Below are positions 1 through 35,811 of a DNA stretch of 35,811 nucleotides, piece by piece. The DNA is from Bacteroidia bacterium. GTDB taxonomy: Bacteria > Bacteroidota > Bacteroidia > Bacteroidales > F082. Both the position numbers and the translations under genes were made by a program. The stretch lies in NCBI GenBank assembly GCA_030537295.1, contig JAUNNU010000014.1:1-35811 (forward strand), written 5' to 3'. Each line of letters starts with the position of its first letter. Position 1 is the first letter of the stretch. Below the pieces are notes generated by a model. That model was not told the DNA's origin and ran no database searches. It was given only the letters and a program-made list of their open reading frames with translations.

Positions 1-1
1 A

Positions 2-625
2 CGTGAGCAAGTGCTTAACCCGCTTGCCGAAGATTTCAGAAATGATGTGAAGGCTAACCGCCCCGACAGCACCGAAGAGCAGCGCAAAGGCAGAACCTAT
101 TACGCCCAGGATGTCGTAGGCTCGCTGGTTGACAGCATCGGCTGCTTCAAGGATGCAGTAAGCAAATCAATTGAATTATCAAATATTAAAATCACGACCA
201 TGGAAGGATTAGTACATCTTCAGTCAATCGAGTCATGCAGCAACCTCCAGAGTGTTGACGGCACAGTCACACTCAATGAGACCCAGTTGAGTGACATCGA
301 TTCTCGTATCGCACATGGCGAGACAACAGTCTCCACACTCACACAGGAGCGTGATTCACTCAAGGCCTCCGCCGCAAAGGTTGCGGAAAAAGAAGCCTTG
401 ATTGCGCAACTGACACAGGAGCGCGACAACCTAAAAAGGGATGTCGCCAACAAGGATGCACGCATCAAAAAACTCGAAGAGACGTTGGAAGGCGGCGACA
501 ATGACGAAACACCAGCCGAAACCGTTCACAACGGAAACCCTGCCAAACCGACGGACGATTTCAAAGAAGCCACTGATGAAGAGGCTCTTGAATACGCCCG
601 CAAGGTTTACAACGGAGAAATTTAA
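2..625 (+). CDS. Scaffold-like coiled-coil protein, 5'-truncated
   Basis: The reading frame is open to the first base, so the real start is outside the window; an internal GTG at 11 is unlikely to be it. The visible part has a region with no recognised domain, then a long charged coiled coil (roughly codons 85-160, rich in Glu, Lys, Arg and Leu heptads, with a repeated LTQERD motif), then an acidic tail. It sits 26 bp upstream of the major capsid gene, where tailed phages keep the scaffold or the scaffold part of a prohead protease. I infer a capsid scaffolding role, perhaps fused to an upstream protease domain that cannot be seen here. No catalytic motif is visible. Confidence 0.6.
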   Translation, partial: REQVLNPLAEDFRNDVKANRPDSTEEQRKGRTYYAQDVVGSLVDSIGCFKDAVSKSIELSNIKITTMEGLVHLQSIESCSNLQSVDGTVTLNETQLSDIDSRIAHGETTVSTLTQERDSLKASAAKVAEKEALIAQLTQERDNLKRDVANKDARIKKLEETLEGGDNDETPAETVHNGNPAKPTDDFKEATDEEALEYARKVYNGEI

Positions 626-651
626 TTTTAATAACCAAAAATCAATTAGAA

Positions 652-1953
652 ATGTCTGAAACTGTAAACACGACGACCATCGCACAAGAATTGGTCAATT
701 CGAGCCACAGGTTCCGCAAGGAGGTCATGGCTCTGCCTTTCGTCTCCATAGAGGAGGTGACAAAGCACATGCGTCTGATCACGAGTCTTAAAGGGAAGGA
801 GACTGAAGCCACTATAAAACCGGCAGGCAAATTCCGCCCCTACCATTCCGAGAAGGTTGTATCCGGTACAGGTGAAATCCTCGCCCGCACTTTGGAGACA
901 TATCCTGTTGAACTCCTTGAGGAGTTCGACCCTGAAAACCTTTACACAACTATCTTCGGCACACCTGTCGATGCCGACAAGATAGATCTTCCTATCGTCC
1001 GCCGTGTTCTCTCCGAAGAGATGAAGGCCGCCTGCCGCGGATTGTGCGACACAATCTTCAAGGGCGTCCGAGTGGCAGACGGAACGGACAGCACCGACTG
1101 CTTCGACGGATTCGACACCATCATATCCGCAGAAAAGGCCGCCGGGAAAATCTCTCTATCCAAGAAGAACTTCGTCACCCTCGGAACCGTCACAGAATAC
1201 AACATAGGTGACAAATACTTCCTGATGTACAAACTGGCCTCGGAAGGCCTCAAGGGCGACTCAAAGAAAAAGCTGAAACTCTGCGTTTCGAGCAAAGAGA
1301 AGGAAATGTACAATGTGTGGTACTCCAACCGCTTCGGATCAGGCAACTTCGCCGGTGTGCCAAACCAGCAGTACCTGCACGGGACTGACAACAAAGTCGA
1401 GATTGTAGCTCTTCCAGGAATGAGCGGTACAGCACACTGCTTCCTCACCGTGCAGGAGAACATGAAAATCGGTCTCGACACACTGCCGAAAGACACCACA
1501 TTTGAGGTGCGCCGCCCCGACAATCCCAACGTAGTGCAGATGCACGTGAAAATCTACATGGGAGTCGAGTTCGCTTGCGTAGAGCCTGAATTCCTCTTCG
1601 TGGCCTCACGCACTGTGAAGTCAGATGACGTGTACATGCTTTCCAACATGGACGAAATCGTCTTTGACGACACTGTCCTCGCTGCCAGCAAGACGGCGAC
1701 CGTAAAACTCTTCGGCTTCAACCTGACTTCCGCGACAGAAGTGACGGTGGAAGGTGCTGACGCCGCTATGTTCACCTCTTCGTCCAATTCGGTATCCGCC
1801 TCCGACGCCAATGCGCCTGAAGGCAAGGAGCTGACAATAACCTTCACGCCGACGACATCGGCCGGCAACAAGACCGCCGTCCTGCACGTGAAGAACACAA
1901 CCGATGACGTTGACCTGCGAATCGCATTGAAAGGCAAAGGATTAACTGAATAA
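652..1953 (+). CDS. Major capsid protein with C-terminal Ig-like domain
   Basis: This 433-residue protein has the size and position of an HK97-fold major capsid protein: it follows the scaffold-like gene and precedes the tail tube gene. The first 320 or so residues look like the capsid fold of Bacteroides phages. From about residue 330 there is a separate beta-rich domain with the pattern of an Ig-like or abnormal-spindle/TMEM131-like domain (Thr, Val and Asn rich, FTPTTSAGNKTAVLHV, ending in LKGKG). Such appended domains usually decorate the capsid surface and may bind glycans or mucus; that role is inferred. The ATG at 652 follows an AT-rich leader without a clear Shine-Dalgarno, as usual in Bacteroidetes. 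Confidence 0.82.
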   Translation: MSETVNTTTIAQELVNSSHRFRKEVMALPFVSIEEVTKHMRLITSLKGKETEATIKPAGKFRPYHSEKVVSGTGEILARTLETYPVELLEEFDPENLYTTIFGTPVDADKIDLPIVRRVLSEEMKAACRGLCDTIFKGVRVADGTDSTDCFDGFDTIISAEKAAGKISLSKKNFVTLGTVTEYNIGDKYFLMYKLASEGLKGDSKKKLKLCVSSKEKEMYNVWYSNRFGSGNFAGVPNQQYLHGTDNKVEIVALPGMSGTAHCFLTVQENMKIGLDTLPKDTTFEVRRPDNPNVVQMHVKIYMGVEFACVEPEFLFVASRTVKSDDVYMLSNMDEIVFDDTVLAASKTATVKLFGFNLTSATEVTVEGADAAMFTSSSNSVSASDANAPEGKELTITFTPTTSAGNKTAVLHVKNTTDDVDLRIALKGKGLTE

Positions 1954-1964
1954 AAGGAGATAAT

Positions 1965-2555
1965 ATGGATTTATCAAATATAAATTTCAAAATAGCTTCG
2001 GTCAATCCTTCAGGTATCAGTGATGTGGTGTACTTCATCCCGAAGTCGCACATCACTGTGTGGCCGACGATTAACGAGGACTTCGACGACGCCTCCGACA
2101 CCGACGAATACGTTGAACTTGACGGAAACTTCACCCTCGCATCGGGAAAGAAGTTCCACAAGCTGTACAGCACGCAGGGCAAGGGTAAGATCAGCTGGGA
2201 GTACCAGGGCGAGACGGACTGCAAGGTGGTCGTAAACAAGGCTTCGCTGTCTTATCCGAAAATCACGAATGAGATACGCGCCTTCGCGAAATACGCATCC
2301 AACGGCGATTTCGTGTTCATCGTCAAGCATGACGGGAAATACTACGTCATCGGCAACCCCGACTACCGCGCCACCGTCACCCCTAACGGCGACAGCGGCG
2401 ACTCGGCGGGGTCGGCGAAAGGCGTGACGATAGAGATAGAATGCCCGGACACGACACCGTTGCCGACTTATGCCGGTAACATCGTGACGGATGAAGGCTC
2501 TTTGAATTGTTCAACAGGAACGTTCACTCCTGCGGGATCAGGGGGCAATCCCTAA
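1965..2555 (+). CDS. Major tail tube protein (copy 1)
   Basis: This 196-residue protein lies 11 bp after the capsid gene. Its start is preceded by a good Shine-Dalgarno (AAAGGAGATA). Position and length suit the major tail tube protein of a siphovirus. It has a clear paralog at 27407-28291: both begin with an L(S/A)NINFK block and share long identical runs, including YSTQGKG, VNKASL, TNEIRAFAK, NGDFVFIVKHDGKYY, GDSGDSAGSAKGVT and CPDTTPLPTY. The C-terminus here is short and Gly-rich. That this copy forms most of the tube is inferred from its place in the capsid operon. No database comparison was possible. Confidence 0.66.
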   Translation: MDLSNINFKIASVNPSGISDVVYFIPKSHITVWPTINEDFDDASDTDEYVELDGNFTLASGKKFHKLYSTQGKGKISWEYQGETDCKVVVNKASLSYPKITNEIRAFAKYASNGDFVFIVKHDGKYYVIGNPDYRATVTPNGDSGDSAGSAKGVTIEIECPDTTPLPTYAGNIVTDEGSLNCSTGTFTPAGSGGNP

Positions 2556-2566
2556 ACATAGCAGTT

Positions 2567-3376
2567 ATGATTACCGACATTCAACTGCTTCGTGACCTTG
2601 ACGGCTGCACCTTCGATGAGGGTGTGGCCGTCCTCACAATGTGCAACGCCTCTCCGGGAGTTGTGCAGCACATCGTGCGCACGCACAACAAGGGGTATCT
2701 GCACAGTGAGATGAACAGGATGCTGCGCATGCCTGGAGTAATGCAGCTTCTCAAGAGCAAGATGCCGCCGTCGGTAGGCGCCGCCGGAAACGCTCCGTCT
2801 GAAGCCGGTCAGCATCAGGAACAGGCACGGCAGCCTTCGGAAACGCCGTCGGAATCTGAAGACCCGCGGAATCCGTCAGATGAGAACGGGGAAGCCGTGA
2901 CAGTGGCCGATGTCCGCAGCCACAGATACACGCGCTATGAGGACATGCCGACAGAGCTGGCGCAGAGTCTGTGGCTGAAAAAGCAGGACAAATACAGGCT
3001 GATGCAGCAGATGCACCTGAAAATGAGGCTGGTGCCTGAAGGCGAGGAACACAACGGCGAAAGGGCGCAATACCGTGCCGCCGTACTCAGCCTTGACGAT
3101 GAAATCAAAGACCTCTGGGAACTTATCGACGCTGAAATCGAACGTTTTGAAACCCGAAAAGACGGGGCGGAAAAAGAGCTGAATCCTAAGCCTTCGCCGT
3201 CGTTCAAGGAGTCAACTTATCGCGCCTACATCTCAAGGAAATTGGCAAAGCCTTCACTCACCGACGGCGACATCGTGGAAGTGCAGCACCGTGTCGATGA
3301 GATGCTCGCGTGTGGACTTGTGTTCTCTGATGAACTGACAGCCAAGATGCAGGCAGCAGGAATCAGAATCGGATGA
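2567..3376 (+). CDS. Hypothetical protein; candidate tail assembly chaperone
   Basis: I do not recognise this 269-residue protein. The ATG at 2567 is preferred to an in-frame ATG at 2507, because the latter lies inside the tail tube gene. Residues 1-65 are a compact helical region, residues 70-115 are a low-complexity linker rich in Pro, Ser and Glu, and the rest is charged and helical. Its place right after the tail tube gene is where tail assembly chaperones sit, which is the only basis for that suggestion. It overlaps the next gene by 4 bp (ATGA), so the two are probably translationally coupled. Confidence 0.6.
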   Translation: MITDIQLLRDLDGCTFDEGVAVLTMCNASPGVVQHIVRTHNKGYLHSEMNRMLRMPGVMQLLKSKMPPSVGAAGNAPSEAGQHQEQARQPSETPSESEDPRNPSDENGEAVTVADVRSHRYTRYEDMPTELAQSLWLKKQDKYRLMQQMHLKMRLVPEGEEHNGERAQYRAAVLSLDDEIKDLWELIDAEIERFETRKDGAEKELNPKPSPSFKESTYRAYISRKLAKPSLTDGDIVEVQHRVDEMLACGLVFSDELTAKMQAAGIRIG

Positions 3377-3831
3377 CGGACGAACCTATAATAATCCCCG
3401 GCGTCAGGGTCTGCCGCCAGAACTCCATGAACATCCTGCGGCAGATCGTCGGGATGACAGGTCCGGGAAGCTCATTGACAATCTTCTCATATTCGGTTAC
3501 AGACGGCTGGCTTCGCCAGCTTTTGAAGTTGAGAAATGAAATGGACGTGCGGCACATTACTCTCGTGCTTGACAATGATGTCATGGTCAGACACAGGGAG
3601 AAATTGATGCAGATAGAACGTGTCGCCGACGAGTCGTACCTGACCGACAGCCACGCAAAGCTGTACTTATCAGAAAGCAATTGCAACGCTGTGGCGGTCA
3701 TAACATCGGCGAACGCGACAAACAACTACAGAAACGAATGTTACTATGCAACAGACAGACCAGAAGAAATCGGACAAATACGCGCCGATGTCAGAACAAT
3801 TCTTGAACAGTCTTTCAGAATTGGAGATTGA
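3373..3831 (+). CDS. Single-HKD phospholipase D-like protein (Nuc-type)
   Basis: The 152-residue protein carries one HKD-like motif: His94-x-Lys96 in SHAKLYL, followed at about residue 110 by ITSANATNNYRNE, which matches the G/TSxN part of the PLD signature. The Asp normally found a few residues after the Lys is replaced by Glu or Ser (HAKLYLSE). Single-HKD proteins of this size, such as Nuc, dimerise to make one active site and often cut DNA. A PLD-fold protein in a capsid/terminase operon is uncommon; packaging, DNA cleavage or superinfection roles are all possible. It starts with a 4-bp overlap of the previous gene, and its end overlaps the next. Confidence 0.72.
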   Translation: MTDEPIIIPGVRVCRQNSMNILRQIVGMTGPGSSLTIFSYSVTDGWLRQLLKLRNEMDVRHITLVLDNDVMVRHREKLMQIERVADESYLTDSHAKLYLSESNCNAVAVITSANATNNYRNECYYATDRPEEIGQIRADVRTILEQSFRIGD

Positions 3832-4093
3832 GGAACAGGTAGAACAGCTCGCATCCCTGTTTTTCACCATCAGCGAGATAGCGATGTTCACAGGCATGGA
3901 TGCCGGCCAGCTCCGGAACATGATCACCATGAATAAGGAATCGGAGATTTCAAAGGCATACAACAGAGGCAAACTGCGTACACGGATACTTCTGCGCTTC
4001 GACTCCCGTGCTTTCGCTTTGAAGGGCAGCCCGCAGGCTCTTCAGGAAATGAAGGAATATATGTCAGACCAACAGATTGACGAAGATGCGTGA
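3746..4093 (+). CDS. Small HTH-like phage protein
   Basis: This 115-residue protein has a helical region, FFTISEIAMFTGMDAGQLRNM (about residues 39-59), that reads like a helix-turn-helix, followed by a basic helix (KAYNRGKLRTRILLRF). It overlaps the PLD-like gene by 86 bp if it starts at 3746. A second in-frame ATG at 3788 (MSEQFLNSL) would halve the overlap and may be the true start. It also overlaps the next gene by 8 bp. A DNA-binding role in packaging next to the terminase small subunit candidate is plausible but not shown. Confidence 0.62.
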   Translation: MQQTDQKKSDKYAPMSEQFLNSLSELEIEEQVEQLASLFFTISEIAMFTGMDAGQLRNMITMNKESEISKAYNRGKLRTRILLRFDSRAFALKGSPQALQEMKEYMSDQQIDEDA

Positions 4094-4682
4094 CGAGAAT
4101 TTCGAGATGATAGTGAACAACATGTTCCTCCCTGCCGGGCAGCGCAAAGCCCTCACCGACAGCCAGGAGCGACTGCTGCTTCAGGTCACGGACTGCTACA
4201 ACCTGCAGCTCCAGAAGCCGATGATAAGCAGGGTCAGCCTCCGCGACTACCTCATCAATGAATACAAGGTTTCGAAGGTGCAGGCTTACAAGATTATCCA
4301 GTATTCAGCCCTGGCTCTGGGCAATGTGGCGTCCTCGCACAAGAACTGGGTGCGCCAGCGTATCGAGTTCCTTTGCGAGCAAGCCTACATCGCGGCGATG
4401 GCCAAGGATTTTAAGAAAAGTGACGCGCTGACGAAAATAGCGAACACGCTTTCCAAGGCGTTCGCCACGAACATCGACGAGGGCGAGATCATCGATGCGC
4501 AGCGTTACCTCGAAATAGGACAGGTCAACATCGTCGTTGACCCCGCCGCCATCGGCATCAATGTCTCGCCTGCGGCGCAAAAAGAAATCGACAAAATGCT
4601 TCACAAGTACCAAATCGAAGATGTCTGTTACGAAGATGTTGATGACAATGGAAACGCTACACAAACAGACGCGCAAGACTGA
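4086..4682 (+). CDS. Candidate terminase small subunit
   Basis: This 198-residue protein has an N-terminal helical segment with a helix-turn-helix-like stretch (LRDYLINEYKVSKVQAYKII, about residues 55-75), then a long helical part and an acidic tail. Small DNA-binding proteins of this size directly ahead of terminase functions are commonly TerS. The large subunit is the next packaging gene on this strand (5945), although two accessory genes and a promoter lie between. The ATG at 4086 is chosen over an upstream TTG at 4077; it overlaps the previous stop by 8 bp. The assignment rests on position and fold pattern, not on a diagnostic motif. Confidence 0.55.
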   Translation: MRDENFEMIVNNMFLPAGQRKALTDSQERLLLQVTDCYNLQLQKPMISRVSLRDYLINEYKVSKVQAYKIIQYSALALGNVASSHKNWVRQRIEFLCEQAYIAAMAKDFKKSDALTKIANTLSKAFATNIDEGEIIDAQRYLEIGQVNIVVDPAAIGINVSPAAQKEIDKMLHKYQIEDVCYEDVDDNGNATQTDAQD

Positions 4683-5292
4683 TTTGAACCTGGAACTCAT
4701 TCCCGACAGACTGTCAGGAAAATATGACATCCCCGATATTTCGAGCGGTTATTCACAACCGCCAGGGAACATGCTACCGTTCAACATGGCCAAGAGCTGC
4801 CGTGATGCTGATTCAGCCGTTCATTTCTTTGTCGATGACTACCAGTTTGAAAGGGTGTGGCGTTCGCCGGCGAGGTACGCCGAACTCCTTCGGCCTTTCA
4901 GATGCGTCTTGTCGCCCGATTTCAGCCTCTACACTGATATGCCGCTGGCCATGAAGATATGGAACGTCTATCGCAGTCGCCTTATTGGCTCTTTCTGGCA
5001 GAAACAAGGCCTGAACGTGATCCCGACACTGCAATGGGCGGAGCCTCGAACGTTCGATTTCTGCTTTTCCGGGATCGAACCCGGCGGCATGGTCGCTGTC
5101 AGCACATTGGGAGCCGCCAAACACCGTGTCTCAAAATGTTTTTGGCAAGCTGGTATGTCTGAGGCTGTTAAAAGACTGCACCCTAAAACCATACTCGTAT
5201 ATGGAGAGCCAATATCATTTGATTTTGATGATATCGATGTTTTCTTCTATTCTAATCAAACTATTAAAAGATTAAGGCATTATGGGCGGTAG
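4648..5292 (+). CDS. DUF4417-like protein
   Basis: About 214 residues. The central part has the pattern I associate with DUF4417 proteins of phages and mobile elements: FVDDYQFERVW, LSPDFSLYTDMP, a WNVYRSRLIGSFWQ run, IPTLQWAEPRTFDFCFSGI, and a later ILVYG. The family's biochemical role is not established. Several in-frame ATGs exist (4621, 4636, 4642, 4648); 4648 gives the smallest overlap with the previous gene and is a guess. From about 5160 the DNA turns clearly AT-rich compared with the upstream capsid genes, which suggests the end of this gene and the next arrived separately. The stop overlaps the next start. Confidence 0.68.
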   Translation: METLHKQTRKTDLNLELIPDRLSGKYDIPDISSGYSQPPGNMLPFNMAKSCRDADSAVHFFVDDYQFERVWRSPARYAELLRPFRCVLSPDFSLYTDMPLAMKIWNVYRSRLIGSFWQKQGLNVIPTLQWAEPRTFDFCFSGIEPGGMVAVSTLGAAKHRVSKCFWQAGMSEAVKRLHPKTILVYGEPISFDFDDIDVFFYSNQTIKRLRHYGR

Positions 5293-5737
5293 AGGCGCAT
5301 CATTTGGTAAAGGTGGTGGTATGTCGAAAACCTTTGAAGATAAAAAAACAGGAGGTTCAGTATCGACAGAAAAAAGCCGTTTGGAGTTGGCTCATAAAAG
5401 CAAGAATGAAATGGCCAAGTATGAGAAAGAGAAAGCAATGTGTGAGGTTCTTGCTAAAAATGGTCATACTGTCGTGCATCTTGATGACACGAAGCATTCT
5501 GACGGCTCTTATGATATTCTAATTGATGGGCAAAAAGCCGATTTAAAGCGTACTAAAAGTGCCAATAACATTTTAACATATGCAAAGAACGCCGTCAACA
5601 AACAAGGTGCAAACAAAGTCGTCTTCCAGTTTGACGGCTTTAATGCAAAAATGCGATCTGCAATTGAGGAAATGAAAAAAAACGGAATCCACGGTTATTA
5701 TTTTGTGACAGGGAAAAATAATGTCATTTCATTCTAA
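5282..5737 (+). CDS. PD-(D/E)XK-like nuclease domain protein
   Basis: This 151-residue protein begins with MGGRGASFG, a start seen in many phage morphogenesis proteins. Its C-terminal half has YDILIDGQKADLKR: Asp78 followed by Asp87-x-Lys89, the spacing of a PD-(D/E)XK core. The layout resembles nuclease toxins of the CdiA-CT or polymorphic-toxin type and the small restriction-like nucleases carried in phage head genes. Its DNA is AT-rich, unlike the GC-rich capsid genes, so it looks horizontally acquired. It overlaps the DUF4417-like gene by 11 bp. Target (DNA or tRNA) and any cognate immunity protein are not evident. Confidence 0.6.
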   Translation: MGGRGASFGKGGGMSKTFEDKKTGGSVSTEKSRLELAHKSKNEMAKYEKEKAMCEVLAKNGHTVVHLDDTKHSDGSYDILIDGQKADLKRTKSANNILTYAKNAVNKQGANKVVFQFDGFNAKMRSAIEEMKKNGIHGYYFVTGKNNVISF

Positions 5738-5741
5738 ATCA

Positions 5742-5766
5742 AAAGCCCCGCCGCGGCGAGGCTTAG
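5742..5766. terminator. Hairpin after the capsid operon, possibly bidirectional
   Basis: A strong GC hairpin (AGCCCCGCC / GGCGAGGCT, with one mismatch) lies just after the stop at 5737. On the minus strand it is followed by TTTTGATTT, so it looks like a terminator in that direction as well. Confidence 0.6.
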
Positions 5767-5832
5767 GCTGGTGCGTCCCCCGCTCAAAGGCGAGTTGTCA
5801 TGCTCCTATCGACATCTGATATCGTTGCAAAA
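5742..5832 (-). ncRNA. Candidate minus-strand small RNA
   Basis: On the minus strand a perfect TAATTTTG (-7 type) box at 5824-5831 is followed by about 75 bp of non-coding sequence and then a GC hairpin with a short T tract (5742-5766). That is a minimal promoter-to-terminator unit running against the late operon. No convincing -33 element is visible. It could be a short antisense or free small RNA, or a chance match. Confidence 0.3.
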
Positions 5833-5891
5833 TTACATAAAAATTCTGTAAGTCGGCATGTTTGATGAAAATATTTCGCCCTAATCCGCCG

Positions 5892-5926
5892 CGTCACCAC
5901 GATGCGGCGGATCTCCCATATTTTTG
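5892..5926 (+). promoter_or_regulatory. Late promoter P1 (CGTCA-N22-TATTTTTG)
   Basis: TATTTTTG at 5919-5926 is the -7 box, and CGTCA at 5892-5896 lies exactly 22 bp upstream. The upstream box falls inside a hairpin (CCGCCGC at 5886-5892 with GCGGCGG at 5904-5910). The promoter leads directly into the large terminase gene. It is the only one of the six late promoters with C instead of T at the first base of the upstream box. Confidence 0.7.
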
Positions 5927-5944
5927 CCGACCAAAAGCCAAAGG

Positions 5945-7534
5945 ATGAAACAGGTCTATCTTCACAGGGGGCAGCTTCTCTACAAGCTGTGCAGCGCACG
6001 CGACTCGGTGAACATCTGCAGCCGCAGGTGGGGCAAGTCGTGGCTTGTGGCGATGCGCATAATGGAGAACGTCCTCGAGATGCCCGGCGGCCTCGGCGTG
6101 TTCGTGGCGTCGTCGTTCCGCCAGGCGCACTCCCGGACGCTCCCTGCCGCGCTGATGGCGATGGAGGAGTTCGGCTGGCGCCGCGACGTGCATTACGTCA
6201 TCGGGCACCGCCCCGACCCCCGCCTCGGATTCCGCGAGCCGCTGTTCTGCCCGTCGGACCTCAAGGACGTGGTGTGGTTCGCCAACGGCACGCTCATGGT
6301 CATCATCTCGCAGGAGGTCGTCATGTCGGCCAACTCCATGACGGTGCACTGGGTCGTCGGCGATGAGGCCAAGGGACTTGACTACTACAAGCTCTCCAAC
6401 GAACTCTTCCCGGCTGTCGGCGGCTCCGACCGCTGGTTCAACGACCCTGCGAAGTACCCTCACCTGTGGGGCAAGCATTTCTTCACGGACATGCCTACCG
6501 GCAAGGACGGATTGTGGCTTGTCAAGAAGTACGAGAAAGAGTACGACAAGGAGCTGTGCGACACCATCATTGCGATGGAGTGCGAGATACGCCGCCTGGA
6601 ACTTCAGACGGCGAACACATACAACAGCCGAAAGGCGGCGCGTCTGCGCCGTCAGGTGAACCTGCTGCGGTCCAAGGCCTTGTATTATCAGGAGCGTCCG
6701 ATATTCGACAATATCGCCGTGGTGGGCGCAGACTATGTGAAACGTTGTGAGCGTGACCTCACGCCGCTTGTGTTCCGTACGTCAATCCTCACCAGACGTA
6801 TCGATAAGGTGGAAGGAATGTTCTACGACTCGTTTGATCGCAAGGTTCACACATACCACGCGACCGACAACAGCAGGCTGAATGATTATCGTGCGCAGCA
6901 TTACGACTGTCTGCTTGACACCGACCTCGACCGCCACAAGCCAATCGCAGTCTCTTTCGACTACGGCGCACTGATCAACTGGCTTGTGGCGGCACAGATA
7001 CAGGGGCATGTCCACAAGACGCTGAAGAGCTTCTTCACGAAGCACAAGCAGCGTCTTCGCGAAGTGATACAGCTCTTCTGCGATTATTACGAGTCGCATC
7101 TTAACAAGACGGTTATTTATTATTTCGATTCCACGGCATTGGCTACCGGCTATGTCGAGGTCGGGCACAGTGCATACGACATCGTCCACGATGAATTCGC
7201 CAGGCACGGATGGGTGGTGAAGGACGTCCCTCTTGGCAATCCGATGAGGCACGACGCCAAGCACAGCATCATCAATGACGGTTTCTCCGGACAGAAAGAA
7301 CTGTTGCCGATGTTCAACGCCGACAACAACGAGGAACTCCTTCAGGCCATAAGCCTCACGGAAATCCAGATCGGAAGCAAGGGCGTGCGCAAGAACAAAT
7401 CGGGGGAGAAGACCATCGAGACCGACACCAACCTGCCTCTGGAGCTTCGCACCGACGGCACCGACGCCTGGGACACCAATTATCTCGGATGCCTCACATA
7501 TCCTTACGACTCGGACAATTTCAGCTACCTGTAG
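5945..7534 (+). CDS. terL: Terminase large subunit
   Basis: The 529-residue protein is the packaging motor. The ATPase half shows a Walker A-like CSRRWGKS (residues 25-32) and a Walker B with acidic pair VHWVVGDEAK (Asp140, Glu141). The nuclease half shows conserved acidic sites in VSFDYGALINW and YYFDSTA, as expected for the RNase H-like headful or cos nuclease. The ATG at 5945 is chosen because an upstream in-frame TTG at 5924 lies inside the -7 box of the promoter. The gene forms its own unit between promoter P1 and the terminator at 7559-7590. Confidence 0.93.
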   Translation: MKQVYLHRGQLLYKLCSARDSVNICSRRWGKSWLVAMRIMENVLEMPGGLGVFVASSFRQAHSRTLPAALMAMEEFGWRRDVHYVIGHRPDPRLGFREPLFCPSDLKDVVWFANGTLMVIISQEVVMSANSMTVHWVVGDEAKGLDYYKLSNELFPAVGGSDRWFNDPAKYPHLWGKHFFTDMPTGKDGLWLVKKYEKEYDKELCDTIIAMECEIRRLELQTANTYNSRKAARLRRQVNLLRSKALYYQERPIFDNIAVVGADYVKRCERDLTPLVFRTSILTRRIDKVEGMFYDSFDRKVHTYHATDNSRLNDYRAQHYDCLLDTDLDRHKPIAVSFDYGALINWLVAAQIQGHVHKTLKSFFTKHKQRLREVIQLFCDYYESHLNKTVIYYFDSTALATGYVEVGHSAYDIVHDEFARHGWVVKDVPLGNPMRHDAKHSIINDGFSGQKELLPMFNADNNEELLQAISLTEIQIGSKGVRKNKSGEKTIETDTNLPLELRTDGTDAWDTNYLGCLTYPYDSDNFSYL

Positions 7535-7558
7535 TCTGTTTCATTCTTTTTTGTTTTT

Positions 7559-7590
7559 CGCCACCTGACAGAAATGTTGGGTGGCGTTTT
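7559..7590 (+). terminator. Terminator of terL
   Basis: Inverted repeat CGCCACC (7559-7565) and GGTGGCG (7580-7586), followed by TTTT, 24 bp after the terL stop. Confidence 0.8.
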
Positions 7591-8065
7591 CGTCTGCATC
7601 AGTTTCTGCGGAACAGATCCGACGAATGGAGCGGTAATGATACTGACATGTCACATACGCCCTGATTCCGCATGTTAGAATCATTGGTCTTTATTTTATG
7701 CGATTTTCTTTTCCGATTGGAACTCGTTCACGATGTACTTTTATTCCCGGCCATCCATCCCTATCTCTTCATTGTTTCTGCCTTTTCCCGCTGCGAAGAT
7801 ATTTACGTGCGACTTACTTCTCAAGGTCAATGCACTTCGTGTTTCCGAAAAAATCTCCATCCCTGCGGGTAGTATTTTTTCTGAGAAAACCTTGATAAGC
7901 CTCGCACTACTATCTTTTCTGCAGCGTAAAAAGGCGAAACGAAGAGATGACGGGAATGGAATCTCAAAAAAAAATACATCGAACGAGTGTTTCAATTTAA
8001 AAAAGGCTCACTTCAGTAGAATCTAAGAATAGAAAAACAAAAGTTAACAATAAAAATTCAACATT
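7591..8065 (+). other. Noncoding AT-rich stretch
   Basis: About 475 bp without a convincing gene. Short open frames on both strands have a composition unlike protein and no start context. A TGTCA at 7649-7653 has TA 22 bp downstream but not the rest of a -7 box, so it is not called as a late promoter. The segment may be decayed host or phage DNA at an insertion point between terL and the portal operon. Confidence 0.5.
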
Positions 8066-8206
8066 ATGAGCAACACATTGAACTACAGAGATTTGGCTTT
8101 TACAAGCGTTAAGGGTTTGGATTATGATGAACTTCTTCAGCTCCAAGCGGAAACAGGTTTATCAATCAGACAATTAGAATATATGTACTACAAACAAAAT
8201 AATTAA
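8066..8206 (+). CDS. Small hypothetical protein, 46 aa
   Basis: A short gene starting MSNTLNYRDLAF and ending QLEYMYYKQNN. It is 16 bp upstream of the next gene and in the same direction, so the two are probably co-transcribed. The composition is protein-like (DYDELLQLQAETGLS). I do not recognise it. It is AT-rich, like the other genes of this insert and unlike the late genes. Confidence 0.5.
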   Translation: MSNTLNYRDLAFTSVKGLDYDELLQLQAETGLSIRQLEYMYYKQNN

Positions 8207-8222
8207 AATAGGAGACAAAGCA

Positions 8223-8600
8223 ATGGCAACAAAGAAAGAAACACGCAGCGCACTGGCGAAAGAGCGCAGGGAGCAACTGAAAGTATTATCGCAGAAACTC
8301 AAAAGCGACAACGCGATAATGATTATGCAAGACCCGACAATTACGGTCAATAAGTTGCTTCTTCAATGGTACAAACAGAAATTCAATGTTTCGGAACTTA
8401 AGACTTACGAGCAATGGAAAAACTTCGGTTTCCAGGTCAAGAGGGGAGAGGAGTCCTATATGGTATGGGGTACGCCGAGAACCATAAAGATAGGACCGAA
8501 ACCGGAGGACGAAGAGGACCAGGAAGAGAAAGACGACTTTTTCCCGGTGTGCCATCTGTTTGACGCCTCGCAGGTGGCGCCCATTCAGACAAAGAAATAA
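8223..8600 (+). CDS. ArdC-N-like ssDNA-binding/antirestriction protein
   Basis: The 125-residue protein contains the pattern of the N-terminal ArdC domain: NKLLLQWYK, a TYEQWKNFGFQVKRGEES segment, then V(W)GTPRTIK and FFPVCHLFDASQVAP near the end. In ArdC this domain binds single-stranded DNA and is linked to protection of incoming DNA from restriction. Here there is no C-terminal metallopeptidase domain, so this is the N-domain alone. GGAG lies upstream of the ATG. It belongs to a small accessory insert between terL and the portal operon, and may be an antirestriction or DNA-protection moron. Confidence 0.65.
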   Translation: MATKKETRSALAKERREQLKVLSQKLKSDNAIMIMQDPTITVNKLLLQWYKQKFNVSELKTYEQWKNFGFQVKRGEESYMVWGTPRTIKIGPKPEDEEDQEEKDDFFPVCHLFDASQVAPIQTKK

Positions 8601-8635
8601 TTAACTCATTCATTAACAAATAAATTATTAAAATT

Positions 8636-9133
8636 ATGGCAAAAAAAGCAAACGCCGAAAAGGCACAGAACGCCGCCGCCAACGAAGCAGCAGCAAAAGA
8701 AAACGGAGTTATCAACAACGAAGCGGCACAGGCAACACCGACCGCAGAACCAGCAACGGAGCAACCGCAGACAGTCGGCGAAGTTGTTAAAAACATCCTC
8801 GACAAGGAAGCGGAGACACGCAGGGAGATTGAACGCCGACAGGCGGAACTCGACAAGCGTCTCGAAGACCTCGAACGCATGAAGGAACTTTGCAACCACC
8901 GCCAGAAGTTCATCGAGACAGACAAGGCACTCGAAAAGGCACTCGGACGCCTTGACGGTGACGAGTTCACCAACCCGCATTTCCGCATACTTCTCAAAGA
9001 CGTGGAACAATACGGAGACAAAGGCGAGGTCGTGGCAATCAGCAACACCGACTTGATAAGGGAGTTTGTCCTGATGCTTCGCAGCAAGATTGCGGCGAAG
9101 GTCGAGGAGATTGAGACGGAGCTGATGAGTTAG
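8636..9133 (+). CDS. Hypothetical coiled-coil protein
   Basis: This 165-residue protein has an Ala/Asn/Glu-rich N-terminus of about 55 residues, then a strong coiled coil (residues 55-100) and a C-terminal part with FRILLKDV...AISNTDLIREFVLML. Similar proteins occur in Bacteroides mobile elements as far as I can tell, but no function is known to me. It follows the ArdC-N-like gene by 35 bp and ends 23 bp before a strong terminator, closing the accessory unit. Confidence 0.6.
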   Translation: MAKKANAEKAQNAAANEAAAKENGVINNEAAQATPTAEPATEQPQTVGEVVKNILDKEAETRREIERRQAELDKRLEDLERMKELCNHRQKFIETDKALEKALGRLDGDEFTNPHFRILLKDVEQYGDKGEVVAISNTDLIREFVLMLRSKIAAKVEEIETELMS

Positions 9134-9155
9134 CACCACCCGACCGAGAACCATG

Positions 9156-9194
9156 ACGGAGCGGAATCCAAACGGAGACCGCTCCGTTTTTTTT
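9156..9194 (+). terminator. Strong intrinsic terminator
   Basis: Perfect 8-bp stem CGGAGCGG (9157-9164) with CCGCTCCG (9179-9186), followed by eight Ts. It ends the accessory unit 8066-9133. Confidence 0.88.
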
Positions 9195-9320
9195 GCAATT
9201 GCATTGCACCACCGACCACCGACAACAACGAAGCGAACCCGAACCGCTTCGGCATATTTCGCAAAAAGGCGATGCAATTGCCGTTCTTTCGTGAGGGCGG
9301 CGCGGGGTCAAACGACGTAA

Positions 9321-9356
9321 AACCGCCGATTTTTTATTAAAATCGGCGGTTTGTTT
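9321..9356. terminator. Second hairpin, bidirectional type
   Basis: A 10-bp inverted repeat AACCGCCGAT (9321-9330) and ATCGGCGGTT (9342-9351), with A-rich and T-rich flanks on both sides, would work as a terminator in either direction. Together with the neighbouring stems it insulates the portal operon. Confidence 0.65.
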
Positions 9357-9404
9357 GTTGAGTTTCAGGGTTTTTGGTATCGTCAGTTGTGAACTCGCAT
9401 GAAT

Positions 9405-9461
9405 ACACAAAACCGCAGCCGGGTTTCACCTTGTTGTCTCGCCCGGCTGTCGGTTTTGTGT
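9405..9461. repeat. Long imperfect inverted repeat ahead of the portal promoter
   Basis: The left arm at 9405-9423 (ACACAAAACCGCAGCCGGG) pairs with the right arm at 9442-9461 with a single bulged base, around an 18-base loop. The right arm ends inside the TGTCA box of promoter P2. It may be a terminator, an operator, or both. Confidence 0.75.
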
Positions 9462-9493
9462 CACTCTCGGATGTGGGTGGCTTTGTATTTTTG
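9459..9493 (+). promoter_or_regulatory. Late promoter P2 (TGTCA-N22-TATTTTTG)
   Basis: TGTCA at 9459-9463, 22 bp, then TATTTTTG at 9486-9493, 17 bp before the first start codon of the portal operon. The same two boxes with the same spacing occur at five other late starts. Confidence 0.8.
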
Positions 9494-9510
9494 CACAAAA
9501 TAAACAAAAG

Positions 9511-9735
9511 ATGATTCACGAAAGCAAAGTTTTTGAGATTGTGCAGTTGCTTGGAAATTTCTCGCTCAAGTTCGTCAGCAAGACCGGCGAACTCGTGGCG
9601 GTTGACGAATGCAGCTGCACATCTTTCCACAGTTCCGGCAGGACAATGAACATCCGCCTGAAAGGGTCGGGGCTCGTCCGCAAGGTTGTAAGAAAGAGTG
9701 TTGTCGAAATCAACGGAGAGGAGGTCTTTATATGA
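9511..9735 (+). CDS. Small hypothetical protein ahead of portal
   Basis: A 74-residue protein, first gene after promoter P2. It is beta-rich in appearance with conserved-looking Val and Gly positions (FVSKTGELVAVDECS, MNIRLKGSGLVRKVVRKSVVEING). Its stop overlaps the portal start as ATGA, so it is translationally coupled to the portal. The function is not recognised; a small head or packaging accessory is possible from its place alone. Confidence 0.6.
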   Translation: MIHESKVFEIVQLLGNFSLKFVSKTGELVAVDECSCTSFHSSGRTMNIRLKGSGLVRKVVRKSVVEINGEEVFI

Positions 9736-11108
9736 AAGGCTCCGTTGACCAGATTGTATGGCTGTCAGACACTGTCTGCGCCTGCGGCGACGCCATTGCA
9801 GTCCTGAAAAGCAGCTCTTCATCGGCTTTGTTCGATGAAAGACATCTCGACCCTATTACTGCGGGCAGCCACACACTCGCTCCCTGGGGCATTAACAACG
9901 ACCTTCCGCAGCGTGTGATGGGCAAGATTGACGCCGCCGAAATTGTGGGTACAAACGCCACTTTCAACTGGAAAGTGGCTTACGGTCAGGGTCCGAAGCT
10001 GGTTGAGGTCGTCCGTGACCCGGAGACGAACCGTCCGAAAGTATTCAAGGAAGTTCTCGACGGTGAGGCCTACGAATGGTATATGAGGAACAATGTGCCG
10101 CTGCTGCTCATGGAGATAATGACGGACATATCTTATTTCGGGAACTCATTCCCGCTTCTCATCGCCGGGAAAAAGATGGATGACGGAACGCGAAACGGCA
10201 TATCGGGAATCGTCCACCGCGAGGCGATGTTCTCTCGATGGGGGCTCGACAAGAAAAGGAGAATCAATTCACACCTCTATTCCAGCAAGTGGGATGAGTA
10301 CCCGACGGATGACGACATACAGAAATCGTATGTCATCGACGAGTACAACGCGGTGTCCGACATCAGCCGCTGTCTGGCGCTTGGCAAGGATGTGCGCATG
10401 TGCTTCCCGATTTACCTTCCGTCGCCCGGACGCCCTTACTACTCTTATCCGAGCTGGTGGAGTGTCTTCCGCTCCGGATGGTACGACAACCTCGTCAGCA
10501 TCCCGAACCTCAAGAAGGCTATTCTGAAATACAACCTCGGCGTGAAACACATCATATACATCTCCGATGAATATTTCAAGGAGAAAGAAGAGCAGATGGG
10601 CATCCCGCGTGACGATTTCAAGAAACGGCGCGAGCTTCACGACGAGGTCGTCAAACAAATCACCGATGTCCTGGCGGGTGAGGAGAATGCAGGGAAGGCC
10701 ATCGTCACCAAGAAGCACCTGATGCCCAACGGCAACGGGATGACGATGGAGAAATACATCGAGATAGACACCATCAAGAACGACATCTCCGGCGGGGAGT
10801 ACCTTACTGATTACGAGACCGGCGCGAACATCATCTCATACGCGATGGATGTGCATCCGTCGCTTATCGGCGCGACGCCTGGCAAGAACTCCAACAGCCT
10901 CTCCGGCAGCAACATCCGCGAGATCTTCATCATGAAGCAGTCGCTCTCGAAGCCGATGGCGTACCTCGCTCTGCAGTGGTGGCCGGTGGTGCGTCAGATT
11001 AACGGCTGGGATAGTAATCTTGAAATCGTGATACAGGACAGCCTGTTCACCACACTCGACCAGAGCAAGTCGGGGGAGATTAAAACCGAAAACAACTTGA
11101 CACAATGA
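9732..11108 (+). CDS. Portal protein
   Basis: This 458-residue protein has the size of portal proteins and the family look of Bacteroides phage portals: a mid-region with MEIMTDISYFGNSFPLLI, LPSPGRPYYSYPSWWS, a long helical segment, and a C-terminal SLIGATPGKNSNSLSGSNIREIF motif like the portal stem and wing region. The ATG at 9732 is chosen because it overlaps the previous stop by 4 bp, although the frame stays open upstream. It forms the dodecameric DNA gate of the capsid; the assignment follows family pattern and context. The stop overlaps the next start (ATGA). Confidence 0.8.
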   Translation: MKGSVDQIVWLSDTVCACGDAIAVLKSSSSSALFDERHLDPITAGSHTLAPWGINNDLPQRVMGKIDAAEIVGTNATFNWKVAYGQGPKLVEVVRDPETNRPKVFKEVLDGEAYEWYMRNNVPLLLMEIMTDISYFGNSFPLLIAGKKMDDGTRNGISGIVHREAMFSRWGLDKKRRINSHLYSSKWDEYPTDDDIQKSYVIDEYNAVSDISRCLALGKDVRMCFPIYLPSPGRPYYSYPSWWSVFRSGWYDNLVSIPNLKKAILKYNLGVKHIIYISDEYFKEKEEQMGIPRDDFKKRRELHDEVVKQITDVLAGEENAGKAIVTKKHLMPNGNGMTMEKYIEIDTIKNDISGGEYLTDYETGANIISYAMDVHPSLIGATPGKNSNSLSGSNIREIFIMKQSLSKPMAYLALQWWPVVRQINGWDSNLEIVIQDSLFTTLDQSKSGEIKTENNLTQ

Positions 11109-11968
11109 TACTTGGCAATCTGGCGGAGGCAATGGAATTCCTGCCGTCGGTGAACATGACTGTGGCCAACGGGCGTTTCACCGATTTCTTCCGCCGTTCA
11201 CAGAGTTGGCTCGTGTCGCGCGTCTTGGGCGCGGAAATCGAAACGGCACTTGAAGAGGAGTTCGACACGGAAGACGACAGCCACGCAGCGCTGCGCCGAC
11301 TGTGCCGCCGCGTGATTGCGGGAAAGACGTTGCTCGACGCAATCCCGGAGATGGACATGCAGCTCACCGAGGCCGGGTTCGCAGTACAGCAGAACGACAA
11401 CTTCACGCCGGCGTCGTCGCAGCGCGTTGACCGCCTTGTCGGCATGATGCCGGAACGCATCGCTAACGATGTCGATATGCTCGTTGACCACCTCGTCATG
11501 GCGACGAAAGACGGCGGCTATGGGAGTGCGCTGTACGACGGCTGGAGAGGCACTGAACAGTACAAACGCCTGACGGCGGCGTTCATGCCTACGATGAGGG
11601 AGTGTTCGTCGGTGCAGGGGCATCCCGTATTCAAAGACTACGATGAGTTTTATTCGGCACTGCCGTCTCTATACAGAAGCATGAAGGAGACCGCCGGACA
11701 CTACGTCTCTCCGGCTGAGATTGACCGTCTGCTGGAGCTGTTCCGCGACGGCGACACGCTCGAAATCCACCGCCGTGCGATCGAGGAGCTCAAGGTGGCT
11801 GCGGTGGCGTCGGCTGCCGGGGCGGTCAGACGCGCCCGCAGCGCAGCTGCCAGTGCCAGGGAAATAATGATGTCAAGCCCCGGTGACTTTCCGGCTTTCA
11901 GAAACTCAAGCGCTTTCAGTTCGCTGAATGTCAACCTTGACGGCGGCAGAATAGTGAACTTCACATGA
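11105..11968 (+). CDS. Phage structural protein (DUF6712-like), portal operon
   Basis: This 287-residue protein lies between the portal and another uncharacterised gene, each joined by a 4-bp ATGA overlap. It is largely helical (RRLCRRVIAGKTLLDAIPEMD; EELKVAAVASAAGAVRRARSAAASA) with a variable C-terminal tail. Its size and position suit a head-tail connector or a virion accessory protein. The DUF6712 link is a recollection of the pattern in Bacteroides phages and was not tested. No catalytic motif is seen. Confidence 0.62.
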   Translation: MILGNLAEAMEFLPSVNMTVANGRFTDFFRRSQSWLVSRVLGAEIETALEEEFDTEDDSHAALRRLCRRVIAGKTLLDAIPEMDMQLTEAGFAVQQNDNFTPASSQRVDRLVGMMPERIANDVDMLVDHLVMATKDGGYGSALYDGWRGTEQYKRLTAAFMPTMRECSSVQGHPVFKDYDEFYSALPSLYRSMKETAGHYVSPAEIDRLLELFRDGDTLEIHRRAIEELKVAAVASAAGAVRRARSAAASAREIMMSSPGDFPAFRNSSAFSSLNVNLDGGRIVNFT

Positions 11969-12696
11969 TGCGGGTGGAACTTACAATACCGTCAGGCTGG
12001 CATGAGGTTACGCTTCAACAGCTTCGCATCCTCGCCGAACACTCGCTTCTGGAGATGCCGCGCGAGGCGTCGGAGGTGTCGCTGCTGTGCAAGCTCGCCG
12101 GACTGACAATGCTGCCGTCGCCAGGCCGGGATGGAGAGACGCTGAACGGAATGATGAAGTTCCGTGACGCCGGCGGGCGTGAGTTCGCTCTTGAGGGGTG
12201 GCAGCTCGCCAGCTTCTGCAAGCGGCTCGCCTGGTTCTACGATGATATGCCGTGCGACATCGCATGCCCCGTTGAAGTGAACCCCCGGCTTCTCGCGACC
12301 TCCTTCGGCGACTATTTCCACGCCGACGCCCTTATGTGCGGCTTCGCCGACACCGGCGACATCAACGTAATGCTGGAAGCCATGTCAGACCTTGGCGTGG
12401 GACGGAAGGAAATCACAGAAGTAGAGGCCGTTATGGTGCAGCTCTGGTGGAGGGGCTTCAAACAGTGGCTTTGTGACGAATACCCCTTGGTGTTTGCCGG
12501 AAGCAGGGACGATGGCGACGGCTCATACTCGCCGCTGAAGGCACGGCAGAACATCATGCTGATACTCAACGACGGCCATCCGCAGGATAACGACGCAATC
12601 GAGAAAGCGAACATGCACGACGTGCTTTCAGCCTTGCAGCATCATATTGAGATAGCGAAAAAAGAGGAGGAGGTGATGCGCAGACACAAGCGTTGA
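11965..12696 (+). CDS. Hypothetical protein, portal operon
   Basis: A 243-residue protein starting MMRVELTIPSGWHEVTLQQL. It reads as alpha-helical with repeated Trp and Phe positions (WQLASFCKRLAWFYDDMP; VMVQLWWRGFKQWLC). It ends in a basic helix. It overlaps the previous gene as ATGA and is the last gene of the portal operon, since promoter P3 starts within 10 bp of its stop. A connector or tail completion role is possible; I do not recognise the family. Confidence 0.6.
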   Translation: MMRVELTIPSGWHEVTLQQLRILAEHSLLEMPREASEVSLLCKLAGLTMLPSPGRDGETLNGMMKFRDAGGREFALEGWQLASFCKRLAWFYDDMPCDIACPVEVNPRLLATSFGDYFHADALMCGFADTGDINVMLEAMSDLGVGRKEITEVEAVMVQLWWRGFKQWLCDEYPLVFAGSRDDGDGSYSPLKARQNIMLILNDGHPQDNDAIEKANMHDVLSALQHHIEIAKKEEEVMRRHKR

Positions 12697-12698
12697 CC

Positions 12699-12733
12699 TG
12701 TCACTCCGATGTCGTATGCTGTCCTTACTTTTG
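12699..12733 (+). promoter_or_regulatory. Late promoter P3 (TGTCA-N22-TACTTTTG)
   Basis: TGTCA at 12699-12703 is the right half of a palindromic TGACCTGTCA at 12694-12703 that overlaps the upstream stop codon. TACTTTTG starts exactly 22 bp later at 12726. The same TGACCTGTCA and spacing recur at P5 (24958). The promoter leads into the spanin-like gene at 12750. Confidence 0.8.
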
Positions 12734-12749
12734 CATCAAAATTGATTGT

Positions 12750-13256
12750 ATGGGGAAAAATCTTGTATTCTTGATTCCGGCTGTTCTTTTGCTTTTCGTC
12801 TCATGCAGCGTGAAAAGAAGCGTACAGGCCGAAGAACGTCGGTCTTGCAGCGCGGTTGGGACGCTGGAGCTCCGCAGGCTTGACAGCCTGTGGAGCTCTT
12901 TGTCGGAGACGGCAACTGTTCACGTCGAGTTTTTCCGACCCGATGTCTCCGCCTTCAGAACCGACACCGCCAAGGCCGATACGGTTTATCCACGGAAATC
13001 AGGCGCGGCTTCGCTGTCCGTACAAGGACAGTGTGGCGGGACGGTGAAATGCGTTGACATCACCTTCACGAGAGAGACGGCTTCGCTGTCAACGACAGAC
13101 ACCGGGGCTGTCGTGAAAGACAGTGTCTGTTATGAAGATGAAAGGAACGCAGGGAAACAGACCTCGGCGGGATGCAGCCGCTTCCCGCTGGTGTTCATCG
13201 CCGCCGTCGCTGTCGCCGTACTGTTCTTTGTCAATTCAAAATTCATGAAAAAATGA
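12750..13256 (+). CDS. Candidate unimolecular spanin (u-spanin)
   Basis: This 168-residue protein has a lipoprotein signal peptide with a lipobox (residues 16-19, FVSC, lipidated Cys19), a soluble periplasmic part of about 120 residues, and a single strong C-terminal membrane segment (roughly residues 143-162) followed by a Lys-rich tail. An N-terminal lipid anchor plus a C-terminal transmembrane helix is the topology of unimolecular spanins such as T1 gp11, which fuse the two membranes at the last step of lysis. The ATG at 12750 is chosen because the upstream in-frame ATG (12693) lies before promoter P3. The holin and endolysin are far away (26437-27352), so the lysis genes are split. Confidence 0.65.
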   Translation: MGKNLVFLIPAVLLLFVSCSVKRSVQAEERRSCSAVGTLELRRLDSLWSSLSETATVHVEFFRPDVSAFRTDTAKADTVYPRKSGAASLSVQGQCGGTVKCVDITFTRETASLSTTDTGAVVKDSVCYEDERNAGKQTSAGCSRFPLVFIAAVAVAVLFFVNSKFMKK

Positions 13257-13513
13257 GATACATCAAATTTGAAAACGGCGTGCAGTGGAAAGGCTACCTG
13301 CAGGTCCACGAAACAATCAGGGGCTTCGGCTGCTTCCTCTGCAACGACGAAAGGTTTGAAAGGCTGATGCTTACGCGCGATCACGCTGAAGGCCTTAATC
13401 TTTCGCTGCCCAAAGACTACAGGCTGATTTTGAAGACACGCGAAGAGGCGGAGGCGATGATGGCCAAGATAGCGAAACTGAACGGATTTTCAAAACTGGA
13501 GGACAATATATGA
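13253..13513 (+). CDS. Small hypothetical protein, 86 aa
   Basis: The protein starts MRYIKFENGVQWKGYLQVHE at an ATG overlapping the spanin-like stop (ATGA). It is soluble and mixed in composition, with an FLCNDERFERL segment and a helical C-terminus (REEAEAMMAKIAKLNGF). The frame is open upstream, but the coupled start is more likely. The function is unknown; it is probably a late-expressed accessory gene of the P3 unit. Confidence 0.6.
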   Translation: MRYIKFENGVQWKGYLQVHETIRGFGCFLCNDERFERLMLTRDHAEGLNLSLPKDYRLILKTREEAEAMMAKIAKLNGFSKLEDNI

Positions 13514-13560
13514 GAGACGATGAACACGATGATTACTGCTTCAAATATCCTGAAGAATGA
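13510..13560 (+). CDS. Possible 16-aa acidic peptide in an ATGA chain
   Basis: The frame MRDDEHDDYCFKYPEE starts in an ATGA overlap with the stop of the gene before and ends in an ATGA overlap with the gene after. Such exact coupling at both ends suggests it is translated, at least as a relay that delivers ribosomes to the next gene. It is too short to say more. Confidence 0.35.
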   Translation: MRDDEHDDYCFKYPEE

Positions 13561-13703
13561 GCTGCTACGGTGACACTGAATGCTTGTTGTGCAAGGACGA
13601 GACGGAATGCAACCTCGAAATGAAGATGCGCTGCGGAAGACTCGGAGTCTGTATGTATTACAGGCCCAAACTTGTGAGTGACGTTAAAACGGGAAAAGAA
13701 TAG
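13557..13703 (+). CDS. Six-cysteine 48-aa protein, possible zinc-binding
   Basis: The frame reads MSCYGDTECLLCKDETEC at the start and has six cysteines in its first 32 residues (positions 3, 9, 12, 18, 26, 32). The spacing C-x5-C-x2-C-x5-C suggests a small zinc-binding or metal-binding fold. It begins in an ATGA overlap with the 16-codon frame, so it belongs to the same P3 transcript. The function is not known. Confidence 0.5.
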   Translation: MSCYGDTECLLCKDETECNLEMKMRCGRLGVCMYYRPKLVSDVKTGKE

Positions 13704-13726
13704 TTTGTTTTTTTCATTCTTGATAT

Positions 13727-13766
13727 TTGAATTTTTCCCCGATTCTCGGGCAGTCTCGGGGTTTTT
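13727..13766 (+). terminator. Structured hairpin, copy 1 of a covarying pair
   Basis: Stem CCCCGA (13737-13742) pairs with TCGGGG (13756-13761), followed by TTTTT. The 13-base loop TTCTCGGGCAGTC is identical to that of copy 2 at 14934-14946, while the two stem-tip base pairs differ in a compensating way. It ends the P3 unit and precedes the methylase cassette. Confidence 0.75.
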
Positions 13767-13814
13767 GAAGATTTTATTTTTTTATTAGAGATATGCAAGA
13801 AGCTGAAAAACCAC

Positions 13815-13997
13815 ATGGAAAAAGAACAGGATGTCTTTACTTGGAAGTACAAAGGAATATTGGACGTTCCTCTTTTAGAAGAGGAGTTGGATTCGTGTCT
13901 CGAACACGGTGGGTTGCTGAAATCTGTGTTTTCAGGAAGCGTCACCGTTTTCGCAGCACTAATTACGGAAATTGCCGCAGATGGCTGGATTCAATGA
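13815..13997 (+). CDS. Small hypothetical protein, 60 aa, ahead of methylase
   Basis: An acidic protein starting MEKEQDVFTWKYKGILD. It has good protein-like composition, while the overlapping longer frame (13793-14014) is Arg/Cys-rich and looks spurious. It lies 18 bp before the methylase gene and is probably co-transcribed with it. The function is unknown; a small partner of the methylase is possible. It is AT-rich relative to the late genes. Confidence 0.48.
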   Translation: MEKEQDVFTWKYKGILDVPLLEEELDSCLEHGGLLKSVFSGSVTVFAALITEIAADGWIQ

Positions 13998-14015
13998 TAA
14001 AGAAATACGAGTGAC

Positions 14016-14921
14016 ATGGCGGAGTCAGCGAAGAGACACAGGCAGATGCTGAGGGAGATCGGGTCTTTCTACACAGACCCGAAACTTGCGGAATGCATCA
14101 TGCGCGAGGTGGAGTGTTTGGATGAAGTGTATGACCCGACCTGCGGGAGCGGCAACTTGCTGGCCGTCTTCCCCGACGCTTGCAGGAAGTACGGGCAGGA
14201 GATTGATGCCTCGGCGTTGGAAGAGGCGAAAAGCAAGCTGGCAAATTTCACGGGAGTTCTTGGCGATACCCTGACAAGCCCGGCGTTCATGGACAGGAAA
14301 TTTAAGTCAATCGTGGCGAATTACCCTTTTTCGGTCAAATGGGAGCCTAAAACGGACGGGCGTTTTTCGGCCCTGCCGACACTGCCTCCACCGTCAAGGG
14401 CCGACTGGGCGTTCATCGCCCATTGTTACTATATGCTTGCAGATGGCGGCACGGCTTCGATACTTTGTTTTCCCGGTGCTTTGTACCGGGGGAACAGAGA
14501 ATCTTCCATAAGGCGGTGGTTCGTTGAAAACAACACCGTGAGTAAGGTGGTGCTGTTCGAGGGCGGTTATTTCGAGGATACCAGCATATCAACGGAATTG
14601 CTCGTTTTGAGAAAGGGCAAAGAGTCGGACGGTATCATTTTCGTTGACTCGCAAAAATGCTTGGAGAAAGAAGTTTCTGTCGCCGAGGTACTCGAAAATG
14701 ACGGCGTCCTGTCCGTAAGCAAGTGGGTGTCTCCTGAACCCGAACCGAAAGAGGAAATCGACCCGTGGCAATTCGAGCAGCAGTGCAGAAGCGCAATGAG
14801 GAAAAATCTGGAAACGGGCCTCGCCCAGTCCCGAATGGTGTGCCTCATGGAAGGGTGGAGCCTGAATCCTTTCCTCGAAGAACTGAAATCTGTTATTGAT
14901 TCTTTTCTGCATACGTGTTGA
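14016..14921 (+). CDS. Orphan N6-adenine DNA methylase, HsdM-like
   Basis: The 301-residue protein has SAM-binding motif I as DPTCGSGNLL (Asp40) near the N-terminus and, at residues 102-105, NYPF in place of the catalytic NPPF/Y of type I HsdM-like enzymes, so one Pro is replaced by Tyr. The second part (PGALYRGNRESSIRRW, STELLVLRKGK) follows the HsdM order. At about 300 residues it is shorter than full HsdM (about 500), lacking much of the N-terminal helical domain. No restriction or specificity subunit is nearby, so it is an orphan that probably protects phage DNA or regulates genes. The stop lies inside the second structured repeat. Confidence 0.8.
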   Translation: MAESAKRHRQMLREIGSFYTDPKLAECIMREVECLDEVYDPTCGSGNLLAVFPDACRKYGQEIDASALEEAKSKLANFTGVLGDTLTSPAFMDRKFKSIVANYPFSVKWEPKTDGRFSALPTLPPPSRADWAFIAHCYYMLADGGTASILCFPGALYRGNRESSIRRWFVENNTVSKVVLFEGGYFEDTSISTELLVLRKGKESDGIIFVDSQKCLEKEVSVAEVLENDGVLSVSKWVSPEPEPKEEIDPWQFEQQCRSAMRKNLETGLAQSRMVCLMEGWSLNPFLEELKSVIDSFLHTC

Positions 14922-14960
14922 ATTTTTCCCCTGTTCTCGGGCAGTCCAGGGGTTTTTTGA
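14918..14960 (+). terminator. Structured hairpin, copy 2 of a covarying pair
   Basis: Stem CCCCTG (14928-14933) pairs with CAGGGG (14947-14952), followed by TTTTTT; the loop is the same 13 bases as in copy 1. It starts at the stop codon of the methylase gene. The compensating change from GA/TC to TG/CA shows that pairing is maintained while the loop sequence is conserved. Confidence 0.75.
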
Positions 14961-15006
14961 AAAATTTTTGCATACCATATTTAAAATTTTTGATTTGTTA
15001 ATGAAT

Positions 15007-15039
15007 GCCGCCGCTCCCATCGGCGGCTTCACTTTTTTT
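15007..15039 (+). terminator. Terminator before hicA
   Basis: Stem GCCGCCG (15007-15013) and CGGCGGC (15021-15027), followed by TTCACTTTTTTT. The bases from 14961 to 15209 otherwise hold only this hairpin, an AT-rich stretch and the hicA promoter. Confidence 0.7.
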
Positions 15040-15154
15040 CCGTTCCGGCGTGACTTTCCGGCCGTTTTTTGATGCTTTTTCGGAAAATTTTCCTGTGAAT
15101 TTCATAAATACTTGTTTGTCAAACACTTGTAATGTAAAAATATTTTAAAATTTT

Positions 15155-15186
15155 TAATGCTTTCTTTAAAAAAAGCATTATATTTG
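15155..15186 (+). promoter_or_regulatory. hicAB promoter with palindromic operator
   Basis: A perfect inverted repeat TAATGCTTT (15155-15163) and AAAGCATTA (15172-15180) with an 8-base centre overlaps the -7 box TATATTTG (15179-15186). HicB-type antitoxins with DNA-binding domains repress their own operons, so this repeat is a good operator candidate. There is no TGTCA at the late-promoter position (15152-15156). Confidence 0.65.
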
Positions 15187-15209
15187 CATTGTCAAAGAAA
15201 GGGTGAAAA

Positions 15210-15401
15210 ATGAAGTACTCGGAACTTGAAAGAATCCTGAAAAAAGCGGGGTGCTACCCGCTGAAAGGAAAACAGATCAACGGGCATCCGGCTTGGTTCA
15301 GCCCGAAGACGGGCAGGAAGTTCGCGACGAGCAACCACGGCTCGCTTGACGTAAAGCCTGGGACATTGAAACAAATCTTGAAGGACGCGGGGCTTGAATA
15401 A
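15210..15401 (+). CDS. hicA: HicA mRNA interferase toxin
   Basis: The 63-residue protein matches the HicA pattern: KYSELERILKKAGCY at the start, GHPAWFSP in the middle, then the catalytic-His region with SNHGS, and KPGTLKQILKDAGL at the end. HicA binds double-stranded RNA-like structures and cleaves mRNA; the conserved His of HG is at about residue 43. Length is typical. The antitoxin gene is 28 bp downstream, in the usual toxin-first order. The unit is driven from a promoter with a palindromic operator. It may stabilise the prophage or act against other phages. Confidence 0.88.
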   Translation: MKYSELERILKKAGCYPLKGKQINGHPAWFSPKTGRKFATSNHGSLDVKPGTLKQILKDAGLE

Positions 15402-15429
15402 GCCCCGGCTCCTTCGCACACATATAAAA

Positions 15430-15849
15430 ATGGAGACAGTAATAATGGAAAAGAAACACATCACAGCGCACATCGAATGCGGCAGCGACGGCTGGTATTC
15501 GGTTTATCACAACGAAGACCTCCCATTCGGATTCTTCGGCGAGGGGAGGACGGTAAGGGCGGCCAAGGAGGATTTTCTCGCCACCTTCGAGGAATTCAGA
15601 AAAGACCATCTCGAAGAGACCGGCGAGAACGTGGAGGCGGAATTTGATTTCATTTATGACGCTTCGGCATTCCTCCAGCATTACAAGAACATTCTGACAC
15701 TTTCAGGATTGTCAAAAATGACAGGCATCAACAAGGTGCAGCTTTCACAGTATGTGAGAGGCTTGCGCCATCCGTCGCCCCGCACGCAGGAGCGCATAAA
15801 GGCCGGGGTGCAGCGGTTCGCACAGGAACTGAGCCGCGCAATGGCATGA
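15430..15849 (+). CDS. hicB: HicB antitoxin with HTH domain
   Basis: About 139 residues. The N-terminal half has the degenerate RNase H-like HicB fold (AHIECGSDGWYSVY; then FGEGRTVRAAKEDFLATFEEF). The C-terminal half carries a helix-turn-helix (LSKMTGINKVQLSQYVRGLRHP) that should bind the operator upstream of hicA. HicB neutralises HicA by direct binding. The start at 15430 is chosen; 15445 (MEKKHIT) is an alternative, and an upstream in-frame ATG at 15394 would overlap hicA. A strong terminator follows at 15891. Confidence 0.88.
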   Translation: METVIMEKKHITAHIECGSDGWYSVYHNEDLPFGFFGEGRTVRAAKEDFLATFEEFRKDHLEETGENVEAEFDFIYDASAFLQHYKNILTLSGLSKMTGINKVQLSQYVRGLRHPSPRTQERIKAGVQRFAQELSRAMA

Positions 15850-15890
15850 CCTTTCTTTGACAAAAAAGGAGTACTCACACGCGGACAACG

Positions 15891-15928
15891 GATCCCCGTG
15901 CCTGTCATGGCCGGGGATCTTTCCTTTC
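15891..15928 (+). terminator. Terminator of hicAB
   Basis: Perfect 8-bp stem GATCCCCG (15891-15898) with CGGGGATC (15912-15919), followed by TTTCCTTTC. Confidence 0.72.
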
Positions 15929-15957
15929 AAATTGAAAATCCAAATTAAATTTCAACC

Positions 15958-15994
15958 TGCAACGCAACTTGCATCAAAATAATGTGTATCTTTG
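15958..15994 (+). promoter_or_regulatory. Promoter and operator of the DinJ/YafQ-like pair
   Basis: A TATCTTTG -7 box lies at 15987-15994. An inverted repeat TGCAA (15958-15962) and TTGCA (15969-15973) sits just upstream and could bind the antitoxin. The late-type TGTCA is absent from the expected position. Confidence 0.6.
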
Positions 15995-16027
15995 CAGCTC
16001 ATTGACAAATTAAAAAAATTCAAAACT

Positions 16028-16243
16028 ATGGCAACTTATACTGTAACCATAAACGAAAGGACCTGCTCCGGCAGGGAGCTGGTAATGCGACTCAGCAACA
16101 TGCCGGAAATAAAGTTCGAGAAGATGACAGCGAAAAAAAGGAAAAGCGGTCTCGACGAGGCTCTCGAAGACGTGAGGGCAGGACGCGTCACCGAATACGA
16201 AAGCGTTGACGATCTGTTCGAAAAACTGGGGATTGATGTATAG
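16028..16243 (+). CDS. RelB/DinJ-type antitoxin
   Basis: A 71-residue protein starting MATYTVTINERTCSG. The layout is typical of small antitoxins paired with YafQ/RelE toxins in Bacteroidales: a short strand-like N-terminus, then a flexible Lys-rich middle, then a helix ending LDEALEDVRAGRVTEYESVDDLFEKLGI. It overlaps the toxin gene by 8 bp and is placed first, as usual for RelBE-type pairs. It should bind the toxin through its C-terminal part and repress the shared promoter with its N-terminal part. The ATG at 16028 follows the predicted start of transcription by about 25 bp. Confidence 0.78.
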   Translation: MATYTVTINERTCSGRELVMRLSNMPEIKFEKMTAKKRKSGLDEALEDVRAGRVTEYESVDDLFEKLGIDV

Positions 16244-16517
16244 GATAAAGACTTCAAGGAAATTCGACAGGGCTCTTGTTGTATGCAGCAAAAGAGGCTA
16301 TGACATGAAAACAGTCAAAAACGCGTTGGAAATCCTTGCGGAAAAAGGAGAGCTCCCGCCGGAATACAAGACGCACAAACTCATCGGCGAATACAAGGGC
16401 TGCCTCGAATGCCACCTGAAACCCGACTGGGTGATGATTTGGGAGAAACACGAGAACGAACTCGTCATGCTTATGGTAAACACAGGCACTCACACAGATG
16501 TTTTCAAGAAATATTGA
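16236..16517 (+). CDS. YafQ/RelE-family mRNA interferase toxin
   Basis: This 93-residue protein matches the YafQ pattern of the RelE/ParE superfamily: a basic N-terminal helical part (RIKTSRKFDRAL), HKLIGEYKGCLECHLKPDWVMIWE in the middle, and MLMVNTGTHTDVF at the end, with the His residues and the terminal Phe expected for the active site. Such toxins cleave mRNA on the ribosome. The ATG at 16236 overlaps the antitoxin stop and is preferred to upstream in-frame starts. It is the second toxin-antitoxin pair in 1.4 kb. Confidence 0.86.
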   Translation: MYRIKTSRKFDRALVVCSKRGYDMKTVKNALEILAEKGELPPEYKTHKLIGEYKGCLECHLKPDWVMIWEKHENELVMLMVNTGTHTDVFKKY

Positions 16518-16632
16518 CCTCCGTCATACGTGAAAGCGGCGCACGCCCGCTTTATTCTCCGCCTGTAACCGGTTACAGTAACCGGTCACAAATCCCCCCG
16601 GAAAATTTTTTTCAAAAAAATGAAAAAAAATG

Positions 16633-16662
16633 TTGCACATATCAAAAAACACCGTATCTTTG
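16633..16662 (+). promoter_or_regulatory. Host-type promoter of the 16870-17895 operon
   Basis: TTG at 16633-16635 and TATCTTTG at 16655-16662 with 19 bp between them fit the Bacteroidetes -33/-7 consensus. No TGTCA is found at the late-promoter distance, so this unit is probably not late-controlled. Confidence 0.7.
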
Positions 16663-16873
16663 CAGCGTTCAAGAAATGGTAGTAAACTACTTCGCACGGG
16701 CAGCGGTCAAATGCTCGAATTAACTCCGGGCATTTTTTAATGCCCGAAAGAAACAAAGACCTCGCGGTCGCCTTTGCGTGAAATTATTTGCTCTGCGGAG
16801 TGATACCATTTCTTGAACAGCGCATCGGCGGCCGCTTTTTTTGCCGCCATAACAAAAAATGTTCAAGAAATGG
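16663..16873 (+). ncRNA. Switch-like 5' leader RNA
   Basis: A 15-base segment at 16804-16818 is perfectly complementary to 16667-16681, closing a roughly 150-base structure. The same segment is also complementary over 13 bases to 16861-16873, which holds the start codon of the first gene (ATG at 16870). The two pairings exclude each other. Smaller hairpins lie inside (16727-16746, CGGGCAT/ATGCCCG; 16754-16776; 16791-16800) and between antisense and gene (16827-16848, GGCGGC/GCCGCC). This is the layout of a translation-control switch; a free 6S-like hairpin RNA is an alternative. Confidence 0.6.
16676..16723 (+). CDS. Possible 15-aa leader peptide
   Basis: An ATG inside the first copy of the repeated start-codon sequence opens a frame reading MVVNYFARAAVKCSN and then a stop, followed 3 bp later by the CGGGCAT/ATGCCCG hairpin. 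Because its start sequence is the same 13 bases as at the real gene start (16870), ribosomes that initiate on one should be able to initiate on the other. Translation here would melt the leader stem and release the antisense segment. There is no coding signature beyond the frame itself. Confidence 0.3.
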   Translation: MVVNYFARAAVKCSN

Positions 16874-17229
16874 AAAACAGAAAGAAGACAGCCGGAGAGA
16901 CGGCGAGAGAGAGGCGGAGCCTCACACCAGCACAGATGGAAAACCTCGTGAGGGTGTCATGCGAAATCAGCGAAATCAACAGTGCCATTAAAAACGTCCA
17001 TCCCGAGAACGGTTACAAAAAAACCGTCATTCTTCGCGGCGGACACGGTGAGGTGGCGGTCACGTCGCACAGCGACATGAATCCCGTCCGCGACATGAAC
17101 GGCGATCCGATGGTCACAATCCACGACCCGCAGTTCTTCGAGCTTATAGCACAGTATTTCAACGACAAAAAAACCTTGCTTGTAGAGGAGATTGAAGCGA
17201 TAATGAGTGAGGAAGGAGGTGCGGAATGA
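16870..17229 (+). CDS. Hypothetical protein, first gene of switch-led operon
   Basis: This 119-residue protein begins MENRKKTAGETARERRSLTP. The basic N-terminus is followed by a helical part, then a beta-rich region (YKKTVILRGGHGEVAVTSH) and an acidic helix ending in EEGGAE. I do not recognise the family. The ATG lies inside the 13-base repeat that can be sequestered by the leader. Its last codons, GGAE, are encoded by the Shine-Dalgarno of the next gene. Confidence 0.62.
   Translation: MENRKKTAGETARERRSLTPAQMENLVRVSCEISEINSAIKNVHPENGYKKTVILRGGHGEVAVTSHSDMNPVRDMNGDPMVTIHDPQFFELIAQYFNDKKTLLVEEIEAIMSEEGGAE
17213..17220 (+). promoter_or_regulatory. Perfect Shine-Dalgarno 1
   Basis: AAGGAGGT, 5 bp before the ATG at 17226, is a full match to the 16S rRNA tail. 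It overlaps the 3' codons of the previous gene. Such sites are rare in Bacteroidetes, and this operon has three in a row. Confidence 0.8.
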
Positions 17230-17465
17230 GAGAGACATCGTCATATCCGAAGAGGATGACCATCATCCGCGACTGCCACTGGAGCAACAACACGGTGGTG
17301 AACGTCGAGAACAGAATTGTAGAACGTTTCCTGCGCCTGTGGGTGCGCGGCATGGGGTGGCATCTCGCCAACATGCCGAAGCGCGCGGCGGCGCAGACAA
17401 AGGAGACAGGGGCGTCGCCGAGGAAACGGCAGGTGAACAGCAGCAAGAAAGGAGGTGCGGAATGA
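17226..17465 (+). CDS. Small basic hypothetical protein, 79 aa
   Basis: The protein starts MRETSSYPKRMTIIRDCHW and is rich in Arg and Lys (WVRGMGWHLANMPKRAAAQTK). The strongly basic composition suggests nucleic-acid binding, without a recognisable motif. It overlaps the previous stop (ATGA) and ends in the same GGAE residues, again encoded by the next Shine-Dalgarno. Confidence 0.58.
   Translation: MRETSSYPKRMTIIRDCHWSNNTVVNVENRIVERFLRLWVRGMGWHLANMPKRAAAQTKETGASPRKRQVNSSKKGGAE
17448..17457 (+). promoter_or_regulatory. Perfect Shine-Dalgarno 2
   Basis: AAAGGAGGTG, 4 bp before the ATG at 17462. The surrounding bases GGAGGTGCGGAATGAG are identical to those of site 1, so the junction itself is repeated. 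Confidence 0.8.
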
Positions 17466-17770
17466 GCCGGAAATATGTATGCAGCGAAGTGATAAGCGAA
17501 TGGTTTAACGACTTCGATTGCGAGAAGGACAGCTGGGTCATCGATGAGATAATAGACGACCTGTTCAACGCCCTGGTCGACACCAACCAGCTGATGAAAG
17601 AATGCGGCGGCGGCGACCAGGCCGAGGCCCGCCTGCGCACCATCAACAAGGTGATCGTGTCGGCGCTCACCGACATGCGGCGGCTGATGAAGGAGATAGC
17701 CCGGCAGATCGAGGATGGCGACATACTCTCTATGGGCGGCAAACGCGGAGGGAAAGGAGGTGATGAATGA
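17462..17770 (+). CDS. Hypothetical helical protein, 102 aa
   Basis: The protein starts MSRKYVCSEVISEWFNDFD and reads as helical (WVIDEIIDDLFNALVDTNQLM; MRRLMKEIARQIEDGDIL). It ends in a Gly/Lys-rich tail encoded by the next Shine-Dalgarno. The frame is open far upstream, but the start at 17462 is supported by the perfect Shine-Dalgarno and the ATGA overlap. The function is unknown. Confidence 0.6.
   Translation: MSRKYVCSEVISEWFNDFDCEKDSWVIDEIIDDLFNALVDTNQLMKECGGGDQAEARLRTINKVIVSALTDMRRLMKEIARQIEDGDILSMGGKRGGKGGDE
17754..17764 (+). promoter_or_regulatory. Perfect Shine-Dalgarno 3
   Basis: AAGGAGGTGAT, 2 bp before the ATG at 17767, pairs along its whole length with the canonical 16S rRNA 3' tail. 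It is the strongest of the three. Confidence 0.8.
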
Positions 17771-17895
17771 CCAAGACTGAACTCATGACGGAGCTGTGCA
17801 CCACTGCAGCCGAAATCGAGGAGGCCAAGACGAAGCTCGACGACATCGGCCGGAAGTTGCGGCGGATCATACATGACGCAGGCGAAAGCCTGTGA
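17767..17895 (+). CDS. Small hypothetical protein, 42 aa
   Basis: The protein starts MTKTELMTELCTTAAEIEEA and is a single predicted helix or short coiled coil (AKTKLDDIGRKLRRI). The start is fixed by Shine-Dalgarno 3 and the ATGA overlap with the previous stop. It is the last gene of the operon; the terminator begins 2 bp after its stop. The function is unknown. Confidence 0.55.
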   Translation: MTKTELMTELCTTAAEIEEAKTKLDDIGRKLRRIIHDAGESL

Positions 17896-17896
17896 G

Positions 17897-17941
17897 AAGA
17901 AGGGAGCTGTCACTGCGCGGTGGCGGCTCCTTCTTATTTTT
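17897..17941 (+). terminator. Terminator overlapping late promoter P4
   Basis: The left arm AAGAAGGGAGC (17897-17907) pairs with GCTCCTTCTT (17926-17935) with one bulge, followed by ATTTTTG. The T tract is at the same time the -7 box of promoter P4, and the TGTCA box lies in the loop. One sequence thus ends one unit and starts the next. Confidence 0.75.
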
Positions 17942-17942
17942 G
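17908..17942 (+). promoter_or_regulatory. Late promoter P4 (TGTCA-N22-TATTTTTG)
   Basis: TGTCA at 17908-17912, 22 bp, TATTTTTG at 17935-17942. Downstream of the -7 box the sequence CGACCAAAA-CCAAA is shared with P1 ahead of terL. It drives the 7-kb tail operon. Confidence 0.8.
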
Positions 17943-17963
17943 CACGACCAAAAACCAAAATTT

Positions 17964-18422
17964 ATGCTGAGTCTCCAATATATAAGGCAGGTGCTGCCCG
18001 GACAGCTGGAAGGGGTGTCAGACAGCCAGATCATCGAATCGGCGGCTGGCTACGACGGCATCGTGGCCCTCGTGCAGACAAAGGGGCTGCCGACAGCCGT
18101 GGTGCTTGAACACAACGATGTGGGCGAGTTCTCGTTCCGTCCGGGCGGCTTCCTGAAGGCCTCGCAGTCGCTGTGGGTGATGCGCATGGTCGGACGCGAC
18201 GCCGACCGCCGCGCCGTGCAGGACGAGTGCGCCGCGCTGATGAAGCGCATCCTCTCGGTCTTCGCGGCCCGGGGCGACGACGCACAGCTCGCCGGATGGG
18301 AGTGGAACTCCGTGCCCTACGGCATACGCAACGCGGGGCCGAACTACACCGGCTATGAGTTCACCATGAATTTCTCCGAAGACATCGATTTGAGCTACGA
18401 TGGACAGACAGAAACTCGTTGA
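17964..18422 (+). CDS. Putative tail completion/minor tail protein
   Basis: A 152-residue protein, first gene of the tail operon under P4. It begins MLSLQYIRQVLPGQL and has a SFRPGGFLKASQSLWVMRMVG segment in the middle and a beta-rich end (WNSVPYGIRNAGPNYTGYEF). Its place before a gp10-like gene and the tape measure fits a head-tail joining or tail terminator protein, which is an inference from order only. The ATG at 17964 is chosen because upstream in-frame starts precede the promoter. It overlaps the next gene by 23 bp. Confidence 0.6.
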   Translation: MLSLQYIRQVLPGQLEGVSDSQIIESAAGYDGIVALVQTKGLPTAVVLEHNDVGEFSFRPGGFLKASQSLWVMRMVGRDADRRAVQDECAALMKRILSVFAARGDDAQLAGWEWNSVPYGIRNAGPNYTGYEFTMNFSEDIDLSYDGQTETR

Positions 18423-18780
18423 CCTGAAGGAGTGGGCCGAGATTACGGTTCAGCGTTGGGAGATGCGCATCTCGAAACTCCGTTTCCTGCCCGGACACAC
18501 CAGCGCACTCATCAACTCGTTCCGCGCCCATGTCGAGAAGGACGCCGGGGGCGACAACGGCAAGATAGCCTTCACGTTCCTTTTCTACGGCTACTACGTC
18601 GATGCGGGGGCGGGACCCGGCAGCCGAGCCCCGAAGAAATGGTTCAACAAGATCTACTGGCGCGAGTTCAACCAGCTGTCGAGGCTGCTCGCCGCCCAGT
18701 ACGGAGATGAAGCGGTTGACGGATTTATGAAATCAATAGAAAGGATCAATTACCATGGCCAAGAACACACAGGAAGCTGA
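18400..18780 (+). CDS. HK97 gp10-like tail component
   Basis: This 126-residue protein has the pattern of gp10-type tail proteins in Bacteroides phages: a helical N-terminus (LVDLKEWAEITVQRW), then LINSFRAHV, FLFYGYYVDAGAGPGS, and WFNKIYWREFNQLSRLL. Proteins of this family take part in head-tail joining. It overlaps the gene before by 23 bp and the tape measure gene by 26 bp, as expected in a compact late operon. Confidence 0.62.
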   Translation: MDRQKLVDLKEWAEITVQRWEMRISKLRFLPGHTSALINSFRAHVEKDAGGDNGKIAFTFLFYGYYVDAGAGPGSRAPKKWFNKIYWREFNQLSRLLAAQYGDEAVDGFMKSIERINYHGQEHTGS

Positions 18781-21700
18781 AGTCATCGTGACGCTTAACG
18801 GCGAACCGGCGAAAAGGGTACTCGACGAGCTTGAGAAGGAATACAAGGACCTTGAGAAAGCCGCGCTCGCCGCCTACAAGGCGGGTGATGAAGCCCTCGG
18901 CAAGAAACTCGAGAACCAGGCGCAGAAAGTGCGCAAGTCGTTTGAGGTCGCCAAGGTTGAGGCGAAGAAATTCGACGAGATAATCAAGAACATCAACTCG
19001 GCGACCCTCAAGGAGCTGAACAACGTGTCGAAGCAGCTGCGCAACGAGCTGAACAGACTCGCGCCCGGCACGCAGGCGTTCATCGACAAGACGAAGCAGC
19101 TGCAGCAGGTCAACGCACGCATCGGCATGCTGAAGCAGGGCTTCCGCGGCGTCGTCGAGGAACAGAAAAAGCTCTCGCTCAAAAGCCTGTCGGACGGCTT
19201 CAACCGATATTTCGGCATTGTCACCGCCGGCATCGGGGCGGTGACGGGGCTGTCGGTGGCCTTCCGCAAGGCGGCGCAGGCGGCGGCGGAACTCGACGAC
19301 ACCTACGCCGACGTGATGAAGACCACCGGGCTGACGCACGACGAGGTGAAGGCACTCGACGCGGAACTGATGAAACTGGACACCCGCACGTCACGAGAGA
19401 AACTGCTTCAACTTGCACGCGATGCCGGGAAGCTCGGCATCACAGGCACACAGAACGTCCTTGATTTCGTCGCGGCGGCCGACAAAATCAACGTCGCATT
19501 GGGCGAAGACCTCGGCGAAGGCGCAATCCGCAACCTCGGAAAGATTTCAGACGTGTTCGGCCTCACCGACGCGCTCGGAACAGGGGATGCACTCACAAAG
19601 GTGGGTTCGGCAATAAACGCTGTCGGACAGGCGTCAACTGCCAACGAGGCTTATCTGGTGCAATTCACACAGCGTCTGGCAGGTGCGATGGCGCAGGCGA
19701 AGATTTCGGTGGCCGACACAATCGGCTTCGCATCGGCGTTCGACCAGTCGGGAATGGCGGTCGAAATGGCTTCGACCGCCTTGCAGCAGTTCATCACCAA
19801 GATGTTCACCAACACGGCGACGTTCGCGAAATACGCCAAGATGGAGGTCGGTGACTTCACACGGCTTCTTGAAACGGACGCCAACAAGGCGATAGTCACG
19901 GTGATGAAGTCGCTGAACCAGTCCGGCGGATTCGCCGAGATGATAGGGATGTTCAAGGACATGGGCGCGGACGGAGTGCGGGCGGTCAGCGCGTTGTCGG
20001 CAGTGGCGCAGAACATCGATGCGGTGACCGAAGCGCAGGCGCTCGCCAACGTTGAGTTTGAAAAGGGGACCTCCCTCCAGCAGGAGTTCGACACAAAGAA
20101 CAACAACCTCCAGGCGCAGCTCGAGAAGGCGCGCAAGGAGTTCCACAACGCCACCATAGCTCTCGGACAGTCGCTTAACCCGGCGCTGCTGAAATCGACC
20201 AACGGCTTGACGTACATGATCAGGGCACTCTCCACATACGGCAGGGAGATAAGGAACGCCTTGATAGCGGTAGCCGCCCTGACCGTCGCGGTGAAGGCGC
20301 ACGCCATCGCACACGGCATCGCCAACGCCGTGGTGAAGACGGGGGCGGCCCTGCGGGCGACCGGCACTGTCGTGGTGAACGCTTCAAGGCTCGCCTACGC
20401 GAAGCTGACAGGTGCGACGGCGGCGGCGACGGCGGCGCAGACTGCCCTGAACACCGCAATGAGCGCGTCGGTGTTCGGCATGATAGCACTCGCGGTGACG
20501 GGTGTCACCGTGGCAATCACGAGATGGGTCAAGAACAGCCGTGAGGCGCGCGCCGAAGCACAGTACATGGAAGACATCAACAAACGCATCGCTGATTCAT
20601 ACAGCTCGGAAGCCGGACGTGTCACGGCCCTGAGCAACATAATCCATAACAACAGCCTTGCCATCGACACAAGGCGCAGGGCGTTGGCGGAACTGAACAA
20701 ACTCGTTCCGGGATACCACGCGAGCCTTACGGAGGAGGGGAAACTGATCGACGACAACACCGAAGCCCTCGACGCCTATCTCAAAAAACTCGAGATGACC
20801 ACGCGCTCCAAGATTCTGGAAGAGGAATATACCGGCGCGACATCAGAAGTGCTTCAGGCGGAAAAACTCCTGGAACAGGCACGGCAAGCCGCAGACGAGG
20901 CTCTGGTCAAAGCCGGTGGAGATAACAGGGAGACAGTCACGAAGACTGTGCCGATGACATTTGACGGCCAGCAGTTCGAACAGACGCTGACATATACAAC
21001 AGAATACGGAAGGGCGATGGAGGAAGTTTACAAGAAGACAGTAGAACTGACAAAAGCGCAGGAGAAACAGGCGGCCATAATGTCCCGCATCGGCAAGGAA
21101 GAGGTCTGGGGAGCCGGAGCCGGAGGCGTGGATGATGCCGCGACAGGCAAACCTGCCGCCGCCGACATATCCGGCATCGAGGCCGCGAATGAAATACTCA
21201 CGCAAGCACAGTTCAAACTCCTTCAGGAACGCTATCGCAAGCTCACAAAGAGCGAAAAGAATCTTGTTGACAAAGGCTACGCAGCCCTCACAGAAGAGGA
21301 GTCGCGGACGCTCAAAGACCGCTATGACCGATTTGTTGAGGCTGACAAACGTCTTGCCGACAAGCGTTACAACGACGCTGTGAAAGCCCTCGACAACCAG
21401 CAGCGCGCCGAACAGAACGAGGCGAAGCGTGGCTATCTGACGGGAGAGCTTTCGGCGGAACAGTACGAACAGCGGCTTCTTCAAATCAAAGACGAAACGC
21501 TCGCCAAGAAGCTCGAACTCGCGAAGAAGGAAGGCAGGGACACCTCGTCAATCGAACAACAGATTCTCGACCAGCAGATCGGCGCAAACAAAGCCGCATA
21601 CGACAGGCAGCTCAAGGAACTTGAGAGAGAGCAGAAGAACGAGGAGTACATTCTTCTGATGTCAAGAGCGGGGAGACTGATCACGGAAGAGGAGTTTGAG

Positions 21701-22849
21701 TCGCGTACGCTCCAGCTGAAGATGCTGTATCTTCAGAAGAGGCTCGATCTCGTCAGAGCCTCCGGCATTGACGAAACAGCCGCGCTGCAGGCGATTTTCG
21801 ACGCGCAGACCGAGGCGCAGGAACTTGCGAACAGCAAGCTTGACAAGATGAGAGAAGAAGCCGGTGCAGTCAAGGAGAAGCTCGACCCCGACTCGACGCA
21901 GGCGCAAAACCTCCAGTCGGAGCTCGACCGCCTCGAAGAGCTGCACGCCGCCAAGCTGCTGAGTGAGGAGGAGTACGAAAAGGCCGTGGCGCAGCTGCAG
22001 GAGGAGTACGCACAGGAGAGCCTCAAGAAGAAGCTTGAAAAAGCATCGGGGTACATCCAGCAGGTGCAGGGTGTCCTCAACGCCGCATCCGACTTTACGT
22101 CGGCTCTGCAGAGCGCAGAGACAGCGCAGCTGGAAGCCGAATACCAGGCTCGCCTTGCGGCTGCCGGTGACAACGCCGAGGAACGAGAGGCCATCGAGGC
22201 GGAGTACGAGCAGAAGAAATTGGACACCCAGAAGAAGTACGCCGACGTTGACATGGTGATCAACATCGCCAAGACAATAGCGTCGGGTGCCCTTGCGGCG
22301 GTGCAGTGTTTCGCGCAGCTGGGACCGGTGGCGGGGGCGGTGATGGCGGCTGTCATAGCCGGCACCACGGCGGCGGAGATAGCCACCATCGTGGCGCAGC
22401 GCAACGCCATTAAGAACGCGAGCGTCAGCGGCGGCGGCTCGGCCCAGAAAACGGGCGTGCGCACCGTCACGGGGTTCGCCGAAGGCGGCTACACGGCGGC
22501 GGCGCAGTCAGACAGCAAGCCCGTGGGCGTGGTGCACGCCAACGAATGGGTCGCCCCCGCCTGGATGGTGAGGGAAGACCCGGTGAGGTTCGCCGACCTC
22601 GAACGCTACCGCCGCACACGCCAGCGCAGCCGGGCGGGTGAACCGGGCGGGGGATTCGCCGCCGGCGGCTACACCGGCGGCGGCGCGGCCCAGAACAGCA
22701 CAACTGACGCCAAGACCATAGGGGAAGCCGTGGCGCGCGCTGTGGGCGACACCCTCACGAAGAATCCGCTGCGGTCGTATGTGGTGCGCAATGACATCAG
22801 GGAACTCGACAAACAGGATGAAAGATTCAAAAAACAGACATCGAGATGA
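18755..22849 (+). CDS. Tail tape measure protein
   Basis: At 1364 residues this is the longest gene. It opens with a coiled coil (residues 1-150), then a conserved tape-measure core with ELDDTYADVMKTTGLTHDEV and FQQ-type repeats near TALQQFITKMF, two hydrophobic segments (around residues 500-600), a long charged coiled-coil middle, a second hydrophobic segment near 1180-1220, and a Gly-rich end with GFAEGGYT and FAAGGYTGGG. These are the marks of phage tail tape measure proteins (PF10145 type). At about 0.15 nm per residue it predicts a tail near 200 nm; that is a rule-of-thumb estimate. The stop overlaps the next start (ATGA). Confidence 0.92.
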   Translation: MAKNTQEAEVIVTLNGEPAKRVLDELEKEYKDLEKAALAAYKAGDEALGKKLENQAQKVRKSFEVAKVEAKKFDEIIKNINSATLKELNNVSKQLRNELNRLAPGTQAFIDKTKQLQQVNARIGMLKQGFRGVVEEQKKLSLKSLSDGFNRYFGIVTAGIGAVTGLSVAFRKAAQAAAELDDTYADVMKTTGLTHDEVKALDAELMKLDTRTSREKLLQLARDAGKLGITGTQNVLDFVAAADKINVALGEDLGEGAIRNLGKISDVFGLTDALGTGDALTKVGSAINAVGQASTANEAYLVQFTQRLAGAMAQAKISVADTIGFASAFDQSGMAVEMASTALQQFITKMFTNTATFAKYAKMEVGDFTRLLETDANKAIVTVMKSLNQSGGFAEMIGMFKDMGADGVRAVSALSAVAQNIDAVTEAQALANVEFEKGTSLQQEFDTKNNNLQAQLEKARKEFHNATIALGQSLNPALLKSTNGLTYMIRALSTYGREIRNALIAVAALTVAVKAHAIAHGIANAVVKTGAALRATGTVVVNASRLAYAKLTGATAAATAAQTALNTAMSASVFGMIALAVTGVTVAITRWVKNSREARAEAQYMEDINKRIADSYSSEAGRVTALSNIIHNNSLAIDTRRRALAELNKLVPGYHASLTEEGKLIDDNTEALDAYLKKLEMTTRSKILEEEYTGATSEVLQAEKLLEQARQAADEALVKAGGDNRETVTKTVPMTFDGQQFEQTLTYTTEYGRAMEEVYKKTVELTKAQEKQAAIMSRIGKEEVWGAGAGGVDDAATGKPAAADISGIEAANEILTQAQFKLLQERYRKLTKSEKNLVDKGYAALTEEESRTLKDRYDRFVEADKRLADKRYNDAVKALDNQQRAEQNEAKRGYLTGELSAEQYEQRLLQIKDETLAKKLELAKKEGRDTSSIEQQILDQQIGANKAAYDRQLKELEREQKNEEYILLMSRAGRLITEEEFESRTLQLKMLYLQKRLDLVRASGIDETAALQAIFDAQTEAQELANSKLDKMREEAGAVKEKLDPDSTQAQNLQSELDRLEELHAAKLLSEEEYEKAVAQLQEEYAQESLKKKLEKASGYIQQVQGVLNAASDFTSALQSAETAQLEAEYQARLAAAGDNAEEREAIEAEYEQKKLDTQKKYADVDMVINIAKTIASGALAAVQCFAQLGPVAGAVMAAVIAGTTAAEIATIVAQRNAIKNASVSGGGSAQKTGVRTVTGFAEGGYTAAAQSDSKPVGVVHANEWVAPAWMVREDPVRFADLERYRRTRQRSRAGEPGGGFAAGGYTGGGAAQNSTTDAKTIGEAVARAVGDTLTKNPLRSYVVRNDIRELDKQDERFKKQTSR

Positions 22850-24960
22850 ACATCATTACAGAGAACGGACAGATTGACCTGCCGGAAGACTTCAGCATCA
22901 GGATTGAACGTCACAACCCCATACTTTCAGGAGAGGGCGACGCGTCAACGCCTGTGACGCTGCCGGCGTCGCAGCACAACCTCGCAGCGCTCGGACACGT
23001 CGAACGCGTTGACCGCGCACACCGTCGCAGGAACAAGATTGACGCCATCATGCAGATAGGCCCGACAAGCAAGCGCGGGCAGCTCGTCCTTGACACGGTC
23101 AGGGCGCACGACGGCATCGACGCATGCTTCGCCATTGACAACGGGGACCTTTACGCCAAAAACAAGGAAAAATCCGTCAAGGAGATATTCAGGTCAGCTG
23201 ACGGCGGCTCCGGATACGTCAGGATGCTGGGCGACACGCCGGAGTCGGCGTTCCAGCTTCTCCAGTCCGTCTATGAAGGCTCCGCCGAGGACGATTTCAT
23301 GGTGTTCCCTGTGGCCGTCTCGCCTTACGAGTCAGGCGGCAGCACTGTTTACCAATACAACAATGAGATAGCCAGGGGCAGCCTCGTCCACGGACAGCGC
23401 AGGGTGCGCGAGGGCGACATCTACATGACTGTTCCTCCCGGATACGGCGTTTCGCCTTACATCAGGCTGCATCGCCTCGTTGACATCCTCTTCGGGATAC
23501 TCGGATATGAGGTGACATACAACTGCTTCGCCAAAAGCGCACTCGAATCCATCGTGCTGGTCAACAACTGCGCCGACACGATGGTCAGAGCCCCAAGGCT
23601 CGATTACGCCGACATGGTCCCGTCATGCACACTGAGCGAGTTCCTGGAGTGGCTCAACAGCAAGTTCCACGCACAGCCTTTCGTCAATTCGGAGTCGAAG
23701 GAGGTCAGAGTGGTGATGATGGAGGATGTGCTGGCGGGTGATGCAGACATTGACATCACCGGGGTCGTCGATGACGACTTTTCGATAGCCGTCAACCCCA
23801 CCAGGCGGATCGTGCTGGAGCCGGGTTCCACGGTGGATGGAGCGGACCCGGCGGCGGATGACTTCAAATCCCTGGTTGAGAAATACGGTGACTATTATGT
23901 AGTGGTGAACGAGCGGCAGTTTGCGGGACTCGCCGCCGGAGACCCCGTTGACAATGCGGCGTACGACTGCCTGGTGCTGCGCGGGGCCACAGGGGAGTTC
24001 TACGCCCTGAACAGAGACCTTGATGACGATTACAAGACCGTCCCGGTACGTCTCGGCTCGAATTTCGTCAAATACGACTGCAGGAATGCGGAGGAGGAAG
24101 AGAGTTTCAGCCAGAATGACGTAATCCCGCTGATGCTGTGCGACGACGGTCATAGAACGTTCCCCTACATCGGGGAGAGGATTCATTTCCACACAAGCTA
24201 CAACGCCGGGGAGGAAGCGTCAGCGCAGGAAATCATCGTCGTCCGCGGGGTCACGAGACATGACCTGCCATTCAGGACATCGGGGACGACGCAGCGGTTC
24301 ATCGAGACAAACGACGGCGTGGTGGAGACACCGTTCGGACTTGCGCCGCAAGACCTCTACCCGCATTTCTGGAAAAGATACAACGAACTCATCCTCAACA
24401 ACGCTGCGCATCTCCAGTGCAGGGTCCTGCTTGACACGAACCAAATACTGAACCTTGACATGAGCCGTCTCAAACTATACAGAAACCAGCATCTTCTGCC
24501 TATGACAGCGTCGGCGGCGATCGGATCAAGGACAGGCGTCACGGAAGCCGAGTTCATCATAGCCAAGGGGTATGACGACGGCGTGGCCGATGTGCAGCCT
24601 CTCCGCCTGGCAAAAAGCCCCCTCAAATGGAACATCGAAGAAGCTCCGTATGACGCGCGGAGGTACTACGAGGAGAACGTGGCATACGACATCAAGGTGA
24701 CCGACAACGGTCTGCCTCTGCACGAATGGACGCAATACACCGACGGATACCTTGCATATATCGATGACACAGGTCTGTACTGGGCGGGGACACCGAAGGC
24801 GGAGGGTGAGACGCTCGCCATCAACAGAAGGGCGCAGATCCACATAACATACCGCGTTTTCCGTCAGGTCAACAACGGGCCGACACAGTCGGAAAACGAA
24901 GAGTATGTCGGCGACAGGGAAGACGTCACCGTCACTTTCACCGCAGTGGCGAACGAGTGA
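22846..24960 (+). CDS. Tail tip/distal tail protein
   Basis: This 704-residue protein follows the tape measure by ATGA overlap. It starts MNIITENGQIDLPEDFSIRI, with a first third rich in beta structure, a middle with LVDILFGILGYEV and EFLEWLNSKFHAQPF, and a C-terminal part ending in ITYRVFRQVNN. Large beta-rich proteins in this place form the distal tail or baseplate hub of siphoviruses. I know similar proteins from Bacteroides phages only as uncharacterised tail proteins. It ends 3 bp before promoter P5. Confidence 0.7.
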   Translation: MNIITENGQIDLPEDFSIRIERHNPILSGEGDASTPVTLPASQHNLAALGHVERVDRAHRRRNKIDAIMQIGPTSKRGQLVLDTVRAHDGIDACFAIDNGDLYAKNKEKSVKEIFRSADGGSGYVRMLGDTPESAFQLLQSVYEGSAEDDFMVFPVAVSPYESGGSTVYQYNNEIARGSLVHGQRRVREGDIYMTVPPGYGVSPYIRLHRLVDILFGILGYEVTYNCFAKSALESIVLVNNCADTMVRAPRLDYADMVPSCTLSEFLEWLNSKFHAQPFVNSESKEVRVVMMEDVLAGDADIDITGVVDDDFSIAVNPTRRIVLEPGSTVDGADPAADDFKSLVEKYGDYYVVVNERQFAGLAAGDPVDNAAYDCLVLRGATGEFYALNRDLDDDYKTVPVRLGSNFVKYDCRNAEEEESFSQNDVIPLMLCDDGHRTFPYIGERIHFHTSYNAGEEASAQEIIVVRGVTRHDLPFRTSGTTQRFIETNDGVVETPFGLAPQDLYPHFWKRYNELILNNAAHLQCRVLLDTNQILNLDMSRLKLYRNQHLLPMTASAAIGSRTGVTEAEFIIAKGYDDGVADVQPLRLAKSPLKWNIEEAPYDARRYYEENVAYDIKVTDNGLPLHEWTQYTDGYLAYIDDTGLYWAGTPKAEGETLAINRRAQIHITYRVFRQVNNGPTQSENEEYVGDREDVTVTFTAVANE

Positions 24961-24962
24961 CC

Positions 24963-24997
24963 TGTCATCATTTTCATTCAGGAACGGAATATTTTTG
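24963..24997 (+). promoter_or_regulatory. Late promoter P5 (TGTCA-N22-TATTTTTG)
   Basis: TGTCA at 24963-24967 is again part of TGACCTGTCA (24958-24967), overlapping the upstream stop exactly as at P3. TATTTTTG follows at 24990-24997 after 22 bp. The start codon is only 5 bp past the -7 box (25002), giving a nearly leaderless transcript. Confidence 0.8.
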
Positions 24998-25001
24998 CAG
25001 C

Positions 25002-26408
25002 ATGACAACGAACGATTTCATACAAAAACCAACAGGCAATGAGACGTACGCACTCAACAAGGTGCCGGCGTTCATTGTCAGCACCAACGTCCCCGTGAGG
25101 GCTTCCGTCAGGGTTGACGGGCAAAGCAATCCGTTTTATGTGGCGACGTACTCGCCTGATTTCAGCGGCAGGGTGACTGTTGACTTCGGGGATCTGTACG
25201 GAGACTGCATCGGCACGGTGCTGCCGCAATCGGATGACTACACGCAGCAGGGCTACAGGAAGCTGTTCCATGTCAACATTATAGAGACATCGGGCGAATT
25301 CGCCCAGGGATATACAGGGGTCAGTTTCCAATATTATGTGGCGGCCACGCGGCTGAAGTCGCCGACGGCGTTCTCGACATGGTGCCTCAATCATTTTCTC
25401 ACAAACCAGCCGATTGAGAAGGTCACGACCCACGAGGCTGTGGAGTGGCTCACCTTCTTCAGCCCGGGAGAGAAACGCACGCTCAAAGTCCGTTTCTACT
25501 CGAAATCCGGCACAAGCTACGATTATGTGGTCAAATCAACCAACACGGCGGGCTGCCACACCGAAAATGTCAGCTACAGCAGAGTTATCAAAAACAATCT
25601 GTTCATCCCCGGAACGATGCTCGGCTACTACGACCTCATCCTGATGGATGACGACATGCACGAACTTGCCGTTCAGCGTTACATCTACAGCGAGTACAGC
25701 GGGCTTGAGAAATACTTCTGCTTCGTCAACCAGCTCGGCGGCATCGACACGCTGATCTGCCGCGGGGCGAACACGCTGCAGCCGGAGATGACGCACAGCG
25801 TCGGACGTTTCGGCGGACGTTACCTGCCGGTCGATGACACGGAAGACGTGCGCGAATGGGGGCAGAACAGCGGCATGATGCCGTACCGTCAGCGCGACTG
25901 GATATGGGAGCTGCTGTCGGCCAAGAAGGATGCTTGCAAATATGAGCCGTCGGACAAGTCGTTCAATGACATTGTCGTGAAGTCGTCGGAGATAAGCATG
26001 AGCGATGACGATCAGCTTGCGTCATGTTCGTTCACGTACATCTACAGGGACGAGTCTGGCGGTGTCAACACGCAGGGCGGACACGGTTATCTGCACAACT
26101 CGTCCGTCATCAAACATGAAGAGATGAAAGACCTCACGGAGAATGTCGAGCTGGGAGTAGAAGACGACGTGACACAGTCCGTCACGGTCAACGCCACGAA
26201 AGTGTTCGTGGAATACACCACAAGGGGCGCGTCGCTGTCGAGGTACGACCCGGTTTATTATTACATAGGCGACGCCACGGAGCCGTCGGGCAGCTTCACC
26301 CCCGGCGAGCAGGACTCTATGGTCATCGAAATCGAGGAGGGACAGTCAATCCGTTTCTCCACGGAAAACAGTGACATCGCGAAGATAACGGTGAAGTATT
26401 ATAAGTGA
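25002..26408 (+). CDS. Tail-associated structural protein
   Basis: A 468-residue protein, beta-rich throughout, starting MTTNDFIQKPTGNETYALNK. It has an early part with VPAFIVSTNVPVRASVRVDG and FSGRVTVDFGDLYGD, a middle with LEKYFCFVNQLGGIDTLICRG, and a C-terminal segment of about 90 residues that looks like a separate beta domain (SGSFTPGEQDSMVIEIEEG). It lies between the tail tip gene and the lysis genes, so it is probably a virion tip or fibre-anchor protein. The start at 25002 follows promoter P5; an upstream in-frame GTG or TTG would precede the promoter. Confidence 0.65.
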   Translation: MTTNDFIQKPTGNETYALNKVPAFIVSTNVPVRASVRVDGQSNPFYVATYSPDFSGRVTVDFGDLYGDCIGTVLPQSDDYTQQGYRKLFHVNIIETSGEFAQGYTGVSFQYYVAATRLKSPTAFSTWCLNHFLTNQPIEKVTTHEAVEWLTFFSPGEKRTLKVRFYSKSGTSYDYVVKSTNTAGCHTENVSYSRVIKNNLFIPGTMLGYYDLILMDDDMHELAVQRYIYSEYSGLEKYFCFVNQLGGIDTLICRGANTLQPEMTHSVGRFGGRYLPVDDTEDVREWGQNSGMMPYRQRDWIWELLSAKKDACKYEPSDKSFNDIVVKSSEISMSDDDQLASCSFTYIYRDESGGVNTQGGHGYLHNSSVIKHEEMKDLTENVELGVEDDVTQSVTVNATKVFVEYTTRGASLSRYDPVYYYIGDATEPSGSFTPGEQDSMVIEIEEGQSIRFSTENSDIAKITVKYYK

Positions 26409-26436
26409 TGATGGATTTTTAAAAACCTTAAGCCAA

Positions 26437-26913
26437 ATGTTTAAATTCTTGAACATCTATCCGGAGAAAACGCTGGCGGGAATCGTGTCGGGGCTGCTCT
26501 CCTATTTGACGCGCAACATCATGCCACTCGTGGCGTGCGTGCTGTTATTCGAAATCATCGACTTCATAACAGGGGTTTGGAAGTCGAAAATCCTCGCCAG
26601 ACGGCGCGGGGAGAAGTTCGCCTTCGAGTCGGTCAAGGCGTGGCGCACGATTTACAAGACCGTCTTCATCCTTGCCGGGATAATCATGTCAGAGCTGCTT
26701 GACGTGGTAATCTCCGAACGAGACCTGAGGCTCGCCAATTTCTTCACGGCGTTCTGCTGCGGCGTGGAGTTCTGGAGTTTCCTCGAGAACGCAGCGGTGA
26801 TCAGCGACCACCCTCTGTTCAGATGGCTTGGCAAGTTCATGAGGGTCAAAGTTGAAGACAAAATCGATTTCGACAAATTCACCGAGGGGAGGACGGGACA
26901 TGACCAGGGCTGA
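26437..26913 (+). CDS. Holin (phage_holin_4-type)
   Basis: The 158-residue protein has several hydrophobic segments (about residues 27-47, 72-92 and 105-118) and the pattern of the toxin-secretion/phage-lysis holin family: NIMPLVACVLLFEIIDFITGVWKSK, then FESVKAWRTIYKTV and the WSFLENAA region. It makes the inner-membrane lesion that starts lysis. It lies 28 bp after the tail-associated gene, and its end overlaps the endolysin start by 14 bp. The charged C-terminus is probably cytoplasmic. Confidence 0.85.
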   Translation: MFKFLNIYPEKTLAGIVSGLLSYLTRNIMPLVACVLLFEIIDFITGVWKSKILARRRGEKFAFESVKAWRTIYKTVFILAGIIMSELLDVVISERDLRLANFFTAFCCGVEFWSFLENAAVISDHPLFRWLGKFMRVKVEDKIDFDKFTEGRTGHDQG

Positions 26914-27352
26914 AATTGTAAGAGGGCTGAAAAGTTATTTCTCCATAGGTGAACTTGTCTGCCCGCACATCATGGGCAGGTTCAGGGGGAAGGAGGAGAC
27001 GGCGTGGGATTTTTTGGACAAGGATCTTCTGGAAGTCATTCTGTGGATCCGCAGGAGCATCAACAGACCCGTTACAGTCAACAGTCAGGGTCTCGGCTTC
27101 ACACAGCGCGGAATGCGCTGCAACCTGTGCAAGATTGTCAAAGACAAGGACGTCGCCTATCTGTCGTCACACGTCCTCGGATCCGGGATTGATTTCGATG
27201 TCGAGGGCATGACCGCTGAGGAAGTGCGCAGGTGGATCGTCGCGAACAAGGCATCGCTGCCGCACGCAATCCGCCTTGAGAGAGGCGTCAACTGGGTTCA
27301 CCTTGATGTGCGCAACGAGACATCCGAAAGAATCGTGTGGTTCAACCAGTAG
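26900..27352 (+). CDS. Endolysin, M15-type peptidoglycan peptidase
   Basis: The 150-residue protein has the zinc-site pattern of M15 peptidases (VanY/Peptidase_M15_3 type): SSHVLGSGIDFDV with His91 and Asp98, and VNWVHLDV with His134 and Asp136. It should cleave peptide stems or cross-links of peptidoglycan. No signal peptide is present, so it depends on the holin for access. The ATG at 26900 is preferred to an upstream in-frame one at 26852 inside the holin gene. Promoter P6 begins 5 bp after the stop. Confidence 0.9.
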   Translation: MTRAEIVRGLKSYFSIGELVCPHIMGRFRGKEETAWDFLDKDLLEVILWIRRSINRPVTVNSQGLGFTQRGMRCNLCKIVKDKDVAYLSSHVLGSGIDFDVEGMTAEEVRRWIVANKASLPHAIRLERGVNWVHLDVRNETSERIVWFNQ

Positions 27353-27357
27353 CACGG

Positions 27358-27392
27358 TGTCACGTTCAGGCATGGCGTGAATATTATTTTTG
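27358..27392 (+). promoter_or_regulatory. Late promoter P6 (TGTCA-N22-TATTTTTG)
   Basis: TGTCA at 27358-27362, 22 bp, TATTTTTG at 27385-27392. It drives the second tail-tube paralog and the DGR target gene. Confidence 0.8.
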
Positions 27393-27406
27393 CAAAAAAA
27401 ACGGCA

Positions 27407-28291
27407 ATGAATCTGGCGAATATAAATTTCAAAACCGGTGCCGTCGCCCGGTCAGGCATCGGCGACACCGTGTACTTCATCCAGAAGTCACACGTGACAT
27501 CATGGCCGGTCATAAAAAATGACATCGACGAGGCTTTGTTTTTGGACGACTATGTGGAGACAGCCGCCGGGACGGTGTCTGATTTCGGGATCGCCGCGGG
27601 CAGGAGATGGTCGCGCCTCTACAGCACGCAGGGCAAGGGCAGGGTCACGTGGGAGCAACAGGGCGAGGCCGACTGCAGGGTGGCCGTCAACAAGGCTTCG
27701 CTGCATTACCCCAGGGTCACGAATGAGATCCGCGCCTTCGCGAAAAGCGCAGCCAACGGCGATTTCGTGTTCATCGTCAAGCATGACGGGAAATATTACA
27801 TCATCGGCAGCCGCTATTACCGCACAGTGCTGACAACTGACGGCGACTCCGGCGACTCCGCCGGTTCAGCGAAAGGCGTCACAGTCAGGATGGAATGCCC
27901 GGACACGACACCACTGCCGACCTACAAGGGGCTGCTCCTTATGGACGAGGGGGTGTTGGATTGCAATACAGACCAATTCACAAATTATATCAATATGAGT
28001 ACAAATCTAATCAAAGAGTATCTGATTGAAGACGGCGACACCGTCAGACTCACGGCTCTTTCAGAACATGGAAGAGTGAGCCTTGAGGGAGAAGGCACCA
28101 TCAAATTAGAAGTGGCCGTGGGCGATGACCCATACCACGAGATTGAACACGATGTGGAGTTCGGCGAGGACGGACTCGCACAGGCGCCAATCAACGCCTG
28201 CATAGGCGACAGGATAAGAATTTCGGCGGAGACGCTGACAAAGGCCACAGTAAACTGGAGCAGGGTTGAGATGGCGGAAAGGAGTCTGTGA
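27407..28291 (+). CDS. Tail tube paralog with C-terminal extension
   Basis: This 294-residue protein is a paralog of the tail tube protein at 1965-2555. The first 190 or so residues align from end to end, with identical blocks YSTQGKG, VNKASL, TNEIRAFAK, NGDFVFIVKHDGKYY and GDSGDSAGSAKGVT. The match extends to the DNA: about 43 bases near 2299-2341 and 27759-27801 appear identical. About 105 residues are added at the C-terminus (from LLLMDEGVLDC onward), acidic and beta-rich. The ATG at 27407 is chosen from the alignment and promoter P6; an in-frame ATG at 27377 lies before the -7 box. It may cap the tube and connect to the fibre encoded next. Confidence 0.7.
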   Translation: MNLANINFKTGAVARSGIGDTVYFIQKSHVTSWPVIKNDIDEALFLDDYVETAAGTVSDFGIAAGRRWSRLYSTQGKGRVTWEQQGEADCRVAVNKASLHYPRVTNEIRAFAKSAANGDFVFIVKHDGKYYIIGSRYYRTVLTTDGDSGDSAGSAKGVTVRMECPDTTPLPTYKGLLLMDEGVLDCNTDQFTNYINMSTNLIKEYLIEDGDTVRLTALSEHGRVSLEGEGTIKLEVAVGDDPYHEIEHDVEFGEDGLAQAPINACIGDRIRISAETLTKATVNWSRVEMAERSL

Positions 28292-28293
28292 CG

Positions 28294-31200
28294 ATGGGAG
28301 ATTTCAACACTATGGGAAACGGGTTCGGAGGAGGCTCCGGAACGGGCAGGGCAATACGCTACGACAAGGCGCAGAACCTTACAGAGGAACAGGCGGCGCA
28401 GGCTCGGGCGAACCTGCAGCTCGGAGCGAGCGCATCCGACGCCGTGTCATACGGAACGGCGCAGAACCTCAACGACACACGCAAGGAGACCGCCCGCAGG
28501 AATATCGGCGCGGCAAAGTCAGAAGGCGAGGAGCCTGGTCTGATTGCCGGAGACCTCGCGTCATTTGACGACCGTGTTACTATTGCAGACCAGTTTGCGG
28601 TGCGGACTACCGCCGGGGAGGAAAGCATTGATTCATCAAAAGATGCGCTTTTGCTTGAAATCGTCGGTGGAACTGGCGCCACAGAAGACACTGCTTTCAA
28701 GATCAACGCCATGCGATGGAACAGGAGCAACGCTCTTGACCCGAGCGCATGGGCTTCCGGAAAAACAAGCGGTTACATCCTCGGCCATATCGCCAACGGC
28801 GCAATCGCATCGGGTTCAAACAAAATCGTCATCATCCGCTGCCCGAAATGCGAGGCCGGAGAGTATGGCACGGCAGAGAAGAACAACGGCTATCTCATCA
28901 CCCGCCGTAACGGCACGAACATGCACGTCGGCGACGGGACAGTCATTGCCGTTGCATACTCTGAAAACCTTCCTTCCGTAGGTACGGAGGTGGAAACCGT
29001 TGAGGAACACACATTCAGCGGACACAGCGAGAAATTCTACTTGCCGGATGAAGGCTTCATGGCTGTTGAAATCGATGCTGCAGCCACACTTGCGGACATT
29101 GACATCCACCTTGCATGGTCGAAAGACTACAATGTCTTCGCGGCGTACCAAGCGCCTGCGGAACTGACAATCGCCGTGTCGGAATTGACATCGAAGTTCG
29201 AAACGGCAACCGTCAACGGAAAGACCTGCCTGATTTTGCGCGGCATAGAGGACGCCGGACATTCTGTTCACGACAGAATCGTGATTTACGCTGAAGGTGG
29301 CGGCACCTACCAGCGCAACATCGCCAAATCGTCGCTCGCTTCGCTGACATGGACGGAAACCACCGTGACCGAGGAAGACGTGACGAAATACCGCTATACG
29401 GCTGCATTGCCGACATCGGGGACCTACGCGGCCAAGGTTGACTGCCTGATGCGCAGCGATGTGGACGGAATGACCATCAGCGACCGCACGCTGCGCTACG
29501 AGAGCGAAACGCAGATTACCCCATCCGCCGAGTTTGCAGGCAAATATGTTGACTACGAAATCGCCACGCCAGTCACTGGAACGCACACCATCAATCCTGC
29601 CGGCAAGAAGCCTGATGACATGGCGACGGAAGAAGTGGTCGGCGACATTCACAAGACAGGGACAATCGTGATCAGCTACTGCCGAGGCTTCCGCGACACG
29701 ATGCGTGCGCTTGTGAACGATTTCAGAAAGGCGAGCGAACAGATACAAATACTTGACTATACGAAGCCGAAGTTCTGTGTGGGCGAATGGCTCGATAACG
29801 AATTGTCAGCGTCTTCATCGGAGCTCGACAACCCTGATGCGCTTGCCGTGTTCGGCGACAAGGACTGGGCAATGGACTGGCGGCCGTTCCTTGTCGATAT
29901 GACCGCCGTTGAAGGCGAGACCAAGAAACGCCCGGTGATGGAGCTGAAGAAGAGCAACTGGCTCAGGGACATATACGGGAACTGGGCCCCCGTTGTCGGC
30001 ATAACCGCGGCGATGCGTGACGAGTGCATGGCCAACGCACTCTACAGCGACGACGAAGGGCAGACCCAATATTGCGCTTCAGGAGCATTCGACCCGGAAG
30101 CCTTCCTCGCGCTGTGCTCAATTGAGACTGAAGACGGCGTGAAGAGGCTGAGCCACCCGACGCTGTACAAGGCGGTGACGGTTGATGACGAGACCACATA
30201 CACCGAGGTTTCGCACTACCTTATGCCATGGGAGACGACAGAGACGAAATATTCAATAGTCGTAGGCCGCAAGGACGAGGTTTATCTTTTAGATAACCTG
30301 GTTGGCGCCAGCGGGAAGGAATGGAACGGCATCCTTGGGAGCAACTGCAATTTCTGGGACGGAGCGGACCTGAAGATGTACGCACTGAAACCGACAGGCA
30401 TCTGCCCATCGCCGATTACGGCAATTTCCGACAACGGCACGGTGAAAAGCAGATGCTTCTTCTTCAACTATCCATCGGATTTGAGCGGTACGACAGGCTA
30501 CAAGGGATTGGCCACGGATTGCGAACTGTTCTATGGAAACGGACACTATCCGTACGTCACATCACAAATAGGGGCAAAAAACTGTGCCAGGAGCAACAAC
30601 AGCGACATAACCGCTCCTTTCCCGGTGGCAGAAGGAGGCTGGCATGCACGCAACACGTTCCTTCGTTGCATTGAAACCGCAATGGGGACTAAGAACCTTT
30701 GCGCCGCAACAAGATTTTCTGGCGGCATCAACAGCAACAATGCAGCCAAAGACGAGACGACAATCAGCGTGTATGGTGGCGTGCGATGGAAAAAGAGCGA
30801 GGACTCTGAATGGGGCTATTCCTCATGGGGTGGCAACACTCACGGAATCTACAAGAATGCGACAGGCGGCAAGGAGATAATGGTTGCCACACTGAACAAC
30901 TATTCATTCCACAGCAAGGTGCTGGAAGACCAGATTGCCGTTTCGTTTGCCGTAGAGTTCGGAATCGGACCAGGAGAAGAATATGTATTCAATGACTGCG
31001 AATGGAGATATGAGAACGTAACTCAATCAGGAACATTCAATCCGAAGACGGTGGCACAGGGCGAAATGAACTGCCGTTCATACAAAACCGTGAAAGGCAC
31101 ATTCAGCGCATACAATTCAGACGGCACAGCACAAAATTTCGATGTGGAATGCGTGCTTTGCACCGGATTGATGCTTGGCTGCAACATGAGCGGCGACGGC

Positions 31201-31665
31201 GGGCCTTATTGGGGCGGCGGTTGCGAAATCGTCGGCGAGTGCGAGACAGCACCTGCCAGCGGCAGTTACGGTTACGAACTGAAAGCGTACATTGAGCCAG
31301 ACCAGACGAAGTGGGTGAACGAAAACAGTAAAGATATTGACATCGGAAGCAAATTCCAGTTTGAGGGCTTGTACCATTTTGCGGGGTCAATAGTTACAAG
31401 AGCCAACGGTTACACAAGGAGGAGATTGCCGAACACGCCGCTTCCTGTTTCGCAAGGCGGGACGATTTCCAAAGGCGAATGCGGCTACAGCTACATGTCG
31501 AACAGCTGGGGTTCGGCCGGTAAACGCACGCGGGTGGGTGTCCGTTCAGGCTCCAGCGCTGCCAGCAGCTCCTTGTCGGCTCGTTTTCTGTTTGCGTACA
31601 CCTCCGCAGGCGGCACGTTCACTTACTATTGCGGTTCTGCTCAAGTTTTGCTTGACGTGCAATGA
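28294..31665 (+). CDS. DGR-diversified tail fibre/receptor-binding protein
   Basis: The 1123-residue protein begins with two tail-fibre repeats (RYDKAQNLTEEQAAQARANL and YGTAQNLNDTRKETARRNIG), which are attachment and trimerisation repeats of many phage fibres. The long middle is beta-rich with no domain I recognise. The last 45 residues are encoded by the DGR variable repeat, in a context (SKGECGYSYMSNSWGSAGK before it, YYCGSA at its end) that suggests a C-type-lectin-like receptor-binding fold; that fold is inferred. Eleven residues differ from the template, ten of them Asn in TR. The ATG at 28294 is preferred to a GTG at 28288. Confidence 0.85.
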   Translation: MGDFNTMGNGFGGGSGTGRAIRYDKAQNLTEEQAAQARANLQLGASASDAVSYGTAQNLNDTRKETARRNIGAAKSEGEEPGLIAGDLASFDDRVTIADQFAVRTTAGEESIDSSKDALLLEIVGGTGATEDTAFKINAMRWNRSNALDPSAWASGKTSGYILGHIANGAIASGSNKIVIIRCPKCEAGEYGTAEKNNGYLITRRNGTNMHVGDGTVIAVAYSENLPSVGTEVETVEEHTFSGHSEKFYLPDEGFMAVEIDAAATLADIDIHLAWSKDYNVFAAYQAPAELTIAVSELTSKFETATVNGKTCLILRGIEDAGHSVHDRIVIYAEGGGTYQRNIAKSSLASLTWTETTVTEEDVTKYRYTAALPTSGTYAAKVDCLMRSDVDGMTISDRTLRYESETQITPSAEFAGKYVDYEIATPVTGTHTINPAGKKPDDMATEEVVGDIHKTGTIVISYCRGFRDTMRALVNDFRKASEQIQILDYTKPKFCVGEWLDNELSASSSELDNPDALAVFGDKDWAMDWRPFLVDMTAVEGETKKRPVMELKKSNWLRDIYGNWAPVVGITAAMRDECMANALYSDDEGQTQYCASGAFDPEAFLALCSIETEDGVKRLSHPTLYKAVTVDDETTYTEVSHYLMPWETTETKYSIVVGRKDEVYLLDNLVGASGKEWNGILGSNCNFWDGADLKMYALKPTGICPSPITAISDNGTVKSRCFFFNYPSDLSGTTGYKGLATDCELFYGNGHYPYVTSQIGAKNCARSNNSDITAPFPVAEGGWHARNTFLRCIETAMGTKNLCAATRFSGGINSNNAAKDETTISVYGGVRWKKSEDSEWGYSSWGGNTHGIYKNATGGKEIMVATLNNYSFHSKVLEDQIAVSFAVEFGIGPGEEYVFNDCEWRYENVTQSGTFNPKTVAQGEMNCRSYKTVKGTFSAYNSDGTAQNFDVECVLCTGLMLGCNMSGDGGPYWGGGCEIVGECETAPASGSYGYELKAYIEPDQTKWVNENSKDIDIGSKFQFEGLYHFAGSIVTRANGYTRRRLPNTPLPVSQGGTISKGECGYSYMSNSWGSAGKRTRVGVRSGSSAASSSLSARFLFAYTSAGGTFTYYCGSAQVLLDVQ
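31531..31641 (+). repeat. DGR variable repeat (VR)
   Basis: The 111 bp aligns without gaps to TR at 31845-31955. All 17 differences are at TR adenines (28 adenines in total); none of the 83 other positions differs. The outcomes are T (9 times), G (5) and C (3 or more), as expected of adenine-specific mutagenesis. Homology ends at TTCTGCT; the next base already differs (C in VR, G in TR), which marks the end of the IMH-like segment. VR ends 21 bp before the stop codon. Confidence 0.96.
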
Positions 31666-31672
31666 GTGCAAC

Positions 31673-31707
31673 GTTGCGCAGCAACTGCAAGGGCGATGCA
31701 ATCGCCC
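31673..31707 (+). repeat. Tandem hairpins downstream of VR
   Basis: Two perfect hairpins follow the target gene: GTTGC-GCA-GCAAC (31673-31685) and GGGCGAT-GCA-ATCGCCC (31691-31707). Both have the loop GCA. In other DGRs a hairpin or cruciform a short distance after VR is needed for efficient homing, so these are candidates for that role. Confidence 0.65.
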
Positions 31708-31715
31708 GGGACATT

Positions 31716-31743
31716 AAAAACCGCCTCATGGCGGTTTTTTTTT
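31716..31743 (+). terminator. Terminator between DGR target and TR
   Basis: Stem AAAAACCGCC (31716-31725) with GGCGGTTTTT (31730-31739) around TCAT, followed by more Ts. It separates the fibre transcript from the TR/RT transcript. Confidence 0.88.
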
Positions 31744-31765
31744 TAAAAGTTAAAATAAATTTGAC

Positions 31766-31773
31766 TAATTTTG
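31766..31773 (+). promoter_or_regulatory. TR-RT promoter (-7 box)
   Basis: TAATTTTG, a full match to TAnnTTTG, lies directly after the terminator and about 70 bp before TR. The late-type TGTCA is missing at the required position (31739-31743 is TTTTT), so the retroelement seems to be expressed separately from the late genes. Confidence 0.65.
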
Positions 31774-31779
31774 CAGCGT

Positions 31780-32104
31780 CGCAGCGCACAAGTCCGGCAT
31801 AGTGACCGGGACCGCTGAAGGCGCGAGGACAAAAAAAAGGACGACGGGTGGGTGTCCGTTCAGGCAACAACGCTAACAACAGCAACTTGTCGGCTCGTTA
31901 TCTGAATGCGAACAACTCCGCAGGCAACACGAACACTTACTATTGCGGTTCTGCTGAAGATTGAGCAATCGAAAGATATAAACACCCATCGGCCTTGCCC
32001 GGAAGCGGCAGAAACAAAAGACCAGCCGTCGGTGATGGATGACGGTGGCAAGACAGGGAAGAGATGCCCGTGCCTTGCCAAAAGCTCAAACTTGAAATGG
32101 AGTT
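31780..32104 (+). ncRNA. DGR template RNA (TR with flanks)
   Basis: The predicted transcript covers a 65-base leader, TR, and a spacer of about 150 bases up to the RT start codon. The spacer has a 7-bp inverted repeat, TGGCAAG (32046-32052) and CTTGCCA (32074-32080). In the BPP-1 DGR the RNA downstream of TR is bound by the RT and carries the priming site. The spacer here has the right place and length for that, which is inferred by analogy. Confidence 0.6.
31845..31955 (+). repeat. DGR template repeat (TR)
   Basis: The 111-bp template reads as a protein segment rich in Asn (ten AAC/AAT codons plus one TAT that varied). AAY codons cannot become stop codons by changes at the adenines, the standard DGR design. 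The frame ends with TGA shortly after TR, so it is not part of a gene. Confidence 0.96.
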
Positions 32105-33439
32105 ATGAATGTGACAAAGGAAATTGTGCTTGCAGCGATGGATAAGGCCGCCAAGGGGCACAGCGACAAAAGGCAAGCTGACTACATGATGGCCAACAGG
32201 AATGCCTATGCCAATTCGGTCATGGTTTCCATAGCGAGCGGAGAGTACAAGAACCAAATCAGATACAGGAAACTTACCAAGAAGAATCCAAACGGGAAAG
32301 TGAGGAAGATAGATTCGCCTTTCCTGTTCACATTCGTACTGCAGCACCTTTTCAACTGCCTGACACAACCGATTTACGACAAGCATGACAACTACAACGG
32401 CGTCAACTGCAAGCCAGGCTGCGGAATAACATCGTCGGACAAAAAAAATTCGGTCATTCACAGGCTTAAGCACCTGATGTACGACCGCCGTGATTTGCGG
32501 TACAGCCTTATAATAGACAAGCGCAAATGCTACGAACATATCACGCCGAAGGTATTCCGCAAGGCGATGCGCAAGATAACTGACGACAGGGAGCTGATAG
32601 AGTTCGGCATCGTGGTGGGATTCGTGAACGGACACCTTCCAATCGGCACGCCGACATCGCCTCTTATGCATCACGTCGTGATGCTCGAGTTCGACCATTG
32701 GAGCAAACAGGCAGCCCCATTCTCGCTACGTTATGCCGACGACTGCTTTTTTGCAACTTACACGAAGGACGAAGCCAACCAACTGAAATGGCGGGTCCAG
32801 AACTTCTGGTGGTACAAGCTGCAGCTTCGCGCCAAGGCAGCATCAATACGCCTGCAGCCGCTCGACAAGGAAATATCGTTCTGCGGCTATGTGGTGAGGC
32901 GAAATACGGATGCCACCAAAACAAGCCACGACAAAGGCTACACCACATTGCGCCGCAACATACGCGACCGCGCCGCAAGGTGCAAGAATGATGATTCGTG
33001 GGCAAGCTATTACGGACTTCTCCGCCATGCTGACGGATATAATCTTATGCTTAAAATAGAACGGAAAATGAAGCTCAGACAACTCACAGAGAAAATCAAA
33101 ATCAACCGCAAACTTGATGCGCCTAACATAGCACCAAAAGAATTAGAGGGGAAACAGTTCACCATCTACGACTATGAGATGAAATCGGATGCAAAGGGCA
33201 ATCCGAACTGGATAAAGTGTCTCATAGGAATCGAGGAACGTGACGAGGAAGGCAACCCGACGGGCAGGAGCAAGGCTTATGAATTCCACGGTTCATACAT
33301 GTACATCGTCGAGTTCATGACCATCGCCGAACAGACATTCGGCAAGCGGAACATGCTGCCGCTTGAGGAGATGGAGATCGAGAACCAGTGCGGGTACATC
33401 TTCAAGGGAAGCACAAATCAGATGGAGTACATCGGTTAG
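32105..33439 (+). CDS. DGR reverse transcriptase with C-terminal extension
   Basis: The 444-residue protein has RT motifs in order: a LIIDKRKCYEHIT motif (Asp138), IGTPTSP (residues 180-186), RYADD (catalytic YADD, 210-213) and FCGYVV (259-264). It copies TR RNA with adenine-specific errors into cDNA that replaces VR. Most DGR RTs have a SQ pair in the IGxxxSQ motif; here it is SP, as in group II intron RTs. Residues 345-444 form an extra domain (FTIYDYEMKS, CLIGIEERDEEGNP, AYEFHGSYMYIVEFMTI) that resembles small OB-like single-strand-binding proteins of phages, a weak resemblance. GGAG lies 5 bp before the ATG. No Avd gene is visible nearby. Confidence 0.93.
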   Translation: MNVTKEIVLAAMDKAAKGHSDKRQADYMMANRNAYANSVMVSIASGEYKNQIRYRKLTKKNPNGKVRKIDSPFLFTFVLQHLFNCLTQPIYDKHDNYNGVNCKPGCGITSSDKKNSVIHRLKHLMYDRRDLRYSLIIDKRKCYEHITPKVFRKAMRKITDDRELIEFGIVVGFVNGHLPIGTPTSPLMHHVVMLEFDHWSKQAAPFSLRYADDCFFATYTKDEANQLKWRVQNFWWYKLQLRAKAASIRLQPLDKEISFCGYVVRRNTDATKTSHDKGYTTLRRNIRDRAARCKNDDSWASYYGLLRHADGYNLMLKIERKMKLRQLTEKIKINRKLDAPNIAPKELEGKQFTIYDYEMKSDAKGNPNWIKCLIGIEERDEEGNPTGRSKAYEFHGSYMYIVEFMTIAEQTFGKRNMLPLEEMEIENQCGYIFKGSTNQMEYIG

Positions 33440-33479
33440 GGCTTGATGGCGTAAACCGCCGCGACATCAGTATGCCGCA

Positions 33480-34607
33480 TCAGAATGACGGGGCCTTCCT
33501 TGAAATCACTTCAGAAAGGTGAGGGTCGATGTGATTGGCGTACCTTGTCGTTATCGACAAGTCATGGTGGTCTGCGTGCTGCATCACGGTAAGCGGGTCG
33601 ATGCCGGACTTCAACATCTCATTGATGCCGGTGTCGCGGAAGCTGTAGAGTTGCATTTCCCGCGGAAGCTGAAGATCCATCCTGATTTTATCCCAGTCTT
33701 TGCGAAAACGCGCATGGGTGATTTGTCTCGGACCCGGTGTGTATTCGTCGCCGATGAGATACCAGCCCGGGGATGCGCCTTTAATCATTTTGCTTATTCT
33801 GTCTTCGAGTTCGGGCGACAGTGATGCGAAACGCTCAAAGTGCGTCTTTGCATTTTCCCCTTTGATGAAAATGTAGTGCTTATCGAGACAGACATCTTCA
33901 ATGCGTATCATCCTGATTTCCTTTGGACGGATTAAGGATGTGAACACAAGTTCAAGCACAACAAGTAGGTTTGGGTTCTCGGCTTCGCACCATTCAATAA
34001 TCTTCGACCTCGCGTCTTGCGGAATTAATATCCGTTTCTTCGGCTCCTCACGTTTGGGTTTGATTGTGGAGAACGGATTTTCTTTGGCGTAGCATTTTTC
34101 GACAGCCCACGAGAAGAAAGCCCTGGCTGCCTTCAATTGATTGTTCCATGAGCGACCGTGCAGATTCCGTTTATGGAAACAATGGTCCATAAACTTCACG
34201 GCCAGCACCCTGTTGAAAAGCCCGATCTGACAATTTGTCACCGTCGCTTCCGACCATTCCAGAAACCCTTTGCAGAATGACCGGTAGGAGCGCATTGTGT
34301 CTGGCCGGAGTTCCACCTCCTTTTCTTTGAGGTAGTCTTCCGCGACCATTTTCAGGGGTGTCAGCATGCGTGAGTTCTGCAACTCGCCGAAAGGTGTCCA
34401 GCCGCCGGCAAGTTTCGCGTTGGTGTTGCATATTATTGTGTTGCAATGTGCTTTGAAATCCGTCAGGCGTGGATAGCGCTTTCTCAGGGCGTTGAGTTTG
34501 GTGACGTGCCTTTTCAGTTTACCAGTCACCGGGTCCAATGCGTGATATTCGATTTGCCAGCCGTGTTTATTGTTCTTTAGAACTGCGGGCAGATAGCTTA
34601 ATGACAT
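33480..34607 (-). CDS. int: Tyrosine recombinase integrase
   Basis: The 375-residue protein has an N-terminal arm-binding-like domain, a SAM-like core-binding domain (about residues 90-180: MVAEDYLKEKEVELRPDTMRSY) and a catalytic domain with SLIRPKEI (first Arg), YSFRDTGI (second Arg; His of HxxR is Tyr), HADHHDLSITTRYANH (His and nucleophile Tyr356). It integrates and excises the prophage by attP x attB recombination. It faces away from the tRNA, with about 125 bp between, and ends 40 bp from the RT gene that runs towards it. Confidence 0.94.
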   Translation of the reverse strand: MSLSYLPAVLKNNKHGWQIEYHALDPVTGKLKRHVTKLNALRKRYPRLTDFKAHCNTIICNTNAKLAGGWTPFGELQNSRMLTPLKMVAEDYLKEKEVELRPDTMRSYRSFCKGFLEWSEATVTNCQIGLFNRVLAVKFMDHCFHKRNLHGRSWNNQLKAARAFFSWAVEKCYAKENPFSTIKPKREEPKKRILIPQDARSKIIEWCEAENPNLLVVLELVFTSLIRPKEIRMIRIEDVCLDKHYIFIKGENAKTHFERFASLSPELEDRISKMIKGASPGWYLIGDEYTPGPRQITHARFRKDWDKIRMDLQLPREMQLYSFRDTGINEMLKSGIDPLTVMQHADHHDLSITTRYANHIDPHLSEVISRKAPSF

Positions 34608-34731
34608 TTTTTTTCTCCTTTTTCGTCCGTTTCGTCTGAAAAAGGCTGCAAAACATCGTTAAAATTTGTGCGCCAAATTTGCGCCGTTTTTTCAAGACAA
34701 ATCGACGCAAATTGTTGGTTTTCAATAATTG
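34608..34731 (-). other. Likely attachment region and int promoter region
   Basis: Between the integrase start and the 3' end of the tRNA are repeated GCGCAAATT-like words on both strands: GCGCCAAATTTGCGCC near 34670 and GACGCAAATTG near 34705. These are candidate arm-type integrase sites. The crossover core probably lies in the 3' part of the tRNA itself; it cannot be delimited without the left end. Confidence 0.45.
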
Positions 34732-34804
34732 TGGAGGTTACCGGACTCGAACCGGCCACCTTAAGATTGCGAACCTTACGCTCTACCAGATGAGCTAAAC
34801 CCCC
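34732..34804 (-). tRNA. tRNA-Ala (anticodon CGC)
   Basis: A 73-base cloverleaf folds fully: acceptor GGGGGTT with AACCTCC, D-stem GCTC/GAGC, anticodon stem TAAGG/TCTTA with loop TTCGCAA (anticodon CGC), T-stem GCCGG/CCGGT with TTCGAGT. The G3:U70 wobble pair is the known alanine identity mark and agrees with the anticodon. The discriminator base is A and no CCA is encoded. The gene is intact, so integration rebuilt its 3' end. Confidence 0.95.
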
Positions 34805-34872
34805 GCTTTTTTCATGCGGCAAAAATACAAAATTTTTGATAATGCCAAACATTTTTTTATTAAAATTATTAG

Positions 34873-34880
34873 TATTTTTG
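34873..34880 (+). promoter_or_regulatory. Host promoter (-7 box) of the LicA-like gene
   Basis: TATTTTTG at 34873-34880, 19 bp before the start codon, in an AT-rich region. It lacks TGTCA at the phage late-promoter distance (34846-34850 is CAAAC), so it serves as an internal control for that motif. Confidence 0.65.
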
Positions 34881-34899
34881 CACGCTAAATTTAAAGGAA

Positions 34900-35757
34900 A
34901 TGGAAATAGAACTTTATATCCTGAGAAGAGTCAACGCCTTGCTGCATGCAACAGACGCCAAAATCGTGAAACGCCTCGAAGGCGGAATGAGTAATTATAC
35001 GTATGTTGTTGAATGTCAGGGTGAACAATATACTTACCGTGTGCCGGGCAAGTTCGCCGAGAAATTCGTGAACCGTGATGAGGAGTGCGCAAACATCCGC
35101 GAAGTGGAACGTCTCGGCCTCAACAACGAGACCGTTTATATCGAAATCCAGTCGGGAGAGAAGCTCGCGAAATACGTCGATGGCACCATAATGTCAACAA
35201 CCGATGTCGTTTCTTACAACGAAATGTCGGTGAAAGCACTGAAGAAACTTCACGAAAGCGACCTGAAATTCTCCGACTACAACGCTTTCGGCCGCCTCGA
35301 CGACGACGAGCGTTTCTGCCGTGAGACAGGCTTCACGCATCCGCAGGAATACCTCGACCTCCGTCACAAACTCGACGAGATGCACAAGGAATATAAAAAG
35401 GTGAAAATGGTGCCGTGCCACTGCGATTACCAGCCGACAAACTTGGTCATAAGCAAAGATAGGTTTTATGTTTTGGATTGGGAGTTCGCCGGGATGAACG
35501 ACCCGTTCTACGATATCGCCTGCTACGGCAACGCCGGATTCGACAAGGCACTCTCATTGTTGGAGGCTTACGTCGGACACAAACCGACCGAAGAGGAACT
35601 CCGTCGTCTCTGCTTCCACCGCGCTTTCCAATGCCTGCAATGGTATAACGTCGCGATTTTCAAAGACAGAGTCGGACTCAGCAAGGACCTCAACCTCGAC
35701 TTCAACGCCATCGCCCTGATGTTCCTCGGAATGGCTAAAGACTTATTAGAGAAATAG
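34900..35757 (+). CDS. Choline/ethanolamine kinase-like (LicA-type) host gene
   Basis: The 285-residue protein has an aminoglycoside-phosphotransferase/choline-kinase fold: an N-terminal GGMSNYTYVVECQG nucleotide-loop region, the catalytic-loop motif CHCDYQPTNLV (HxDxxxxN type) and VLDWEFAGMNDPFYDIA (the DFG-like DxE). LicA-type kinases phosphorylate choline or related amino alcohols for surface glycan or phospholipid decoration. It lies outside the prophage, on the host side of the tRNA. The substrate cannot be told from the sequence. The last 54 bases of the window hold nothing I can name. Confidence 0.82.
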   Translation: MEIELYILRRVNALLHATDAKIVKRLEGGMSNYTYVVECQGEQYTYRVPGKFAEKFVNRDEECANIREVERLGLNNETVYIEIQSGEKLAKYVDGTIMSTTDVVSYNEMSVKALKKLHESDLKFSDYNAFGRLDDDERFCRETGFTHPQEYLDLRHKLDEMHKEYKKVKMVPCHCDYQPTNLVISKDRFYVLDWEFAGMNDPFYDIACYGNAGFDKALSLLEAYVGHKPTEEELRRLCFHRAFQCLQWYNVAIFKDRVGLSKDLNLDFNAIALMFLGMAKDLLEK

Positions 35758-35811
35758 TTAAGAGAGTAGAGAGTGTGAAACGACGTGTGCAGACATACGC
35801 CGCTCTGCGCT

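What the first reader, a model, noticed from the sequence alone, without database searches (positions are those of the whole stretch)
5892..27392. Phage late-promoter signature TGTCA-N22-TA(T/C)TTTTG at six units
TGTCA (CGTCA once) lies exactly 22 bp before a TAnnTTTG box at 5892, 9459, 12699, 17908, 24963 and 27358, always at the start of a late unit (terL, portal, spanin, tail, tail tip/lysis, fibre). The five other TAnnTTTG promoters checked (hicAB, YafQ pair, leader operon, TR, LicA gene) lack it at that position. The box replaces the normal -33 element and suggests a phage activator or an altered sigma interaction.
Basis: seen in the sequence. Interest (0 to 1): 0.85.

Follow-up and report, generated by a model that had tools for sequence, protein, structure and literature searches.

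The report
Phage late promoters and likely switch
The six repeated DNA signals start the late gene blocks of a virus of gut bacteria, and they seem to belong to a widespread, so far undescribed on-switch: a short TGTC-type box at a fixed distance from the ordinary promoter, with a small unnamed virus protein that probably reads it.

Summary
Observation confirmed. The six sites lie on one strand at late-unit starts, far above chance. The constant part is GTCA(C/T), its G 26 bp before the T of TAnnTTTG. In 20 contigs (window and related phages) GTCAC stands there before 56 of 218 forward boxes and at no other offset from 14 to 44; it is not enriched in 99 host-family genomes. The activator is missing from the window because the contig starts inside the first late unit. 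A ~175-aa protein at the early/late junction, found on another contig of the same genome (C214:15-539), is the candidate. Four phages found by that protein alone all carry the motif (4-5 sites each). Distant homologues occur in Bacteroides, Porphyromonas, Flavobacterium, Cellulophaga and Polaribacter phages, mostly with TGTCCTTT one base further upstream. Of 16 virus records chosen for repeated TGTCC sites, 14 encode the family; 0 of 16 control records do. On a tree the GTCAC phages are one side of one branch. Best reading: a late activator family, without a named model in the libraries scanned, that binds about -40 to -33 and stands in for the sigma-A -33 contact. Late timing, DNA binding and activation are inferred; there are no RNA or binding data.

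The parts
5892..5926 (+). late promoter: CGTCAC-N21-TATTTTTG, just before terL
   Evidence: terL by PHROG phrog_2. No counterpart before terL in G303
9459..9493 (+). late promoter: TGTCAC-N21-TATTTTTG, before the portal unit
   Evidence: counterpart in G303 at 16308. The gene matches G303 16609-17988, which falls in one profile family with BT-TP2 gp28, named portal by its depositors
   Evidence: counterpart in G303 at 19585
17908..17942 (+). late promoter: TGTCAC-N21-TATTTTTG, before the tail unit
   Evidence: counterpart in G303 at 22515; tape measure 18755-22849 by PHROGs
24963..24997 (+). late promoter: TGTCAT-N21-TATTTTTG, before the tail-tip/holin/endolysin unit
   Evidence: counterpart in G303 at 29421; holin and endolysin by PHROGs
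27358..27392 (+). late promoter: TGTCAC-N21-TATTTTTG, before the fibre unit
   Evidence: counterpart in G303 at 31806
1..625 (+). 3' part of the first late gene (cluster 10). Its own late promoter and the candidate activator lie left of the contig start; the candidate is at G000:C214:15-539 (-)
   Evidence: in G303 the order is primase, candidate, cluster 14, late site 7788, cluster 10, capsid

Best explanation
The six sites are late promoters of a temperate tailed phage of a Bacteroidales bacterium. Each has the normal sigma-A -7 box (TAnnTTTG) but, in place of the -33 element, a phage-specific box (TGTCAC in this clade) at one fixed distance, covering about -40 to -33. The box is read by a ~175-aa phage protein encoded at the end of the early region, just before the first late gene. 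When that protein appears it binds the box next to sigma-A, supplies the missing -33 contact, and starts the late units together. The same protein family, mostly with a TGTCCTTT box, runs late genes in a broad set of Bacteroidota temperate phages; the window belongs to one clade in which box and protein both changed. Shown by sequence: the sites, their spacing, strand and gene context, the protein family, its place, and its association with the box. Inferred: late timing, DNA binding by this protein, and activation with sigma-A.
For: Sites: GTCAC precedes TAnnTTTG at spacing 21 in 45 places on the late strand of 13 contigs, at no other spacing from 8 to 51, and 0 times at 21 on the other strand. 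With 20 contigs, 56 of 218 boxes and 0 at other offsets from 14 to 44. 45 of 58 late sites against 49 of 153 other boxes have an ORF start within 150 bp; 4 of 58 against 51 of 153 lie deep in a gene. Candidate: by BLAST the only early gene common to the early regions compared; the host genome has it once, on C214, and has one terL of this kind. Phages found by this protein alone (L101, L103, L106, L107; 4 of the 13 loci, the other 9 were known contigs): 4, 4, 4 and 5 sites on one strand, 0 controls. All 16 records with 2 or more same-strand TGTCC-type sites among the 120 loci of a capped scan: 14 of 16 encode the family (E 1.7e-8 to 1.2e-51), 0 of 16 control records do. Seven terL-related GenBank phages: each has one clear member, and a site of that phage's own box type lies at its end or within about 650 bp downstream. 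Started separately from G303 and from BT-TP2, profile iteration reaches the same member in 12 of 12 diverse phages. Box type and offset agree with the protein's place on the tree. Geometry: the -7 box spans -12 to -5 (PMC9723704, passage), so the boxes fall at about -40 to -33.
Against: No RNA, binding or mutant data. No library names a DNA-binding domain for the family (one member of 30 touches HTH_Tnp_Mu_2 at E 0.21); a C-terminal helix-turn-helix is only my reading of the alignment. The box change happened once on the tree, so by itself it fits any gene of that clade. Other genes are about as universal: terL, portal and some head genes in 12 of 12, the primase-helicase in 11 of 12 once profiles are used, and a ~110-aa gene annotated helix-turn-helix in BT-TP2 (gp15, in the packaging block) in 10 of 12. 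G386 has GTCAC sites but no family member in its genome; it is a truncated prophage. G135 and G186 have the protein but no clear box. In many distant phages the -7 box of most sites is off by one base, and some counted GTCC sites are not at unit starts (for example Pg028a 3727). The strict TGTCCTTT pattern is not enriched over 393 whole genomes (86 matches, about 95 in the control by my hand count).
Confidence: 0.74

Rival explanations
1. The protein is a small phage sigma-like factor that replaces host sigma-A at late promoters, rather than working with it.
For: One fixed spacing between the two elements is what a single protein reading both would give. In the distant phages most -7 boxes depart from TAnnTTTG by one base: 4 of 5 in BT-TP2 and Ingeline, 5 of 5 ATGTCACAA sites in laban6-1.
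Against: In the window's six sites the -7 box is the sigma-A consensus with the following pyrimidine (TANNTTTGY, PMC12632263, passage). No sigma-70 region is reported in the Pfam scans.
Confidence: 0.1
2. Another phage protein, or a host factor, reads the box; the conserved small protein has another role at the early/late junction (packaging, head assembly).
For: terL, portal and some head genes are in 12 of 12 phages, the primase in 11, and a helix-turn-helix-annotated ~110-aa gene (BT-TP2 gp15) in 10. Some phages have LuxR-annotated early genes (6H, laban6-1, Ingeline, Leef). Exceptions G386, G135, G186.
Against: terL, portal, head genes and gp15 lie inside late units, so none is a natural first switch; gp15 sits beside terL, where small terminase subunits lie (inference). 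A host factor fits poorly with no host enrichment and clade-specific boxes. Of the families in 6 or more of 12 phages, traced from G303 and BT-TP2 genes only, none corresponds to a LuxR-annotated gene.
Confidence: 0.15
3. The box is not a promoter part but a packaging, replication or repression site that happens to lie before late units.
For: A repressor operator could also overlap the -33 region.
Against: One exact distance to the -7 box in 60 unique sites with an uninformative spacer; several sites per phage at unit starts, one of them next to an insertion (5892).
Confidence: 0.04
4. The pattern is chance or mere common descent of DNA near late genes.
For: Several contigs are close relatives; G885 repeats sites of G303.
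Against: 60 of 61 sites are distinct as 58-mers; 0 at other spacings; the TGTCC form recurs in phages with 23-33% terL identity.
Confidence: 0.01

Closest known systems
Phage Mu C / Mor activators (recalled)
   Same: Small phage protein made before late genes; binds next to or over the -35 region and works with host RNA polymerase at several promoters.
   Different: No Mor-family hit in the Pfam scans; different box; host sigma-A with -7/-33 elements.
T4 MotA/AsiA sigma appropriation (recalled)
   Same: A phage box at fixed distance replaces the -35 element while the -10 element is kept.
   Different: T4 needs two proteins and acts on middle genes; no such family in the Pfam scans; no AsiA-like partner was looked for.
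P2 Ogr/Delta, lambda Q, ArpU/RinA late regulators (recalled)
   Same: A gene at the early/late junction drives several late units.
   Different: No hits to them in Pfam or NCBIfam (5 proteins); Ogr binds further upstream, Q is an antiterminator (recalled).
Bacteroidota sigma-A promoters (-33, -7 TAnnTTTG)
   Same: The -7 box of the sites is the sigma-A consensus (PMC12632263, PMC9723704, passages).
   Different: The -33 place is taken by TGTCAC or TGTCC-type boxes.
Bacteroides phage BT-TP2 gp8 (XPO95538.1)
   Same: Member of the family (E 2.7e-11 with profile A4), between the primase-family gene gp6 and head genes; five GTCC sites at offset 27, each ahead of a gene; its depositors call it 'transcriptional regulator'.
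   Different: Box GTCCTT with G at 27 instead of GTCAC with G at 26; 4 of its 5 -7 boxes have one mismatch; no experiment behind the label was seen.

Membership tests
Bacteroidota sigma-A dependent promoter | -7 box TAnnTTTG followed by a pyrimidine | tested here: met
   the window's six sites; in 60 unique sites the box is set by the search, and C follows in 56 and T in 3
Bacteroidota sigma-A dependent promoter | -33 TTG element | tested here: not met
   0 of the window's six; TTG at offsets 22-23 in about 21% of 92 other boxes and 2% of 61 late sites, but 23% of late sites in relatives have TTG at offset 21
Bacteroidota sigma-A dependent promoter | transcription start downstream of the box | not testable with these tools
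   no RNA data
Phage late-activator regulon (works like) | shared box at a fixed place before several late units, absent from other promoters | tested here: met
Phage late-activator regulon (works like) | dedicated phage gene at the early/late junction, linked to the box across phages | tested here: met
   14 of 16 against 0 of 16 records; 4 of 4; 12 of 12
Phage late-activator regulon (works like) | protein binds the box and activates | not testable with these tools
   needs binding and reporter assays
Mor/C, Ogr/Delta, Q, ArpU, RinA, sigma-70 families | profile match in Pfam or NCBIfam | tested here: not met
   Pfam: 4 + 5 + 10 single members and the 30 members of A5 (overlapping sets), no such family; NCBIfam: 5 members, none. 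Folds could not be compared

The most novel reading that the evidence does not exclude
One undescribed protein family is the general late-gene switch of temperate tailed phages across Bacteroidota (Bacteroides, Porphyromonas, Flavobacterium, Cellulophaga, Polaribacter, rumen Bacteroidales). A single protein stands in for the -33 contact of the phylum's unusual sigma-A. Its box keeps a TGTC core while the rest of the box and its phase shift by one base between clades (TGTCCTTT, TGTCAC, ATGTCACAA, ATGTCTTAAA), a natural series of matched protein-box pairs.
Probability: 0.53. Interest if true: 0.85.

Novelty: new variant of a known kind. Interest (0 to 1): 0.74.

Why it matters
My searches found no description of how phages of Bacteroidota turn on late genes, although such phages turn up in gut, mouth, rumen and sea. 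A readable late-promoter rule would let late units and inserted genes be annotated from sequence and help tell intact from decayed prophages. The protein and box pairs give a direct way to study how an activator works with a sigma factor that uses -7/-33 instead of -10/-35, and could serve as switchable promoters in Bacteroides genetics.

Tried and rejected
Host regulon: rejected, 133 matches in 99 family genomes against 233 for the reversed pattern. Chance: rejected. Cluster 14 (about 140 aa, next to the candidate) as activator: set aside; found by BLAST only in the window's clade, and it reads to me like a structural protein. Small-terminase role for the candidate: set aside, another gene (cluster 0) lies directly before terL in the window's clade. 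TGTCACTT scan of IMG/VR: single hits per stretch in all 80 rows shown. Solved structures with profile A3: 0 matches. tblastn of five members (from L092, L089, L087, L173, L108) against annotated phages: no match at E 1e-3 or 1e-2, although profiles later found members in phages of that same collection, so single-sequence searches miss them. Literature: full-text searches for late promoters or activators of Bacteroides, Bacteroidetes, Flavobacterium or Porphyromonas phages and for TGTCCTTTT showed nothing on the subject in the listings returned (searches list 20 of 115 and 15 of 135). Only passages of PMC12632263 and PMC9723704 were read.

Limits of my tests. Profile A4 holds no row from them, but three of its rows (G222, G135, G097) had come up in an iteration that included some TGTCC loci, so it is not wholly independent, started from single proteins, do not have this fault. 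Control records (28 to 102 kb, single-match records) were not matched for host. In one search, 14 contigs had been chosen by the TGTCC box, so their counts prove nothing new, and C214 shows 0 sites because it has no late region. The boxes of 6H and laban6-1 were picked after looking for enriched words. In one search three rows were dropped (G885, G052, G296C23: near-copy or fragment), the root is a midpoint, and C214 was labelled by the window's box. Seven of 46 terL-related phage records were read. On recheck I lowered the main odds from 0.76 to 0.74, because the primase and the gp15 family proved nearly as universal by profile.
Full report
What was checked. The window is G000:C153:1-35811 of a 2.87-Mb draft genome in 238 contigs. 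It holds the right part of a prophage: terL, tape measure, holin and endolysin, a reverse transcriptase and an integrase, with a tRNA-Ala gene at 34731-34804 beside the integrase. All six reported sites are there with the stated 22-bp spacing; 9 matches with up to one mismatch against 0.58 expected.

The motif is phage-specific and rigid. A terL search of IMG/VR gave 13 loci; 12 of 13 carry at least one NGTCA-N22-TAnnTTTG site, all on the terL strand. Over 13 stitched contigs, GTCAC occurs 21 bases before TAnnTTTG 45 times on the late strand, never at another spacing from 8 to 51, and never at 21 on the other strand. With 20 contigs the count is 56 of 218 boxes, still 0 at other offsets from 14 to 44. 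60 unique sites (of 61) give: T-rich run, GTCACT, an almost uninformative spacer, TA-T-TTTG-C. In 99 genomes of the host family the pattern is rarer than its reversed control (133 against 233). In G303, a relative with 80% terL identity, sites lie before the first late gene and the portal, spanin-like, tail, tail-tip and fibre units; five of the window's six sites have their counterpart there. The sixth, before terL at 5892, follows a two-gene insertion (DUF4417, CdiA_C-like) that G303 lacks at that place.

The candidate regulator. Related contigs show the early region. By BLAST the primases fall in two clusters, and one ~175-aa protein between primase and first late gene is the only early gene common to the early regions compared; by profile the primases are one family too. 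The host genome has the protein once, at C214:15-539 on the minus strand (E 1.2e-77), beside a primase of the G303 type; so C214 is very likely the missing left part of this prophage, with a gap of about a kilobase by comparison with G303 (inference). Searching IMG/VR with this protein family gave 13 loci; nine lie on contigs already known and four are new (L101, L103, L106, L107). The four records have 4, 4, 4 and 5 GTCAC-N21-TAnnTTTG sites on one strand and no control match. In some phages a site also precedes the regulator gene itself (G306, G884; GTCGC in G883; GTCCG in G008), which would be positive feedback.

Distant relatives use another box. Five distant phages with the protein (G008, G144, G182, G078, G074) have no GTCAC at that place, but GTCC 27 bases before TA in 6 of 44 boxes, and once over all other offsets from 14 to 44. 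All 16 loci with two or more such sites on one strand were taken; with profile A4, which holds no row from them (its slight dependence is told under Tried and rejected), 14 of the 16 records encode the family (E 1.7e-8 to 1.2e-51) and 0 of 16 control records do. Seven of the 46 terL-related GenBank phages were fetched whole: Bacteroides BT-TP2, Porphyromonas 028a, Flavobacterium 6H and laban6-1, Cellulophaga Ingeline_1, Polaribacter Leef_1 and a human faecal contig. Each has one clear member (A4 E 3.7e-15 to 1.1e-6; Pg028a also a weak 61-aa hit). GTCC at offset 27 on the late strand with at most one -7 mismatch: 5, 4, 0, 1, 5, 2 and 5 in that order, against means of 0.2-0.6 at other offsets and 0.3-1.0 on the other strand, where single offsets reach 4. 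laban6-1 instead has ATGTCACAA at five places ahead of late genes, and 6H ATGTCTTAAA at three places in one phase and a fourth a base off. So TGTC is shared and the rest varies.

Box and protein clade agree. In one search the window-clade contigs with late regions have GTCAC at 26 (1 to 7 sites) and the other contigs have none; of the others, GTCC at 27 is 0 in G135 and 6H, 1 in G186, G074, G078, G891, G895 and laban6-1, and 2 to 6 in the rest. On a maximum-likelihood tree of 45 members the GTCAC rows are one side of one branch (100/99), next to the G008/G144/G182 group. One change cannot by itself single out this gene. In 12 diverse phages, profile iteration from G303 genes and from BT-TP2 genes gives this protein in 12 of 12, with the same member from both starts; terL, portal and some head genes are also in 12, the primase in 11, and a ~110-aa family annotated helix-turn-helix in BT-TP2 (gp15, next to the terminase genes) in 10. 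The structural and packaging genes lie inside late units, and the primase is a ~1000-aa replication protein, which leaves this protein as the best candidate; gp15 is the runner-up.

Mechanism. The sigma-A -7 box spans -12 to -5 in Flavobacterium (PMC9723704, passage), so the boxes lie at about -40 to -33. Other promoter-like boxes in these contigs have TTG at offsets 22-23 in about 10% each, against about 2% background; late sites have it at 22-25 in 1 of 61, but at 21 in 23%. A box at one exact distance from a normal -7 element is what is expected of a protein touching sigma next to it, as in the recalled cases Mu C and T4 MotA. A helix-turn-helix near the C-terminus (F...Y.I....s.d.l.K...R, with one invariant Arg in 30 members) is my reading, not a test. 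No Pfam, NCBIfam or PDB match was found for the members scanned, apart from scattered weak Pfam hits above E 0.02; one PHROG of unknown function is touched by two distant members (phrog_21888, E 1.9e-4 and 6.6e-3).

Results against. G386, of the window's genus, has GTCAC sites without the protein; the stretch keeps tail genes and integrase only, a truncated prophage. The strict TGTCCTTT pattern is not enriched over 393 whole genomes (86 against about 95 in the control, counted by hand), so only clusters on one strand in phage late regions mean anything. Two of 16 TGTCC records and G135/G186 do not fit neatly. Nothing here measures RNA.

Noticed in passing
G000:C214 (L087), roughly the 130 bases upstream of the candidate gene, and the same place in L050, L065, L072, L015: Short iteron-like repeats between primase and candidate regulator, of a different word in each phage (TGTAACA, GTTGAACA, TGTAGCAC, TTGTCA); possibly the replication origin.
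   Followed up: no
window 4537-5737: Two-gene insert (DUF4417; CdiA_C-like domain) just before terL, followed by a late promoter at 5892 that G303 lacks at terL.
   Followed up: partly
window 1965-2555 and 27377-28291: Paralogous genes in one cluster, one in the capsid unit and one in the fibre unit; the pair is also in G295 and G303.
   Followed up: no
G386:C2 about 19116-35866: Truncated prophage in the same genus: homologues of the window's 15210-15849 gene pair, tail genes, integrase and late sites kept; no relative of the regulator, terL or portal seen.
   Followed up: partly
window 34731-34804: tRNA-Ala beside the integrase (33480-34607), a possible attachment site.
   Followed up: no
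L364 (BT-TP2) 40959-42254 and window 32105-33439: Both phages carry a reverse transcriptase between the late genes and the integrase, as in diversity-generating elements.
   Followed up: no
BT-TP2 gp15 (L364 12401-12745) and relatives in 9 other phages: A ~110-aa family annotated helix-turn-helix, near the terminase genes, in 10 of 12 diverse phages; small terminase subunit or second regulator.
   Followed up: partly
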